Source: Bacillus sp. P14.5 (lineage in GTDB: Bacteria; Bacillota; Bacilli; Bacillales; Bacillaceae_B). Taken from it: 64,000 nucleotides of DNA. Below, piece after piece: positions 1 to 64,000 of this stretch. The translations under genes were made by a program, and so were the position numbers. Where the stretch lies: NCBI RefSeq assembly GCF_003316765.1, contig NZ_NIJF01000113.1, positions 1-64,000 on the forward strand. Direction: 5' to 3'. Under the pieces are notes generated by a model that did not search any database, was not told the DNA's origin, and saw only the letters and a program-made list of their open reading frames with translations. Each line of letters opens with the position of its first letter. Position 1 is the first letter of the stretch.

Positions 1-430
1 TATCCAAGTCGGCCGTGTGGATACATGAGGTAAGCTTTTATGGCGGAGATATGTATCCAAGTCGCTGGGGTGGATACACGAGAGGAGCATATTGAGTGGA
101 GAGATGTATCCAAGTCGGCCGTGCGGGTACAGGAGATAAGCTTTTATGGCGGAGATATGTATCCAAGTCGCTGGGGTGGATACACGAGAGAAGCATATTG
201 AGTGGAGATATGTATCCAAGTCGGCCGTGCGGGTACATGAGATAAGCTTTTATGGCGGAGATATGTATCCAAGTCGCTGGGGTGGATACACGAGAGGAGC
301 ATATTGAATGGAGATATGTATCCAAGTCGACCATGTGGATACATGAGAAGAGCTTCTAGAGCAGAGATATGTATCAATGCCGGCCGAGTAGATACACGAG
401 AGGAGCTTTTGGGGAGGCGATATGTCTCCA
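1..430. repeat. 53-bp tandem repeat array (at least 8 copies, alternating two variants)
   Basis: The motif GTATCCAAGTCG recurs with an exact 53-base step: its TATCC core starts at 1, 54, 107, 160, 213, 266 and 319, then degenerates at 372 and 425. Two unit types alternate, one containing GGCCGTGCGGGTACATGAG and one containing CGCTGGGGTGGATACACGAG, so the higher-order period is 106 bases. Each unit contains GTATCC followed about 15 bases later by GGATAC, a small inverted repeat. The array runs off the left edge. No gene is assigned: open frames across it only reflect the repeat. Confidence 0.95.
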
Positions 431-502
431 CAACAAAAGCACAGCTCTTTTCTACAAGATTTTGAATGCTATTCTTTATCCTCCTCCGCCTTTTACGTAG
501 AA

Positions 503-624
503 GGATTGGAGCGGAAGGCGTGCGACCTCCTGCGGGACTAGCGGGACAGTTGAGACCCCGCAGGCGAAGCCGAGGAGGCTCAACGCCCGCCCCGCGGAGT
601 CGCACGTCTGGAGCGGAAATCCAT
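503..624 (+). repeat. GC-rich dispersed element, type 1, flanked by type 2 ends
   Basis: A block of about 120 bases, far GC-richer than its surroundings, running from GGATTGGAGCGGAAGG to GGAGCGGAAATCC. Internal complementary arms (CCTGCGGG with CCCGCAGG, and GCGTGCGAC with GTCGCACG) suggest a folded structure. Flanks at about 440-470 and 635-660 resemble the ends of the type 2 element. The same block recurs nine more times, whole or interrupted, in this window in both orientations. Confidence 0.9.
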
Positions 625-703
625 TAATTTTAAGACAGCCACAATCTTTGCGAAAACACCTAAATAAAAAAAGCATCCGGAATTAACTCCGGATGCACTG
701 GAC

Positions 704-898
704 TTATTGTAACTGATTCAATTCGGTCTGTAATTCACGCAGCTGCTCTTGTTCTGCTGTGGTGGTGTTGGCATACGCAGAAGATAGTGCGTTCTTGGCA
801 CGTTGAATGGTTTGCTGGGTGTCTTCACTGCCTTCGGTTGAAGCATCCTTTGCTAATTGGACGTATTGACGGGCTTCCTGAAATAATCGGTTACCCAT
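704..898 (-). CDS. yitR: DUF3813 family small protein (YitR-like)
   Basis: A 64-residue protein beginning MGNRLFQEARQYV. It is short, Gln/Ala/Glu-rich and probably all helical, with no signal peptide or membrane segment. The start was placed at 898 because GGAGG lies just upstream; a longer frame to 928 lacks a ribosome site. It resembles B. subtilis YitR and, as there, lies near the yitU-yitV-yitW genes. The upstream 50-residue gene ends 2 bases before this start, so the two are probably translated together. Function unknown. Confidence 0.75.
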   Translation of the reverse strand: MGNRLFQEARQYVQLAKDASTEGSEDTQQTIQRAKNALSSAYANTTTAEQEQLRELQTELNQLQ

Positions 899-899
899 T

Positions 900-1052
900 T
901 TATATGCCTCCAAGCGAAGAATTTTCAACGTTCTCTAATTTTTTTGCTTCAGCTTCAGCCAGTGTGGAGTGGTAAGGGATACGGTCATCGTGTTTGGAGA
1001 CCGCGTCTTTCCCTTGTTGAACAAATCTTTTGGATTTATTTCCTTTGCCCAT
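900..1052 (-). CDS. small hypothetical protein, 50 aa
   Basis: The open frame reads MGKGNKSKRFVQQGKDAV and ends LENVENSSLGGI. An AGGGGTG ribosome site lies a few bases before the ATG, and its stop codon nearly abuts the start of the DUF3813 gene, whose ribosome site lies inside the last codons of this one. The tight coupling argues for a real gene. The protein is basic at the N-terminus and acidic towards the C-terminus, with no cysteines. I do not recognise the family. Confidence 0.65.
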   Translation of the reverse strand: MGKGNKSKRFVQQGKDAVSKHDDRIPYHSTLAEAEAKKLENVENSSLGGI

Positions 1053-1168
1053 CTTCAGCACCCCTTTGTCAATTTAAGCACCAAACCTTTGTGCTCATAT
1101 ATAGTATGAACGTAAAAGCGCGTGATTAGAGTAAAGAATTATTGCCAGCCTTGTAAATGTTTGTTTAT

Positions 1169-1990
1169 TCAGGTTAAACGGAGGTGGCTGGTCAGGTATG
1201 CCGCAATCCCGTCTTCTTCATTACTCAATGTAATGTCATCAGCGACGCTCTTCAAAGGTTCGATTGCATTTCCCATTGCGACCCCCACACCTGCGTACTT
1301 AAGCATTTCGAGATCATTATCCTCATCTCCGAATGCAATTATGCGGTCCTGAGGGATGCCCAGGTGGCTTGCCACTTTTTCTATCCCTACTGCTTTGTTC
1401 AATCCGCTCTTAACGATTTCAATGACATGCCATGGCGCTGCCCAGCGGCGGTGGTCGATGACTTCGGCGTGAACAGAACTTAAATGCTCCCTGATTTCGG
1501 TTACATGCTCTTCATCCGCATGAATGAGCATGGAAGTAGGGGAGTGGGTTAAATAGCTGCGTAAATCGCCTGTTGTGACATTTGGTTCTCCAAAATTAAA
1601 CACATCAATCAAGCGTTCGTCATGATAGTGGAAGTACACATCATCCATCACTTCAGCAATGATGTTCCTGAAATTGAAATCAAAATCATGGCAGGCCTGT
1701 ACAATCTCCCTTGCTACCCCGACTTCCATAGGTTGATGGAAAGTCTGCCAGTTTTTATCTAGAGGATGATGGACAAAGGCACCATTGAAGTTGACAATAG
1801 GTGTATTTAACACCAATTCATTGTAATACATTTCACTTGCTCTATACGGCCTTCCAGTTGCAATCATGATTTCATGGCCATGATCTTTCGCTTTATGTAA
1901 GGTCAGTTTGGTTTTTTCGGAAATCTTCTTTTCATCTGTTAAAAGTGTACCATCAAGATCCAGAACGATTAAATGCTTTTCCATACTCAT
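1169..1990 (-). CDS. yitU: Cof-type HAD-IIB family phosphatase (YitU-like)
   Basis: A 273-residue haloacid dehalogenase hydrolase. Motif I, DLDGTLL, is near the N-terminus with the nucleophile and acid aspartates; ATGRP follows as motif II; a lysine at about SGLNK and GDEDNDLEML form motifs III and IV. The inserted cap between them marks the Cof/HAD-IIB class, which dephosphorylates sugar phosphates and flavin-type phosphates in the cytosol; the substrate here cannot be read from sequence. The start at 1990 (MSMEKH) follows GGAG; the frame stays open upstream to 2248 but lacks a good ribosome site. Divergent from the yitV-like gene. Confidence 0.85.
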   Translation of the reverse strand: MSMEKHLIVLDLDGTLLTDEKKISEKTKLTLHKAKDHGHEIMIATGRPYRASEMYYNELVLNTPIVNFNGAFVHHPLDKNWQTFHQPMEVGVAREIVQACHDFDFNFRNIIAEVMDDVYFHYHDERLIDVFNFGEPNVTTGDLRSYLTHSPTSMLIHADEEHVTEIREHLSSVHAEVIDHRRWAAPWHVIEIVKSGLNKAVGIEKVASHLGIPQDRIIAFGDEDNDLEMLKYAGVGVAMGNAIEPLKSVADDITLSNEEDGIAAYLTSHLRLT

Positions 1991-2120
1991 CAAATCAATC
2001 TCCATTCTAAATTTTATATACAAGTATAGTGTATATGTTTCGTAAAACAGAAGTCCACCATGGTAAACTGATTTATACAAACTTTTACAGTAATTTAACC
2101 CTGATAAAGGAGTCATGCAG

Positions 2121-2888
2121 ATGATTACAATAAGAAAAGAGAAGATCGAAAATATACCAGTGCTGCATCTAAGCTTGCAGGAGACGTCAAATGAGAGGCT
2201 TCCTGCGGTATTCTTTATACACGGTTTTACAAGTGCTAAAGAACACAACCTCCATTATGCATATTACTTGGCGGAAAAGGGATTCAGAGTGATAATGCCT
2301 GACTCACTGCTTCATGGAGAAAGAGGGGAAGGATTAAACGAGAGCCGATTGAGTATGCGATTTTGGGAAATCGTCCTGACGACTATTGAGGAATTGGGCA
2401 TGTTGAAAAATCATTATATCAAAAGCGGTCTTATTGATGAACAACGAATCGGTACAGCCGGCACCTCCATGGGCGGTATCGTTACGTTGGGGGCTCTGAC
2501 AAAGTTTCCATGGATAAAATCTGCGGTCAGTTTGATGGGCTGCCCTTCCTATACAGCATTGGCAAATGCCCAAATCGGTTCATTAAGAAGAAAAGGATAT
2601 CAGCTTCCTTATTCTGATGAGAAACTCAATGGGCTCATGGAAATGCTCAAAGAATATGATTTAACATTACAGCCGGAAGTACTCGAGGGCAAGTCGCTCT
2701 TCTTCTGGCATGGAAAGCAGGACACCATTGTCCCTTATCAGCCGGCATATGATTTTTATAAAAGTCTTTCTGAAAACGGTAAACCGCAAATGAAGGATTT
2801 GCAATTTATGACAGACGAATCCGCAGGACATAAAGTATCGCGGGAAGGTGTATTGAAAAGTGTGGAATGGTTTGCAGAGAATCTCTAA
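2121..2888 (+). CDS. yitV: alpha/beta hydrolase (YitV-like esterase)
   Basis: A 255-residue alpha/beta hydrolase. HGFTSAKEHN near residue 30 is the oxyanion-side loop, GTSMGG carries the nucleophile serine, and HKVSREGV near the C-terminus supplies the histidine. There is no signal peptide, so it should be cytosolic. AAAGGAG lies 8 bases before ATG 2121; the in-frame ATG at 2115 is too close to it. It sits between yitU- and yitW-like genes as in B. subtilis. The physiological ester or peptide substrate is unknown. Confidence 0.8.
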   Translation: MITIRKEKIENIPVLHLSLQETSNERLPAVFFIHGFTSAKEHNLHYAYYLAEKGFRVIMPDSLLHGERGEGLNESRLSMRFWEIVLTTIEELGMLKNHYIKSGLIDEQRIGTAGTSMGGIVTLGALTKFPWIKSAVSLMGCPSYTALANAQIGSLRRKGYQLPYSDEKLNGLMEMLKEYDLTLQPEVLEGKSLFFWHGKQDTIVPYQPAYDFYKSLSENGKPQMKDLQFMTDESAGHKVSREGVLKSVEWFAENL

Positions 2889-2983
2889 TCAAAAGGCACT
2901 GCGAAGAGCCGTATCACTTTCTATACATAACATTCTTTGTTAAGATTAAAATAGAAAAAGGTGCAGATAAGGAGTGAAATTGA

Positions 2984-3292
2984 ATGGACCAGGAAATGAA
3001 AGACAGTATGATGGGGACACTTGAACAAGTTGTCGACCCGGAATTGGGAATAGATATCGTCAACCTTGGCTTAGTATATGATGTGGATTTAGATGAAGAA
3101 GGCAAAGCGACGGTTACCATGACTTTAACATCGATGGGTTGTCCGTTGGCAGGAACGATTGTGGATCAGGTGAAAGCAGCTCTTGCGGACCTTCCAGAAG
3201 TCAAAGAAACAGAAGTAGACATCGTGTGGAATCCACCTTGGAGCAAAGACAAAATGTCCAGATATGCGAAAATCGCATTGGGAATTCGATAA
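2984..3292 (+). CDS. yitW: MIP18/DUF59 family Fe-S assembly protein (YitW-like)
   Basis: A 102-residue single-domain protein of the DUF59 (MIP18, SufT-like) family. The diagnostic stretch DPELGIDIVNLGLVYDV and the conserved cysteine in TSMGCPLAG are present. Relatives assist iron-sulfur cluster assembly or delivery to apoproteins. AAGGAG is well placed before the ATG. An intrinsic terminator follows directly, so the gene probably ends the yitV-yitW unit. Confidence 0.85.
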   Translation: MDQEMKDSMMGTLEQVVDPELGIDIVNLGLVYDVDLDEEGKATVTMTLTSMGCPLAGTIVDQVKAALADLPEVKETEVDIVWNPPWSKDKMSRYAKIALGIR

Positions 3293-3298
3293 AAGTAT

Positions 3299-3340
3299 AA
3301 AAAAGCAGTGTCCATTCCTCTGAATGTGCACTGCTTTTTT
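3299..3340 (+). terminator. intrinsic terminator after yitW-like gene
   Basis: AAAAGCAGTG and CACTGCTTTTTT form a stem ending in a T-run directly after the yitW stop codon. Confidence 0.85.
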
Positions 3341-3407
3341 GTTATCACTGCATGGAAAACCAACTGGATGAACTTAGAAAAAGACGATTGATTCCTTTAT
3401 TCTCTGT

Positions 3408-3680
3408 AACATATTGTCTTTGAGGAACAACTATATACTCAAGCACGACATACTTACTGAACCACATTGTTTGTAAGAGGAATATTTAAATCATTTTGAT
3501 GGTTCTATTATAAAGTAAGGCTTTATCAGCGGAAGTATACTATTCCCCAACGTTGATTGAAGCGGAGTCGCGTGCCTGGAACGGAAATCACACTTTTTTG
3601 TTTGAAGTGAAAAAGGCAGAATCGTTCTTTGCAGTTAACGATTCTGCCTTTTTATTTTGTTCGACTTTTTCAGTGCCATC
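3408..3680 (+). repeat. dispersed repeat with terminator-like hairpin, copy A
   Basis: This gene-free stretch matches 37461-37825: shared blocks include TACTTACTGAAC, GATGGTTCTATTATA and AACGTTGATTG. It ends with a hairpin, AGGCAGAATCG with CGATTCTGCCT plus a T-run (3612-3653). The type 1 element seen at the equivalent point of the 37-kb copy is nearly deleted here, leaving only GGAGTCGCGTGCCTGGAACG. No ORF is supported. Confidence 0.75.
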
Positions 3681-3775
3681 CAAACAATAAGGCAGTTTCC
3701 TTCATTAATAACACTATTTTATTGTGCAGACGTTTATTGGACAGTTCTCACAATCAATCTCTTTTTTAAGGTAGT

Positions 3776-4405
3776 CTAAATGGTGGACAATGATTTTGTT
3801 TTTTCTACCGAAACGATTTTTTCTTTTCTCAGATCACTTAGCATTCGATTGACCACTTCCCTTGAAGTACCGCAAAAATTGGCAAGCTCCTGGTTGGTCA
3901 TAGGATAATCGATCAATATACCTTCCTCAACTGATTTTCCATAGCTGTTTGTGAGTCTGATCAAGGTGGAGTAAAGAGCCCCTTTTTTTCCATGCAGAAT
4001 AAGGTCGCGAAATTTCGTTTGGTTCTTGCGGCTCTGCAGCTGAACCCATTTCAGCCATTCCACAGTCAATTGAGGCTCATTTGAGAGGTTTTCTTCAAAA
4101 AGGTGTTTAGAGAGGATATAAACCTCGGAGTCCTCCATTACCTTGGCATTGAGCATGTAAGTGGATTCGTCACAAAATAACGTCAATTCTCCTATCACAT
4201 CACCAGTTGAGCAAATCCTTAAGCTCAGTTCCCTTCCATCGGGGATCACTTTTCCAATCTGAACCTTTCCGCTTTTTACAAGATAGAGCTCTTTGGCTGT
4301 CGCACCTTCCTGAAACAGATAGCGGCCTTTTGCAACTTTTTTTATCATTGCATTGTTTTTGAATAGGTTTTCGATCTCAGAAAAAGGATTTATGGGTTCG
4401 CTCAT
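3776..4405 (-). CDS. Crp/Fnr family transcriptional regulator
   Basis: A 209-residue protein with an N-terminal cyclic-nucleotide-type sensor fold (GRYLFQEGATAKELYLVKSG is typical of its first strands) and a C-terminal winged helix (MTNQELANFCGTSREVVNRM). No Fnr-type cysteine cluster is visible, so the effector is unlikely to be a [4Fe-4S] cluster. The start at 4405 has a strong GAGGTGAT site; the frame extends to 4423 without one. It stands alone. Target genes cannot be deduced. Confidence 0.85.
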   Translation of the reverse strand: MSEPINPFSEIENLFKNNAMIKKVAKGRYLFQEGATAKELYLVKSGKVQIGKVIPDGRELSLRICSTGDVIGELTLFCDESTYMLNAKVMEDSEVYILSKHLFEENLSNEPQLTVEWLKWVQLQSRKNQTKFRDLILHGKKGALYSTLIRLTNSYGKSVEEGILIDYPMTNQELANFCGTSREVVNRMLSDLRKEKIVSVEKTKSLSTI

Positions 4406-4445
4406 CTTATCACCTCGCCACAATTTAAGTAACGTAATTATATCA

Positions 4446-4638
4446 TACGGCTTTTCTCGTGAGAGTCACCTGAAAAGAAAAACTCTGCAGTCTGGTCTAT
4501 TAGCGGCAGTTTGCCTCCTCCCCGCAATTGCCTGAAACGGAACCTTTCATAAAGAAAAGAGCTGCTCACCGCACATAGAGAGAACAATCCTGGTATTCGG
4601 GGATATCCGAAAGCCACAATTAATTCGAAAAAAGCCAA
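4446..4638. repeat. type 2 terminal-inverted-repeat element
   Basis: The left end reads GGCTTTTCTCGTGAGAG and the right end AAGCCACAATTAATTCG then AAAAAAGCC, imperfect inverted copies of one another. The interior TATTCGGGGATATCCGAAAG matches the copy at 15.2 kb. No ORF. It lies between the Crp-like gene and uppP. Confidence 0.7.
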
Positions 4639-4641
4639 GAA

Positions 4642-4668
4642 AAAAGAACGGAAAAAATCCGTTCTTTT
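4642..4668 (-). terminator. intrinsic terminator of uppP
   Basis: AAGAACGG and CCGTTCTT form a stem around an A/T loop; read on the minus strand it follows the uppP stop and ends in a T-run. Confidence 0.7.
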
Positions 4669-5479
4669 AGAAAATCAGTACAGCTGCACCGACAATTACG
4701 CAATAAATGGCGAAAATCTTTAAATTGCCTTTTGCCATGATATTCATGAACCACTTAAGCGAGAAGTATGAAGCCACCAATGAGCCCAGGAAGGCCACGG
4801 TGTATGGCATGAGCATCTCTTTTAAGTTTTCATAATCAAGCAGGTCGGAAAAGCCGAGAATCATGCCTCCAAAACTGACCGGAATAAACAGAAGGAAAGA
4901 GTAACGCAGTGCTGTTTCCTGATTCATTCCTCTTGCCATCGCTGCGACAATTGTTGCACCGGAACGGCTGATCCCTGGAATCAAGGCAACTGCCTGCGCC
5001 AAACCTACGATGATGGCATCCTTGAAGGTAAGGTCGCCATCATGCTTGCGGCCTCGAAGGTTTCGAATCAGCCAGAGCGCAAATCCTGTAATAATCAAGG
5101 TGATGGCAACCGTTTTGATTCCTGAAAGCTCTTCAGAAATAAAATCACCGAATAATACACCAATCACCCCTGCAGGAATGGTTCCGACAATCAGGTAAAT
5201 AATAAAATAAAAGTCACGTTTAGTTTCCGGGGTCTTTTCTTTAAAATATCCCAGCCCATTTACTATAAGGCGCATAATGTCTCCACGGTAGATAATGAGC
5301 ACCGCAAATAAAGAGGCTGTATTGACAAGCAGTTCGAATGTCAATCCTGGAAGGTCTATATTTAGATAATGCTGGGCGAGTTGTAAATGTCCACTTGAGG
5401 AGATCGGAATCGGTTCAGTAAATCCTTGAAATAACCCAAGAAAAAGGTACTTCAGGAGCTCGTATGCAGTTTCTGTCAT
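4667..5479 (-). CDS. uppP: undecaprenyl-diphosphatase
   Basis: A 270-residue polytopic membrane protein of the BacA/UppP family. It carries the two family signatures: [14 protein letters not shown] near the N-terminus (with the catalytic glutamate) and GISRSGATI in the middle (with the catalytic arginine). The enzyme recycles undecaprenyl pyrophosphate to the lipid carrier used for peptidoglycan and teichoic acid synthesis; loss or overexpression affects bacitracin sensitivity in relatives. Start 5479 follows GGAGG; an ATG 30 bases upstream lacks a site. [10 protein letters not shown] departs slightly from the commoner FLPVSSTGHL. Confidence 0.9.
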
Positions 5480-5789
5480 TTGTTTTCCTCCATAGAAAAA
5501 TTTCTTCACATCTATCTATTTAACAACAAAGAGCGGATACCTGCAAGACAAAACTGAACAGCCTGACAGAGAAGTAATGACATGAAGTGATTTTTCAGTA
5601 TAGCACAGCATCCATCCCGGAGCTTTGATAACAGCATGTTCTTTGTTGGAGATTTAATGTCTCGCAATGGCAATAAAAGCCGCGAATCTTTTTGTTCAAT
5701 GAATGTCATAGTAAGTATAAGCGATTCATCAAATCGCCCTTCGTTAGAGTCTGTTTAAAAAGGAAATTTGCATTAAGGGAGGGACTGAA
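5480..5789. other. intergenic region without a supported gene
   Basis: A gap between the divergent uppP and yjzC genes. A 65-codon minus-strand frame at 5512-5709 has no convincing start site or family resemblance and was not called. The gap should hold promoters for both neighbours, but none stands out. Confidence 0.5.
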
Positions 5790-5972
5790 ATGGGCCAGTC
5801 AAGACAATTTCGCTCAGGACAAAAAGCGCCGAATAACGGCATCTATCTCGAGATAGGTGAAACAGGGAGCGGTGTCATGAACCCGAAGAAAGTCAAACTC
5901 AAAGCCGGAGACCGCTTTCCGGAAACCTCGAATGACAAACGTTATTGGACATATATGCCTAAGACTCAATAG
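5790..5972 (+). CDS. yjzC: YjzC family small protein
   Basis: A 60-residue protein that matches the YjzC family over its length: MGQSRQFRSGQKAPNNGIYL at the start and KLKAGDRFPETSN near the end. An AAGGGAGG site precedes the ATG. It is monocistronic, closed by a terminator, and lies directly upstream of clpB. Function is unknown. Confidence 0.85.
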   Translation: MGQSRQFRSGQKAPNNGIYLEIGETGSGVMNPKKVKLKAGDRFPETSNDKRYWTYMPKTQ

Positions 5973-5978
5973 TCATGA

Positions 5979-6015
5979 AGTAAAGCCATCCTCAAGCGGA
6001 TGGCTTTACTTTTTT
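5979..6015 (+). terminator. intrinsic terminator of yjzC
   Basis: AGTAAAGCCATCC and GGATGGCTTTACT form a strong stem followed by a run of T. Confidence 0.85.
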
Positions 6016-6058
6016 GAGGATATAATTATAATGAAATTAAAGGTCAATAATGGTCAAA
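6005..6058 (+). promoter_or_regulatory. clpB promoter with CtsR operator
   Basis: GGTCAAT, three bases, GGTCAAA at 6042-6058 matches the CtsR direct heptad repeat that controls clp genes in Firmicutes. It lies just downstream of TATAAT (6027-6032), with TTTACT 16 bases further up as a possible -35, so CtsR binding would block transcription until heat or protein stress. The operator ends 13 bases before the clpB ATG. Confidence 0.85.
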
Positions 6059-6071
6059 ACGGAGGTGTGCT

Positions 6072-8660
6072 ATGAATATTGAAGGTTTCACTTATAAGGT
6101 TCAGGACGCAATTATTTCAGCAGGTGAGATCGCAAAGGAATTTCAGCATACGGATATTACAATTCTGCACTTATGGAAAGCACTGCTTTCACAAGAAGAT
6201 GGCCTGCTGCGTTCAATTTACAGCAGGGCTGGTATTAATATAAGTGAATTAATTTCCTATATAAAAAAACTGCTTTCTGAAAAACCCGCTGTAGCAGGAG
6301 AAGGAATCACATATGGCCAGTATTCCTCCCATGACTTCAACCGGCTTTTCCAGGATGCAGACAAGATAAAAAGCAGGATGGATGATGAGTACCTATCGGT
6401 TGAACATCTAGCGCTTGCACTTCATGAACAGCCGCATCCTGCAGTACGATACATTGAAGATTTCACATCAGAAGAACAGCTTTTTATAATCATTGAGGAG
6501 ATCAGAGGAGGAGAGAAAGTGAATACACAAAATCCTGAATCCAAGTATGAAGTTCTGAAGAAATATGGAAGAGACTTGATAGAAGAAGTGAAAACAGGAA
6601 AAATGGATCCGGTCATCGGAAGAGATGGCGAAATCCGCCATGTAATCAGAATTTTATCAAGAAAAACAAAAAATAATCCGGTTCTTATAGGAGAGCCGGG
6701 GGTGGGGAAGACCGCAATCATCGAAGGGCTTGCTCAACGCATTGTCAGGAAGGATGTACCGGAAGGGCTCAAAGATAAGCAGATTTTCGAGCTGGACATG
6801 GGAGCCCTTGTGGCTGGGGCTAAATTCCGCGGTGAATTTGAAGAAAGATTGAAGGCGGTTTTGAATGAAGTAAAAAGAAGCAATGGTAATATCCTTCTAT
6901 TCATAGACGAGCTCCACACAATTGTTGGAGCAGGAAAAACAGAAGGGGCGATGGATGCAGGCAATCTATTGAAGCCTATGCTTGCCAGAGGTGAACTCCA
7001 TTGTATTGGAGCTACAACTTTAAATGAGTATCGAAAGTACATTGAAAAGGATCCAGCTTTGGAACGAAGATTTCAGCAAGTCATGGTCAAGGAGCCTGAT
7101 GTTGAAGATACGGTCTCCATTCTAAGAGGATTGAAGGAGCGATTTGAAATCCATCATGGGGTCAATATCCATGATAAGGCGATTGTAGCCGCCGCTTCAC
7201 TCTCTGACCGTTACATCACCGACCGCTTCCTTCCAGATAAAGCCATTGACCTGGTTGATGAAGCGTGTGCCCTGATCAGGACAGAAATCGATTCCATGCC
7301 ATCTGAGCTGGATGAAGTAACCCGGAAAATCATGCAGCTGGAGATAGAAGAAGCAGCTCTCTCAAAAGAGAAGGATGAAGCAAGCAAGAACCGCTTAATG
7401 CAGCTGCAAGAAGAACTAGCCAACCTAAAAGAAGCAGGCAATGAGATGAAGGCGAAATGGCAGATGGAGAAAGAAAAAATCAACACGCTGCAAGGAAAAA
7501 GGGAAGAATTGGAGCAGCTCCGCCGGCAGCTTGAAGAAGCGGAAGGAGATTATGATTTAAATAAGGCGGCTGAACTGCGGCATGGTAAAATTCCTAAGAC
7601 TGAAAAGGAACTGCAGGATCTTGAAAAAGCAATGGCGAATGAACAGGAAAACCGCTTGCTACGTGAAGAAGTCACAGAAGAAGAAATTGCCGGCATTGTG
7701 GCAAGGTGGACAGGGATTCCAGTCAGCAAACTTGTGGAAGGTGAGCGGGAAAAACTGCTGAAACTGGAAAGTATTTTGCATCAGAGGGTGATTGGCCAGG
7801 AAGACGCCGTCCAGCTTGTGAGCGATGCCATCCTCAGGGCAAGAGCGGGTATAAAAGATCCTGGAAGACCGATTGGTTCCTTTATATTCCTTGGTCCGAC
7901 AGGTGTCGGGAAAACCGAATTAGCCAAAACTCTGGCGCATACTCTCTTTGACAGCGAAGAGCAGATGATCCGGATTGATATGTCAGAGTATATGGAAAAA
8001 CATTCAGTATCAAGGCTGATTGGCGCACCTCCCGGATATGTTGGCTATGAAGAAGGCGGACAGCTTACGGAGGCCGTCAGAAGAAAGCCTTATTCTGTCA
8101 TACTCCTTGATGAAATAGAAAAAGCCCATACCGAGGTCTTTAATATACTGCTGCAGGTGCTTGATGATGGCAGAATCACGGACTCTCAGGGAAGAACCGT
8201 TGATTTTAAAAATACCGTCATCATTATGACTTCAAATATAGGTTCGCAATTTTTGCTGGAGAGAGAAGAAGGTTCAGAAGAAATCGATGAGAAAACGAAA
8301 GATCTGGTACTGGGTCAACTGAGGTCATCCTTCAGGCCTGAATTCCTCAATCGGGTGGACGATATCGTTCTATTCAAGCCATTGAGTATATCGAATATTA
8401 AAGGAATCGTTGAAAAAGCTGTGAAGGATCTTCAAGACCGGCTGCTGGAACAGAATATCACCATGGAAATCACTGATTCCGCGAAAGAGTTCATCGCTAA
8501 AGGAGCTTATGATCCTGTATACGGTGCCCGACCGCTGAAAAGGTATATTCAGAAACATATTGAAACTAAGCTGGCAAGGCAAATCATTGCAGGCCATTTC
8601 AAGGCGGAAGACACAGTTAAAATAGATATAAATGAAGATAAAATTGTTTTTGACAAATAA
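6072..8660 (+). CDS. clpB: ATP-dependent chaperone ClpB
   Basis: An 862-residue AAA+ disaggregase of the usual family length. It has an N-terminal Clp repeat domain (about 1-145), a first ATPase with Walker A GEPGVGKT (207-214) and Walker B LLFIDELH, a long coiled-coil middle domain (about 390-530, very Glu/Lys-rich), and a second ATPase with GPTGVGKT (608-615) and [11 protein letters not shown]. The middle domain and the lack of a ClpP-binding loop motif favour ClpB over ClpC or ClpE. It threads aggregated proteins for refolding with the DnaK system. GGAGGTG precedes the ATG, and a CtsR operator lies upstream. B. subtilis 168 lacks clpB. Confidence 0.95.
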
Positions 8661-8696
8661 AAAGGAGAATCCGTTAATAGCGGATTCTCCTTTTTA
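8661..8696. terminator. bidirectional terminator between clpB and yjzD
   Basis: AAAGGAGAATCCG and CGGATTCTCCTTT flank a short loop, with A-run and T-run on either side; it serves two convergent genes. Confidence 0.85.
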
Positions 8697-8703
8697 TCAT
8701 TGT

Positions 8704-8886
8704 TTAATGTTTCTCCACAGGTTCGTTCGGAATGATCATTGAAACGACAAAAAGCAAAAGAGTAACAAACACGGCGATGATCGCCCCGGTTTGGAACTCA
8801 AAGGGAGCTCCGGTCATGGAACTGACTACATACGTAAGCATTTCTACAAGCAGGAAAGTCCAAAAGAAAGTCAAAAAGTATTTCAA
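8704..8886 (-). CDS. yjzD: DUF2929 family membrane protein (YjzD-like)
   Basis: A 60-residue protein with two predicted membrane helices (FFWTFLLVEMLTYVV and AIIAVFVTLLLFVVSMII) and a short polar tail. The start was set at a TTG codon (8886) because GAGGTGA precedes it and the resulting length and N-terminus fit YjzD; an ATG at 8910 would add eight residues. Function unknown; it sits near clpB as in other Bacillaceae. Confidence 0.75.
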   Translation of the reverse strand: MKYFLTFFWTFLLVEMLTYVVSSMTGAPFEFQTGAIIAVFVTLLLFVVSMIIPNEPVEKH

Positions 8887-8929
8887 AACATTCACCTCAA
8901 TTCCTTGCATCTATGTATAACAGAATGTT

Positions 8930-9912
8930 ATAGAGTCCGTAAGGGAAGTTTGAGCAATCCCTTATTTAAAACATTTTCTGTATTATAGTACCATAAGATC
9001 AAGAAATAATAAATCAATTTCAAATCAGGAATGAAAACCTTTTCTAAGATATGGACTCTTTGTGTCCGAGTATACATTCATAGGCAGTAAATATGTTATG
9101 CAGCGAGATGAGCCTTTGGTTATCGATGGGTACTGAAAATCTATCGAAGAATGGAACAGTGACCGGTGGCACTTATAAGCATGGTTCAGTGCTTTTTAGT
9201 AAATAGCTTTTTTCTTATTTAAAATGTATTTCGAAAAATTACGCCAGAGAGGGAACTCTTAGTATCTGGATGGAAATCCGGCTTTGGGATTTTTCCAAAA
9301 GCAATACTATATGCGAAAACAGTATAGTGAATAAAGGGAAAAACTTCCCTTATTTATTTAAAAGCACTGAAAATAGCTTAAATAGAGGGAGAAATTCCCG
9401 TTATTCTAATTAAAACACTTGAAAATAGATGCTTTTTTTCATATAAGGGTAAAAACTCCCTCTATTTATTCCTATATGAGCTGAAAATTTTCAATTAGCG
9501 GGAAAATATCCCCTTAATTTTTCGTTGGATACTTAATTAAGGAGCAGGCGGCAATTTAAAGCCCTCACCTCCGTGTGCCAACCAAACGGAGTCGCACACC
9601 TTGAACCGAACTCACAACTCATTTTAGCATTTTGAAGGCGAAAAAGGGCAGAATCGTTCCGTGAACTTAAGGATTCTGCCTTTTAATGTTTAGCTGTGGT
9701 TATCCGAACATCCCTTTATCAGGAAGTTGCAGTTCGAGGACAAAAGGTGGAATAATTCTAAATCTGTAGTTTAAATTCCTGTTTTATAGGCCGTCTCCCA
9801 AACATATGAATTTTTTTTCATAAACTATCATGACGAGTTATGTTTAGCTGTGCGCTGGCATAAGTAACCGAAGCAGCTCGGAAACACAGCTTTATAAAAG
9901 GGGAATTTTCAA
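8930..9912. other. long intergenic region with short palindromes and repeat remnants
   Basis: No gene is supported. At 9225-9330 there is a decayed type 2 element (AGAGAGGGAACTCTTAGTATC). At 9331-9520 four short palindromes of the form AAGGGAAAAACTTCCCTT recur every 50-60 bases. At 9587-9690 there is a truncated copy of the repeat also seen at 3.5 and 37.7 kb, ending in its hairpin. Confidence 0.7.
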
Positions 9913-10653
9913 ATGAGCCATCGAACCTTTACCATCGATAATGAGCATTGTATAGTACACTATCCTGACCGTCCAAATGGGTTTGCTGTCCTGCTTATTG
10001 GTGATATCAATCATTATGTAGATGAAAAAAGCAGTTTTTGGCTGCAGCAGGAAACAAGGAAGTCGATCATCAGTGAATTGACAGGGAAAGGGTACATTGT
10101 ATTTTATTCGAACCTATATGGAGCAAACTGGGGGAGCGATCAAGCAGTGAGCCTGACCCAACGCGTTTATCATTATATTAAACGGAGGGAAATCATCAAC
10201 GAGGAGATCCACGTTCTAGTTGAAGGGATGGGAGGGCTGTTCGTTGAAAAGCTGCTGCATTCCATGGAGCATCAAATACGGTCAGTGGTCATGCTGACAC
10301 CATGCATATCACTATATGAACATTTTTCACAAGAAAAAGAGCAAAAGTTCTTTTATAAGAAACTTATGAAAGAGCTGGCTGCGGCTTATAACTTGGAAGA
10401 GCGGCAGTGCGAGGATTTGGTAAATAACAGACTTAAGGCTGGCGAACATCTAAGGAAATCAGAAAAACCGTTATATACAATTCAATCAATCAATGCATCT
10501 CGTTATAAAAATCAATTTCCTCTCATAAATGATATATATAAAGAACGTAGTATTACCCATCTCCCTGGAGAAATTTATATTATACTTCCGGAAAAGAAAC
10601 ATAAAGTTTCATATAAAATCGTTTCTTATTTTTCAGCCCATGAACAATTGTAA
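9913..10653 (+). CDS. yjaU: alpha/beta-hydrolase-like protein (YjaU-like)
   Basis: A 246-residue protein whose order of features suggests a degenerate alpha/beta hydrolase: an early strand AVLLIGDINHYVDEKSSFW, a central VEGMGGLF at the nucleophile-elbow position and a late histidine. The elbow reads G-M-G-G without serine, so catalysis is doubtful. It heads a unit with the yjaV-like gene 28 bases downstream and precedes med, as yjaU does in B. subtilis. AAAGGGGAA precedes the ATG. Role unknown. Confidence 0.7.
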   Translation: MSHRTFTIDNEHCIVHYPDRPNGFAVLLIGDINHYVDEKSSFWLQQETRKSIISELTGKGYIVFYSNLYGANWGSDQAVSLTQRVYHYIKRREIINEEIHVLVEGMGGLFVEKLLHSMEHQIRSVVMLTPCISLYEHFSQEKEQKFFYKKLMKELAAAYNLEERQCEDLVNNRLKAGEHLRKSEKPLYTIQSINASRYKNQFPLINDIYKERSITHLPGEIYIILPEKKHKVSYKIVSYFSAHEQL

Positions 10654-10680
10654 GGTGGACGTGAGGAGGAATCTGAATTT

Positions 10681-11435
10681 ATGGATAAAGCGATTGTAAC
10701 TGGTGCACTGGGCTTTTTAGGTTTTGAGTTGTGCCTGGCGATGCTGGAAGAGGGTTTGGAAGTACTGGCAGTCGATTCTAAGGATGAAACTGGGGAAAGA
10801 TGGCTGGAGGTGGGAAGAAATTCTAATATTACTTACCAGCCTATGCATCGGCAAATGCCGGAGAAGGATTACAAAGCTTCAGTCTTTATTAATCTCTATG
10901 ATTACTTTACAGATAAGCAGGGCGAAACTATGGAGCAAATCAGCAGGTTCCTGGAAAAAACAAAACCTCCTTTACAGATGCCGTATTATTGCTGCCTACC
11001 GTACTGTCTGATAGAACAGGGGAAGTTGAACTTTCAGACTTTCTTTCCTTTTTAAAAGAACAATCACTCGCCAATCATTGTTCTGTTTATCTTCCTACTC
11101 TTATTGGTCCAAAACAGCCTGGAAGCTTTCTATTTCAAAAATTGATTTTCCAATCAGGCGAGGAAACAGAATATGTAGATGATATCCGTTCCGCTATATA
11201 CGTTAAAGATGCAGCGCGAACCATTCTTTTAAACGAAAGAAATTTGGAAAGCTTCCATCTCCTTTCTGCCGATAAGGACAGCTGGAAAAAAAGCCTTGGT
11301 TTGTTGAAAAAGGGAGAAACGGAAAGAGGAGAGCGCCAGACTCTTATTGACATTATTCCAAAAAGATCCAACCAAGTCTGTGTGAAACCCTCTCTGTCGT
11401 TTGAAGATGTAATGGAGCTTCAAAAGAAATCCTGA
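10681..11435 (+). pseudogene. yjaV: NAD-dependent epimerase-like protein (YjaV-like), frameshifted
   Basis: The N-terminal part starts MDKAIVTGALGFLGFELCL, a Rossmann GxxGxxG motif of extended short-chain dehydrogenases. That frame stops at 11055. The rest of the protein continues in another frame (DAVLLLPTVLSDRTGEVE to 11435). Adding one A to the six-A run at 10955-10960 joins the frames into a seamless protein of about 251 residues. Either the assembly lacks a base or the gene is inactive. A GAGGAGG site precedes the ATG. Family role is unknown; it follows yjaU as in B. subtilis. Confidence 0.75.
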
Positions 11436-11633
11436 AAAGGAACTGCCAGTCAACTTTTTCTTTTCTTCAACCATAAAGCAAGGTAAAATAGAGTAGTCAA
11501 ACCCTTGCCGGTAGGTCTTTTTTCCTGCAGGGGATTCGCAAGTATTTGCGAGTCAAGATGCCTACACTGCATGGCTCGTTTACAAAACAAACGGAAGCCG
11601 GCTGCTGGAGGGCATCCTTAAGGAGTTGCTATA

Positions 11634-12596
11634 ATGAAGAAATTATTTAATTTCATCTTGATTGCACTGTTTTTACTGACTGGATGTTCAGGGCAAAGTG
11701 ATCAAAAAAGCCTTCAGAATGTAGGGCTGCTTGTTCCTGAAACGATAAGCGACCAAGTTTGGGGAACAAAAGGGTATAAAGGGTTACTCAAAATTCAGTC
11801 ACAGTTCGAAGTGGATGTTTTCTATAAAGAAGGAATGTCAACGAAGCAGGCGGTTGAACAAGCTGTGGCGGAATATGATAAGAAGGGTGTCAATTTAATT
11901 TTTGGCCATGGACAGGAATATGCCCCTTTCTTTAATGAGATTGCCGTGGATTACCCTCATATCCATTTCGTCAGCTTCAATGGAAATGCCAGCCAGCCCA
12001 ATACTACCAGCTTGAAGTTTGAAGGGTACGCGATGGGATTCTTTGGAGGAATGACAGCCGCCAATCAATCTCAAACCAAAAATATCGGGATTGTCGCTTC
12101 TTATGCATGGCAGCCCGAAGTAAAAGGGTTCATTGAAGGGGCCGAGTACCAGGACAGCAATGTCGATGTGGTTGTTGATTATACAGATGACTGGGATCAT
12201 ACAGAGAAAGCAATGGTTCTTTTACATACTCAATTAAGAAATGGCGTGGACATTGTATACCCGGCCGGAGATGGATATAATATACCCATCATTGAAAAGC
12301 TTAAAGAAAAAGGGCTTCATGCAGTTGGATACGTATCGGATCAATCCGACATGGGAGAATCCACGGTCCTCACCAGCACTGTTCAGCATGTGGACAAACT
12401 ATATGAAGTAGTTGCGGAAAGATATTCAAATGATACACTGAAATCAGGAAATATCCCTTTTGATTTTCAGGACGGTGTCATATCGATGGGGAAGTTCAGC
12501 CCGGCTGTAGATGAACAGTTCCGGGAAAACATCGAGACTGACATCAGTCATTATATCAAGATGGGGCAGCTCCCGAATGAGAGAAAGGATGAGTAA
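11634..12596 (+). CDS. med: Med, BMP-family lipoprotein, competence regulator
   Basis: A 320-residue lipoprotein: signal peptide with lipobox LLTGC (acylated Cys18), then a periplasmic-binding-protein fold of the BMP/PnrA type (NLIFGHGQEYAPFFNEIA, DIVYPAGDGYN). In B. subtilis Med is a positive regulator of comK expression and so of competence. AAGGAG lies before the ATG. comZ follows one base after the stop codon, as in B. subtilis, so the pair is one operon. The ligand is unknown. Confidence 0.85.
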   Translation: MKKLFNFILIALFLLTGCSGQSDQKSLQNVGLLVPETISDQVWGTKGYKGLLKIQSQFEVDVFYKEGMSTKQAVEQAVAEYDKKGVNLIFGHGQEYAPFFNEIAVDYPHIHFVSFNGNASQPNTTSLKFEGYAMGFFGGMTAANQSQTKNIGIVASYAWQPEVKGFIEGAEYQDSNVDVVVDYTDDWDHTEKAMVLLHTQLRNGVDIVYPAGDGYNIPIIEKLKEKGLHAVGYVSDQSDMGESTVLTSTVQHVDKLYEVVAERYSNDTLKSGNIPFDFQDGVISMGKFSPAVDEQFRENIETDISHYIKMGQLPNERKDE

Positions 12597-12597
12597 A

Positions 12598-12786
12598 ATG
12601 CAAGATAAGAATATGGAATTTATGCAAATTGCCATGAAATACCTCCCTGAGGCTAAGGATCAGCTAGAGCAGTCAGGCATTGAACTATCCATCGAAATGA
12701 TTCAGCCCTTCATGACCCTTTTTACACAGGTTATGAATGAGGCGTATGAAATGGGACGTAGAGACGCATTGGAAGAAAATAAATAG
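12598..12786 (+). CDS. comZ: ComZ, competence regulator
   Basis: A 62-residue helical protein, MQDKNMEFMQIAMKYLPEAK at the start, matching ComZ over its full length. In B. subtilis ComZ represses comG. The ATG was chosen directly after the med stop, with AAAGGATGAG as ribosome site; a longer open frame starting at 12511 overlaps med and is not credible. A terminator closes the operon. Confidence 0.9.
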   Translation: MQDKNMEFMQIAMKYLPEAKDQLEQSGIELSIEMIQPFMTLFTQVMNEAYEMGRRDALEENK

Positions 12787-12807
12787 AAATTCTATAAAAA
12801 AACAATT

Positions 12808-12848
12808 GAGAAGGACGGAATTCCAAAAGGATTTCGTCCTTCTCTTAT
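12808..12848 (+). terminator. intrinsic terminator of med-comZ
   Basis: GAGAAGGACGGAATTCC pairs imperfectly with GGATTTCGTCCTTCTC around an AAAA loop. It follows comZ by about 20 bases. The T-run is short. Confidence 0.7.
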
Positions 12849-12968
12849 GGTCTGCAGGCGTTTAACCCAAAGTGGAAACTTTAAATCTGATTTAGAAATG
12901 ACAGATCTTTAGCAAGGAGGGAGTCTTGTTACCTCTAAAAATCTCAGGTGAAAGGTGTTGTAGAAAGC

Positions 12969-13560
12969 AATAGCATCAAGTTCATTAATTGAAAAGGTGA
13001 TTTGGTAAAAAGTCTTTTTAAACAGCATTAAATCTTAAAATAAGAAACATCATGCGGTATAAAGGCAGTATTAACAGCATCAAATCATCAATACTTTAAC
13101 ATGATGCAGTAAAAAGCCGGTTTAAACAGCACTAAATTCACAAATGGAAAACATGATGTGGTATAAAGTCTTTTTAAACAGCATCAAATCCTAATATTAG
13201 AATTATGATGCTGTATAAAGGCGGGATAAACAGCATCAAATCATCAAAACTTTAACTTGATGTAGTAAAAGGTCCTTTTAAATAGCATCAAAACCAAAAA
13301 TGGAAAACATGATGTGGTATAAAGTCCTTTTAAACAGCATCAGCTCCTAATATTAGAATTATGATGCCGTATAAAGGCAGGATAAACAGCATCAAATCAT
13401 CGAAACTTTAACTTGATGCAGTAATAAGCCGGTTTAAACAGCATTAAGTCCATAAATGGAAAACATGATGTGAAAAGATCTTATAAACAGCATCAAATCT
13501 TAAAATCAGAAACATGATGCGGTATAAAGCCAGGATAATCAGCATCAATTCAAATGCTCG
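12969..13560. repeat. 52-bp tandem repeat array, 12 copies, three-variant higher-order pattern
   Basis: Units begin AACAGCATCAAATC and start at 12969, 13021, 13073, 13125, 13177, 13229, 13281, 13333, 13385 and 13437, all 52 bases apart, then 13486 and 13537 with small deletions. Each unit carries GCATCA near its start and TGATGC about 22 bases later, a potential hairpin. Three variants follow one another in fixed order, giving a 156-base higher-order repeat. No coding frame is supported. Sequence to 13620 is decaying repeat. Confidence 0.95.
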
Positions 13561-13671
13561 AAAAAATGCCACTGCCGAATTTCACAGCTCCGCTTCCCAA
13601 CATCAATATAGAAGGGGTAACATCAATAAATGGTGTTTCCCCTCCACATCACTCTTTAAGAAGGAAATCAA

Positions 13672-13902
13672 TCAGGATTTTGTCCATTTGTTGATTAAAG
13701 GCATAACTTTGCTGACCAGAGGCTTCAAATCCGAAAACGCAATGACCAGAGTCTCAATGTGAGACATCAGATCTCCATTTTGATTTGATTCTTCTTCATT
13801 TACAGCTTCAAGATGATTTTCTTTTTTATCAGCCGGGGATTCTTCCCGCCTTCCCATCACCATGATATCAAAGGGATGCGGACGATGTTCTTTCTGCTCC
13901 AT
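13672..13902 (-). CDS. small hypothetical protein between comZ and fabH
   Basis: A 76-residue protein, hydrophilic and charged at the N-terminus (MEQKEHRPHPFDIMVMGRRE) with a more hydrophobic amphipathic C-terminal half (LVIAFSDLKPLVSKVMPLI). GGAGAATT precedes the ATG. It occupies the position of yjzB in B. subtilis, but I cannot confirm that they are the same family. It is convergent with the tandem array and divergent from fabH. Confidence 0.6.
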   Translation of the reverse strand: MEQKEHRPHPFDIMVMGRREESPADKKENHLEAVNEEESNQNGDLMSHIETLVIAFSDLKPLVSKVMPLINKWTKS

Positions 13903-14003
13903 AACAATTCTCCTTCCTGTAAATAGGGCTCTAATATAAATAGAATATGTTCATCTGCCGGTCCTGTATAGACAAATGCATAGTGAGCGGAAATATAAAA
14001 ATG

Positions 14004-14050
14004 TTGCAACAGGGAGTGAATTTCGATAAAATTAGTACCAAGTCATAATA
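14004..14050 (+). promoter_or_regulatory. fabH promoter with FapR operator
   Basis: TTGCAA (14004-14009), 17 bases, TAAAAT (14027-14032) is a good sigma-A promoter. TTAGTACCAAGTCATAA overlaps and follows the -10, matching the FapR operator of Bacillus lipid genes. FapR represses until malonyl-CoA releases it. An almost identical arrangement precedes fabI at 50.27 kb. Confidence 0.85.
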
Positions 14051-14159
14051 ATTGATATAAAGATTAACTATAAGCTTTAGTTAGAGTATACATACGCAGT
14101 GCCTCGACCTAAGTGTCATCGGCTGCTGCGGCAATATAACCAGAAAGAAGGGACTTTAT

Positions 14160-15095
14160 ATGAATGCTGGTGTTATCGGGATTGGGAGATATTTGCCTGA
14201 AAAGGTTATAACGAATGCCGATTTAGAGAAGATGGTTGATACATCAGATGAATGGATCCGTACGAGGACTGGCATCGAAGAAAGAAGAATTGCGGGGGAT
14301 GATATGCAAACCTCGGATATGAGTTATGAAGCGGCTAAAAAGGCCATCGAGGATGCCGGCATTTCTGCGGATGAAATCGATTTGATCCTTGTGGCTACTG
14401 TTACACCCGACCGGCCGTTTCCCTCTGTTGCAACAATCCTTCAGGAACGGCTGGGGGCCAATAGAGCAGCTGCAATGGATGTAAGTGCAGCGTGTGCCGG
14501 ATTCATGTATGGGATGATCACCGCTAAGCAGTTCATTGAAAACAAGGCTTATAAGCATGTCCTGGTAATTGGAGTTGAAAAGCTTTCTGGAATCACTGAC
14601 TGGAATGACAGGAATACAGCCGTCCTTTTCGGAGATGGAGCAGGAGCAGTAGTCATGGGGCCGGTTTCCGAGGGAAGAGGAATTCTTTCTTTTGAACTTG
14701 GTGCTGATGGTTCCGGTGGAAAGCATTTGTTCCAGGATGACGCTTTTATCTATATGAATGGCAGGGAAGTCTTTAAATTTGCTGTAAGGCAGATGGGAGA
14801 ATCCAGCATCAATGTCATAGAAAAAGCCGGACTGAAAAAAGAAGATGTAGACTTTCTTATCCCGCATCAAGCGAACATCAGAATCATGGAAGCTTCAAGG
14901 CAGCGTCTTGAACTTCCTGAGGAAAGGATGTCCAAAACGGTTCATAAGTATGGAAATACTTCGGCTGCATCCATTCCGATTTCACTGGTTGAGGAGTTGG
15001 AAGCCGGCAAGATAAAAGAGGATGATGTCCTTGTGATGGTAGGCTTCGGAGGCGGATTAACCTGGGGCGCCATAGCCCTTAGATGGGGAAGGTAA
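14160..15095 (+). CDS. fabH: beta-ketoacyl-ACP synthase III
   Basis: A 311-residue KAS III. The catalytic triad is visible: Cys112 in SAACAGF, His236 in PHQAN and Asn266 in GNTSAAS. It condenses acetyl- or branched acyl-CoA with malonyl-ACP to start fatty acid synthesis in the cytosol; in Bacillus it selects iso/anteiso primers. It corresponds to fabHA by position. fabF follows, but the gap is widened to 234 bases by a type 2 repeat element. A FapR operator lies upstream. Confidence 0.95.
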
Positions 15096-15142
15096 CGAAT
15101 TAGAGCAGATTTTAAAATAATGCATTTCTTCTATAACCAAAA

Positions 15143-15311
15143 GGCTCTTTTCGTAAACTTTGTTGCTATTTGGAACTAATTCCAAAAACTAATCATCATT
15201 CATCTTAATAACCCGGTGATCATGAAAAGAAAAGAGCTACTTTCCCCGATTAGAGAGAAATCCCTTAGTATCCGGGGATATCCGAAAGCAACAATTTATG
15301 CGAAAACAGCC
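15143..15311 (+). repeat. type 2 terminal-inverted-repeat element between fabH and fabF
   Basis: The left end GGCTCTTTTCGTAAACTTTG continues TTGCTATT; the right end reads AAGCAACAATTTATGCG then AAAACAGCC. These are inverted copies of about 28 bases. The 169-base element has no ORF of its own. Its right end stops about 8 bases before the fabF ribosome site, and a spurious in-frame extension of fabF runs through it. Confidence 0.85.
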
Positions 15312-15329
15312 AACAAAAAAGGAGATGGA

Positions 15330-16574
15330 ATGAAAGTGAATAAGCGCAGAGTAGTAGTAACAGGATTAGGTGCGGTAACTCCGCTTGGTAATGATATAGA
15401 AACAACTTGGTCGGGTATACTCGATGGGAAGAGCGGCGTTGGCCCGTTGACAAGGCTGGACGCGGATGAATATCCTGCAAAAGTGGCTGCAGAGCTAAAA
15501 GGTTTCGATCCTGAGCAATATGTTGAACGAAAAGAAGCGAGGAAGATGGACCGCTTTACTCAATACGCGGTGGCAGCTTCCATGATGGCAGTGAAAGATG
15601 CAAACCTAGAAATCACAGATGAAATCGCCAACCGTGTTGGAGTTTGGATTGGTTCGGGGATAGGCGGAATGGAAACATTCGAAAATCAATTTGAGACTTT
15701 CCAGAAGCGGGGATACCGCCGGGTGAGCCCTTTCTTCGTTCCTATGATCATTCCAGATATGGCTGCCGGACAGGTTTCCATCCTGCTTGGTGCGAAAGGC
15801 ATCAACTCTTGTACAGTGACAGCTTGTGCCACTGGGACTAATTCAATCGGGGATGCCTTTAAAGTCATCCAGCGCGGAGATGCAGATGTAATGGTGACAG
15901 GCGGAACCGAAGCGCCGATTACCAAAATGTCCATGGCAGGCTTCTGTGCCAATACAGCTCTATCCACAAATGATGATCCAAGTAAAGCATCCCGGCCGTT
16001 CGATGCCGGCCGTGACGGTTTTGTCATGGGTGAAGGGGCGGGAATCATCGTCTTGGAAGACCTTGAGCATGCACTGGCCCGCGGAGCGAAAATCTATGCC
16101 GAAATCGTAGGGTATGGTTCAACAGGGGATGCCCACCACATTACGGCTCCTGCGCCAGGTGGAGAAGGCGGTGCGAGGGCAATGAAAATCGCCCTTGAAG
16201 ATGGAGGCCTTTCCGCTGAAGACGTAGATTATATCAACGCACATGGAACCAGCACTCCTTACAATGACAAATACGAAACAATGGCAATCAAAGAAGTATT
16301 CCATGATCATGCGTACAAATTGGCTGTCAGCTCAACAAAATCCATGACCGGCCATCTCCTTGGAGCAGCCGGCGGAGTTGAAGCGATTTTCTCTGTTCTC
16401 GCACTGAAGGATAATGTACTTCCGCCAACGATCAACCTTGAGACACCTGATCCTGATTGCGATTTGGATTATGTTACAGAAGGGGCAAGAAAATCGGAAG
16501 TTAATGTGGCTATGAGTAATTCACTTGGATTTGGCGGCCATAATGCAACAATCGTATTTAAAAAGTATAAATGA
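15330..16574 (+). CDS. fabF: beta-ketoacyl-ACP synthase II
   Basis: A 414-residue KAS II. Catalytic Cys166 lies in TACATGTNS; the two active-site histidines are in HGTSTP and GHLLGAAG. It elongates acyl-ACP with malonyl-ACP and shapes membrane composition by temperature. The start at 15330 ([14 protein letters not shown]) follows AAAGGAG; the frame stays open upstream to 15216 only because it reads through the repeat element. Probably co-transcribed with fabH under FapR control. Confidence 0.95.
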
Positions 16575-16580
16575 TTTTTT

Positions 16581-16628
16581 AGACTGTTTCATAAGGATTA
16601 AGAAATCCTTATGAAACAGTCTTTTTTT
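16581..16628 (+). terminator. intrinsic terminator of fabHF
   Basis: A 19-bp stem, AGACTGTTTCATAAGGATT with its complement, is followed by seven T. Confidence 0.95.
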
Positions 16629-16761
16629 AAGGAGACTTCTCAATATTACAAGGTGCTCCACTGAGTGATTGGTTTATTTGAACAGATAACAGAATAAGTT
16701 AGAAGAAAGGGAACGGAACTAAATCAATTTTTAATAAAAGACTGAAAAGGGAGGTTGTTTA

Positions 16762-17544
16762 ATGGGAATTGTTGAGACAGGTAAATGGCTGGACGAATAT
16801 GCTCAAGATCCTGAGAAATTGCTAATGAAGAAAGGGATGACAAGCAAGGAAGCAGCTGAGTTATACAGCTATCTGAAATCCTTTGGTATGTACACGCCTT
16901 CCTTATATACGAAACAGATAATTCTTTCGCTGAAAGAGCGCGATGCTTGGAAAAAGATCAATACATATTATAAAAAGTACCGTGCATTGTGGAAGGGACC
17001 TTCAATACCGGTATATATATTTCCTGTGCAAGCTTCCAGGGGGATTTTCAGCAGTGGTTTAAAGAAATCGGGTGTCTCCTTTAAAGAGGAAGTTTACTTA
17101 TTTCTTTCTGACGAAGAGGATGAGAAGGAATGGGAAGCATTATTTGTCCATGAGTATCACCATTGTACAAGGATGAACCTGTTAAAGAAAAACCCTGAAC
17201 AATATACGCTGCTGGACTCCCTCATATTTGAAGGTCTAGCGGAAGATGCTGTGAAAGAATATTGCGGCGACCAGTATGTCAGCAGCTGGACAAAGAAATA
17301 TAGTGAGCTCCTTCTGCAAAAGTTGTGGAATCAGCATGTAAAAAATGAACTTCACCTAAGAAGAGAAGACTCCAAGCATGATCAGCTTCTTCTGGGAAGA
17401 GGGAAATACCCAAACATGCTGGGCTATGCTCTAGGCTACTATATAGTAGGTAAATTCAGGAAGAGTAAGGGATTGTCAGCAAAAGAAATGATGAACCTTG
17501 ATTCTGATCGATTTATAGAAGATGAAAAAGACCTGGAATACTAA
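16762..17544 (+). CDS. yjaZ: DUF2268 zinc-protease-like protein (YjaZ-like)
   Basis: A 260-residue protein with a zinc-metallopeptidase signature: HEYHH near residue 132 and a downstream glutamate in FEGLAEDAV as third ligand. No signal peptide is seen. Position after fabF matches yjaZ of B. subtilis. It has its own GGGAGG site and terminator, so it is likely monocistronic. The substrate is unknown. Confidence 0.85.
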   Translation: MGIVETGKWLDEYAQDPEKLLMKKGMTSKEAAELYSYLKSFGMYTPSLYTKQIILSLKERDAWKKINTYYKKYRALWKGPSIPVYIFPVQASRGIFSSGLKKSGVSFKEEVYLFLSDEEDEKEWEALFVHEYHHCTRMNLLKKNPEQYTLLDSLIFEGLAEDAVKEYCGDQYVSSWTKKYSELLLQKLWNQHVKNELHLRREDSKHDQLLLGRGKYPNMLGYALGYYIVGKFRKSKGLSAKEMMNLDSDRFIEDEKDLEY

Positions 17545-17556
17545 AGACGGTAACGA

Positions 17557-17584
17557 GTCCTCAATGATACTTGAGGGCTTTTTG
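17557..17584 (+). terminator. intrinsic terminator of yjaZ-like gene
   Basis: GTCCTCAA and TTGAGGGC form a stem followed by TTTTT. Confidence 0.75.
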
Positions 17585-17750
17585 TGATTATGACATACAT
17601 CAGGCTAGTCAGAAAGGCTTAAGAAGTAACTTAGTAAAGAACCTGTCTTCCCTGGAAATCCTCCATGATTTTCTTCCTTTAGGAACATTCATATATCCCT
17701 TTATCTCATCATAGAATGCTAGTACATGGACAAGCAGAAAAGGTGAGAAA

Positions 17751-17999
17751 ATGAATATATTGAAAATCTGGACGGTAAGGGCGGAAGGAATGATGTTTAG
17801 AGTATTTGTCTTAGTAATAGGATTTGGATTATCCGTATCGGGTGGAGTAACTCTGATAATGTACCTTAACTTACTGGCTGCTGGATTGACGTTTCCGGAC
17901 TATTTTCAATTTATCCTAGGAAGGATTGAAAGTTATCTTCTCCTCGCTGGTATCTTATTGATTACTATCTCCATTTATTCTCCTTCAAGAAAGAACTAG
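17751..17999 (+). CDS. small membrane protein, 82 aa
   Basis: The protein has two strongly hydrophobic stretches (VFVLVIGFGLSVSGGVTLIM and YLLLAGILLITISIY) separated by a short polar loop. AAAAGGTG precedes the ATG. It stands between yjaZ- and yjbA-like genes. Family unrecognised; an inner-membrane location is inferred. Confidence 0.65.
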   Translation: MNILKIWTVRAEGMMFRVFVLVIGFGLSVSGGVTLIMYLNLLAAGLTFPDYFQFILGRIESYLLLAGILLITISIYSPSRKN

Positions 18000-18210
18000 C
18001 TTAGAGAATAAATGTGGAAATCAAGCGTTTCCTGCTATAAATAATTTTTTACCAACGGAAAGAAGAAGAGAATTGAATCGCAGATTAGATTTTCAGCTGG
18101 TCATGTATAAAGGTCTTTTAAATAGTGTTGGAAAAAGTATTTCAGAAGGAATAAATTGGGTGTGGATTGCCTATACTGATTGACAAATAGGGTGAAGCGA
18201 GGGGTCAATC

Positions 18211-18957
18211 ATGCTATATCTTCATGATGTATGGGTAAATTGGTTTGAAGGTGAAGAAAACGGTTATAATATTTGTCATTTTCATGAGTGGAGGAAAGAG
18301 GATGTTATTGAACTTCTTGATCAGGTGCCTCTTATCAAAGTAACACCTGAGTTTTTCCATTACATAGAGAATGACTTGTCAGAACTGCCTCAGTCACTGC
18401 TCAATGATATCTACCAGAAAGCATATCTGAGGAAAAACCATGAGAGAATCCAATTGGAGTACTGCTTTATTGTTACAGATGGGACAGGCATATTAGCTGT
18501 GGATACAATCGGCTATTCCATGCCAATCAGGAAAAGCCGGATCATTCCCCGTCAGGAACAGCTGGTATATGAGATGACAGAAGATCAAGAGCCGTACAGA
18601 TATAATTTCCTTCAGGAAAAATCGGAAAAAGATTATCATATTCTTTCTCCCAAACCAACTATTATGAGTGGTTTGACCAGGAGAGAGCGGCAGCTGAAGC
18701 AATTGATGTTCATGGCGCTTGATCAGCTGCACTCTTCAAAAAACACCGCGGAAATCAGGTATTGGTGTACTGAGTGGACACCAGAAAACTATGAAAGAAT
18801 TCAATCCCTGGACTTTGAAGAAGCGTGGCAAAGCCTTTTTGAAGAAACAAAAGATGGATGGACAGATAAGCATTTACTATTTTGTGAAAATCTAATAAAA
18901 GGACAGCCGTTTTTCGAGAAACTGTGGGAAATGGAAAACCGTCCAAAAGTAAACTAA
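18211..18957 (+). CDS. yjbA: DUF3603 family protein (YjbA-like)
   Basis: A 248-residue soluble protein beginning [20 protein letters not shown], matching the YjbA family (DUF3603). Its place before trpS matches B. subtilis. GAGGGG lies shortly before the ATG. Its stop codon coincides with the left end of the composite repeat, which may supply its terminator. Function unknown. Confidence 0.85.
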
Positions 18958-19320
18958 AAGAGGCTGGGACAAAACCGTATTTAAAGGCTCTCTTCGTAAA
19001 GAATGTAACTGAGTAAAAAGAATGGATTTCCGCTCCAGCTGCACGACTCCGCGGGGCGGGCGGTGAGCCTCCTCGGCTTTGCCTGTGGGCTCTCACCTGT
19101 CCCGCTAGTCCCGCAGGAGGTCGCACACCTTCCGCTCCAATCCGTATACGTACAGGAAAAAGCGGTAAATAACCTTAAGAGCAACATCTTTTAAATAGAG
19201 CCTAATAAAATAAAAAAACCGCATGAAGTCAAGTATATAAACTTGATCTCAAGCGGTTTTATTTTCGATTATTTCAACTTGAATCGATTAGTTTTCTACA
19301 TATGTCCCCAGCCTCTTTTA
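18957..19320 (-). repeat. composite repeat with GAGGCTGGGACAAAA ends (inverted copy)
   Basis: The ends AGAGGCTGGGACAAAA and GTCCCCAGCCTCTTTTA are inverted repeats. Inside lies a type 1 element in reverse orientation (19023-19143), type-2-like ends (AAGGCTCTCTTCGTAAAG and AGAGCAACATC), and a hairpin of ACCGCATGAAGTCAAGT with ACTTGATCTCAAGCGGT (about 19217-19258). A closely related copy in the opposite orientation is at 36411-36772. It separates convergent yjbA and trpS; the hairpin could act as a two-way terminator. Confidence 0.85.
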
Positions 19321-19475
19321 GTCTGTAAAATCACTCCTTACCTAAAACTGTTTCAAGTCATACATTGCTGCTTTAAGAAAAATCACAGTAAAAGGATTTC
19401 CCCAATATTAAGGTTTCTCTCTAATCACTTAAACAATCTGTGCAGTAAAACAGGTGAAGCCCCCTTAGATGTTTA

Positions 19476-20762
<1,287 letters not shown>

Positions 20763-20797
20763 CCAGAAATGATTATAAAAGAATAAAGATACCAAAA

Positions 20798-21172
20798 TCA
20801 AGTATAGAAAACATAGGAGACAATCAGGTCCACGCCTACTGCAAAGCTTCCGCTTAACAGGATAGGCGCTGTTAAAGGATAATTGTTCCTTTTATTAAAC
20901 TCTTGGTATGCCTCGCTTGTATCATCCAGATCATCGAATTTGGAGATATAGCTCCCCTCTTTTGTACTCTTCCGGAAACGCTTAAAAGCATATTGTATTC
21001 CATTGAAGAAACCTGATTCAACCACTTTCATCAATCCGCCTATTACCAGGAGACCCATTCCAATCAAAAAGGAAATATTGATGATTCCCAGCCTGAAATC
21101 CTCTCCGGAGAAAAATGATAAGACAGCAGAGAGCAGATATATTGTTAATACTGAAAAAAATACTCTTCTCAA
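20798..21172 (-). CDS. DUF3899 family membrane protein
   Basis: A 124-residue protein with hydrophobic segments at the N-terminus (VFFSVLTIYLLSAVLSFF), at about 30-50 (ISFLIGMGLLVIGGLM) and at the C-terminus (SFAVGVDLIVSYVFY), around a charged middle. It fits the DUF3899 family, found next to trpS/opp genes in other Bacillaceae. It is transcribed towards the T-box. Function unknown. Confidence 0.65.
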   Translation of the reverse strand: MRRVFFSVLTIYLLSAVLSFFSGEDFRLGIINISFLIGMGLLVIGGLMKVVESGFFNGIQYAFKRFRKSTKEGSYISKFDDLDDTSEAYQEFNKRNNYPLTAPILLSGSFAVGVDLIVSYVFYT

Positions 21173-21558
21173 TTCTATTCACCAACATTATTTTTTATAA
21201 GTATAACGAATACATAAGGGTATTATCAAGATTTTTTAAATATATATTCATTCTAGTATTTTGAGTAATATTCAATTAATTCTGACAACAGCTATATTAA
21301 TAGAAGGTTGTAGAATATAAATAACAATAGAAGAAATTAAATGCAGGAAATAAAAATTCATTAATATGCATAAAAATAAGATTAGACTCTCTATTAATAC
21401 GAATAATAAATATGTATATATTGGAAATGTATGCTCTGTCAGCTACTATTGTAAAGATTGTAATAGTTTTTACACCATTTAATAAGTTTATAAAACGTTG
21501 GTATATAAGGGTTTGTGAGGTGTTGTGATAATTTTGCAAAAAAACTGTTAAATTAATA

Positions 21559-21586
21559 TTGCAATAATTTCTGTATGTTGTATAAT
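21559..21586 (+). promoter_or_regulatory. oppA promoter
   Basis: TTGCAA (21559-21564), 16 bases, TATAAT (21581-21586) is a strong sigma-A type promoter about 65 bases before the oppA start. The 480-base gap upstream is AT-rich and holds no supported gene. Confidence 0.75.
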
Positions 21587-21652
21587 AGAAAACGAATCTT
21601 CTGATAAATCGGAAGATAAATAAATATGAAATACGAGGAGGTCAATTTCAAG

Positions 21653-23341
21653 ATGAAGAAAAAGTTTTCATTTCTTTTAGTGCTATTATTGGCACTAGCA
21701 ACTTTCCTGGCTGCTTGCGGCGGTAACAACGGAAACAACGGCAACAACGCAGGAAATAACGGAAATAACGCTAACTCTGGAAATAACGGCGGCGAGGAAG
21801 AGCCTGCTGAAGAAGAGAGAGCACAAGTACTTAACCTGCTAGAAGCATCTGAGATCCCATCTATGGATGCAGCACTAGCAACTGATTCTGTTTCATTCAA
21901 TGTAATGAACCAGGTTTACGAAGGTCTTTACCGTTTAGGTGAAAACGATGAAGCTGTTCTTGGTATGGCTGCAGAAGAGCCTACTGTCTCTGAAGATGGC
22001 AAAACATACACTTTCAAAATCCGTGACGCTGTTTGGTCCAATGGTGATCCTGTAACGGCTAACGATTTCGAATATGCTTGGAAAAAAGCTTTGAATCCTG
22101 ATACTGCTGCTGAATATGCATACATCATGTATGATATCAAAAACGCAGAAGGTGTTAACTCTGGTGATCTTCCTCTAGACGAGCTTGGAGTTAAAGCAGT
22201 GGATGAAAAGACTCTTGAAGTTCAACTTGAAACACAAGTTCCTTACTTCGACGCTCTTCTTTCTTTCGCAACTTTCTATCCGCAAAACGAAGCATTCGTA
22301 ACTGAGCAAGGCGATCAATACGGTCTTGAAGCGAACACTTCTATCTACAATGGTCCTTTCGTACTTAGCGACTGGAAACATGAGCAAAGCTTCCAACTGC
22401 AAAAGAATGCTGATTACTGGGAAGCTGATGTTGTTCAGCTTGAAGAAATCAACTTCAACATCGTAAAAGATACTGCAACAGGTGTTAACCTTTACGAAAC
22501 AGAAAAAGCGGATATCGCAGGTCTTTCTGCTGAGTTCGTTGATCAATATGGAAATGACGAAAACTTCAAAACACGTGCAGACACAGCTGTTTACTTCCTT
22601 CGCTTTAACCAAGGAAATGAAACTCTAGCTAATGTTAATGCACGTAAAGCAATCGATATGGCTTGGGATAAACAAGGTCTTGTAGATGTACTTCTTAACA
22701 ACGGATCTATCCCTGCTTACTACCTTGTACCACAAGAATTCGTATACGGTCCTGACGGAACTGACTTCCGTGAAACTAACGGTAACTTCAACGAAACTGA
22801 CATTGAAGCTGCTAAAGAAGCATGGGCTAAAGCTAAAGAAGAAGTTGGATTTGAAGAAGTCTCTCTTGAACTATTGAACTATGATTCTGAAAGTTCAAGA
22901 AAAGTTGGAGAGTTCCTTAAAGAAGAGTTGGAGAGAAACCTTGAAGGTTTGACTGTAACAATCTCTCAACAGCCTTTCGCACAAAAACTTGATCTTGAGT
23001 CTGCAGGCGACTATGACTTCTCATTCGCTGGCTGGGGCCCGGATTATCCAGATCCAATGACATTTGTTGACATGTTCGTAACTGACGGTGCTCATAACCA
23101 AATGGGCTACTCTAACCCTGATTACGACAAATTGATTGAAGATTCTAAAACTACATTGCTTGATGATGAGCAAGCTCGTTGGGATGCAATGCTAGAAGCT
23201 GAAAAAATCTTGTTTGAAGATGCAGCAATTTCTCCAATGTACCAAAGAGGTGTTGCTTACCTTGAACGACCTTACGTAAAAGGAATCCTTCGCCACGCTT
23301 TCGGTGCAGATGCATCTTACAAATGGGCACACATTGAGTAA
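21653..23341 (+). CDS. oppA: oligopeptide ABC transporter, substrate-binding lipoprotein
   Basis: A 562-residue SBP family 5 protein. The signal peptide ends in lipobox LAAC (Cys22), followed by an Asn/Gly low-complexity linker and the binding fold (DAVWSNGDPVTANDFEYAWK is typical). It captures oligopeptides outside the membrane for OppBCDF; in Bacillus this import also carries signalling peptides for sporulation and competence. Start chosen at 21653 behind GAGGAGGT; the frame opens at 21626 without one. Codon use is noticeably biased towards highly expressed patterns. A terminator follows, so binding protein should outnumber the pore genes. Confidence 0.95.
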   Translation: MKKKFSFLLVLLLALATFLAACGGNNGNNGNNAGNNGNNANSGNNGGEEEPAEEERAQVLNLLEASEIPSMDAALATDSVSFNVMNQVYEGLYRLGENDEAVLGMAAEEPTVSEDGKTYTFKIRDAVWSNGDPVTANDFEYAWKKALNPDTAAEYAYIMYDIKNAEGVNSGDLPLDELGVKAVDEKTLEVQLETQVPYFDALLSFATFYPQNEAFVTEQGDQYGLEANTSIYNGPFVLSDWKHEQSFQLQKNADYWEADVVQLEEINFNIVKDTATGVNLYETEKADIAGLSAEFVDQYGNDENFKTRADTAVYFLRFNQGNETLANVNARKAIDMAWDKQGLVDVLLNNGSIPAYYLVPQEFVYGPDGTDFRETNGNFNETDIEAAKEAWAKAKEEVGFEEVSLELLNYDSESSRKVGEFLKEELERNLEGLTVTISQQPFAQKLDLESAGDYDFSFAGWGPDYPDPMTFVDMFVTDGAHNQMGYSNPDYDKLIEDSKTTLLDDEQARWDAMLEAEKILFEDAAISPMYQRGVAYLERPYVKGILRHAFGADASYKWAHIE

Positions 23342-23370
23342 CATATAAGCGCTCAATGAAACAAACTTTC

Positions 23371-23411
23371 AAAAGGAGAGTGTATGCATTGGCATACGCT
23401 CTCCTTTTTCC
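23371..23411 (+). terminator. intercistronic terminator oppA/oppB
   Basis: AAAGGAGAGTGTATGC and GCATACGCTCTCCTTT form a 16-bp stem ending in a T-run. Partial readthrough would set oppA above oppBCDF. Confidence 0.9.
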
Positions 23412-23521
23412 CTGAGTGTTTAAAAGAAATTGCAATTTAAGAAATAGATTGAAAATTTGTCGAAATAAGATATAATATGTAGGGTAGCCAAAAAAATAAA
23501 AAGAAAAAGGGGGGCTAAAGA

Positions 23522-24451
23522 GTGATCAGATATACTATGAAAAGACTAGCTTATATGTTTTTAACTTTACTCATCATTGCAACAGCCACGTTCTTCCTTA
23601 TGAAGCTCCTTCCTGGATCGCCGCTTACAAACCAAGAAAAGCTGACACCAGAACAGAAGGAAATCATCCTGGATAAGTATGGTTTGAACGATCCTCTCCC
23701 AGTACAATACGTAACTTATATGACAAACTTAGCGCAAGGTGATCTAGGATTGTCATTCCAATACGACAACCGCCCGGTTACAGACATTATCGGTCAGCGT
23801 ATTGGTCCTTCCGCACAACTTGGATTCCAAGCAATCGTACTAGGAACATTTATCGGATTAGCACTTGGGATTATTGCAGCATTAAGACATAATTCATGGC
23901 TGGATTATAGTGCAACACTTATCGCTGTATTAGGTATTTCAATACCATCATTTGTTTTCGCGGGTCTTATGCAATATTGGATTGGGGTTGAACTCCGATG
24001 GCTGCCTGTAGCATTATGGGGTGGATTCGAATACACGATCATGCCTACTCTGGCTTTAACTGTTGGAGTTGTAGCCACAATCGCCCGTTTTATGCGAACA
24101 GAAATGCTGGAAGTCCTAGGTTCAGATTATATCCTTCTGGCCAAAGCAAAAGGTATTACAAAGACAGCGACAGTTTTAAAGCACGGAGTCAGAAATGCAA
24201 TGATTCCGATCATCACAATTTTAGGCCCAATGACGGTCGGTATTATGACAGGTACGCTGGTAATTGAACGAATCTTCTCAGTACCGGGTCTTGGGGAACA
24301 ATTCGTCAACTCAATCAACACAAGTGACTACACAGTAATAATGGGTGTAACCTTATTCTATAGTGTTTTATTCATAGGAGTTATTTTCCTTGTGGACATC
24401 CTGTATGGAATAATTGACCCTCGTATTCGTTTGGCTGGAGGGAAGAAATAA
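23522..24451 (+). CDS. oppB: oligopeptide ABC transporter permease OppB
   Basis: A 309-residue permease starting with GTG behind AAAGGGGGG. It has about six membrane helices, the first at TMKRLAYMFLTLLIIATATF, and the EAA-type loop LLAKAKGITKTATVLKHGVRN that contacts the ATPases. It forms the peptide channel with OppC. The stop codon overlaps the oppC start (ATAATGG), showing translational coupling. Confidence 0.93.
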   Translation: MIRYTMKRLAYMFLTLLIIATATFFLMKLLPGSPLTNQEKLTPEQKEIILDKYGLNDPLPVQYVTYMTNLAQGDLGLSFQYDNRPVTDIIGQRIGPSAQLGFQAIVLGTFIGLALGIIAALRHNSWLDYSATLIAVLGISIPSFVFAGLMQYWIGVELRWLPVALWGGFEYTIMPTLALTVGVVATIARFMRTEMLEVLGSDYILLAKAKGITKTATVLKHGVRNAMIPIITILGPMTVGIMTGTLVIERIFSVPGLGEQFVNSINTSDYTVIMGVTLFYSVLFIGVIFLVDILYGIIDPRIRLAGGKK

Positions 24452-25473
24452 TGGAAACTAACAATAGAAAAAACTTAGAGAACATTAACCCTGACCTTTT
24501 CCAACCACGCCGTGCAAGCGATTCAGAATCAGAAATCATAGGGAGGCCGAGCCTCAGCTTTTGGCATGATGCATGGCTGCGCCTATTCAAAAACAAAGGA
24601 GCAATTATTGGTTTAGCTATTATGATTCTTGTAATCTTCATGGCTATCATTGGACCAGGGATGACAGAAATGTCTTATAAAGACCAAAACATCCGCCATG
24701 CTAAATTGCCTCCAAAAATCGAAGCCCTTTCTGGGATAAGCTGGTTTGATGGAATTGATAAGAACGGTAACGACGTCTATGAACAGCGTCAAGTCGAGCA
24801 GAATTATTGGTTTGGTACAGATGACTTAGGGCGTGACTTATGGACAAGAACATGGCAGGGAACACGAATTTCTCTGTACATTGGTGTACTTGCAGCTACA
24901 ATTGACTTAATTATCGGAATTGCATATGGCGGGGTATCTGGTTACTATGGCGGCAGAATTGACGACTTCATGCAGCGTATCATTGAGATCTTAGTCGGAA
25001 TTCCTAACTTGATTGTTATTATCCTGTTCATTCTGGTATTTGAACCTGGATTGTTTACGATAACGATGGCTATGGTAATAACCGGCTGGACCGGCATGGC
25101 CCGGATAGTCCGGGGGCAGATCCTGCAGTTGAAAAATCAAGAATTTGTACTTGCGTCACGTACACTAGGTGCATCAAGCAACAGATTGATTTGGAAACAC
25201 TTGCTTCCTAACGTAATGGGTCCTGTTATCATAACGACCATGTTTACAGTTCCTGCCGCAATCTTTACTGAAGCTTTCTTAAGCTTTATCGGTTTGGGTA
25301 TCGCTGCACCTCAAGCTTCATTAGGCTCCCTTGTAAACGATGGATACAGATCGATACAGTCATATCCACATATGATGTTAATTCCTTCTGTAGTTATCTC
25401 ACTTATAATCCTGAGCTTTAACCTGCTTGCTGATGGACTGCGTGATGCCCTCGATCCTAAGATGCGTAAATAG
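24451..25473 (+). CDS. oppC: oligopeptide ABC transporter permease OppC
   Basis: A 340-residue permease with an N-terminal soluble stretch, a first helix around AIIGLAIMILVIFMAIIGPG, and the EAA loop VLASRTLGASSNRLIWKHLL near residue 235. It carries the N-terminal OppC-type domain and BPD_transp_1 fold. Partner of OppB. Confidence 0.93.
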   Translation: METNNRKNLENINPDLFQPRRASDSESEIIGRPSLSFWHDAWLRLFKNKGAIIGLAIMILVIFMAIIGPGMTEMSYKDQNIRHAKLPPKIEALSGISWFDGIDKNGNDVYEQRQVEQNYWFGTDDLGRDLWTRTWQGTRISLYIGVLAATIDLIIGIAYGGVSGYYGGRIDDFMQRIIEILVGIPNLIVIILFILVFEPGLFTITMAMVITGWTGMARIVRGQILQLKNQEFVLASRTLGASSNRLIWKHLLPNVMGPVIITTMFTVPAAIFTEAFLSFIGLGIAAPQASLGSLVNDGYRSIQSYPHMMLIPSVVISLIILSFNLLADGLRDALDPKMRK

Positions 25474-25490
25474 TGGAAGGAGTAGAAAAT

Positions 25491-26561
25491 ATGAGCAGAG
25501 TATTAGATGTAAAAGATTTAGAAGTCTCCTTCACAACATACGGGGGAGAAGTTAAAGCCGTCCGAGGCGTGGATTTTCACCTTGATAAAGGTGAAACGCT
25601 TGCAATCGTTGGTGAATCTGGTTCAGGTAAGTCAGTTACAACCAAAGCTATCATGAAGCTTTTACCTCATCCGGCAGGATTCATCAAAAACGGTGAGATT
25701 AACTTTGAAGGCAAAGATTTAGCTAAGATTAAAGAAAAAGATATGCAGAAGATCCGAGGAAAAGACATTTCAATGATCTTCCAGGATCCAATGACATCTC
25801 TCAACCCTACAATGACAGTCGGAAAACAGATCATGGAGCCGCTGTTAAAGCATCAGAACATGAGTAAGTCGGATGCGAAAAAGCGTACGATCGAATTACT
25901 GAAGCTTGTTGGTCTGCCTAATCCTGAAGGCCGTTTCAAACAGTATCCTCATCAATTTTCTGGCGGTCAGAGACAGCGTGTTGTAATAGCGATTGCGCTT
26001 GCCTGCAACCCGAAAATCTTAATCGCGGATGAGCCGACAACGGCATTGGATGTTACAATTCAGGCTCAAATCCTTGAATTGATGAAAGATCTGCAAAACA
26101 AAATCGATACATCGATCATCTTCATCACACATGACCTAGGCGTTGTGGCAAACGTGGCAGACAGGGTAGCAGTAATGTATGGAGGACAGATTGTTGAAAC
26201 AGGTACAGTGGATGAGATATTCTATGATCCAAGACACCCTTACACTTGGGGCCTTGTTGCATCCATGCCGACACTGGACACTGAAACAGGTCAGCAGCTT
26301 AAAGCGATACCTGGTACTCCTCCTGACTTGATGAACCCTCCAAAAGGGGATGCTTTCGCAATTAGAAGCGAGTACGCTCTGAAGATCGATTTCGAACAAG
26401 AACCGCCGACTTATAAAGTGTCTGATACACACTTTGTCAAATCTTGGTTACTGCATCCGAACGCTCCTGTAGTCGAGCCGCCGGAAGCTGTTAAATTAAG
26501 GCAGCGTACAATGCCTTCCAACTATGATGAGCCGGTATTACTCGAGGAGGTTCGTTCATAA
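25491..26561 (+). CDS. oppD: oligopeptide ABC transporter ATP-binding protein OppD
   Basis: A 356-residue ABC ATPase. Walker A GESGSGKS, signature SGGQRQR, and Walker B ILIADEPTTALD are intact; the C-terminal extension (HPYTWGLVASMP onward) is the oligopeptide-type domain. Start set at 25491 (MSRVLD) with GGAAGGAG upstream; the frame is open from 25473. Its stop overlaps the oppF start. Confidence 0.93.
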   Translation: MSRVLDVKDLEVSFTTYGGEVKAVRGVDFHLDKGETLAIVGESGSGKSVTTKAIMKLLPHPAGFIKNGEINFEGKDLAKIKEKDMQKIRGKDISMIFQDPMTSLNPTMTVGKQIMEPLLKHQNMSKSDAKKRTIELLKLVGLPNPEGRFKQYPHQFSGGQRQRVVIAIALACNPKILIADEPTTALDVTIQAQILELMKDLQNKIDTSIIFITHDLGVVANVADRVAVMYGGQIVETGTVDEIFYDPRHPYTWGLVASMPTLDTETGQQLKAIPGTPPDLMNPPKGDAFAIRSEYALKIDFEQEPPTYKVSDTHFVKSWLLHPNAPVVEPPEAVKLRQRTMPSNYDEPVLLEEVRS

Positions 26562-27496
26562 TGGCTGAAAAATTACTTGAAATCAAAAACTTAAAGCAAT
26601 ATTTCAATCCGGGAAAACCTAACATGGTAAAAGCTGTGGATGATATCTCTTTTGATATTTATAAAGGAGAAACTTTAGGGCTCGTTGGTGAGTCCGGTTG
26701 TGGTAAATCCACCACAGGCAGAACCATCATCCGCCTATACGATGCGACTGACGGACAGGTTTTGTTTGAAGGTGAAGATGTACATGGAAAGAAATCGCGC
26801 CGAGAGCTTAAAAAGTTCAACCGTAAAATGCAGATGATCTTCCAAGATCCTTATGCATCCCTTAACCCTCGTATGAAGGTGGCGGATTTAATTGCGGAAG
26901 GAATTGATATTCACGGATTAGCTTCTTCTTCAGAAGAGAGACTGAAAAAAGTTCACGAACTTTTAGAGACAGTCGGCTTGAATAAAGAACATGCGAACCG
27001 TTATCCGCATGAGTTCTCCGGCGGTCAACGCCAGCGATTAGGTATTGCGAGAGCACTTGCCGTGGATCCTGATTTCATCATCGCTGATGAGCCGATTTCT
27101 GCATTAGATGTTTCAATCCAGGCTCAGGTTGTAAATCTGATGAAGGACCTCCAGAAAGAAAAAGGATTAACATATCTTTTTATTGCGCATGACCTTTCAA
27201 TGGTAAAGTATATTAGTGATAGAATCGGTGTAATGTATTATGGTAAACTTGTAGAACTTGCTCCAAGTGATTCCTTGTACAAGAATCCGCTTCACCCTTA
27301 TACTCAATCGCTTCTTTCTGCGATCCCATTGCCGGATCCGGATTATGAACGCTCCCGTAAGCGTAAAAATTACGATCCAGCAGTTCATAACTATACAGAA
27401 GATGATCAATTAGAGCTTCGCGAAGTTGCTCCTGGACACTTCGTGTACTGTTCTGAAAAGGAATTCGGTCAATATAAAGCACAGTATAAAAATTAA
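26561..27496 (+). CDS. oppF: oligopeptide ABC transporter ATP-binding protein OppF
   Basis: A 311-residue ABC ATPase with [15 protein letters not shown] and [12 protein letters not shown], and a C-terminal cysteine in FVYCSEKE typical of OppF. It pairs with OppD. GAGGAGG precedes the overlapping ATG. The opp unit ends at the following terminator. Confidence 0.93.
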
Positions 27497-27502
27497 TTAA
27501 CT

Positions 27503-27534
27503 TAAGACCTCAGAATTTTCTGAGGTCTTTTTTA
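27503..27534 (+). terminator. intrinsic terminator of oppBCDF
   Basis: AAGACCTCAGAA and TTCTGAGGTCTT form a stem followed by TTTTT. Confidence 0.9.
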
Positions 27535-27774
27535 TTCATACTTTTAGGAAAATTTGGCTTTCGAGGCTGAGCATAGCGCTTGCACTTTTGCCCGTGTTTT
27601 CCCTTAATAAATACGGCTAAACACTATCTAAATAATTTCCCTGGAAATTCCGACAAGTTTCTTAATGAAAATCCTTTCAATTTATGCACTTCCATTGGTA
27701 AAATAGGGTATATAACATATAAATATAATAAGGGCATTTTAAATAGTATAATTGTCTAAGAGGAGAGGTTAATT

Positions 27775-28973
27775 TTGAATTTAAGAAACGTACTGACAGC
27801 TGCAGGGATATCGGCACTCTGTCTTCTGCCGTTTAATACTGCAGGTGCAGAAGAAGCAAATGAGTCAAAAGTCCAAAAACATCACACTTTAGATTTGAGC
27901 CTAAAACAAAAGACCATCCCTCAGCAGCTTTCCCGTTTTTTTATGATAGTGGTTTGGAATTTACATATCCGGATGCTGTAAGGGGAGTTTATGTTACAGG
28001 ACACTCAGCTGGCGGAAGCCGTTTTGAGAGTCTGATAGACTTAATGGACAAAACCGATCTTAATTCCATGGTCATCGATGTAAAGGATGACTGGGGTAAT
28101 ATCACTTATCAAGATGAAAAGTCAGAATACAAAGACATAGGAAAGTCATATATTAAGGACCCTAGAGCAATGCTGGAAAGACTGGAAGAAGAAGAAATTT
28201 ATCCTATTGCACGTGTGGTGGTTTTCAAGGACTCTGTATTGTCCAAGTCAAAACCAGAGTTATCGTATATGGAAGGAAACGAAGTTTGGGCGAATGGAAG
28301 CGGTGAATCATTTGTAAATCCATTCCTTAAAGAAGTTTGGGATTATAATGTTGGTATTGCTATAGAAGCGGCTAAAATGGGTTTCCAGGAAATACAGTTT
28401 GATTATGTACGGTTTCCCGAAGGTTTTGAAAAGAGGGATACAGAACTAAAGTACAGTATGGGTGAATATGCAGAGATGGATGAAGACAATGTCCAAAAAA
28501 GAGTGCATGCAGTTACGGATTTCGTAGCCTATGCAAAAGAACAGCTTGAACCATATGATGTTGATGTATCTGTGGATATCTTCGGCTACACAGCAACTTT
28601 GCCTGAAGCACCGGGGATTGGCCAGAACTTTACAAAGATTTCCGAACACGTAGATGTTATTTCATCCATGATTTATCCAAGTCATTGGACTTCTTATTTC
28701 GGCATTGCCAAACCAGATTTAGAGCCTTACAATCTGATCTCTGAATATGCTAAGCTGGAAAACACCAAACTTGGCGAATTGGAAAACCCGCCTGTTTCGC
28801 GTCCATGGCTGCAGGATTTCACAGCTTCATGGCTGGGTGCAGGGAATTATATGGAATATGGAAAAGCTGAAGTGGAAGCTCAAATTAAAGCTCTTCAAGA
28901 TCAAGGGATCAATGAATATCTACTTTGGAATGCAGGTAATAATTATACTGAAAGTGCTGATTTTACACCCTAA
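27775..28973 (+). pseudogene. secreted glycoside-hydrolase-like protein (DUF4015), frameshifted
   Basis: The first frame encodes a signal peptide (NVLTAAGISALCLLPFNTAG, ending AGAEEA) and stops at 27981. The remaining protein (from FFYDSGLEFTYPDAVRGVYV) is in another frame to 28973. One extra T in the seven-T run at 27936-27942 restores one protein of about 399 residues. The body matches putative glycoside hydrolases of the DUF4015 type: GVYVTGHSAGG at the start of the barrel, QFDYVRFPEG and VDIFGYTA. It should act outside the cell on a polysaccharide not identifiable here. AGAGGAGAGG precedes the start. Confidence 0.8.
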
Positions 28974-28983
28974 TGCCACTAAT

Positions 28984-29010
28984 GCAGCAGGACTTCCTGC
29001 TGCCTTTTTT
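28984..29010 (+). terminator. intrinsic terminator after glycoside-hydrolase-like gene
   Basis: GCAGCAGGA and TCCTGCTGC pair, followed by TTTTTT. Confidence 0.85.
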
Positions 29011-29012
29011 AT

Positions 29013-29202
29013 GGCTTTTTTTGAAAACTTTGTTGCTTTTAATCATGGATTTGATAAGCTAATGCGCTAATGCCACTAAAATATCCTGGTAAGTTAAAAA
29101 GAAGAGAGCTCCTCATCCCGAATAAAGAGAATAACTCTGGCATTCGGAGAAAAATCCGGTTTTGTGGTTTTCTCGAAAGCAACAGTTTATGAGAAAAGAG
29201 CT
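29013..29202 (+). repeat. type 2 terminal-inverted-repeat element
   Basis: Left end GGCTTTTTTTGAAAACTTTG then TTGCTTTT; right end GAAAGCAACAGTTTATGAG then AAAAGAGC. The interior AGAGAGCTCCTCATCCCG resembles the copies at 15.2 and 41.9 kb. No ORF. Confidence 0.75.
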
Positions 29203-29354
29203 GTTCCCTCCATGTTAAATAGAGCATTCTAATATCCGGAGGGTAATTCCGGCTCGGCTCCAGGGGATTTTTTAAAACCCGATTTTATTTGTTACAACAG
29301 CCATTCTAAAAAAATTTGCTTCTATATGCTAATTAATACTTATCCCCTTAGAAA

Positions 29355-29630
29355 GATTGGATCGGAAGGCGTCCTCCTGCGGGACTAGCGGGACAGGTGA
29401 GAACAAGGTTACGTACCCACTGGAACGTAACCCCCAATCCAGTTCCAGCGCCCAGCCCCTCGGGGTCAAAGAACCTCAAGAGAATAAAAGGAAAGTGCGC
29501 ATTTTTTTCTCTTGAGAACATTTGCCTGTCGGGTCTGACCTGACCAGGGCGCTTCCACTTTTTATGCAGTCGAAGCCGAGGAGGCTCAACGCCCGCCCGG
29601 CGGAGTCGCGCGCCTGAAGCGGAAATCCAT
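29355..29630 (+). repeat. type 1 GC-rich element interrupted by type 3 element
   Basis: Type 1 sequence runs from GATTGGATCGGAAGGCG to GGGACAGGTGAGA (about 29403), then resumes at GAAGCCGAGGAGGCTC (about 29571). The 165 bases between contain a small hairpin, GTTACGTACCC with GGAACGTAAC, and the type 3 element (about 29441-29567). The gap 28974-30099 contains no supported gene. Confidence 0.85.
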
Positions 29631-30002
29631 ACTTTTAAAACAACACAATATTTGCGGTAAAAGCCTAATTAAAACAATTTAATTATTAAGCAGACACATA
29701 GTAATGTCCTTGTGTTGAGGCATGGTAACGAGAGGAGGAAAGGTGAAAGATTTGCGATAAACCGTTAATGGAACCGAGAATATTTTGATGGCTTAATGTT
29801 CCTCAGCTGACCTAGATAGTGTTGAAGAAAGTAGGCACTAAATGAGAAAGAGTTGGTTCTCATTTGACTTTTGTTCTCAATACGATACAATTAAATTGGT
29901 AAGAATACCGCTTAACATCCACTTTTTCCCACTTACGCTTTCACAACTTCTTGAAAGCAATTGAAAATCCCAAAATACAATTAAGTACATGACTTAGCTG
30001 CT

Positions 30003-30030
30003 GTTGTTTATAATCTTTAAGGGTATAGTA
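30003..30030 (+). promoter_or_regulatory. possible sigma-B-like promoter of yjbC
   Basis: GTTGTT, 12 bases, GGGTAT is a partial match to the general-stress consensus (GTTTAA and GGGTAT), about 75 bases upstream of yjbC. In B. subtilis the yjbC-spxA region is known to have stress-type promoters. The -35 match is weak. Confidence 0.35.
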
Positions 30031-30099
30031 TTTATGAATTGAGTAGTAAGTAGTTTGGCGAAAATAGTTGACTTAATTGATAACAAAAGGAGTAGATCA

Positions 30100-30672
30100 A
30101 TGCATTGGTATGAGAAGTTAAATCAATATTTCCCAGTGGAAGAAATGAAATCTAAGGAACATATGGAAACCCTGCTCAAAGAACGAAGCGACATTTATCA
30201 CAAAGATGAAGACGAACTTCATGTACTGATGTACGCTGAGCTGGAAAAGTTCATTTTTATTGATTATCTGTTTGTTTCTTCTAAAGCCAGAGGACAGGGG
30301 TTAGGACATCAGTTAATCGAGAAGTTGAAGAAGAAAGGCAAAGCCATCATCCTTGAAGTTGAACCGGTGGATTATGAAGATACCGATTCTGAGAAACGTT
30401 TGAAGTTTTATAAAAGGGAAGGCTTTGAACATGCTTCTAGCATTGGGTACCGCCGCAGATCTCTTGCGACCAATGAAATTAATGAGATGGAAATCCTCTA
30501 TTGGGCACCCGGCAATGAATCAGAAGAGATGGTATATGAATCCATGGTCAAAACCTATGAGCTGATTCACACATATAAAGACACTAAGTTTTATGGTGCG
30601 TCTTATCAGCCAGCAGAGGAAGTATTGAATATTGAAGACGGTAGAGATACAGATATCTTGAAAGATATTTGA
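30100..30672 (+). CDS. yjbC: GNAT family N-acetyltransferase (YjbC-like)
   Basis: A 190-residue GNAT protein. The acetyl-CoA loop is SSKARGQGLGHQL and the overall match to YjbC is strong (MHWYEKLNQYFPVEEMKSKE). The start was placed at 30100 because AAAAGGAG precedes it; the frame extends to 30055. It lies upstream of spxA as in B. subtilis, but a terminator and about 900 bases of repeats now intervene. Substrate unknown. Confidence 0.88.
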   Translation: MHWYEKLNQYFPVEEMKSKEHMETLLKERSDIYHKDEDELHVLMYAELEKFIFIDYLFVSSKARGQGLGHQLIEKLKKKGKAIILEVEPVDYEDTDSEKRLKFYKREGFEHASSIGYRRRSLATNEINEMEILYWAPGNESEEMVYESMVKTYELIHTYKDTKFYGASYQPAEEVLNIEDGRDTDILKDI

Positions 30673-30683
30673 CCACTAAATGA

Positions 30684-30709
30684 CCTTATTGTTCAACAAT
30701 AAGGTTTTT
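30684..30709 (+). terminator. intrinsic terminator after yjbC
   Basis: CCTTATTG and CAATAAGG pair around TTCAA, followed by TTTTT. Confidence 0.8.
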
Positions 30710-30828
30710 CTGTTTGATTTTTAAAAGTAATGGATTTTCGCTCAAGGATTGTGGCTTTGCGGGGTTGGCGTTGAGCATCCTGTCCTGCTAAGCGCCCTGA
30801 CAGATCCCTACAGGCAAATGTTTTTAAA

Positions 30829-31199
30829 GAAGGCTCTTTTCTAAGAGATTGTTGCTATTTTATCCTCCTCAACATTTTACATAGAACGATTGGAGCGGAA
30901 GGCGTGCGACCTCCTGCGGGACTAGCGGGACAGGTGAGACCCCGCAGGCGAATCCAGTTCCAGCGGCCAGCACCTAGCGGATTACTGTCTCCTTCCTTGC
31001 GATAAGTCATCATCGAATCGCTGTCGCTCTTCGTGATTCCTTTATCTCATTCAGGAGCCCTTAAATCCGTACGGTGCTGAACGGCCGCTTCCGCTTTTTA
31101 TGAAGCCGAGGAGGCTCAACGCCTGCCCCGCGGAGTCGTGCGCCTGGAGCGGAAATCCATTACTCTAAAAACAGCAACAAGCTTTGCGAAAACAGCCTT
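30829..31199 (+). repeat. type 1 element inside type 2 ends, with inserted type 3 sequence
   Basis: The outer ends AAGGCTCTTTTCTAAGAG then ATTGTTGCTATTTT, and AAACAGCAACAAGCTTTGCG then AAAACAGCCTT, are inverted repeats and are those of the type 2 element. Inside is a type 1 element (30888-31160) split by about 150 bases resembling type 3 (CCAGTTCCAGCGGCCAGCAC to GGCCGCTTCCGCTTTTT). A decayed reverse type 1 remnant sits just upstream (30727-30815). No gene is supported in 30673-31596. Confidence 0.85.
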
Positions 31200-31596
31200 A
31201 AAGAAATAAGAGGGCTTTCCTTTTATTCGATTTTCAAAAGCAGCAATAGAAAAGAGCCTTTTGATAAGGATGGCTATCACGTTGATATTAAGGATGCCTT
31301 TTAAATGTATAAGTTTTTTATAAAACCTGAAGCAATTTGAAAATCTAAATAAATTTTTGGTTTTAAGGTTTAAAGGTTTGACGCTCGGGTATATGTTAAG
31401 TAGTACTTACAATTTGTATAACTTTTGTATTCAAAGTTGACAATTTATTTAAAACTATATTCATTTTAGTTATTTTCATGTATAATACATAATAGAGATT
31501 TCTTCTTTAAACTAATTATTAAATGAGAAAGTTAATTAGAGAAAACTCTACATGTGAATAAAAAGTCTTAATAATATAAGGGAGTGTGAATGGTTC

Positions 31597-31992
31597 ATGG
31601 TAACTTTGTTCACTTCACCTAGTTGTACATCCTGCCGGAAGGCGAAAGCTTGGTTAGAAGATCATGAAATTCCATATAAAGAGAGAAATGTATTCTCGGA
31701 ACCATTGAGTATTGACGAGATCAAAGAAATTTTGAGAATGACTGAGGATGGAACAGATGAAATTATCTCTACCCGTTCAAAGACATTCCAAAAATTGAAT
31801 GTTGAACTTGACGCTCTGCCTTTGCAAAACCTTTTCGAATTGATCCAGCAAAATCCTGGTTTGCTCCGCAGACCGATCATCATGGATGAAAAAAGACTTC
31901 AAGTAGGATATAACGAAGACGAAATCCGTCGATTCCTGCCACGAAAAGTGCGTACTTTCCAGTTGCTTGAAGCTCAGCGAATGGTCAACTAA
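31597..31992 (+). CDS. spxA: transcriptional regulator Spx
   Basis: A 131-residue ArsC-fold regulator with the redox CxxC switch at Cys10 and Cys13 (SPSCTSCRK) and the [20 protein letters not shown] core. Spx binds the RNA polymerase alpha C-terminal domain and activates thiol-stress genes; ClpXP degrades it with the adaptor SpxH, which is also encoded in this window (38.2 kb). GGGAGTG precedes the ATG. The upstream gap is AT-rich with several possible -10 boxes but no clear single promoter. Confidence 0.95.
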
Positions 31993-32007
31993 TATATCTA
32001 TTTATCT

Positions 32008-32040
32008 CCTTCATGCTCATGCATGGAGGTCTTTTTTTTC
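32008..32040 (+). terminator. probable intrinsic terminator of spxA
   Basis: CTCCTTCATGC pairs imperfectly with GCATGGAG, followed by seven T. The rest of the gap to mecA (to about 32400) shows nothing else. Confidence 0.55.
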
Positions 32041-32411
32041 ATCGAGAGTATATAAAGGTTTTAAATGGCCTTCCTAAGGTTATTGATTAACATAAGGAGA
32101 AACTAAAAACTTGAATTCTCAATGGGTATGAGCTAAAATAACCAAAACACTGGATTGTATAGTAGTATTCTCAGTATTGAAAAATAGGCACATTTTTAAT
32201 TCCATTTCTATATGTTTTATCATAAAATAGGAGTACAAGGTATAAACTAATTCAACATTCAATAATCATCACATTCTTTTATGGCAAGCTTTCTTTATAT
32301 TAGAATTGAAAAGCCTCTGCCATTAATGTGAACAGCCTACATCAATTATCAGAGCTAGTGCTCAGGGGTGCAGTCCCTTCACCAACATTGAACAGAAGGG
32401 AGAGGTGTTTG

Positions 32412-33080
32412 ATGGAGATAGAACGTATAAATGATAACACAGTAAAGTTTTACATTTCATATGGCGATATAGAAGAAAGAGGCTTTGACCGAGAAGAAAT
32501 ATGGTACAACAGGGAACGAAGTGAAGAATTATTCTGGGAGATGATGGATGAAGTCCACCAGGAAGAGAACTTCACTATTGAAGGCCCTTTATGGATCCAG
32601 GTACAAGCTCTTGATAAAGGATTGGAAGTACTTGTCACAAGGGCGCAAGTCACCAAGGATGGACAGAAGTTCGAACTGCCTATCCCAGAGGACAAAATCA
32701 AGGACCTCCCTGTGGATGAACGTATAGAAGATTTCCTTGATGAACATTTTCAGCTGAAACAGGATCAAAATGAAGATGAAGGATCTTTGGAATTCACGAT
32801 TAAGTTCAAAGAGTTTGAAGATGTTATCTCTCTATCGAAGAAGATGAGTGTGTCCGATTATGAGCATCTATCCACCAAGTTGTTTTCCTTTGAAGGTACT
32901 TATTACGTTCATATTGAATTTTCTGATGAGTACTTTACAGAAGAAGAAATCGATAATGTGTTAAGCATTATGCTTGAGTATGGAAATGAATCAAGCCTTA
33001 CAGTCCACCGTTTGATTGAGTATGGAACAACAATTATGGATGAGGATGTTTTCAAAACGACTGCTAAACATTTCAGTTGA
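32412..33080 (+). CDS. mecA: adaptor protein MecA
   Basis: A 222-residue MecA: N-terminal substrate-binding domain (MEIERINDNTVKFYISYGDI), acidic linker and C-terminal ClpC-binding domain. It targets ComK and other proteins to ClpCP, so it restrains competence. The start at 32412 follows GGGAGAGGTG; the frame is open to 32328 but lacks a site. Located between spxA and coiA as in B. subtilis. Confidence 0.93.
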   Translation: MEIERINDNTVKFYISYGDIEERGFDREEIWYNRERSEELFWEMMDEVHQEENFTIEGPLWIQVQALDKGLEVLVTRAQVTKDGQKFELPIPEDKIKDLPVDERIEDFLDEHFQLKQDQNEDEGSLEFTIKFKEFEDVISLSKKMSVSDYEHLSTKLFSFEGTYYVHIEFSDEYFTEEEIDNVLSIMLEYGNESSLTVHRLIEYGTTIMDEDVFKTTAKHFS

Positions 33081-33093
33081 ATTATTAATTAAT

Positions 33094-33127
33094 ACGCATT
33101 CTCTTTGGAGAGTGCGTTTATTTTTTG
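33094..33127 (+). terminator. intrinsic terminator of mecA
   Basis: ACGCATTCTC and GAGAGTGCGT pair around TTTG, followed by a T-rich run. Confidence 0.8.
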
Positions 33128-33318
33128 TCATTTCCCATTGTTCCTAAGAGGTTCTCACCACTGTATTATCCAAGTATAGAATAAGTGTATATTCATTAAC
33201 CCTGCTTTTAGAGAATTAGTTTGAAGTCGCATTACAACAACTTTTCATAAAAATGACCACTCTTAAAAAAGGAAATAAGCCTCCAACCTCGAAGAATATA
33301 TTAACAGGAGGTGAACAA

Positions 33319-34433
33319 ATGCTGACCGCATTAGACAAAAATCTGCAGTGGACTACATTAATCCGCCTTTCAGATCAAGAGGTCGCAGATTTAAAAGGGT
33401 GCAAGTTCTATTGCCCCGAATGCCATTCCCCCGTAATCATTAAAGCGGGCGAAATCAAAATCCCCCATTTTGCACACCTTTCAGGGACGGACTGTGGAGG
33501 CAGCACTGAGCCGGAAACATCCATTCATATGAAAGGAAAAAACTTCTATTCCAACATTTTTCTTCTCTTATTTCCACAGTTTCATTAGAACAGTACCTGC
33601 CCTCTATTCAACAGAGGCCAGATGTCTATATCTCGTTGAAGGACAAAAGCTATGCTGTCGAATTTCAATGTGCGGCTATCAGCAGCGATGATTTTCTTGT
33701 CAGGACAAAAGGCTATCAGAATAAAGGCATTGAACCAGTCTGGATCTTAGGCAGCAGGATTAACATGAAAGGAGCAGGTCCGCGAATTTCCTTACCCCAT
33801 TGGCAGCAGCAATTCATCCGCTATAGTCCCCATGCAGGTTACTGGATCTCATATTTAGATGCTGATAAAGAAAGTATGCTCTTTTATTACAACCTTACAT
33901 CTCTTTCCGCCAGACTATTCACTTCTGAAGTAATCATTCTTCCCCTTACTTCCGTCCTATTTCCATTTCAACTCCCTTTTAAAAACAAGAAAAATTTGCA
34001 ATTCGAAGTTTACCGAAACTCAAATGATACCTGGATCAAAAATAAATTGATGTATAACAGCGGGGTAAATGACCGGTTCTTAAAAGCTCTTTATTTAAAC
34101 AGGGACCATCTATTGAGCATACCGGACTTCATAGGTGTTCCGACAGAACATACGCTGCTTTTTATAAGCCACCCGATCGAATGGCAGTATTACGTTTGGA
34201 ATGATGGGTTTAGAAAGAAATCAAAGGGTTCCATAGTTAGATTTTGGGAGTTGTACAACTTTTTTCTAAGGAGAATGAGCTCGGGGTTTATCCGCTGCAG
34301 AAGTCTTCCGCTTGTTAGAGAAGAAATGAAAGTGGAGGCACTGAAAGAATACTTAATGATTCTAGTTAAAAGAGGCATAATAAAAGAAATCAGGAACGAA
34401 GAATATTATGTGACAGGAACACATACTAAATAA
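33319..34433 (+). pseudogene. coiA: competence protein CoiA, frameshifted
   Basis: The first frame (MLTALDKNLQWTTLIRLSD) carries the CoiA zinc-type cluster FYCPECHSP and HFAHLSG and stops at 33588. The second frame runs to 34433 and includes VEFQCAAISSDDFLVRTKGY, the nuclease-like core. One extra A in the six-A run at 33537-33542 joins them as HMKGKKLLFQHFSS, giving about 371 residues. CoiA helps recombination of incoming single-stranded DNA during transformation. AGGAGGTG precedes ATG 33319. If the frameshift is real, transformation should be impaired. Confidence 0.85.
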
Positions 34434-34564
34434 AGTTAAAAGTTTTTTTAAGGCAAGGAATTGATTTCTTATCGAAATCATCCATTTCTTGCAGGATTTT
34501 CTTTTTTGATAGAGAATGTAAGAAGAAAGGATTAATTCGAATAGCGAAAGAATGGAGGATACAT

Positions 34565-36382
34565 ATGACAAATGAAACAGCTGTAAAGAGTCTTCCTAAC
34601 CGTAAGGATATCAAGGAAGAACTGACTTGGAGACTTGAAGATATTTTTGCTGATGATAAAGTATGGGAAAAAGAATTTAAAGAGGTACAAGAAATGATAA
34701 AAGGGGCAGGGGATTATAAAGGTACACTTTCTGAAAGTGCCGGTCACCTTTATAAAGCTCTGAAATTCCAGGATGAAATATCCGAGAGAATGGGGAGACT
34801 GTACGCCTATTCCCACATGAGATACGACCAGGATACGACTAATTCCTATTATCAAGGGCTCGATGACAGAGCAAAAAGCTTATATACTCAGCTTTCCAGT
34901 TCATTTGCTTTTCTGGTGCCTGAAATCCTGGCAATTGATGAAGACAGGCTGAACAGCTTCCTGGAAGAAAACAAAGAGCTTCACCTGTACAGGCATGCTC
35001 TTGAAGAAATTAATCTTCAGCGCCCTCACATTTTATCTGCCGAACAAGAGGCGCTTCTTGCCCAGGCATCCGAAGTACTGGGTGCCTCAGCGAATACATT
35101 CGGAATGTTGAATAATGCTGATATGGAATTTCCAACAATCACTGATGAAAATGGAGAAGAAGTCGAGATCACGCATGGCCGATATATTCGTTTTCTTGAG
35201 AGCGATGACCGCCGGGTAAGGGAAGAGGCATTCAAGGCTGTCTATAAAACCTATGGAAAATTCCAGAATACATTTTCAAGTACATTAAGCGGTACAGTAA
35301 AAAAAGATAATTTCAGCGCAGAAGTAAGAAACTATGATTCTGCCCGACATGCTGCACTGTCTGCTAATAATATCCCGGAAACGGTTTATGAAAATCTCGT
35401 CAAAACCGTTAATGATAACCTGCACCTGCTTCACCGTTATATCAAATTGCGGAAAAAAGTATTGGGACTGGAAAAGCTTCACATGTATGACTTGTACACT
35501 CCGCTGGTTAAAGAAGTGAAAATGGATATCCCGTACGAAGAAGCCAAAGATATGATTCTTAATGGCCTTACTCCGCTTGGTGAAGAATATATGAACGTCT
35601 TGAAAGAGGGCTTTGAGAACCGCTGGGTAGACGTCTTAGAGAACAAAGGAAAGAGAAGCGGTGCCTATTCGTCGGGAACATATGGTACGAATCCTTATAT
35701 CCTTATGAACTGGCAGGACAATGTCAATAACTTGTTCACACTTGCGCATGAGTTCGGACATAGTGTTCACAGTTATTACACGAGGAAGGCGCAGCCTTAT
35801 CCATACGGCAATTATTCAATCTTTGTTGCTGAGGTGGCCTCTACTTGTAATGAAGCGCTATTAAATAATTATTTAGTGAATAATATTGATGATGAGAAAA
35901 AGCGTTTGTATCTTCTTAATCACTATTTGGAAGGATTCAGAGGTACTGTATTCCGTCAGACAATGTTTGCTGAATTCGAACACATCATTCATAAGAAGGC
36001 ACAAGAAGGCGAAGCGTTGACTGCAGAAATGCTTTCAAAGGAATACTATGAATTGAATAAGAAGTACTTTGGGGAAGAAGACATTGAAATCGACGAAGAA
36101 ATCGGTCTTGAATGGGCACGGATTCCACACTTCTATTACAATTATTATGTGTATCAGTATGCGACAGGCTTCAGTGCAGCAACAGCATTAAGCAAGCAAA
36201 TCCTGGAAGAAGGACAGCCGGCAGTTGAAAGATACATTGAATTCCTTAAGTCCGGAAGTTCTGACTATCCGATCGAAGTACTGAAAAAAGCTGGGGTTGA
36301 CATGACTGTTTCACAGCCAATCGAAGAAGCGATGAAGGTTTTTGAAGAAAACCTGAATGAAATGGAAAAGTTGCTTTCTTAA
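34565..36382 (+). CDS. pepF: oligoendopeptidase F
   Basis: A 605-residue M3-family zinc peptidase with the catalytic HEFGH near residue 397 and GAYSSGTYGTNPYILMNWQ just upstream, both characteristic of PepF. It cleaves oligopeptides in the cytosol and would process peptides brought in by Opp. GGAGG lies before the ATG. The composite repeat begins about 30 bases after its stop. Confidence 0.93.
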   Translation: MTNETAVKSLPNRKDIKEELTWRLEDIFADDKVWEKEFKEVQEMIKGAGDYKGTLSESAGHLYKALKFQDEISERMGRLYAYSHMRYDQDTTNSYYQGLDDRAKSLYTQLSSSFAFLVPEILAIDEDRLNSFLEENKELHLYRHALEEINLQRPHILSAEQEALLAQASEVLGASANTFGMLNNADMEFPTITDENGEEVEITHGRYIRFLESDDRRVREEAFKAVYKTYGKFQNTFSSTLSGTVKKDNFSAEVRNYDSARHAALSANNIPETVYENLVKTVNDNLHLLHRYIKLRKKVLGLEKLHMYDLYTPLVKEVKMDIPYEEAKDMILNGLTPLGEEYMNVLKEGFENRWVDVLENKGKRSGAYSSGTYGTNPYILMNWQDNVNNLFTLAHEFGHSVHSYYTRKAQPYPYGNYSIFVAEVASTCNEALLNNYLVNNIDDEKKRLYLLNHYLEGFRGTVFRQTMFAEFEHIIHKKAQEGEALTAEMLSKEYYELNKKYFGEEDIEIDEEIGLEWARIPHFYYNYYVYQYATGFSAATALSKQILEEGQPAVERYIEFLKSGSSDYPIEVLKKAGVDMTVSQPIEEAMKVFEENLNEMEKLLS

Positions 36383-36410
36383 TCTGTGATCAAAATACAA
36401 GAGAAAAATT

Positions 36411-36772
36411 AGGAGGCTGGGACAAAAGTAGAAAACTAATTGATGCAAGTAGAAATCATCAAAAATAAAACCGCATGAGATCAAGGTTATATACTTGATC
36501 TCATGCGGTTCATTTTTGTTAGTAGGCTCTCACCTTAAAGATGTTATTTTTTAGATTAGGTTATCCGCCAGTTCCTGATCGTAGGCGGATTGGAGCGGAA
36601 GGTGTGCGACCTCCTGCGGGACTAGCGGGACAGGTGAGACCCCGCAGGCAAAGCCGAGGAGGCTCAGCGCCCGCCCCGCGGAGTCGTGCACCTGGAGCGG
36701 AAATCCTTTCTTTATACTCAGACACATTCTTTTGAAAAGAGCTTTTTATAAGGTTTTGTCCCAGCCTCTTTT
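36411..36772 (+). repeat. composite repeat with GAGGCTGGGACAAAA ends (direct copy)
   Basis: The ends AGGAGGCTGGGACAAAAG and TTTTGTCCCAGCCTCTTTT are inverted repeats. A hairpin (ACCGCATGAGATCAAG with CTTGATCTCATGCGGT, about 36467-36510) lies near the left end and a type 1 element (36587-36706) inside type-2-like flanks follows. Order and orientation are the mirror image of the copy at 18957-19320. Confidence 0.85.
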
Positions 36773-36889
36773 GCCTTTTCCCTTATGGTACAAGGGAATT
36801 CAAAGTGGAATATATCATGACATGGAAATGCAGAAATTCTCAAGGGTAGATTCATAAAAGTTTAACCTATCCTCTATTTCCAGCTGCAG

Positions 36890-37066
36890 TCAAAATCCTC
36901 TGAATCTCTTTCGATTATTAAGAAATTGCATAAGAAGAAGGAGCGAAATAAAGAGCAGTGGAGACGTTAGATAAATGGGGTAAAGAAACATCAGCCCAAA
37001 AATATTAAGAATGAAGGAAAGTAGTATAAACGAAATAAGAAGAATTAATTTCAGATTAGGACTCAT
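36890..37066 (-). CDS. small membrane protein (YizD position)
   Basis: A 58-residue protein, MSPNLKLILLISFILLSF at the start, with two hydrophobic segments and a basic tail NNRKRFRGF. AAAGGAGG precedes the ATG at 8-10 bases. It occupies the place of B. subtilis yizD, between pepF and the RoxS-yjbH region. Function unknown; membrane location inferred. Confidence 0.7.
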   Translation of the reverse strand: MSPNLKLILLISFILLSFILNIFGLMFLYPIYLTSPLLFISLLLLMQFLNNRKRFRGF

Positions 37067-37460
37067 AGATAAGAGCCTCCTTTTAAGAGTATCAATAAAT
37101 TATATGAGAAACTTTGCTGAAAATACATGCTGTCTCCACTATATGATTTTTAAAGCTTGTTTCCATACCTATGAAGGTGAGGGATATTTTAAGAATACTG
37201 ACACTGACTTCCATTTGGATTCTTTTATTTTTTCTTAGCAGGATATCCAAAGTAATTATGAAAGTTTTAAAAAATTTATAGTGAAGAGCGGCGAAGTTGA
37301 AGCGAGGCAACTAAATATCTGCTATTTTCTTAGAATATCACTTTGATAAATAAAGCAAAAGCTGACTCTAAAAGGAAAAAAATCAACTTTATGCTTTACA
37401 ATACTTATCCTTTAGCTTTCCGAAAATTAAGGATAAGTCGACTAAATTGTTTTTTAGAGA

Positions 37461-37825
37461 GCATATTGTCCTAAGGAACTACGATATTTAAAGATCTATA
37501 TACTTACTGAACATTATTGTTAGATCTAGTATCATTTGAGACCCTCACTTATAATGATGGTTCTATTATAGAGTAAGGTTTATTCGCGAATAGCGTTCTT
37601 TTTCTCAACGTTGATTGGAGTGGAAGGTGCGCGACCTCCTGCGGGACTAGCGGGACAGGTGAGATCCCGCAGGCAAAGCCCAGGAGGCTCAACGCCCGCC
37701 CCGCGGAGTCGTGCACCTGGAACGGAAATCAACACTTTTTCATAAAACCTGATGTGAAAAGGCAGAATCGCTCTTTAGTGAGCCATTCTGCCTTTTGTTT
37801 TCTTCTGAACTTTTCAGTGGCTTCG
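37461..37825 (+). repeat. dispersed repeat with terminator-like hairpin, copy B (contains type 1 element)
   Basis: This matches 3408-3680 in TACTTACTGAAC, GATGGTTCTATTATA and AACGTTGATTG, and contains a complete type 1 element (37613-37730). It ends in the hairpin AGGCAGAATCG with ATTCTGCCT and T-run (37757-37796). Confidence 0.8.
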
Positions 37826-37862
37826 TTAAAGCAGAGCAGCTTAAAGAAACAATTTGACAATA

Positions 37863-37915
37863 TTGTGAAATAATAAACAAACAACTTGCACATACAAGTT
37901 GTCCCATGCTATATT
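37863..37915 (+). promoter_or_regulatory. RoxS promoter with Rex-like operator
   Basis: TTGCAC (37886-37891), 18 bases, TATATT (37910-37915), with TGC before the -10 as an extended element. Upstream at 37863-37880, TTGTGAAATAATAAACAA resembles the Rex palindrome (TTGTGAA...TTCACAA). Rex senses NADH/NAD, and in B. subtilis it represses roxS. Confidence 0.75.
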
Positions 37916-37921
37916 AAATAC

Positions 37922-38034
37922 AAGAAGTTGATCACAACAAACATATACCCCTTTGTTTGACCGTGAAAAATTTCTCCCATCCCCTTTGTTTGTATAAGAA
38001 AACCCGTTATCTCAGGATAACGGGTTTTCTTTTT
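37922..38034 (+). ncRNA. roxS: RoxS (RsaE-family) small regulatory RNA
   Basis: A transcript of about 110 bases is bounded by the promoter above and a strong terminator (AAAACCCGTTATC with GATAACGGGTTTT, 37998-38034). It has no ORF but contains C-rich single-stranded motifs TTTCTCCCATCCCC and CCCCTTTGTTTG (twice), the seed type of RsaE/RoxS, which pairs with ribosome sites of central-metabolism mRNAs. The location next to yjbH and the yizD-type gene is that of roxS in B. subtilis. The 5' end is inferred from the promoter. Confidence 0.88.
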
Positions 38035-38180
38035 ATTCTTATTTCAATATATCTTCTGCGAAGGCTGTTTCGGATAAATTACTGCTTGCAGATAAATCTC
38101 AAGTACAGGACCCTCTTTTATTTCTAGCTTCCCAGAAGATTTTGATAAGAGGCTATATGAAATTTTCCTGGTGATTTCAA

Positions 38181-39047
38181 TCAGGAAGAGAGGTACCGCC
38201 AGAACGTTCCGTGTTTGGCTGTGACTTTCTCAACTTTCTTTTGCAGAATCCACCTCTTCATATCTTTTTCAACTTGAAGCATACTCATGTCATACACGAC
38301 TGAAATTTCTTTGGTAGCGACCATCTGGTAGTACTCTAAAAAATGTTCCAATGGCGGCAGGGGTTGAGGTTCCGGCCTGATTGAAAGCATCTCTTCCAAT
38401 ATTTGAACATACACTTCGAAGGGATACATTCCGGTCACTTTGATTCCTTCATCTTCAATGTTTTCGTTAAAAAAGACCATTGTTGGTATTTCTTCAACAT
38501 CCATTTCAGCGGTTATTTTTAAATCACATTGAAAAGCTTTAGAAGCTGATTCGGAATGGATATCGCTTTGAAATTCCTTTAAGTCAAGCTTGCTGTTAGA
38601 GGCAATATCGGTAAGAACTTCAAGGTTGGATACGTTTTGCTTTCCGAGAAAAAGAGTCTCCTGCAGTTTTCTGAAAAAACGGGTTCCTGCATGCCTGCCT
38701 TGCAATTCTGCAGCTTTAATGGCAATCGAAGCCAGATATGGAGAATCAATCGGATTTTCATACCAAAGGTTTCCGTCGCAGGACATACCCGATCGGCTTG
38801 CGGTCTTTTCCCACTGGCTTGCGATGTTTTCTTGTTTCTTTTTATTAGACAAATTCAGGGAGGTTAATTTTCCGCTTAGAACATTTTTAATCCTGAAATA
38901 TTGTCCATATTGAATCTGCAGCTTCTTTAGAATCGGTTCCAATGCCCAGCATTCAGGGCACAGAGGGTCGATGAACATATATATTTCTAAAGGCTTCTTG
39001 TCTGGCTTGCACCTTTGAAGGTTTGTGTTATTAATCATGCTGCTCAA
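38181..39047 (-). CDS. spxH: ClpXP adaptor SpxH (YjbH)
   Basis: A 288-residue DsbA-like thioredoxin-fold protein with Cys30-Pro-Glu-Cys33 in FIDPLCPECWALEP. In Bacillus, YjbH/SpxH delivers Spx to ClpXP and so keeps the thiol-stress regulon low. The called start is TTG at 39047 behind AAGGTGAAG; ATG 39038 is an alternative. It overlaps the end of the trHb gene by four bases, so the two are coupled, as in B. subtilis. Confidence 0.9.
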   Translation of the reverse strand: MSSMINNTNLQRCKPDKKPLEIYMFIDPLCPECWALEPILKKLQIQYGQYFRIKNVLSGKLTSLNLSNKKKQENIASQWEKTASRSGMSCDGNLWYENPIDSPYLASIAIKAAELQGRHAGTRFFRKLQETLFLGKQNVSNLEVLTDIASNSKLDLKEFQSDIHSESASKAFQCDLKITAEMDVEEIPTMVFFNENIEDEGIKVTGMYPFEVYVQILEEMLSIRPEPQPLPPLEHFLEYYQMVATKEISVVYDMSMLQVEKDMKRWILQKKVEKVTAKHGTFWRYLSS

Positions 39048-39442
39048 TCTTCTTCACCTTGTGTCCCGTCTGGCGAGTTGACCATATGCCTGGCAGTCAG
39101 CACAAGCCTGGAAAAGAATTCTTCTCGGAATTGACCCTCAAGACCGGTTTCGTCCATGGCTTCACTCATACACTTCAACCATGCTTTTGCCCTTGTTGGT
39201 GTTATCTCAAAAGGTAAATGTCTGGCGCGCATCATTGGATGGCCGTGTTCCTCAGTATATAAAGGCGGTCCGCCCAAATACTGGGTTAGGAACTGCTTTT
39301 GTTTTCTGGCGGTTTCAGACAGGTCATTAGGAAATATAGGGACTAAATCAGGATGGTTCCCCACTCTTGCATAAAAAGCATCTACAAGCATTGAGAGCTT
39401 TTCTTCGCCAATTGTTTCATACGGCGTCTTATGTTTCTCCAT
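39044..39442 (-). CDS. yjbI: truncated hemoglobin (group II, YjbI-like)
   Basis: A 132-residue trHb. It begins MEKHKTPYETIGEEKLSMLV, and has the proximal histidine region EEHGHPMMRARHLPFEITP and the RAKAWLKCM G-helix with tryptophan. It binds haem and probably O2, NO or peroxides. Start 39442 has AAAAAGGAG upstream; a longer frame to 39520 has none. It heads the yjbI-spxH operon, linking haem and redox chemistry to Spx proteolysis. Confidence 0.9.
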   Translation of the reverse strand: MEKHKTPYETIGEEKLSMLVDAFYARVGNHPDLVPIFPNDLSETARKQKQFLTQYLGGPPLYTEEHGHPMMRARHLPFEITPTRAKAWLKCMSEAMDETGLEGQFREEFFSRLVLTARHMVNSPDGTQGEED

Positions 39443-39657
39443 AAGTAGACTCCTTTTTGCATTGATTGTTTGTTTTATTTTAGCAATCGCCGAAAAATAT
39501 CTCAAACAAATAGCATTCATAAGACTCGATTTCAGTTAGTATCTGCCAATAGAGGTGGAAAATTCGGCCGGTTGGACGTTTTTAATCTGAGATTAGTTTG
39601 AAATTTGCACATAAAAAAAACTCACATCGCCTGTGAGCAGATTGAGAATAAATTTTT

Positions 39658-40308
39658 TTAAGAATAATACTGTTGAGACACTTTTTGTACATACTGGATC
39701 GTTTCTTTAAATGGAGGAATCCCATTATATTTATCTACGTTTCCAGGACCGGCATTATAAGCGGCCAGTGCCATTTCAAGGTTGCCATTATATTTGTCCA
39801 TCATTTGACGAAGGTATTTGGTGCCTGCAAAAACGTTCTGTTCCGGGTCAAATACATCTGTGACACCAAGCCCGCGGGCGGTGGCAGGCATAAGCTGCAT
39901 TAAACCGGAAGCTCCTGCATGGCTGACAGCGTTGGGATTGAAATTTGATTCCTGCTTGATGACAGATGAGATCAAATTAACAGGCAGATTGTATTTTTCA
40001 GCTGCCCTGCTGATAATTTGCTGTATCGAATGATCAGGAGCATTGTTTGCCGAAACGGAAGAGGCATTAGTGACATAAGAAGCTGCGCTTTTACTCACAA
40101 GACTGTTCCCATTATGAAGCAGCGGAATCATCTGGCTGACTGAACCAAGTTTTGAAAGCTGAGGCTGATTGGAACCGCTGGCAAGGGTTTCGGTGAGCAT
40201 TTGCTGAAACAGAGAAGAGCCGGTTTGAGTTACTGACTGATCACTTCTGGAATTTAGTCCCTGCAAAGCTTGCAGCTCGATCATTGTTTTTAACACTTGC
40301 ACATTCAT
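39658..40308 (-). CDS. cwlQ: lytic transglycosylase, SLT domain (YjbJ/CwlQ-like)
   Basis: A 216-residue protein: a Ser/Asn-rich N-terminal half of low complexity, then a C-terminal SLT domain (about 100-216) with catalytic glutamate in IKQESNFNPNAVS and conserved GLMQLMPATA and ALAAYNAGPGNV. It should cleave peptidoglycan glycan strands. No classical signal peptide is visible. ATG 40308 was chosen; a GTG one codon upstream is possible. A short hairpin-free gap separates it from yjbI. Confidence 0.87.
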   Translation of the reverse strand: MNVQVLKTMIELQALQGLNSRSDQSVTQTGSSLFQQMLTETLASGSNQPQLSKLGSVSQMIPLLHNGNSLVSKSAASYVTNASSVSANNAPDHSIQQIISRAAEKYNLPVNLISSVIKQESNFNPNAVSHAGASGLMQLMPATARGLGVTDVFDPEQNVFAGTKYLRQMMDKYNGNLEMALAAYNAGPGNVDKYNGIPPFKETIQYVQKVSQQYYS

Positions 40309-40335
40309 CACTATGTGTCTCCTTTATAAGAACTA

Positions 40336-40914
40336 TCAATATGGATTTACAGATTTAAGAAATCTTTTAATTTTATTATCGGCTTGTCGAATAGGAATGT
40401 TCATGGTTTTAAGAAAATCCAGGAATTTTTCTTGTCCTGATTCTCTATCTTTCACTTCATATTCTAACTCAAAATCTTCATTGTTTAAATAAAAACTATG
40501 ATCGAGTACCATTAATCCATCTTTATACCTGGACTCTGCCCTGTTGGTTGAGAGGGTTCCTAAGTGATGGAAGGTTTTTGCAGCTGCCCCCAATTTATTC
40601 AGAGCTGATTCAACTTCTCCCGGTGGTAGAGAACCTTCCGCCAGCATCGTCCTGCAATCCTCCTCCGTAACAGCCTGGTTTGTTTCCAGCAATCCTTCCT
40701 GAGCAGGCTGTTTCAAAGTTAACTCGAATTTGCCATTCTTTTCTCTAATACGGAGAGCACACTGCTTCTCTCTCAAATCATTGGCAGGTGTATCAAAATA
40801 ATGATTTTTTTGCAGGGCGAAATCGTGATCATTGAAGGAAAAATATTCTTTAATATTGTTGAATTCACCTTGAGTGAGCATGTTTTTAAATTCTATCTCG
40901 AGTTCTTCGGGCAT
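40336..40914 (-). CDS. yjbK: CYTH domain protein (YjbK-like)
   Basis: A 192-residue triphosphate-tunnel metalloenzyme. The ExExK signature is at the N-terminus (EELEIEFK) and further tunnel residues occur in CALRIREKNGKFELTLKQP. Such proteins hydrolyse inorganic or organic triphosphates; the substrate here is unknown. Start 40914 (MPEELEIEFK) follows GGAAGAG. Divergent from yjbL across a long palindrome. Confidence 0.87.
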   Translation of the reverse strand: MPEELEIEFKNMLTQGEFNNIKEYFSFNDHDFALQKNHYFDTPANDLREKQCALRIREKNGKFELTLKQPAQEGLLETNQAVTEEDCRTMLAEGSLPPGEVESALNKLGAAAKTFHHLGTLSTNRAESRYKDGLMVLDHSFYLNNEDFELEYEVKDRESGQEKFLDFLKTMNIPIRQADNKIKRFLKSVNPY

Positions 40915-40971
40915 TACACTCTTCCTTTCAAAAACCATTTAGTGAAAAATAGTGTTATTTATCTTTTCATT

Positions 40972-41031
40972 CCCAGAAGGTTACAAAAATCTATTTTGTA
41001 TAGTAGAAATAGATTACTGTAACCTTCTGGG
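40972..41031. repeat. long imperfect palindrome between yjbK and yjbL
   Basis: CCCAGAAGGTTACA at the left and TGTAACCTTCTGGG at the right are a perfect 14-bp inverted pair, continued inwards by ATCTATTT and AAATAGAT. The loop is about 10 bases. It sits upstream of both divergent genes, so it is not an ordinary terminator. A decayed type 1 remnant (GGAGCGCCTGTAACGGGAATC) lies at about 41040-41100. Confidence 0.85.
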
Positions 41032-41263
41032 ATCATTGGCTGCAGCGGAATACGTTGGATACACATGGGCAGCAAGGCTGGAGCGCCTGTAACGGGAATC
41101 AAAATACCTTAAGGTGCAGCAAAGTCTTAATAGACAGATACAAGGTCCTTGCTTCCATATACATTATCTCCTTCTACGGGGCTGACTTCAATCTTTAGAT
41201 GGCAAGGGGGGGAATGTGTTAAAATAGGAGGCATAAAGCATTGAAAGGAGCATCACATATCAT

Positions 41264-41644
41264 ATGAGAAAAAATATATATTTAACGAGAGCTGAACTTC
41301 TTGAAGAAAAATTAATCTTACATAGCAGCGAAAGATTTAGCGAACAACATTTAAAACCCGCAGGTCAGGTGATTGTGGACTCAGATAATTATTCATTCGT
41401 ATATCTGGCCGAATCTGATGAGGATTATGTATTGCTGCACATTCAAGAGGGATGTTGGACTGCCTTAAAGGAAGGATTTAAACAGAATATACCTGTAGTT
41501 GCAAACCTTGGAGAAACGACCTTCGAATTAGAAGGACTTCACCATGAATTGGACTACCTGATTGAAAACATAGAAGGCAACAGCAATTACGGAGATGAAA
41601 TGGTCAAGAAAGTGGAATCAGTCTTTTTAGAAAAGGCTGAGTAG
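41264..41644 (+). CDS. yjbL: UPF0738 family protein (YjbL-like)
   Basis: A 126-residue soluble acidic protein beginning MRKNIYLTRAELLEEKLILH, matching YjbL (UPF0738). AAAGGAG lies about 11 bases before the ATG. It stands between yjbK and the alarmone synthetase gene as in B. subtilis. Function unknown. Confidence 0.83.
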   Translation: MRKNIYLTRAELLEEKLILHSSERFSEQHLKPAGQVIVDSDNYSFVYLAESDEDYVLLHIQEGCWTALKEGFKQNIPVVANLGETTFELEGLHHELDYLIENIEGNSNYGDEMVKKVESVFLEKAE

Positions 41645-41860
41645 GCAGGGACAAAAGTAGAGGCGGTAAGGTTTGAACAGCTATCAGTCTGATTTACCGC
41701 ATTAGATTAAACATGCAGAGCATTAAGGATTTTCCTCTGCTGCAAAAATGAGATTAACATTGTGTAAGAAAAAATGGGTTATCAGGAACTGCTTTCAAGG
41801 TTGGATTGAAGAGAACGAGAACTTTTCTAAAAGAAGGTTCTATTCAAAAGACTTTTTTAA

Positions 41861-42048
41861 GGATGTTTTCGTAAACTCTGTTGCTATATAATATGAACTT
41901 CGTAAGTTAACGCCATTATTCACAGGATATATTTTGGTAAGCAAGAAACAAAGAGCTGCTTCCACGTTTAGAGAGAAAAATCTTTGTATCAGGGGAGAAT
42001 CCAGCACTGTGGATATTTACAAAAGCAACAATAAATGAGAAACCAGTC
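41861..42048 (+). repeat. type 2 terminal-inverted-repeat element
   Basis: Left end GGATGTTTTCGTAAACTCTG then TTGCTAT; right end AAAAGCAACAATAAATGAG then AAACCAGTC. The interior AAAGAGCTGCTTCCACG resembles other copies. The preceding sequence at 41645-41670 (GCAGGGACAAAAGTAGAGG) is a fragment of the composite repeat end. Confidence 0.75.
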
Positions 42049-42115
42049 TATTTAAGAGGCTTTTTCTATTTTTGCTTTAGAATGCGTTTTTACCTTCGTT
42101 CCCCTTAATGTAGGA

Positions 42116-42236
42116 GGATTGGAGCGGAAGGCGTACGATCTCCTGCGGGAGTAGCGGGACAGGTGAGACCCCGCAGGCGCAGCCGAGGAGGCTCACCGCC
42201 CGCCCCGCGGAGTCGTCCGCCTGGAGCGGAGATCCA
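42116..42236 (+). repeat. type 1 GC-rich element
   Basis: A full-length copy, GGATTGGAGCGGAAGGCG to CTGGAGCGGAGATCC, with TTTTAAAACAGTCCCGGCC after it as a weak type-2-like end. No gene is supported in 41645-42349. Confidence 0.85.
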
Positions 42237-42349
42237 CTAGTTTTAAAACAGTCCCGGCCTTTCTGAAAAGAGTGTAATAGAAAGATAAGACTTTCATGAG
42301 CATCTTTTTAACATAATCTGATAAGCCATCGTAAGAAGAGGTGAATGTA

Positions 42350-43000
42350 GTGAATCATTGGGAACAGTTTTTGGGACCTTATAAACAGGCTGTAGATGAG
42401 CTGAAGATCAAACTTAAAGGGATGAGGGGTCTCTATGAACTGGAGCGGACGCATTCCCCTATTGAGTTTGTGACGGGAAGGGTCAAACCCATTGCCAGTA
42501 TATTGGATAAAGCGAACGAAAAGGGGATTCCCCTGGATAAGCTTGGTGCTGAAATGCAAGATATTGCCGGGATGCGGTTAATGTGCCAATTTGTTGAGGA
42601 TATCCATGCTGTTGTGAACCTATTAAGGGCGAGAAACGATTTTCGCATAGTAGAAGAAAGGGACTATATATCGCACAAAAAACCGAGTGGATATCGTTCT
42701 TACCATGTTGTAATCGAGTATCCCGTCCAGATGGTCCATGAGGAAAAAATCATTCTCGCTGAAATTCAAATTCGGACACTGGCGATGAATTTTTGGGCTA
42801 CAATTGAGCATTCTCTTAATTATAAATACCGCGGCCAGTTTCCAGATGAAATCAGAACGAGACTGATGAGAGCCGCTGAAGCTGCATTCAGGCTGGATGA
42901 GGAAATGTCCCTCATCAGGGAAGAAATCCAGGAAGCTCAAAGATTCTTCTCTAATAAGAAAGATCAGGACGAAAAAAGCCGGAAACCTAAAGGGCAATAA
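42350..43000 (+). CDS. yjbM: small alarmone synthetase (SasB/RelQ, YjbM)
   Basis: A 216-residue GTP pyrophosphokinase with only the synthetase domain: SPIEFVTGRVKPIASIL, GYRSYH and EIQIRTLAMNFWATIEH are all present and no HD hydrolase domain exists. It makes (p)ppGpp from GTP/GDP and ATP. GTG 42350 was preferred because GAGG is 8 bases upstream and the N-terminus then fits YjbM; GTG 42341 would overlap the site. It is followed by NAD kinase and the pseudouridine synthase in one unit. Confidence 0.92.
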   Translation: MNHWEQFLGPYKQAVDELKIKLKGMRGLYELERTHSPIEFVTGRVKPIASILDKANEKGIPLDKLGAEMQDIAGMRLMCQFVEDIHAVVNLLRARNDFRIVEERDYISHKKPSGYRSYHVVIEYPVQMVHEEKIILAEIQIRTLAMNFWATIEHSLNYKYRGQFPDEIRTRLMRAAEAAFRLDEEMSLIREEIQEAQRFFSNKKDQDEKSRKPKGQ

Positions 43001-43052
43001 GTTTCGGCCTTGAGGGAGAGGGAAAAGAATCTAAAAAAAGGGTGTAGCCAAT

Positions 43053-43850
43053 ATGAAATTTGCAATCACTTCTAAAGGAGATCCAAAGTCGAATACACTG
43101 ATGCACAAAATGCGTACGTATCTTCAGGATTTTGAGTTGGTGTATGACGAAGAAGAACCGGATATCGTCATTTCAGTCGGTGGTGACGGTACACTTTTGT
43201 ATGCATTTCACCGTTATAGTTCAAGACTTGATAAGACCGCTTTTGTTGGAGTACATACTGGACATCTTGGATTCTATGCCGACTGGGTGCCTGAGGAAAT
43301 TGAAAAGCTTGTCATCGCTATAGCGAAAACACCTTACCAGATTATTGAATATCCTCTTCTGGAAACGATCATCCGTTATCAAAATGGCGGAAAGGAAACA
43401 CGATATCTGGGATTGAATGAATCGACAGTGAAAAGTGTGGAAGGGACTCTGGTAATGGACGTTGAGATACGAGGTCAGCACTTTGAACGATTCCGGGGAG
43501 ACGGCCTTTGCCTGTCTACACCATCGGGCAGTACCGCATATAATAAAGCTTTAGCCGGAGCCATACTGCATCCCTCGATTCCTGCCATACAGCTTGCTGA
43601 AATGGCTTCCATTAACAATCGGGTATTCAGGACAATCGGTTCTCCTTTGATTTTGCCGGCACATCATACATGCATGCTTAAACCAGTCAATGTACCTGAT
43701 TTCATGATTACGATTGATCACCTGACGCTTCTGCATAAAGATGTTAAATCGATTCAATACAGGGTTGCTGATGAAAAAATCCGCTTTGCGAGATTCCGGC
43801 CGTTTCCTTTCTGGAAAAGAGTCAGGGACTCCTTCATCGCTGATGATTGA
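43053..43850 (+). CDS. nadK: NAD kinase
   Basis: A 265-residue NAD kinase with the signature GGDGT at 43-47, the LNESTVKS stretch and [11 protein letters not shown] substrate loop. It phosphorylates NAD to NADP in the cytosol. AAAGGGTG precedes the ATG. The next gene starts 6 bases after its stop. Confidence 0.94.
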
Positions 43851-43856
43851 TAACAT

Positions 43857-44750
43857 ATGATCAGGTACAAAATGGAATGGAGCATTTCGCATAATGAAGC
43901 AGGAAAAGATATTAAAACATTCCTGAATGATAAGGATATTTCAAAAAGAATGCTGACAGATATCAAATATGCAGGCGGAAAGATCATGGTGAATCAGAAA
44001 GAGGCCACTGTCCGTCATGGACTTAAGCCTGGGGATCATTTGCTTGTTGTCTTTCCTCCGGAGCCTAAAAGCGCCGCTTTAAGTCCGGAAGACCTTCAGT
44101 TGGATATCATTTATGAGGATAAAGATGTATTGGTGGTCAATAAACCTTCCGGCATGAGTACGATTCCTTCAAGGGAACATCCTGCCGGAAGCCTTGCCAA
44201 TGGTCTGCACGGGTATTATTTAAAAAAGGATATAGGTTCTGCGATTCATATAGTCACCAGGCTTGACAGGGATACTTCGGGACTTGTTTTGATCGCCAAG
44301 CATCGGCACATCCATCACTTAATGAGCCTGCAGCAGAGAAAAAGAGAAATCAAGAGATCATACCAAGCTTTTGCACAAGGTCATTTTTTGCAGGTGGAAG
44401 GAACGATAAATGAACCCATCGGAAGAAAAGAAACCTCGATAATTGAAAGGGAAGTAAGGCAGGATGGAAAGCCTGCGGTTACTTACTTTACCGTCATTAA
44501 TCAGTTTGAAGGTTTTGCCCACCTCTCCTTAGTATTGGGAACGGGGAGGACTCATCAAATCCGGGTTCATATGTCATATACAGGTCATCCGCTGCTGGGG
44601 GATACCTTATATGGAGGAAATGCTGAAGAAATCCAGAGGCAGGCCCTGCATTGCTTTTCCCTTTCTTTCTTTCATCCGATGACCCATGAGCAGCTTCATT
44701 TTGAAGTTCCGCTGCCTGAAGATATGAAAAGTCTGCTCAGAGACACATAG
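43857..44750 (+). CDS. yjbO: RluA/RluD family pseudouridine synthase (YjbO-like)
   Basis: A 297-residue RluA-type enzyme. The catalytic aspartate is in TRLDRDTSGL, preceded by the S4-like N-terminal region (ISKRMLTDIKYAGGKIMVN), and GTGRTHQIRVH follows. It should convert a uridine of rRNA or tRNA to pseudouridine; the target is not readable from sequence. The start has no strong ribosome site and may depend on coupling from nadK. ATG 43872 is an alternative. Confidence 0.88.
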   Translation: MIRYKMEWSISHNEAGKDIKTFLNDKDISKRMLTDIKYAGGKIMVNQKEATVRHGLKPGDHLLVVFPPEPKSAALSPEDLQLDIIYEDKDVLVVNKPSGMSTIPSREHPAGSLANGLHGYYLKKDIGSAIHIVTRLDRDTSGLVLIAKHRHIHHLMSLQQRKREIKRSYQAFAQGHFLQVEGTINEPIGRKETSIIEREVRQDGKPAVTYFTVINQFEGFAHLSLVLGTGRTHQIRVHMSYTGHPLLGDTLYGGNAEEIQRQALHCFSLSFFHPMTHEQLHFEVPLPEDMKSLLRDT

Positions 44751-44785
44751 AACAAGCCGGCTGTATGTACAGCCGGCTTGTTCTT
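44749..44785 (+). terminator. intrinsic terminator of yjbM-nadK-yjbO
   Basis: GAACAAGCCGGCTGTA and TACAGCCGGCTTGTTC pair almost perfectly, then TTT. Confidence 0.92.
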
Positions 44786-44919
44786 TAACGGTCCTATGCC
44801 GGGTGGCCAGCGAGTATATAGCGGGGTATAGAAATCTTCCTTCGAGAGGGATAAGCAGGTTTCCCTGACGCTTCTTACCATTCAAGCAGGCGGTTTACCT
44901 GTGAAGGACATGTATTTAA

Positions 44920-45125
44920 TCTAAAATAAGCGAAATTTCTCCGGCTAAGCTGCAAAATTGGCTTCCATATGAGGTAGATTAGCGGAATTTTTCCGCTTGA
45001 GTACAGCTGATGGACCATTTTCTACATCTTTTTAGCAAATAAGCGGAATCTCTCCGCTTAATTTAGCTGTTTTTGGTACCCTTTTTAAAAATAAGCGGAA
45101 TTTCTTCCCTTATTTCTTAAAAATT
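44920..45125. repeat. four short palindromes TAAGCGGAAT..TCCGCTTA
   Basis: AAGCGGAATCTCTCCGCTTA and three variants recur about every 55-60 bases with unrelated AT-rich spacers. No ORF. The remainder of 44751-45342 holds only the terminator above and a small hairpin (ACCACCAGTTC with GTGGTGGTTTT region, about 45205-45240). Confidence 0.75.
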
Positions 45126-45342
45126 TTTCATTGGGGATAAGTTGCTGATGAAATCAATCAGCGGGTCTTTTTGCGCTAAGCCGGTAAGAGGGGATTCAAG
45201 CCGCAGAGCAAACCACCAGTTCTCACTGGTGGTTTTGATTTTGCAATTTGGAGGTTAGGAAGATTACTCTTGGCTTCCATACTGGAAGAGCAGGGAGACC
45301 CTATGTTTATCTTAGTATGCGCTGAACGGGCTCTCCATGTTC

Positions 45343-46089
45343 TTATTTATCAGGGTTAACATCACGAAATTTTTCTGCCGTATAAGGCATGCTCGATTTT
45401 ACGCTTTCAGTTGTCATCTCCGGGTATGAAAAGGAGGAAAGCTTTCCGCCGAATACGGCACCGGTATCAATGTTATAGGTCCGGTTAATGTTTCTCACTT
45501 CAGAAAATGGTGTATGTCCATACACAATATAGGCTTCCCCTTTATAATCGAATGCCCAGTCCCTTCTGACAGGAGTGCCGTCTTCGTTAGTTTCTCCTGT
45601 GATGTCTCCATACAGGACGAACGTTTTAACCTTCTTATTTTGCTTGCCAATGAGTTCCTCTTTGATTCCGGCATGGGCAATAATTAAATTCCCTGAATCA
45701 AGCTGTTGATAGAGTGGTGCATTTTCATATAGCTCAATGAACATCTTCTTGTATCGTGCCATTTCTTTTTCCGTAAGCCTGCCTAATTCCTCAATGGTTG
45801 TTTCAAGGCCATGGAGAATCTTGACCTTGTTCCCCAGAAAGTAGCGGTACAGCTTATTGCAGTGATTCCCCGGAACATAGTAAGCCAGTTTATTTTTCAC
45901 CAGCTTCCAAACCGTTTCAATCACTTTCAGGGAGTTGGGACCGCGGTCTGTTAAGTCTCCCACAAATCCAAGCAGTCTGCCATCAGGGTGGATCGGAATC
46001 CCTGAATTCCACTGGTATCCAAGCTTGCCCGTCAACTCTTTAAATTCGTCAAAACAACCATGGATATCACCGATAATATCTATTTTCAT
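45343..46089 (-). CDS. prpE: bis(5'-nucleosyl)-tetraphosphatase PrpE
   Basis: A 248-residue metallophosphoesterase with GDIHGC, GDLTDRG, GNHC and the later histidines in IAHAGI and VYGHTP. PrpE hydrolyses Ap4A-type nucleotides and has been linked to spore germination in B. subtilis. The ATG has GGAGAGG upstream on the minus strand. It is convergent with yjbO, as in B. subtilis. Confidence 0.92.
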
Positions 46090-46429
46090 AAGTCCTCTCC
46101 TTTCTATAAAAACAAAAGTAAATAATATTTTTAATTCAGCGAATAATCTTTTAGGGGAGACATTTTTTTTAGAATTTGCTAGTATAATTAGGACTGCTTT
46201 AGTGACCTTAAAGGATTATAGTTCAGGAGTACACACACAGAGGTGTGCCTGCTCCTCTTATAATAATTCTCTTTTCCTATATTTTTAAACGGCACTTTTC
46301 TTTTTTATTCCTATAAAGAAAGTATACTGAAGCTTCATGCTAAAATAGCAGTATTCGTATAGATTGCTGCTCTCGGTAAAATCCTAAGAGCCTGATTTCA
46401 CCCCTGGATACTATGAGGTTTCTCTCCAA

Positions 46430-46690
46430 ATGGCGTGGACCGCTCTTTTCGCAAAGAGTGCGGCTATTGAGAATTAATGGATTTCCGCTCCAGGCGAACG
46501 ACTCCGCGCGGCTGGCCGCGGGAATTGGATTCATGGTTGCGTTCCAGTGGGTATGTTACCTGGGTCTCACCTGTACCGCTAGTCCCGCAGGAGATCGTAC
46601 GCTTTCCGCTTCAATCCCCTGCGTAAAGGGGGAATGAAGGTAAAATCGTATTCTAAAGCAACAACTATTTAGAAATAAGCTCTAAATGGG
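46430..46690 (-). repeat. type 1 element (reverse) inside type-2-like ends
   Basis: Type 1 sequence on the minus strand spans 46478-46617 (TGGATTTCCGCTCCAGG to CCGCTTCAATCC). Its middle carries ACATACCCACTGGAACG, the same small insert as in the 29.4-kb copy. GACCGCTCTTTTCGCAAAG and AAAGCAACAACTATTTAG act as outer ends. Type 2 fragments continue to about 46795 and before it to about 46350; no gene is supported in 46090-46846. Confidence 0.8.
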
Positions 46691-46846
46691 GAGTAGCTCT
46701 TTTCTTCTTGCTTACCAGAATATTTCTGATGAGTAATAGCGCTATCTTACGAAGTTCGTATATAATAGCAGCAAAGTTTAAGAAAATAGCCTTTAAAATA
46801 GACACTTTAAAATAAACATTGAAACCGCAAGAAGGAGGGTATGCCG

Positions 46847-48223
46847 ATGGCGGCAGAAAACCAAGATAAAAGAGAAGTCCAGCTCGATGAAGAGTACTTG
46901 ACCTCGGCCCTTCTAAATGAACAGATGGAGATCTTCCGAAAAGAATTTAATTCACTCCACTCGTATGACCAAGCAAAGTACTTTGAAAGAATAGATGATG
47001 CTCTGCGGTTAAAGATGTATCATTATTTATCGCCAGAAGAAATGGCTGAGTTATTCGAAAGCCTTGACAAAGACGAAACAGAGTATCAGGATATACTCTC
47101 CGAAATGAATCCGGCCTATGCTGCGGACATGCTGTCTAACATGTATGCCGATGATGCTGTCGATGTGCTCAATGAACTGGATAAAGACCAGGTGGCAAGT
47201 TACCTGACCATCATGAATGATGAATCTGCCAGGGAAATAAAAGAACTCCTTCATTATGAGGAATATACCGCGGGAAGCATCATGACCACCGAGTTTGTAG
47301 CAATATCGGCTAACCAGACGGTCCGTTCTGCCATGACGATTTTGAAGAATGAGGCACCTAATGCAGAAACCATTTATTATATCTTTGTGGTTGATGAATT
47401 CAGAAGGCTGGCAGGAGTCATCTCCCTGCGTGACTTGATCATCAGTGATGATGAAATGATGATTGCCGAGATCATGAGTGACCGGGTGGTATCGGTATCA
47501 GTTGGAGAAGATCAAGAGGCTGTCGCCAGAAAAATGAGAGACTATAATTTCCTGGCCCTGCCTGTTGTTGATTTTCAGTATCATCTCCTGGGAATCATTA
47601 CTGTTGATGACATCATTGACGTCATTGATGAAGAAGCTTCAGATGACTACTCTAAGCTTGCAGGTATATCAGATGTGGATACCGTGGACCGTAATCCGTT
47701 CACTGCCGCAAAGAAGCGGCTGCCATGGCTGATAGCATTGTTATTTCTGGGAATGTTCACAGCGAGTCTGATAGGAAGGTTTGAAGAGACTCTTGATAAG
47801 GTAGCCATATTGGCTGTATTCATTCCATTGATTGCCGGAATGGCAGGAAATACGGGGACACAGGCACTCGCAGTGGCCGTCCGGGGGATTGCCACCGGTG
47901 ATTTGGAGGAAGAAAGCAAATGGAAGCTGGTGGTCCGTGAAGCTGGTACAGGATTAATCACCGGAACGGTTTGTGGAATAGTTGTGATGTTTACTGTATA
48001 CGTATGGAAAGGACAATTGTTTTTAGGATTTCTTGTCGGTATTTCCATCATGGTTTCCTTAATTGTGGCCACATTGGCAGGGTCGCTTGTGCCGCTTCTG
48101 ATGCACAAACTAAAAGTGGATCCTGCGGTGGCTTCCGGGCCGTTTATCACCACTATAAATGACATTATCAGTATCATGATTTATTTTGGCATGGCAACGC
48201 TATTCATGAACTATTTAGTATAG
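46847..48223 (+). CDS. mgtE: magnesium transporter MgtE
   Basis: A 458-residue MgtE: N-terminal helical superfamily domain, two CBS domains (about 135-255, including AGSIMTTEFVAIS and SDRVVSVSVGEDQ), and five C-terminal membrane helices (PWLIALLFLGMFTASLIG, VAILAVFIPLIAGMAGNTG). The channel motif PLIAGMAGNTG is intact. Mg2+ binding to the cytosolic part gates it. ATG 46847 lies 8 bases after GGAGG; ATG 46841 is too close. No M-box is visible upstream. Confidence 0.9.
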   Translation: MAAENQDKREVQLDEEYLTSALLNEQMEIFRKEFNSLHSYDQAKYFERIDDALRLKMYHYLSPEEMAELFESLDKDETEYQDILSEMNPAYAADMLSNMYADDAVDVLNELDKDQVASYLTIMNDESAREIKELLHYEEYTAGSIMTTEFVAISANQTVRSAMTILKNEAPNAETIYYIFVVDEFRRLAGVISLRDLIISDDEMMIAEIMSDRVVSVSVGEDQEAVARKMRDYNFLALPVVDFQYHLLGIITVDDIIDVIDEEASDDYSKLAGISDVDTVDRNPFTAAKKRLPWLIALLFLGMFTASLIGRFEETLDKVAILAVFIPLIAGMAGNTGTQALAVAVRGIATGDLEEESKWKLVVREAGTGLITGTVCGIVVMFTVYVWKGQLFLGFLVGISIMVSLIVATLAGSLVPLLMHKLKVDPAVASGPFITTINDIISIMIYFGMATLFMNYLV

Positions 48224-48239
48224 AAGAGGAGGAAAGGGT

Positions 48240-50101
48240 ATGGAACATGGTGCATCAGTGGCTTCACTGGTCATTGTAATTCTTGCGGCATTCATTACGC
48301 CAATATTGCTTCATAGATTGAAGCTTAACTTTATTCCAGTGGTAATTGCAGAGATCATAGTCGGCCTTATTATCGGCAGGAGTGGTTTTGACCTCGTCCA
48401 ACAGGACATGTGGCTGGAAACACTGTCAACTCTGGGCTTTATATTTCTTATGTTTTTAAGTGGGCTGGAAATTGATTTTTCTGCTTTTTCGAATGATGGA
48501 AAGAAAAACAGGTCCTTCCAAGCGGGAAACCAGAACCGAACAGGCTTAAGGTTTCAATGTGGATTTTCGCAGGAATCTTTTTTGTTTCGCTGGGATTATC
48601 ATATTTATTCGTTTTGGCAGGCTTGATTGATAATGCCTTCCTGATGACGCTTATCATCTCAACGATTTCACTCGGGGTTGTAGTACCCACTCTAAAGGAA
48701 GCACATATCATGAAAAGCGGCATAGGCCAGATCATCTTGCTGGTAGCCGTGATTGCCGATTTGGTGACGATGATTCTGCTTGCCGTATTTGTCTCACTGT
48801 ATGGTGAAGGTCATGGCAACATGTGGCTGCTGCTTCTGTTGTTTGGTGCGGGAGTTCTATTATACTTCCTGGCAAAACGATTTAAAAATAATGCCTTAAT
48901 GAAGACATTATCCACCGGAACGACCCAAATAGGCACAAGGGCTATTTTTACACTGATCATCTTGCTCGTCGCAGTATCTGAATCGGTTGGTGCAGAAAAC
49001 ATCCTTGGAGCGTTCCTCGCAGGGGTGCTGGTGTCCCTGCTTTCTCCTAACCAGGAAATGGTTCACAGGCTCGATTCATTCGGCTATGGGTTCCTCATTC
49101 CGATTTTCTTTGTAATGGTTGGGGTAGAACTTGAACTTTGGTCATTGTTGAGTGACCCTAAAATGCTTATTTTGATTCCATTGCTGATGCTGGCGTTTCT
49201 GTTGTCAAAGCTTCTGCCAGTCTTCCTTTTAAGGAAATGGTATGATAACAAAACGACGATTGCTTCGGCATTCCTGTTAACATCGACGCTGTCATTAGTC
49301 ATCGCTGCTGCCAAAATAGCAGAGCGCATGGAAATCATCACCGCGCAAATGAGCGGTACATTAATATTGGTAGCCGTTATTACTTGTCTGGTTACTCCGA
49401 TAGTGTTTAAAAAGCTTTTCCCTAAAGAAGCGAGTGGGGAAAAGCAAATTAAAGTTTCTTTCCTTGGTGCCAACCAGATGACTCTTCCTGTGTCCAGGGA
49501 ATTGAAGTCATCCCTATATGTGCCGGTGCTGTATCATACAAGACAGGACAAATCGAACAAAAGTATTTCCGACTCTTTGTTTGAGATAAATGAAATGGAT
49601 AATTTTGAATTGAAAACAATTGAGGAAAATAATGTTTTTGACACAGATATCATCGTCATTTCGACAGGTGATGAAGACCAGAATGCAACACTGGCAATTG
49701 CTGCAAAAGAGTCGGGAATCGATCGCGTAATCGTTCGGGTGGAAAGCCCTGATTTGGAAGAGATGCTGAGAGAGCACGACATAGAGGTATTCTCAGTCAT
49801 GCTTTCTACAAAGGCTTTGCTGAAAGCTCTTATTGAGTCTCCTTCCGTAATGAACATCTTTACTAATCAGGAAACATCACTGTATGAAATCAAAATGATG
49901 AACATCCAGTTTGAAGGTATGACCTTAAGGGAATTTCCTTTTACCGGGGACGTCATCTTTGTCCGTATTTTCAGAGGAAAAGATTCGATCGTCCCTCATG
50001 GTGATACAGAATTACACATGAATGACCGATTAATTGTAACAGGTTCAAAAGAATATGTAGATGAACTGAAGCGTGAGTTGGAATTTTGTGAGTATTGCTG
50101 A
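48240..50101 (+). pseudogene. yjbQ: CPA2 monovalent cation/proton antiporter (YjbQ-like), frameshifted
   Basis: The first frame has three hydrophobic helices (MEHGASVASLVIVILAAFIT, IIVGLIIGRSG, LGFIFLMFLSGLEID) and stops at 48626. The second (PEPNRLKVSMWIFAGIFF on to 50101) holds the rest of the CPA2 transporter and a C-terminal TrkA-N plus TrkA-C regulatory region (GDEDQNATLAIAAKESGIDR). One extra A in the five-A run at 48504-48508 unites them in a protein of about 620 residues. It would exchange Na+ or K+ for H+ across the membrane. Position after prpE matches yjbQ. It follows mgtE by 17 bases. Confidence 0.83.
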
Positions 50102-50243
50102 TTGAGAATGAAGATATACAAGGGAATGTACTGGTAAGGGAAAAAAGCAACTATTATAGAAGAAAAAGAGGGCGGAACCAATTATGGTTTCGTCCTCTTC
50201 TTTGGTTGATTTCTAAAGTGCATTTATTTTTTGTTCCAATTAC

Positions 50244-50290
50244 TTTCTTTCCTGAAAGAAATGGGATAAAATTAGTATCAGGTACTAATA
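50244..50290 (+). promoter_or_regulatory. fabI promoter with FapR operator
   Basis: TTTCTT, 17 bases, TAAAAT (50267-50272) overlaps TTAGTATCAGGTACTAA (50272-50288), a near-perfect palindrome matching the FapR operator. The layout is the same as that before fabH. Confidence 0.88.
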
Positions 50291-50317
50291 ACATGTATTA
50301 ATTTAAGGAGGATTTAT

Positions 50318-51091
50318 ATGACTCTTTCATTGCAAGGAAAAACATATGTAGTAATGGGTGTAGCGAATAAACGAAGTATCGCCTGGGGGATAGCAAGAAG
50401 CCTTCATCAGGCTGGAGCGAGATTGATTTTTACATATGCAAGCGAGAGATTCGAAAAGAGTGTCAAGGATCTGGCGGGGACACTTGAAGGCAGCGATAAC
50501 CTTTTCCTTCAATGTGATGTAACTGATGATCAGGATATCGAAAAATGCTTCCAGACAATTAAGGAAGAAGCGGGCGCCATCCATGGCATTGCGCATTGTG
50601 TCGCATTTGCTAAAAAAGAAGAATTAGCCGGTGATTACATGAACACAACAAGGGATGGCTTCCTGCTGGCCCACAACATCAGTTCATATTCACTCACTGC
50701 TGTGGCGAAAGCAGCGAAAGACCTTATGACTGAAGGCGGCAGCATTGTAACGCTAACGTATCTTGGCGGAGAGCGTGTTCTCGAAAATTATAATGTCATG
50801 GGCGTAGCCAAAGCTTCTCTTGAAGCAAGTGTCAAATATCTTGCTAGTGATCTTGGAAAGTCAGGTGTCCGTGTCAATGCTATTTCGGCTGGTCCCATCA
50901 GAACTCTTTCTGCAAAAGGTGTAGGTGATTTCAATACAATCCTGAAAGAAATTGAAGAGAGAGCTCCGCTCCGCAGAAATACGACACAAGAAGAAGTAGG
51001 GGATGCAGCTGTATTCCTATTCAGCGATATGAGCCGCGGAATCACAGGAGAAAACATTCATGTAGATTCAGGATATCATGTACTTGGTTAA
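50318..51091 (+). CDS. fabI: enoyl-[acyl-carrier-protein] reductase FabI
   Basis: A 257-residue short-chain dehydrogenase-type enoyl reductase with the FabI tyrosine-lysine pair Tyr158 and Lys165 in NYNVMGVAKAS and cofactor loop GVANKRSIAWGIA. It performs the last reduction in fatty acid elongation and is the triclosan target in relatives. AAGGAGG precedes the ATG. A terminator follows, so it is monocistronic. Confidence 0.95.
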   Translation: MTLSLQGKTYVVMGVANKRSIAWGIARSLHQAGARLIFTYASERFEKSVKDLAGTLEGSDNLFLQCDVTDDQDIEKCFQTIKEEAGAIHGIAHCVAFAKKEELAGDYMNTTRDGFLLAHNISSYSLTAVAKAAKDLMTEGGSIVTLTYLGGERVLENYNVMGVAKASLEASVKYLASDLGKSGVRVNAISAGPIRTLSAKGVGDFNTILKEIEERAPLRRNTTQEEVGDAAVFLFSDMSRGITGENIHVDSGYHVLG

Positions 51092-51112
51092 CAAACAGTA
51101 AACGAATGACTA

Positions 51113-51147
51113 AAAAGTTCAAAGGCAGCCGCTTTTGAACTTTTTTA
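51113..51147 (+). terminator. intrinsic terminator of fabI
   Basis: AAAAGTTCAAA and TTTGAACTTTT pair around GGCAGCCGC, followed by a T-run. Confidence 0.85.
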
Positions 51148-51319
51148 TTGTTTAAGAACAATTAAAATCCTGTGTTAACACTTTCCTTACGCAATCCTTG
51201 CCCAGATTCAGCGGCAGTATCTCGTAATATTAGCCCGCGGGGAATTAGCAATTAGCATGCCGCTAACTCTATTGTTTTTTTTGATGGAAGCCGCAATAAA
51301 ATAATTTGGAAACATTCAA

Positions 51320-51352
51320 GAAACCTATAGGCATTTGCTGCATACATTGTAA
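51320..51352 (+). promoter_or_regulatory. probable mother-cell sigma promoter of cotO
   Basis: CATACATTGTA resembles the -10 used by sigma-E/sigma-K (CATACANT, CATANNNTA), with AC about 16 bases upstream as a sigma-K-like -35 core. It lies about 30 bases before the cotO start. Confidence 0.5.
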
Positions 51353-51380
51353 AAGGAATGAACCACGGGAGGTGCAGCTC

Positions 51381-51934
51381 ATGAAAAAAAATCCTGAAAA
51401 CCATAAAAAACACCCTTATTATACATCCAGCAGCCCGCATTTAAAGAATCGAGGGCTAATATGCAGCAATCCTATTCTTCAAAAGAGGCGAGACCTAAAC
51501 CTTTGGAAAAGCCTTCTGCAGAAGCAGGAATAAAAAAGCCAAGGAGAAAGAAACGTTCTCACTTTGAAGAAGAGCTGGGTACTTTATATGGAGAAGAGCC
51601 GGCGCAAGAAAAAGCTCAGCAGGAAGCCATTGACAGTCTTAAAAGTGGGAATTCAGAGCCAGGGGATAGCAACCTGGAACAAAAGCAAAAAACCTACTCT
51701 TTCAAACCTCTGAAACCATTCAGGGAGATGGAACTTGATGAGAAAATCACGTATCTTTCCCGTTATATTAACGGAAAAGCACCGTTCCCTTGTGAATTTA
51801 TTACCGAAGAAGAAAGGTATAAGGGAATCTTGCTCAGTGCTGAAGGAGATACGCTTGTCCTAAAAACGTTCCAGGGAGATGAAATAGACGTAAAGCGGAA
51901 ATCACTACGAGCCATCAAGATCATTGGTTTATGA
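51381..51934 (+). CDS. cotO: spore coat protein CotO, frame broken near its start
   Basis: The main frame (MQQSYSSKEARPKPLEKP to LRAIKIIGL, 51461-51934, 157 residues) matches CotO, a basic coat morphogenetic protein. Upstream of that ATG the same frame reads TPLLYIQQPAFKESRAN, typical of CotO N-termini, but the true start (ATG 51381 behind GGGAGGTG) is in another frame. One extra A in the six-A run at 51405-51410 connects them, giving about 184 residues. CotO acts in late coat encasement. It precedes the cotZ-type gene, convergent. Confidence 0.8.
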
Positions 51935-51943
51935 TGAATGTCT

Positions 51944-51988
51944 AAAAGGAAAAAGCCAGCCGGATGTTTTTCTCCGGCAGGCTTTCTA
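51944..51988. terminator. bidirectional terminator between cotO and cotZ
   Basis: AAAGCCAGCCGGA and TCCGGCAGGCTTT form a stem with T or A runs on both sides. Confidence 0.75.
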
Positions 51989-51992
51989 AGAA

Positions 51993-52490
51993 TTATTCAC
52001 AAATATCGAGGTCAACATCCGCGATACATTGAATCGCACAGAAGCAGTTCAGGTCAACAGTGATACAGTTGTTTGTTCTGAACCATTCGTCCACATGGCA
52101 GATTGCGCCATAATCCAATTTGCCATAGTCGTTGATAATATCTTTGTTAGGTCTTAAAGCTCTCAACGTTGCACAGCAGTTATCGAAAATTTCTTCCACA
52201 CGGAAATAAATCGTTACACAGTTTGCATCACATTGGCCATCTTTTTGTTTGAACAATGCTTTAAATAGTTCACCGTTTTTATTTGTCAGTGTGAACACAC
52301 GAGTATCTGCACGACGTCTCATAGCAGGGCTGTTCAAATCGCCAAGCGGCTCAAGGAAACAGCTGGTAGTACAATCCAGACAATCATCAGCTACCGCAGC
52401 ATCCTGGATGTCTTTAATTGCACGTACTACTTCACACACACAGTTATCTGTACGGATTCCACCTACATCATCTCTTTTTCCACAACCCAT
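51993..52490 (-). CDS. cotZ: CotY/CotZ family spore coat protein
   Basis: A 165-residue cysteine-rich protein (about 15 Cys, e.g. NCVCEVV, DCLDCTTSCF, NCFCAIQC), matching the CotZ/CotY/ExsY family that builds disulfide-linked crust or exosporium lattices. It begins MGCGKRDDVGG; AGGAGG lies before the ATG. The choice between CotY and CotZ is by position and not firm. Expected to be expressed in the mother cell late in sporulation. Confidence 0.88.
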   Translation of the reverse strand: MGCGKRDDVGGIRTDNCVCEVVRAIKDIQDAAVADDCLDCTTSCFLEPLGDLNSPAMRRRADTRVFTLTNKNGELFKALFKQKDGQCDANCVTIYFRVEEIFDNCCATLRALRPNKDIINDYGKLDYGAICHVDEWFRTNNCITVDLNCFCAIQCIADVDLDICE

Positions 52491-52644
52491 ATTAGAAAAT
52501 CCTCCTTTTAATTGTTTATCGCTACACTAATAACATATTGTAGCCAAGGAGTTTAAGTTACGGATAATAGCCCTTTTTTCGTCAAAATAGGCGGTGTGTC
52601 ACATTTGATTCTGAAATTGTAAAACCCGCCTCTTAACTGTGTTA

Positions 52645-52770
52645 TCCGCATCGAGCTTCACCCTCAGCCTCTCTGGGTTAAAAAACCCAAAGAGAATAAA
52701 AGGAAAGAGCGCTTTTTTTCTTTAAGGGACATTTGCCGGTCGGGGCTGATCCAGGCGTTTGCGCTTTTAG
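52645..52770 (+). repeat. type 3 dispersed element, standalone copy
   Basis: CCTCTCTGGGTTAAAAAACC, then GAGAATAAAAGGAAAGAGCG and CATTTGCCGGTCGGGGCTG to AGGCGTTTGCGCTTTT. The same order of blocks fills the insert in the 29.4-kb type 1 element. A more diverged copy follows at 53060-53158 (CTTGGGGTTAAATAACAC to GACCAGGGGGATTGCGC). Between them (52860-53010) are AT-rich short palindromes. No gene is supported in 52491-53187. Confidence 0.75.
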
Positions 52771-53187
52771 GTAAAACAGGAAACCAAAAGCAATAAAATT
52801 TAGAAAAGAGCATTTCAAATAGAGAAATTAAATTCCTTTAATTTACTTAATAGGAGCGAAAACAGCTCGAATAAAAAAATCTTCTCTAAATAGAGTCAAA
52901 ATGCTGAAAAGAGAGTACTTTTCTTCAAGTAAGGGAAATAACTTCTCCTATTCAACAACAAATTGAAGTTTTGCCTGCAATTAACGGAAAAATTTTCACT
53001 TTTTTCACCACTAGTTACTCAACAAGAACATGACTTTCAACTTTTACTTGTAAAGGACTCAGGCCCTTGGGGTTAAATAACACAGAGAAAAAAGAAAAAC
53101 CGTCTTTTCTTCTCTCTGTGACATACCCATAGTGTTTGACCAGGGGGATTGCGCGTAATTTTAAGTCAATGAAAAGGAGCTAAAGAA

Positions 53188-53526
53188 GTGGATCTGACTT
53201 TAATGCAAATGGCCGTTTTAGGAGTGGCTGTATTCCGGTTGACGCACCTGATTGTCTATGACAAAATCACGGAGTTCTTACGGGCTCCTTTTTTTGAGGA
53301 AGAGGAAGAGAGGGACAAAGCAGGGAATGTGGAAGTATATTTAGTCCCGAAGAACTGGATGGGCGAATTGCTCAGCTGTCATTGGTGCACGGGCATATGG
53401 GCAGCGGGAGGGCTTTATGGACTCTATATTTTCTACCCTGCTATAGCCTATCCGCTCATCACCATTTTGGCTGCTGCCGGAATCGCATCGATAATTGAAA
53501 CCTTGATACAAAAGTGGATTTCTTGA
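53188..53526 (+). CDS. DUF1360 family protein
   Basis: A 112-residue protein starting at GTG behind AAGGAG. A hydrophobic N-terminus, the conserved LLSCHWCTGIWAA motif and two C-terminal hydrophobic helices fit DUF1360, a family common among spore formers and often expressed in sporulation. Membrane location is inferred. Its neighbourhood is entirely sporulation genes. Confidence 0.78.
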   Translation: MDLTLMQMAVLGVAVFRLTHLIVYDKITEFLRAPFFEEEEERDKAGNVEVYLVPKNWMGELLSCHWCTGIWAAGGLYGLYIFYPAIAYPLITILAAAGIASIIETLIQKWIS

Positions 53527-53648
53527 AATAAGAGAACAAGCGTTAATTCTGCTGCATAGAATGGTGTAGATATTTTTTGCTTTGCGAACACTTGCCAGAA
53601 GAAGGCGCTGTTTTCTGAATTTCCATCATTGGAGGAGGAAGAATAAAG

Positions 53649-53741
53649 ATGATGAAGAAATCCGCTTCACAAATTAAGCCTGTAAAATCTAAAAGAAAGA
53701 AAATAGGCTGCGGGTGCGGCAAAAAGAAAAAACAAAATTAA
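53649..53741 (+). CDS. 30-aa Lys-rich peptide with CGCG motif
   Basis: The frame begins MMKKSASQIKPVKSKRK and ends IGCGCGKKKKQN; GGAGGAGG lies 8-10 bases upstream and a strong terminator downstream, so it is a plausible complete small gene. It has no hydrophobic segment. It sits in the coat/spoVA block; a small spore-associated peptide is possible but unproven. Start could be the second ATG at 53652. Confidence 0.6.
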   Translation: MMKKSASQIKPVKSKRKKIGCGCGKKKKQN

Positions 53742-53770
53742 CCACACAATAATTGTAAGTTTTTTTAATA

Positions 53771-53829
53771 AAAAGCCTGGTTCACAGCTAACTAAGAAAG
53801 TTTAGTTAATGAGAACCAGGCCTTTTTTA
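53771..53829 (+). terminator. intrinsic terminator after the CGCG peptide
   Basis: AAAGCCTGGTTC and GAGAACCAGGCCTTT with inner AGCTAACT and AGTTTAGTT arms, ending TTTTTT. Confidence 0.85.
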
Positions 53830-53925
53830 TTCATAAAATTGTCCATCTTTGCAGAATATAAGACTACATATAAGCAAGCTGCTTTTTGCACATCTATATA
53901 TACTGGATATTTAAATCTTTACTTC

Positions 53926-53955
53926 TGCAGATGATTCTGACACACAGCCATACTA
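53926..53955 (+). promoter_or_regulatory. probable sigma-G promoter of the spoVA-type operon
   Basis: TGCAGA (53926-53931), 17 bases, CATACTA (53949-53955). The -10 is an exact forespore sigma-G/sigma-F type box. It lies 18 bases before the lipoprotein ATG. SpoVA operons are forespore-expressed in relatives. Confidence 0.7.
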
Positions 53956-53972
53956 CAAATAGAGGGGATACT

Positions 53973-54443
53973 ATGAACAAACAATTGCTCGGTCTACTGA
54001 TTATAACGTTATGTATTTCAGGCTGTGCTGCAAATAAGGAAGACGGCGCAGACAGCAAGGGAGCCTTGATTAAGGTAACAGATCCGCCGCCAGTGGAACT
54101 TGTGGAAAATCCAGAAACGGATAGTATCGGTCATGCAGTCAAAAAAGATATTGCAAAGCTTGAAGAACTTTACGATGTAGCAGTCATACAAGGGAAGGAG
54201 GAAATCCTTGTATCCTATAAGGTAAAGCATACCCATCGGTTTCATATGAAGAAAATCGAAAAAAAGATGACAAAAAAACTGGAAAAGAAATACCCTGATG
54301 AAAATTTCATCGTTTCCAGTGACTATAAGATTTTTCTTGAGACGGTCAGACTCAAAGATAAAATGAAGAAAAAAAATATATCTAATAAAGAAGCAGAAAA
54401 GAGATTTCAGGAAATCATTAAGCTAAAAGAGGAGCTAACCTAG
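53973..54443 (+). CDS. YhcN/YlaJ family sporulation lipoprotein
   Basis: A 156-residue lipoprotein: MNKQLLGLLIITLCISGC gives lipobox ISGC, followed by a charged domain (DIAKLEELYDVAVIQGKEEI) of the YhcN/YlaJ type and a Lys/Glu helical tail. AGAGGGG precedes ATG 53973; the longer frame from 53886 has no site. It heads the operon with spoVAC, spoVAD and spoVAEb, the arrangement of the second-type (spoVA2) operons. Confidence 0.83.
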   Translation: MNKQLLGLLIITLCISGCAANKEDGADSKGALIKVTDPPPVELVENPETDSIGHAVKKDIAKLEELYDVAVIQGKEEILVSYKVKHTHRFHMKKIEKKMTKKLEKKYPDENFIVSSDYKIFLETVRLKDKMKKKNISNKEAEKRFQEIIKLKEELT

Positions 54444-54456
54444 AAAGGAGCAAGTG

Positions 54457-54927
54457 ATGGTTAAGAAAACAAAAACCCCTCACCAGAAGCAATATGAACA
54501 GCTTGAAAAAAAGCATGAAACAAAAAGGCCAGTGCTCCTCAATTGCGTTAAGGCTTTTTTCGTGGGAGGCCTAATTTGTTTGGTCGGCCAGGCAGTAACG
54601 TATTTCTACATTTACTTTTTCAACTTTACAGAGCAGACAGCGGGCAATCCGACAGTCGCAACCATGGTCTTCTTTTCGATGCTGCTGACCGGTTTTGGCA
54701 TTTATGATCATCTTGGACAGTTTGCCGGTGCAGGAAGCGCAGTACCGGTAACAGGATTTGGTAACGCGGTTATATCAGCAGCCATTGAACATAGAACAGA
54801 GGGGCTTGTCCTTGGTGTGGGAGGAAATATTTTTAAGCTGGCCGGTTCTGTCATTGTCTTTGGTGTATTTTCTGCTTTTGTCATAGCGCTTATCAAAACG
54901 CTGCTGATTAAATGGGGGGTGATCTGA
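54457..54927 (+). CDS. spoVAC: stage V sporulation protein AC
   Basis: A 156-residue membrane protein with a cytosolic Lys-rich start, helices at about 30-55 and 65-85, and the family motifs GLICLVGQ, GFGIYDHLGQFAGAGSAVPV and GFGNAV. SpoVA proteins form the channel for dipicolinic acid uptake and release in the spore inner membrane. AAAGGAG precedes ATG 54457. Its stop overlaps the spoVAD start. Confidence 0.93.
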   Translation: MVKKTKTPHQKQYEQLEKKHETKRPVLLNCVKAFFVGGLICLVGQAVTYFYIYFFNFTEQTAGNPTVATMVFFSMLLTGFGIYDHLGQFAGAGSAVPVTGFGNAVISAAIEHRTEGLVLGVGGNIFKLAGSVIVFGVFSAFVIALIKTLLIKWGVI

Positions 54928-55943
54928 TGTTACGAGGGAAGCAGTCTTGGGCATTCCAAAATAAGCCAGCCATCGTTTCCACAGGAGTGGTTGGAGGTCC
55001 CTTTGAAAAAAGAGGGAGGCTATCCGAAGACTTTGACCGCTTCTATGATGATTTATGGATGGGAGAAAACACATATGAAAAAGCAAACCGCTTAATGATT
55101 GAAGATGCAGTGAAACTGGCACTGGAAAAAGGAGAACTGCATGAAAATCAAATTCAATTTTTCCTGTCAGGAGATTTGATCAATCAGATTACGCCATCCT
55201 CCTTTGCGGCCAGGACAAATGAAATTCCTTATCTCGGTATATTTGGAGCATGTTCAACGTCTATGGAGGGACTTGCGTTAGCTTCATATTTAGTGGATTC
55301 AGGAGGGGCCGATTATATCGTCACAGGTGCTTCAAGCCATAATTCAGCCGTGGAAAAACAATTTCGTTACCCTACTGAATATGGGGGCCAAAAACCGCCT
55401 ACCGCTCAGTGGACAGTCACTGGCGCAGGATATTCTGTTGTGGGAAATAGTGAAGGTGAAAAGGGCCCTGTTCCCAGAGTCACTTCTGCCACAATCGGAA
55501 AGGTCGTTGATATGGGCCTGGCAGATCCTTTTAATATGGGAGGGGCCATGGCGCCGGCAGCCGCTGACACGATATCAGCTCATTTTCTAGACTTAGGGAG
55601 AGATCCTTCTTACTATGATCTAATTATTACAGGAGACCTGGCTGAAATCGGCCGGAAAACCGCTAAGGAATTGCTTCAGCAAAAGGGATTCAACCTGACG
55701 GAAACGCAATTCCAGGACTGCGGTCTGCTGATTTATGGACAAGATCAGCCCGTACAATCTGGTGCCAGCGGCCCGGGGTGTTCCGCCACAGTATTTTATG
55801 GACACCTGCTTAACCAAATGAAAAAGGGTGTATACAAGAGAATCTTGATGGTTGCGACTGGTGCGCTTTTGTCTCCGCTGACGTTTCAACAGGGTGAGTC
55901 AATACCCTGTATAGCACATGCCGTGTCAATAGAATATATCTAA
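54927..55943 (+). CDS. spoVAD: stage V sporulation protein AD
   Basis: A 338-residue thiolase-fold protein ([18 protein letters not shown]-like start, [15 protein letters not shown] at the cysteine loop) that binds dipicolinic acid in B. subtilis. The ATG overlaps the spoVAC stop (ATGATG region) with GGGGGGTGAT as ribosome site. Soluble, attached to the spore inner membrane by partner SpoVA proteins. Confidence 0.93.
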
Positions 55944-55966
55944 TCAGTCGAAAGGAGGCAAACACC

Positions 55967-56323
55967 ATGTTGGCAATGTTTTTTTGGGCATTTATAATAG
56001 GCGGCAGCATTTGCGTAATAGGGCAGCTCTTGTTTGATATTGCCAGGTTGACACCCGCTCATACATTAAGTCTGCTGGTCGTTATTGGGGCAATCCTGGC
56101 AGGCTTTGGTCTATATGAGCCATTAATTGACTTTGCGGGTGCAGGGGCAACGATTCCAATTACCTCTTTCGGCAATGCATTGGTTCAAGGAGCGATGCAG
56201 GAAGCGGATCAGCATGGTCTGGTTGGCGTGCTTACAGGAATGTTTGAAGTGACAAGCTCAGGTATTTCAGCTGCCATCATTTTTGGGTTCATCGGTGCAT
56301 TGATTTTCAAGCCGAAAGGATGA
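55967..56323 (+). CDS. spoVAE: stage V sporulation protein AE (AEb type)
   Basis: A 118-residue membrane protein with four hydrophobic stretches and motifs [31 protein letters not shown] and GFGNALVQ-like [13 protein letters not shown], related to SpoVAC. It fits SpoVAEb. AAAGGAGG precedes the ATG. The DUF421 gene begins 7 bases after its stop. Confidence 0.92.
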
Positions 56324-56329
56324 GGGCAG

Positions 56330-57020
56330 GTGTCTGAATATTTAGAGGTGGCGCTTAGAAGCCTTTTTGTCTTGATTGCGTTATTTTTTATAACGAAATT
56401 ACTAGGAAAGAAGCAGCTTTCACAGCTATCTTTTTTGAATACTTTACCGGTATTATCGTTGGAAGCATCGCAGGGACACTGTCAATGGATCTTGACTTGA
56501 AGCTGCTTGAAGGGTTGATGAGCATCTTCCTATGGTTCTCCGTGTCATTTATTTTTCTTTCATTTCTCTTAAAAGTATCAGATTCAGGCACTTTGTAGAG
56601 GGTAATCCGACAGTGTTCATAGAAGAAGGGAATATCATTGAGAAGGCATTAAAGAAAGAAAAAATTTCCTTGGATGAGTTGCTTGAACAGTTAAGGAAAA
56701 AGAATATCTACAGGGTATCTGATGTGGAATTTGCCTTTCTTGATAGTAATGGCGAGCTAAGTGTGCTTCTTAAAAAGGAAAAGCAGCCCCTACTCTATGA
56801 AGACGTTTACCCAACCTCATTAAATGTTTTTCCGATCCATTCTGTCATCAGTGACGGAGAAATCGTAAAAAATGGACTGAGGAATGCTGGGTGCACAGAA
56901 GCATGGCTTGTAAATCAGCTGAAGCTCAGGCACTTCATATTGGAAAACGTTTTTCTTGCCCAATCTGATTCGTCGGGCAAATTAACCATCGATTTATATG
57001 ATTGGTCCTCAGACAGGTGA
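56330..57020 (+). pseudogene. DUF421 (YetF-type) membrane protein, two frameshifts
   Basis: A GTG start after spoVAE opens SEYLEVALRSLFVLIALFF, then KKQLSQLSF is broken. One extra T at 56431-56436 restores FFEYFTGIIVGSIAGTL; another extra T at 56552-56556 restores FIFFSFISLKSIRFRHFVEG, which runs on to 57020. The repaired protein of about 230 residues has N-terminal helices and a C-terminal DUF421 domain (PTVFIEEGNIIEKALKK). DUF421 genes close spoVA2-type operons linked to high spore heat resistance. If the shifts are real the operon lacks this product. Confidence 0.8.
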
Positions 57021-57092
57021 TTAAAGAGCCCATACATAGGTAATCATCTCTACATATACTGTAGAAGCCAGAAATAAAGAGAGGTGATAACT

Positions 57093-57206
57093 ATGTATGG
57101 GTATGGTTATGGCTGTGGAAACCAAGGATATGGATACGGCTCAACATTCGTATTGATCGTTGTCTTGTTTATCCTTTTGATCATCGTTGGTGCAAGTTTC
57201 TGTTAA
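57093..57206 (+). CDS. yjcZ: YjcZ family sporulation protein
   Basis: A 37-residue peptide: a Tyr/Gly-rich start [17 protein letters not shown] and a hydrophobic tail [19 protein letters not shown], the YjcZ layout. GAGGTGAT precedes the ATG and a terminator follows (57218-57246). Small proteins of this family are made late in sporulation and lie at the spore surface or membrane. Confidence 0.88.
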
Positions 57207-57217
57207 TGAACGGATGA

Positions 57218-57246
57218 GCAGGTTCCTAGTGAATCTGCTTTTTTAT
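57218..57246 (+). terminator. intrinsic terminator of yjcZ
   Basis: GAGCAGGTTC and GAATCTGCTT pair, followed by TTTT. Confidence 0.65.
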
Positions 57247-57248
57247 TT

Positions 57249-57480
57249 GGCATTCTTTGAAAATTTTGCTGCTATTTAATTTTATTCGTAAGTGAACGCC
57301 CTGGTTCACAAAAAAGCCCCGGTAAGTAAGAAAAGAGATGGTCTTCCTGAATAGTGAGAAATACCTTAGTATCCGGGGAGAGCAGATCTTTTCTTTTCAT
57401 GATTACCGTATTTTTTCCTTCTTGGTATAGATATTTCTTCGTAATAGTATCAAATAGCAACAAAGTTTACGATAAGAGCC
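57249..57480 (+). repeat. type 2 terminal-inverted-repeat element
   Basis: Left end GGCATTCTTTGAAAATTTTG then CTGCTATTT; right end AAATAGCAACAAAGTTTACG then ATAAGAGCC. The interior TTAGTATCCGGGGAGAGC matches the 15.2-kb copy. About 230 bases, no ORF of its own. Confidence 0.8.
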
Positions 57481-57545
57481 TTGCAAAAACAGCCTATTAT
57501 TACCATAGGAGGCTTTTTAAAGCATGTGAATTATGGGGGTTACCA

Positions 57546-57680
57546 GTGTGCAATCAGCAGGAAGCCAGTGAGGTTAAGGCTGCCCCGACCGGCGCAATGA
57601 TTTCTGACAATATCATGAGTTACAATTCCAAATACATTAACTCTTGGGCTATACTCTCTGGGCCATGCACCATTCACTGA
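57546..57680 (+). CDS. candidate small peptide gene, about 44 aa
   Basis: From GTG 57546 the frame reads VCNQQEASEVKAAPTGAM and ends SKYINSWAILSGPCTIH. It carries two cysteines, a polar N-terminal half and a more hydrophobic C-terminal half. GGGGGT lies 5 bases upstream; AGGAGG at about 57507 would better serve GTG 57526 if one G were missing from the five-G run at 57534-57538. Family unrecognised and coding status uncertain. It sits between yjcZ and spoVIF. Confidence 0.35.
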   Translation: MCNQQEASEVKAAPTGAMISDNIMSYNSKYINSWAILSGPCTIH

Positions 57681-57684
57681 CCTC

Positions 57685-57698
57685 CTCATACAATATAT
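57685..57698 (+). promoter_or_regulatory. probable sporulation -10 box before spoVIF
   Basis: CATACAATATA matches both CATACANT (sigma-E) and CATANNNTA (sigma-K) -10 forms, about 35 bases before the spoVIF ATG. A matching -35 is not clear. Confidence 0.45.
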
Positions 57699-57723
57699 TA
57701 GCTGTAAAGGAGGCGTTTACCCA

Positions 57724-57984
57724 ATGAATAATAATTTCTTTAAAAATATTGAAAAGAAAACCGGTGTCAATATGAATGATGTGCTGGAACTCGCCACATC
57801 TCTGCAAAATGCGAATTTTAAAGATGAGAGCACGGTACGCGGGGTCATCAAGAGGGTATCCCAAATCGCAAACAAACCCGTTAATAAAGAGATGGAAGAT
57901 AAAATCGTTAAATCGATTGTAAGTGATGGAAAACAGTTGGACTTCGGCACCATCTCCAACATGATGAACGACAACAAGAAATAA
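57724..57984 (+). CDS. spoVIF: stage VI sporulation protein F (YjcC)
   Basis: An 86-residue protein, MNNNFFKNIEKKTGVNMNDV at the start, matching SpoVIF over its full length. It is soluble and helical. In B. subtilis SpoVIF is needed for coat assembly and for GerE-dependent gene expression. AAAGGAGG precedes the ATG. Confidence 0.9.
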   Translation: MNNNFFKNIEKKTGVNMNDVLELATSLQNANFKDESTVRGVIKRVSQIANKPVNKEMEDKIVKSIVSDGKQLDFGTISNMMNDNKK

Positions 57985-58231
57985 TACAATTATAACCATT
58001 GGGTTGCTTACATAGTAGAGCAGGCCTGATGGTTTATTTTTTTGATATCCGGATGGGAGGGATTGGGCAGCATTCTTGACTTCAGTACCAGTGCCCGAGG
58101 GCCGTACCTGCTGGAATTGACTTAGCACCTCAAGGTCAAAAGCATACTTTGCAGTGAAAGAAATAGTATTAAGTAAAGGGTTTATAATTTTCCTGCCAGG
58201 GGAATTGAAAAGAAAAAGCGAGGTGGACAGT

Positions 58232-58501
58232 ATGGGATATATTGCACCAGTACCCCATTATCAATACATGCAGTACGCAGAACGTGAAGCCAATAAGGAT
58301 TATGACCCCTTCACATTCATACCGGTCAACCGGATCCAACCCCTTTACAATCAGGATCAGCATAGACAGGAGAACATAGAAACCGGTGAGAATGGACCAG
58401 GGTTCAAGCGGATGAAGAATATCACCGGGACGGAAACTGTTTCGGCCGAATTTCTAGCAGATATAACAGGAAAAGGGAAGTACATTAACGAATATGTATA
58501 A
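58232..58501 (+). CDS. hypothetical protein, 89 aa
   Basis: It begins MGYIAPVPHYQYMQYAERE, with an aromatic and proline-rich N-terminus (KDYDPFTFIPVNRIQPLY) and a polar C-terminus. The start at 58232 has GAGGTGG upstream; a longer frame from 58154 lacks one. Spore-associated by neighbourhood only. I do not recognise the family with confidence. Confidence 0.65.
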   Translation: MGYIAPVPHYQYMQYAEREANKDYDPFTFIPVNRIQPLYNQDQHRQENIETGENGPGFKRMKNITGTETVSAEFLADITGKGKYINEYV

Positions 58502-58524
58502 GAAAAGGAAAGGATGTATTTCCC

Positions 58525-59421
58525 TTGGAGCTTAAAAAGATCAATGAAAGCTGCTTCTACTTTTCTTCGGCTGTCAATGTCGGGTACATAAATAAAGAAG
58601 GAGAGGGGCTGCTCATAGATACAGGGATTGATGACTCTTCTATTAAGAAAGTCTTAAAAATCCTCCAGAGTGAAAATCTGTCTTTAAATTATTGTATTAT
58701 CACTCATGCACATACAGACCATTTCGGCGGAGCGTCTTACTTAAAGAAAAAGACAGACATTAGAATTTATGCTCCCATTCTGGAAAAAGCTATTATCGAA
58801 AATCCGCTAATGGAGCCTGTGTACCTTTGGAATGGAGCATTTCCGCTTAAGGAATTAAGAAGTAAATTTCTGGAAGGAAAACCAGTGGAAGTGGATGAAT
58901 CAATCGTTGCGCCTGGTGATATGGAAATCGGGCCTTTCAAGTTGGAAGCCGTTCTTCTTCCAGGACATTCAATCGGGCAAGTTGGCATTATCCATAACGA
59001 AATCCTTTTTGCAGCAGACGCTTATTTCGGAAAAGAAGCACTGAAAAAACATGTGGTGCCATTTATCACAGATGCAGAACAAACCTTTCTAACCCTTGAA
59101 AAGTTGAAAAACTTAAAAGTGGAAGGGTCGGTTCCTGGTCATGGTGAGTTTGAAAAGGACTTTTCAGAAAGCATCGATGCCAATATAGAAGTACATATGG
59201 AATTGTTGAAACAGATTTTGAAGCTTTTGGATAAAAATCAAGGCAGGCACACTTTTGAAGGGCTGCTTCAAGAGTTTCTGAATATAAATGATATCGAATC
59301 ACGTTCACTCGGCCAGTACCTTCTGTATCGGACAAGTTTTACAGCTTACATTACAAAATTGATTCATGATGGATCAGCAAAGGCAGCAGTAGAAAGCAAT
59401 CAACTCTATATTAACCTTTGA
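58525..59421 (+). CDS. MBL-fold metallohydrolase
   Basis: A 298-residue metallo-beta-lactamase-fold hydrolase. The metal motif is THAHTDHFGG (about residue 59), with further ligands in LLPGHSIGQVG, FAADAY and VPGHGEFEKD. The start is TTG, with GGAAAGGA upstream. It lies 23 bases after the 89-aa gene and may share its transcript. Substrate not identifiable from sequence. Confidence 0.83.
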   Translation: MELKKINESCFYFSSAVNVGYINKEGEGLLIDTGIDDSSIKKVLKILQSENLSLNYCIITHAHTDHFGGASYLKKKTDIRIYAPILEKAIIENPLMEPVYLWNGAFPLKELRSKFLEGKPVEVDESIVAPGDMEIGPFKLEAVLLPGHSIGQVGIIHNEILFAADAYFGKEALKKHVVPFITDAEQTFLTLEKLKNLKVEGSVPGHGEFEKDFSESIDANIEVHMELLKQILKLLDKNQGRHTFEGLLQEFLNINDIESRSLGQYLLYRTSFTAYITKLIHDGSAKAAVESNQLYINL

Positions 59422-59456
59422 AAAGGGCCTTAAAGGCCTTTTCGGCTTTAGGGCCT
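59422..59456. terminator. hairpin between convergent MBL and DUF421 genes
   Basis: AAAAGGGCC with GGCCTTTT, and a second GGCC-containing arm following, form a compact hairpin in the 40-base gap. Confidence 0.6.
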
Positions 59457-59462
59457 AGTCAT

Positions 59463-60137
59463 TCAATATCCCTGCAGCAGTAATTCTTCTCCGTCTTTCC
59501 ACTCACCAAATAATATCTCTTGTGAAGAAGAAAACCCCTTTTTACTTATTTCATTCAACAGCCATTTTTCATCTATTGCAATCATCTTTAAATTATCATA
59601 GAGGATTTCTCCGTCCATAATAACTGATATTGGCATAGAGGGAGATGCGGAAGCAATATTTAAATCTTGTTTTTGGAGAGGGGCGTAATCAGGTTTCTTG
59701 ATTACACTCAGGCTGCCATCTGTCTCCAAGATAGCATATTCACACTCTCTGATAGAAAAGATGTCTTTGGCTCTCAGCAGCTGCTGCATTTGGTTTAAAT
59801 CCAGATGATTATTTTTGATTGCTTCAAACTGGATCTGTCCCTTTCGGATGATGATGGAAGGAGTATTTTCAAGAAAGTGTCTAACTCTTCGTGAGCGCTG
59901 AGTGGTAAGTTCCGTTATAAATATTAATGCTCCCCATAATGAGATTGCAAATAGAATCTCGATTACTCCACTTTTGTCATCATATAAAGAGTTTCCTACC
60001 AATTCCCCTAGAATGATAGCTGAAATGAAGTCGAAAGGAGTAATTTGGGAGATTTGGGTTTTTCCTAATATCCTTGTTAAGATAAGCAGTGCTGCAAATC
60101 CTACAATTAATTCGGATGCAATAGCCAAAAAATTCAT
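59463..60137 (-). CDS. DUF421 domain membrane protein
   Basis: A 224-residue protein with three N-terminal helices (LIVGFAALLILTRILGKTQI, DFISAIILGELVGN, IEILFAISLWGALIFI) and a C-terminal DUF421/YetF domain (PSIIIRKGQIQFEAIKNN, ECEYAILETDGSLSVIKKP). Intact, unlike the one in the spoVA operon, to which it is only distantly similar. TAGGAGA precedes the ATG. Role unknown; its family is common in spore formers. Confidence 0.85.
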   Translation of the reverse strand: MNFLAIASELIVGFAALLILTRILGKTQISQITPFDFISAIILGELVGNSLYDDKSGVIEILFAISLWGALIFITELTTQRSRRVRHFLENTPSIIIRKGQIQFEAIKNNHLDLNQMQQLLRAKDIFSIRECEYAILETDGSLSVIKKPDYAPLQKQDLNIASASPSMPISVIMDGEILYDNLKMIAIDEKWLLNEISKKGFSSSQEILFGEWKDGEELLLQGY

Positions 60138-60215
60138 AACAGGTCTCCTAATATCATTAATAATAGTATTACTTCATTCTCAACAAAAGAGTACCGCTTT
60201 ATTCATCTGCTCAAA

Positions 60216-60257
60216 CAGAAAAACCGTCTCCACGTATTGGGAGACGGTTTTCTGTTA
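60216..60257 (-). terminator. intrinsic terminator of yjcG-yjcF
   Basis: On the minus strand AGAAAACCGTCTCCC pairs with GGAGACGGTTTTTCT, ending in T-rich sequence after the yjcF stop. Confidence 0.85.
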
Positions 60258-60680
60258 GTTCAATATCTTTTTCATGGATTTATGAGGTATCCCTGCATCA
60301 AGAAATTCATCAGATGTAACGGAGTAACCTAATCCTTCATAAAAAGGGATAGCATGGGTCTGGGCATTCAGGATCAAAGCAGGCACATCCTTGCTGCGTG
60401 CATGTTCTTCAATGAAATCCATAATGACTTTCCCTGCGCCTTTTCCGCGGGTTTTTGCCAGCACACAGATTCGTTCTACTTTTCCTTGTCCGTCCTTTAA
60501 GCGGAACCTGCCTGCGCCAACTGGTTCATTCTCATCGTATAACACGAAGTGATCCGAGGTGTTTTCAAACTCATCTATTTCTTCTTCAAGGGGCACGTTT
60601 TGCTCATGAACAAAAACTTCTTTACGCACTTCCATTGCATCTTGAAGTTCTTTATCAGTTTCAGCCAGAATCATGTTCAA
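60255..60680 (-). CDS. yjcF: GNAT family N-acetyltransferase (YjcF-like)
   Basis: A 141-residue GNAT protein resembling YjcF: EVFVHEQNVPLEEEIDEFE, acetyl-CoA loop ICVLAKTRGKGAGKVIM. The start is TTG 60680 behind GGAAAGGA at 8 bases; ATG 60674 is too far from it. It starts 5 bases after the yjcG stop, so the two form an operon as in B. subtilis. Substrate unknown. Confidence 0.87.
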   Translation of the reverse strand: MNMILAETDKELQDAMEVRKEVFVHEQNVPLEEEIDEFENTSDHFVLYDENEPVGAGRFRLKDGQGKVERICVLAKTRGKGAGKVIMDFIEEHARSKDVPALILNAQTHAIPFYEGLGYSVTSDEFLDAGIPHKSMKKILN

Positions 60681-60685
60681 AGTGA

Positions 60686-61201
60686 TTATTCCTTTCCTAA
60701 GCGGAATGTTTCATAGACTGTCCAAGAGCCATTTTCAAGCTGATAGAGCAGGTGGAAACGGTCCACAGTTTCTTCATGGTCGATCCCTAACATGCGCAGG
60801 GAACCAAAAACATCAGAGTGTTCGTCATCAGAAAGGTTCTGAGCAACAGTAATATGAGGAACAAATGCATATTCAGGTTCATGCCCATTGAAGTCGGCAG
60901 TATGCATGTCTTTATGCAGGCCTTCCAGTTCAGGTGTCGATTCTACTTTAAAGTAAATCACATTGTTAACCGGCTGAAATGAACTGATCTTATACACCTT
61001 CATATTAAATGGATCGTATTGTTTAGCGATTTGTCTAAGCTTATCTGCTATATCTTTGATACCACTATCATCTGTGCTGAAAACATTTTTCAGAGTCAAG
61101 TGAGGCGTGATCAAAGCATAATGGGGATCGTAACGCTTCCGGTACGCATTAGCTTTATCCTGGAGCGATTTAGATGGAAAAATAACGATACCATAATTCA
61201 T
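60686..61201 (-). CDS. yjcG: 2H phosphoesterase / 2'-5' RNA ligase family (YjcG-like)
   Basis: A 171-residue protein with the two HxT motifs of the 2H family, HLTLKNVF near residue 34 and HITVAQNL near 115. Such enzymes cleave cyclic phosphodiesters or ligate RNA ends. GGAGGTAC precedes the ATG on the minus strand. First gene of yjcG-yjcF. Confidence 0.88.
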
Positions 61202-61499
61202 ATAAATAGTACCTCCTTGGTCATGAAGTTCATTAAATTCAAAATAATTAAATATATCAGTTATTATATCACAAAAAAAGAGGAAATTAACATAGAGCTA
61301 AAGGTGGTATTAATGAGAGCAGGAACTTTGTCTCCTTCCCCCCTGTATTAGAGCAGCCAGAAGGCAAATAAATTTTGGATCTGGCTGCTTCTCCCACTGG
61401 CAGCTTTTCAGCAGAAATGAAAAGTGGGAAAAACCTGCGGGTTTCTCTTGAATGAGACGAAATAACAGTTACCTTTTATTATCCCATATTTAGGTCTTC

Positions 61500-62225
61500 C
61501 TATGAGAACATATGCTTCATCGCACGCTTCAAGTCAGGCTGCCAGTATTTCCATGTGTGGCCGCCATCGAATTCTTCATAAAAAGAGGAGAACCTTTCCT
61601 TTTTGAAAACTTCATGTAGTTCTCTATTAGGAGTCAGGAAATCTGCAGTTTCCCCGTTGGTGGTTTTCACTTCGGTTTCCTCCTTGCCGATGATATGGTA
61701 AAGGTTCAGCAGGTGAGGCTGTCCATTGCGTTTTACTGCCTCAAGTACTTTGTCATTGACATAAGGGGACTGCATGATGACTTTACCGAACGTATTAGGA
61801 TACTTTAAGGCTGTCATCAGAGATACAGAGGCACCTAAGGAACTTCCCATTAACGCTCTACCCATTCCCATATGGTAAACAGGGTATTGATCATCCAGGA
61901 AAGGAACAAGCTCGTGCGCCAGGAAGCGGATATACGCAGCATTCTGCTCGCCATCAGGATGATACTTTCTTCTCCTGTCATGAACATCCTTATAAGGTAT
62001 TCCAACAATGATCATGTTTTCAACTTCCTGACCGCCGATTAATTCATCAGCCAGCCGTGGAAGTCTGCCAAGCTGAAAGTAGTCCTTCCCGTCTTGGCAG
62101 ATCAATAACGCGTGCTTATAGAGTGGTGAATAAGAGGGGGGCAAATAGACAAGCATATTTATTTCTTCATTCAATTCCTTGCTGAAGAGGCTGATTTCGT
62201 TGATTGTTCCTCTAGAAGAAGTCAT
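61500..62225 (-). CDS. yjcH: esterase family protein (YjcH-like)
   Basis: A 241-residue esterase-D type alpha/beta hydrolase: LVYLPPSYSP, nucleophile serine in LMGSSLGASVSL, and the catalytic histidine in DGGHTWKYW. No signal peptide. TGGAGGT precedes the ATG. Neighbourhood matches B. subtilis yjcH, with yjcG-yjcF just downstream. Downstream 61350-61480 has small hairpins (e.g. GCAGCCAGA with TCTGGCTGC) but no gene. Confidence 0.87.
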   Translation of the reverse strand: MTSSRGTINEISLFSKELNEEINMLVYLPPSYSPLYKHALLICQDGKDYFQLGRLPRLADELIGGQEVENMIIVGIPYKDVHDRRRKYHPDGEQNAAYIRFLAHELVPFLDDQYPVYHMGMGRALMGSSLGASVSLMTALKYPNTFGKVIMQSPYVNDKVLEAVKRNGQPHLLNLYHIIGKEETEVKTTNGETADFLTPNRELHEVFKKERFSSFYEEFDGGHTWKYWQPDLKRAMKHMFS

Positions 62226-62465
62226 TTTTATACCTCCAATGGATAGATTCCAATTTCAAATTCGGCCAATAATATAGCCTTCCAAAAAAGATTGTACCAT
62301 ACTCTATTTCCAAAATCCCTGCAACCGCTCACAAATGAAAGTATTTAGGTGGATAGGTTTAAAACCCGCCAGCTGGAGAAAAAGAAAAGAGGCTGATAGT
62401 TTTATAATGCATTAATTGTCAGTATAATATGAAAAAAGAGATATACAGACTTAGGAGGAAAAATA

Positions 62466-63020
62466 ATGACTAAAATTGTTCATTCAAAAGATGTTACATA
62501 TGCAGCCAGACAAAAACTGGAAGAGCGGGGCGTGTCGATACAGGATATAGCGGAGATTGTCTATCAAATGCAGTACCCTTACCACCCTGAACTCGAAATG
62601 GAGGACTGCATTGCAAGTGTTGAGAAAGTTTTGCTGAAGAGGGAAATTCAGCATGCAATCCTGGTAGGAATTGAACTTGATGTACTGGCAGAGAATAAGC
62701 AGCTATCAGAACCGCTTCAATCTATAGTAGAAACGGATGAAGGCCTTTTCGGTGTCGATGAAACCATTGCGCTTGGTGCTTCATTAGGATACGGAAGTAT
62801 AGCTGTAACCACATTTGGCCACCTGGATAAAAATAAAATCGGCGTTATACGGAAACTGGATACGAAAAACGGAAACGGAGTGCATACCTTCCTCGATGAT
62901 ATGGTCGCAAGTATCGCAGCCAATGCAGCGTCCAGGATTGCACACCGCCTGCGTGACATTGAAGAGCAATTCACTGATGAAGAAATAAAAGCGCATGATG
63001 AGGAGGAAATCATAGGGTAG
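62466..63020 (+). CDS. phosphatidylglycerophosphatase A family protein (YutG-like)
   Basis: A 184-residue protein of the PgpA/YutG family: RQKLEERGVSIQDIAEIVYQ, GVDETIALGASLGYGSIAVT and HTFLDDMVASIAANAASRI. Unlike E. coli PgpA it is soluble; the exact substrate of this branch is not settled. GGAGG precedes the ATG and a terminator follows. Confidence 0.83.
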   Translation: MTKIVHSKDVTYAARQKLEERGVSIQDIAEIVYQMQYPYHPELEMEDCIASVEKVLLKREIQHAILVGIELDVLAENKQLSEPLQSIVETDEGLFGVDETIALGASLGYGSIAVTTFGHLDKNKIGVIRKLDTKNGNGVHTFLDDMVASIAANAASRIAHRLRDIEEQFTDEEIKAHDEEEIIG

Positions 63021-63022
63021 AA

Positions 63023-63054
63023 GAAATCCCGCTAGTTGGTTAGCGGGATTTTTG
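63023..63054 (+). terminator. intrinsic terminator of YutG-like gene
   Basis: AAATCCCGCTA and TAGCGGGATTT pair around GTTGGT, then TTT. Confidence 0.88.
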
Positions 63055-63121
63055 TATGGACTTAGAAAACACAGGCGGAACACTTCACACTGGCGCTGGG
63101 AAAAAGCAAGGCATCAGAATT

Positions 63122-63397
63122 TCAGAATGTCTGTGTCCTGTTATTCTGGTGTTTCTTTGATGACTCATATTTATTGAGCAGAGATGGCCGGGGAACTCTG
63201 TCTGCTGGGAAAGCAGCCAGGATATTTTCCATGTTGAATGTCCGGATCTGATTCCTCAAGTAACAATAAGCTGTCAGGGATTCCTTCTCTGTTTTTAGAA
63301 TATAGATGGTTCTTTTACTGAACACATCTTCATCCGTTTTATAGATAATCTCAAGAGGAGTGTGATTGTGATATGCCTTACGTATGACCTTCTCCAA
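63122..63397 (-). CDS. small WYL-domain-like protein
   Basis: A 91-residue protein whose core reads LEIIYKTDEDVFSKRTIYIL and LTAYCYLRNQIRTFNMENIL, the strand pattern and AYCYLR-x4-RTF motif of WYL ligand-binding domains, without the usual helix-turn-helix. GGAGCGAC lies before the ATG on the minus strand. It may be a free-standing sensor domain. Role unknown. Confidence 0.68.
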   Translation of the reverse strand: MEKVIRKAYHNHTPLEIIYKTDEDVFSKRTIYILKTEKESLTAYCYLRNQIRTFNMENILAAFPADRVPRPSLLNKYESSKKHQNNRTQTF

Positions 63398-63549
63398 AAC
63401 CGTCGCTCCTTTTTTCTGGAGTTTTTAATAGTATACACGAACATGCGTTCTTTTATGCGTGATTTATTAAAAAAAGTTCAAAAGGTATATTGACAAGCAA
63501 TGAAATTTTCATATAATAGAATATGTAGCTCAAACAAATTGACTGCCAG

Positions 63550-63621
63550 GATCTGATAGTTCAGCGGGAGAATACATCCTTGACAGGGATGGGGTCGGGG
63601 GTTCGAATCCCTCTCAGATCA
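63550..63621 (+). tRNA. tRNA-Val (anticodon GAC)
   Basis: A complete 72-base cloverleaf: acceptor GATCTGA with TCAGATC, D arm GTTC/GAAT, anticodon stem CATCC/GGATG around loop TTGACAG (anticodon GAC), T arm GGGGG/CCCTC around TTCGAAT, discriminator A. CCA is not encoded. A terminator follows, so it is a single-gene unit. Confidence 0.93.
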
Positions 63622-63624
63622 TAC

Positions 63625-63663
63625 CAAAAAGGCGCTGCTTCTAATGAAGCAGCGCCTTTTTTT
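63625..63663 (+). terminator. intrinsic terminator of tRNA-Val
   Basis: AAAGGCGCTGCTTC and GAAGCAGCGCCTTT pair around TAAT, followed by a T-run. Confidence 0.93.
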
Positions 63664-63666
63664 CTT

Positions 63667-63855
63667 AGCTGTTTTCGCATATATGAATGCTTTCGATAAA
63701 ATCCCAGGAGCCGGATTTTTCCCCTTGGTACCAATAATTTTCTCTCGAAACGGGAAGAGCAGGTATTTTCTTTCATTATCTAAAGTTTATTTCAGTGTAA
63801 TATGGTTGTTTTTTTCGGAATTTGTATCAAGCAGCAACAAAGTTCACGAAAAGTA
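63667..63855 (-). repeat. type 2 terminal-inverted-repeat element (reverse)
   Basis: AGCTGTTTTCGCATATATG at the left and AGCAGCAACAAAGTTCACG then AAAAG at the right are the inverted ends; the interior read in reverse includes CGAGAGAAAATTATTGGTACC. It starts within the tRNA terminator tail. The final 140 bases to the window end contain no supported feature. Confidence 0.75.
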
Positions 63856-64000
63856 ATGGGTTCTGTTTTCGAGTGCAAAATAAAAATCACACATCAAAAA
63901 GAGGGCCAAATCGCATCGATTTTGACACTCCTTTTTCCTTGGTTTAACGGTATTCTAGCTGGTTAATCTGTTCAATTGGTAATACAAAATGCAACCTAAA

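Follow-up and report, generated by a model that had tools for sequence, protein, structure and literature searches.

Two types of short, gene-free element are scattered through the 64,000-nucleotide stretch of Bacillus sp. P14.5 DNA analysed here (the window). Both are very probably non-autonomous mobile elements (MITEs) of one IS1595-family lineage, the GC-rich hairpin that distinguishes type 1 being a separate repeat taken up by them. We identify them as IS1595-type MITEs because their ends are shared with transposase-bearing IS1595 copies in relatives, because 8-bp duplications flank them and because an exact empty site exists. The earlier note had proposed MITEs with an exchanged or captured cargo, and had named as checks an end search through the genome and its relatives, a transposase with the same ends, target-site duplications and empty sites; all four came out in favour of the proposal.

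The inverted repeat at the element ends starts with GG and is 25 bp long; the inverted ends described previously for type 2 are thus real, but their length of about 28 bases is not. The end pattern GGCTNTTTTCGNANANNTTGTTGCT has 11 matches in the window (up to three mismatches) and none in 100 shuffles. The 25-bp ends are matched 324 times in the Bacillus sp. P14.5 genome, where the reversed control pattern has no match, and many Bacillaceae genomes in the set searched have hundreds of end copies each. Elements with these ends include derivatives of intermediate size, and several further interiors were found between them besides those of types 1 and 2. The MITEs of the window span 169–445 bp and have no transposase of their own; ISL3 and IS1595 profiles gave 0 matches there, which bears out, for these two families, the earlier statement that the window lacks a transposase.

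Type-2 elements are present at all six places given before (4.4, 15.1, 29.0, 41.9, 57.2 and 63.7 kb), all on the plus strand, with decay at the left end of the first and the outer tip of the last. The element at 15143–15311 (169 bp; ends 15143–15167 and 15287–15311) is the sole type-2 copy of the window with two clean ends and flanks that agree at 7 of 8 positions (AACCAAAA and AACAAAAA), and two sister genomes, G028 and G033, have an exact empty site at 15.14 kb. The copy at about 4451–4636 retains its right end (4612–4636). Flank agreement is 2 of 8, with no clean duplication, for 29013–29202 (190 bp; absent in G033 and G028), 5 of 8 for 41861–42048 (188 bp; absent in G033, replaced by a different type-2 element in G028), 3 of 8 for 57249–57480 (232 bp; absent in G028 and G033) and 4 of 8 for 63667–63857, the copy with the decayed right tip. 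A further type-2 MITE, on the minus strand at 46347–46791 and absent in G033, has a hairpin element nested within it (GC-rich insert at about 46441–46681, insert ends conserved at 16 and 16 of 20 positions).

A clean duplication is missing at most copies of the window. Among the 36 type-2 elements with both ends, however, the 8-bp flanks, which are AT-rich, agree at 7 or 8 positions in 25 (shuffled mean 2.5, maximum 10) and at all 8 in 15 (shuffled mean 0.7). Agreement is weaker for type 1 in Bacillus sp. P14.5 (30 loci): of the 15 copies with two ends, 5 reach 7 or 8 positions (shuffled mean 1.05, maximum 4). A set of 149 elements with both ends, drawn from all loci and chosen for flank agreement of at least 7 of 8, contains 102 exact duplications and is 92% A/T in these flanks. 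Beyond the 15.14-kb site, the element is absent in 10 of 14 further site-by-relative pairs.

The same ends had been reported to flank GC-rich elements at 0.5, 30.8 and 46.5 kb. This is correct for the second, holds for the first only at its right end, and has to be restated for the third, which is the insert nested in type 2. The 30.8-kb MITE (30832–31197, plus strand, 366 bp) is clean at both ends, which keep 19 and 20 of the 20 conserved positions, and is flanked by a perfect TTAAAGAA duplication; a third repeat interrupts its hairpin unit, and the site holds a single decayed end in G028 and a different composite in G033. The MITE at 443–661 (plus strand; absent in G033) has a decayed left end (13 of 20) and a clear right end (17 of 20). 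Hairpin-bearing elements at 42076–42274 and 29310–29665, both on the plus strand, have decayed ends, the latter also being interrupted by the third repeat. A nested element at 18960–19358 (minus strand) consists of GAGGCTGGGACA-type outer ends, an ACCGC..GCGGT hairpin, IS1595-type inner ends (16 of 20 on one side) and the GC-rich hairpin. A second copy of this type lies at 36413–36768 (plus strand, 356 bp), and the outer ends of both are what we take to be IS1272-like. Around the GC-rich hairpin of each, at 19.0 and 36.6 kb, at least one IS1595-type end has decayed. The relatives carry a plain hairpin at these sites, in G033 at 19.0 kb and in both G028 and G033 at 36.4 kb. The plus strand also holds a GC-rich hairpin without IS1595-type ends at 37607–37736 and, at a locus resembling it, a remnant with an internal deletion (3553–3592).

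The GC-rich interior is a rod-shaped hairpin of about 120 bp, the arms of which change together (covariation score 0.41, against 0.13 when shuffled). It is found both between IS1595-type ends and in their absence, and it has further carriers, namely an IS1182-family unit in Peribacillus, a position beside Tn3-family genes and elements with IS1272-like ends. One genome, G027, has at least 148 hairpins, often in local clusters, and a single end match; in another, G059, the ends match 372 times and 2 of the 150 candidates scored proved to be hairpins. Capture of the cargo is supported because hairpin and ends are thus largely separate across genomes and other carriers are known. Hairpin copies turn over between species. 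One layout of 183–244 bp is common to 29 of 40 hairpin MITEs; the left spacers of these 40 fall into 29 clusters and, short as they are, do not support a single origin. Integron attC sites, considered for the folded arms and the G027 clusters, were dropped on general attC rules; the one G027 cluster inspected has no genes between copies.

We tentatively propose, at somewhat less than even confidence, that the mobile DNA of Bacillaceae carries this covarying hairpin as an independent, hitch-hiking module. A structural role or a copying route of its own would then account for its uptake into IS1595-type MITEs, an IS1182-family insertion sequence, a Tn3-associated region and IS1272-like composites, and for its spread without IS1595-type ends in some genomes, such as G027. 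It is unlikely that the hairpin is mobile through an apparatus of its own, such as a REP/RAYT-like single-strand transposase, with the IS1595-type MITEs serving as landing places. The numbers and clustering in G027 and the presence in several unrelated carriers would fit such mobility; however, no empty site was found for lone hairpins on plasmids, no shared gene stood out among the matches listed for the neighbours of 30 G027 hairpins (frames within 1.5 kb on each side, compared mutually), and the prevalent layout of the hairpin MITEs is unlike random landings.

Selection for a functional RNA, such as an mRNA-stability or attenuation element spread by its usefulness, is distinctly unlikely. 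Covariation favours it, as do the better folding of a window copy in the plus orientation (z −6.7, against −4.6 in minus) and the excess of G–T over A–C oppositions (101 versus 61). Against this, G–U cells make up only about 2% (101 of 4,914), the two strands of another copy, L188, fold equally (−71.4 kcal/mol each), Rfam gave no match for the window at gathering scores or for the L188 copy up to an E value of 1, and the copies turn over among species. The RNA-like internal pairing pointed out in the earlier note is therefore strong as covariation but does not single out RNA: because G–U cells are few, it would suit a DNA hairpin, or correction of one arm by the other, just as well.

Differing interiors between common ends are frequent in MITEs, which, with the several other interiors seen here, would agree with types 1 and 2 being two families of separate origin from the same transposon, the GC-rich interior having started as random filler and turned into a repeat afterwards. 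This is quite improbable, as hairpins abound in genomes nearly without these ends and covariation is not expected of filler.

Uptake of the hairpin by IS1595-type MITEs is our preferred reading. Relatives supply the partner transposase. IS1595-family genes stand between the same ends there, four of them intact frames of 341–356 codons with flanks agreeing at 7–8 of 8 positions, and are assigned by NCBIfam (NF033547) and Pfam (PF12762). The likeness to this family extends from the partner transposase to the GG-starting ends, the 8-bp duplications and extra genes, which lie between the ends in several transposase-bearing copies; unlike those copies, the window elements have no transposase gene, and the hairpin was not found in the transposase-bearing copies searched for it. 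The first matches to ends alone in relatives were mostly more short elements, not the insertion sequence. Three long end pairs were rejected: L177 (2,341 bp) and L416 (2,134 bp) span host-like genes and unrelated frames, respectively, and L202 is a MITE that contains an IS3-type element. Among viral contigs, a single locus had an end match, and it had no mate end; a type-2 query against phages and plasmids gave short end-length matches only, plus one weak phage match elsewhere in the element, and a Cytobacillus solani plasmid match lies within a broken transposase-bearing copy. In Bacillus sp. P14.5, a draft assembly of 121 contigs with 6.4% estimated contamination, no cognate IS1595 transposase was detected, the profile matching only a divergent IS1595; its copies are therefore probably orphans now.

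ISL3 elements make AT-rich 8-bp duplications and have GG tips, features that suit the elements described here, but ISL3 was rejected as the source, and is exceedingly improbable, because all ISL3 loci retrieved from relatives carry other ends (0 with these), whereas IS1595-family genes do have them. An origin of the ends as ordinary terminators, the objection raised in the earlier note, or as chance repeats would be in keeping with the many intergenic copies but has next to no probability given the empty shuffled and reversed controls, the 8-bp duplications and the 15.14-kb empty site.

Published systems, known to us from parts of the respective papers, offer partial parallels. An ISHwa6-related IS1595-type MITE of Haloquadratum walsbyi (165 bp, IR 25, DR 8, 7 copies) matches the window MITEs in size, end length and duplication length, but has an archaeal host and few copies, and that part of its description mentions no hairpin cargo (PMC3852290). 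The bcr1 repeats of Bacillus cereus are likewise short, dispersed and gene-free, in a Bacillus relative, but have no IS1595 ends in the part concerned, which connects the mobility of bcr with TTTAT motifs and with a mechanism that may be site-specific (PMC6542083). TIMEs, Tn3-derived MITEs with mosaic derivatives, similarly exchange cores between MITE ends, but with Tn3 ends and 5-bp duplications (PMC4133298). REP/BIME palindromes resemble the hairpin in being short, intergenic and clustered in alternating orientation; ours, at about 120 bp, differs (PMC3733652). In the IS1272/IS1182 family, insertion replaces an inverted repeat and leaves no duplication; the 36.4- and 19.0-kb elements lie where relatives have a plain hairpin, although intergenic divergence blurs the junctions. 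The hairpin-bearing Peribacillus unit belongs to the IS1182 family, whereas the two window elements have no transposase, and the string GAGGCTGGG does not occur in the part of the paper available (PMC5678879). Among the titles and abstract beginnings listed from an open-access library, none described this hairpin or these MITEs in Bacillaceae.

An IS1595-family transposase, presumably acting in trans, would bind the ends and move whatever stands between them, duplicating 8 bp of AT-rich target. In our opinion the hairpin may have been taken up long ago by an IS1595-type MITE, the composite then spreading. The MITEs themselves belong to a class already described, and what is unusual about them is the hairpin cargo that they share. 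A transposon family can now be named for this repeat, whose ends occur hundreds of times per genome in many Bacillaceae of the set searched; this allows its sites to be annotated, and dated from their presence or absence. A conserved hairpin common to unrelated mobile elements also makes a question testable: is it a structural module that moves between transposons, and by which enzyme?

The inverted ends that the earlier note ascribed to two otherwise different kinds of gene-free element are real, and 25 bp long: the window holds 11 matches with up to 3 mismatches, and 100 shuffles gave none. The whole source genome (a 4.87-Mb draft in 121 contigs, with an estimated contamination of 6.4%) has 324 matches with up to 2 mismatches, and none to the reversed pattern. 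Matches occur in 12 of the 14 genomes searched (range 4 to 500), and a scan of named genomes returned at least 114 stretches with ends, most of them under Bacillaceae names; Paenibacillus tyrfis and Viridibacillus are also represented.

The ends behave as transposon ends, being flanked by 8-bp target-site duplications, which the earlier note had proposed to look for together with empty sites and a transposase. Both ends are present in 36 of the 38 type-2 loci of the source genome; the 8 bp on either side agree at 7 or 8 positions in 25 of these 36 (shuffled mean 2.5, maximum 10) and at all 8 in 15 (shuffled mean 0.7, maximum 6), and exact flank repeats of 6, 7, 9, 10 and 11 bases number 1, 0, 0, 0 and 0, respectively. 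For the GC-rich, hairpin-bearing type-1 elements, both ends are found in 15 of 30 loci, with agreement at 7 or 8 positions in 5 of the 15 (shuffled mean 1.05, maximum 4) and at all 8 in 2, a weak agreement that fits older or decayed copies. Across all fetched loci, 149 two-ended elements agree at 7 or 8 positions (102 at 8); in this set, chosen for that agreement, 92% of the duplicated bases are A or T.

The window is mostly collinear with the relatives G028 and G033. In both, the flanks of the 15.14-kb element, which sits between two genes that we take to be fabH-like and fabF-like, join directly, providing an empty site. A further 14 site-by-relative pairs were aligned and scored for ends and hairpin, the 63.7-kb site being among the pairs left out. 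Ten have neither, two have a different family member at the site (30.8 kb in G033 and 41.9 kb in G028) and two have a lone decayed end (30.8 and 4.5 kb, both in G028); a hairpin without ends is seen in 0 of the 14. Separately, a 3196-bp stretch of the source genome (L017) is 97.9% identical to one in Rossellomorea vietnamensis CH40_1T (L248); syntenic window identity is well below this (73–90%), and the high value may reflect recent transfer, conservation or contamination.

A transposase with the same ends is present in relatives, and NCBIfam and Pfam assign it to the IS1595 family. ISL3 was rejected as the source family, as the ISL3 loci fetched from relatives have other ends. The lead was an 1118-bp P. 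tyrfis element (L175 2582-3699) containing a CopZ-like gene and a transposase piece with an IS1/IS1595-type zinc domain, through which larger transposase-bearing elements were found in relatives. Four have the same ends and an open transposase frame: those of G024 (1482 bp, 344 codons), G009 (1665 bp, 344 codons) and G097 (2009 bp, 356 codons), with flanks agreeing at 8 of 8, and that of G040 (1612 bp, 341 codons), at 7 of 8. The 1521-bp copy in G011 also has flanks agreeing at 8 of 8, and its transposase match contains two stops. A profile built from four sequences detects the transposase in 46 of 101 genomes, although many matches are short remnants; in G005, one remnant lies inside a 649-bp element that has both ends and a perfect duplication. 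In the source genome the profile has one match only, to a divergent IS1595 at 36% to the first query; no ends lie within about 1.5 kb on each side of it at up to 5 mismatches. G028 has 500 ends, yet transposase fragments only, and the first transposase query found no match in G033 and G008. Some larger elements hold further frames between their ends (L340 1299-3307, L257 1318-2982 and the CopZ-like gene of P. tyrfis); one is presumably alpha/beta hydrolase-like and one lipoprotein-like, the latter having no family match. At L202 5070-6738, an IS3-type (rve) element interrupts a MITE of the IS1595-ended family.

The GC-rich interior is a unit of about 120 bp, predicted to fold as a single long rod. 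The RNA-like internal pairing claimed for it holds in part: pairing is strong and covaries, but G-U cells are few, so a DNA hairpin, or copying of one arm from the other, could also account for it. Among 20 sequences, 18 of 35 pairs have changes on both sides. In an alignment of 144 distinct sequences, which was fitted to the structure and hence is biased towards it, 94.0% of cells are paired, 706 are changed on both sides (177 in shuffles) and the covariation score is 0.410 (0.128 shuffled; at most 0.059 with partners slid). Of 4914 cells, 101 oppose G to T and 61 oppose A to C. Rfam gave no match to the hairpin, either in the window or in the copy at L188; its matches in the window are an RsaE/RoxS sRNA (37922-38030), a T-box leader on the minus strand (20533-20757) and a tRNA (63550-63621). 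Tandem repeats lie at 1-477 (53-bp period) and 12969-13552 (52-bp period).

That the hairpin is captured cargo, as the earlier note proposed, is supported by its occurring largely apart from the ends across genomes. With up to 150 candidates scored in each genome, so that hairpin counts are lower bounds, we found at least 148 hairpins and 1 end match (3 mismatches) in G027, at least 34 and 2 in G039, at least 35 and 4 in G025, at least 14 and 0 in G003, and, conversely, at least 2 hairpins among the 150 candidates scored (of 218) against 372 end matches (2 mismatches) in G059; the source genome has at least 125 hairpins beside its 324 end matches. Hairpins in G027 are often clustered, about 200 bp apart, and the flanks of the 30 copies inspected (90 bp each side) showed no IS1595-type ends. 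In local clusters there (for example, L358, L392 and L394), minus-strand hairpins come first, then plus. The fetched loci contain 166 hairpin matches, 146 with sufficient flank: 73 have both ends, 53 one (a threshold passed by about 7% of random positions) and 20 none, shares that are not genome-wide, as most loci were fetched via the ends or a composite query, and that count the 30.8-kb copy twice. In 40 of the 73 two-ended elements, the flanks have 7 or 8 of their 8 positions in common (shuffled mean 2.7, maximum 9). A length of 183-244 bp, shared by 29 of these 40, suggests a single old layout; the left spacers of the 40, which are short, form 29 clusters and give such a layout no support.

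The hairpin has other carriers. Two plasmids of Peribacillus sp. R9-11 share a 1755-bp unit, 98.9% identical, in which the hairpin accompanies a transposase gene of the IS1182 family, and a P. muralis plasmid has a 90%-identical copy. A stretch of about 80 bp of the unit has a 79% match in six plasmid records, which come from Bacillus subtilis, Priestia megaterium, Paenibacillus urinalis and Peribacillus frigoritolerans; this stretch follows gnd in all four records opened, with a Tn3-family transposase gene downstream in two, and we infer that it belongs to a Tn3 transposon. In Priestia, the hairpin lies inside a repeat of about 320-350 bp. Within the window, the composites at 36413-36768 and 18960-19358 combine the GC-rich hairpin with GAGGCTGGGACA-type outer ends, and are thus elements nested within elements; with L065 1340-1692 and L068 1339-1692 of the source genome, they make four homologous elements of about 355-400 bp. 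Of the GAGGCTGGGACA-type ends, only three are distinct, namely the perfect pair at 36.4 kb and one at 19.0 kb; at up to 3 mismatches there are 5 matches versus 2.4 by chance. Relatives have a plain hairpin at both places, compatible with the inverted-repeat-replacing insertion that a published report describes for IS1272 (PMC5678879), although divergence of the intergenic sequence blurs the junctions. A third repeat (CCAGTTCCAGCG... to ...CGCTTCC.CTTTTTAT) lies within the hairpin unit at 30943-31100 and 29400-29570, and a related stretch at 52665-52719.

We regard the assignment of the window elements to MITEs of the IS1595 family as sound. A published archaeal MITE of the IS1595 type (PMC3852290) is 165 bp long and has ends of 25 bp and duplications of 8 bp; the MITE part of our findings is therefore known in kind. 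A specialist would not expect the shared and covarying hairpin, nor that it is independent of the ends and has several carriers.
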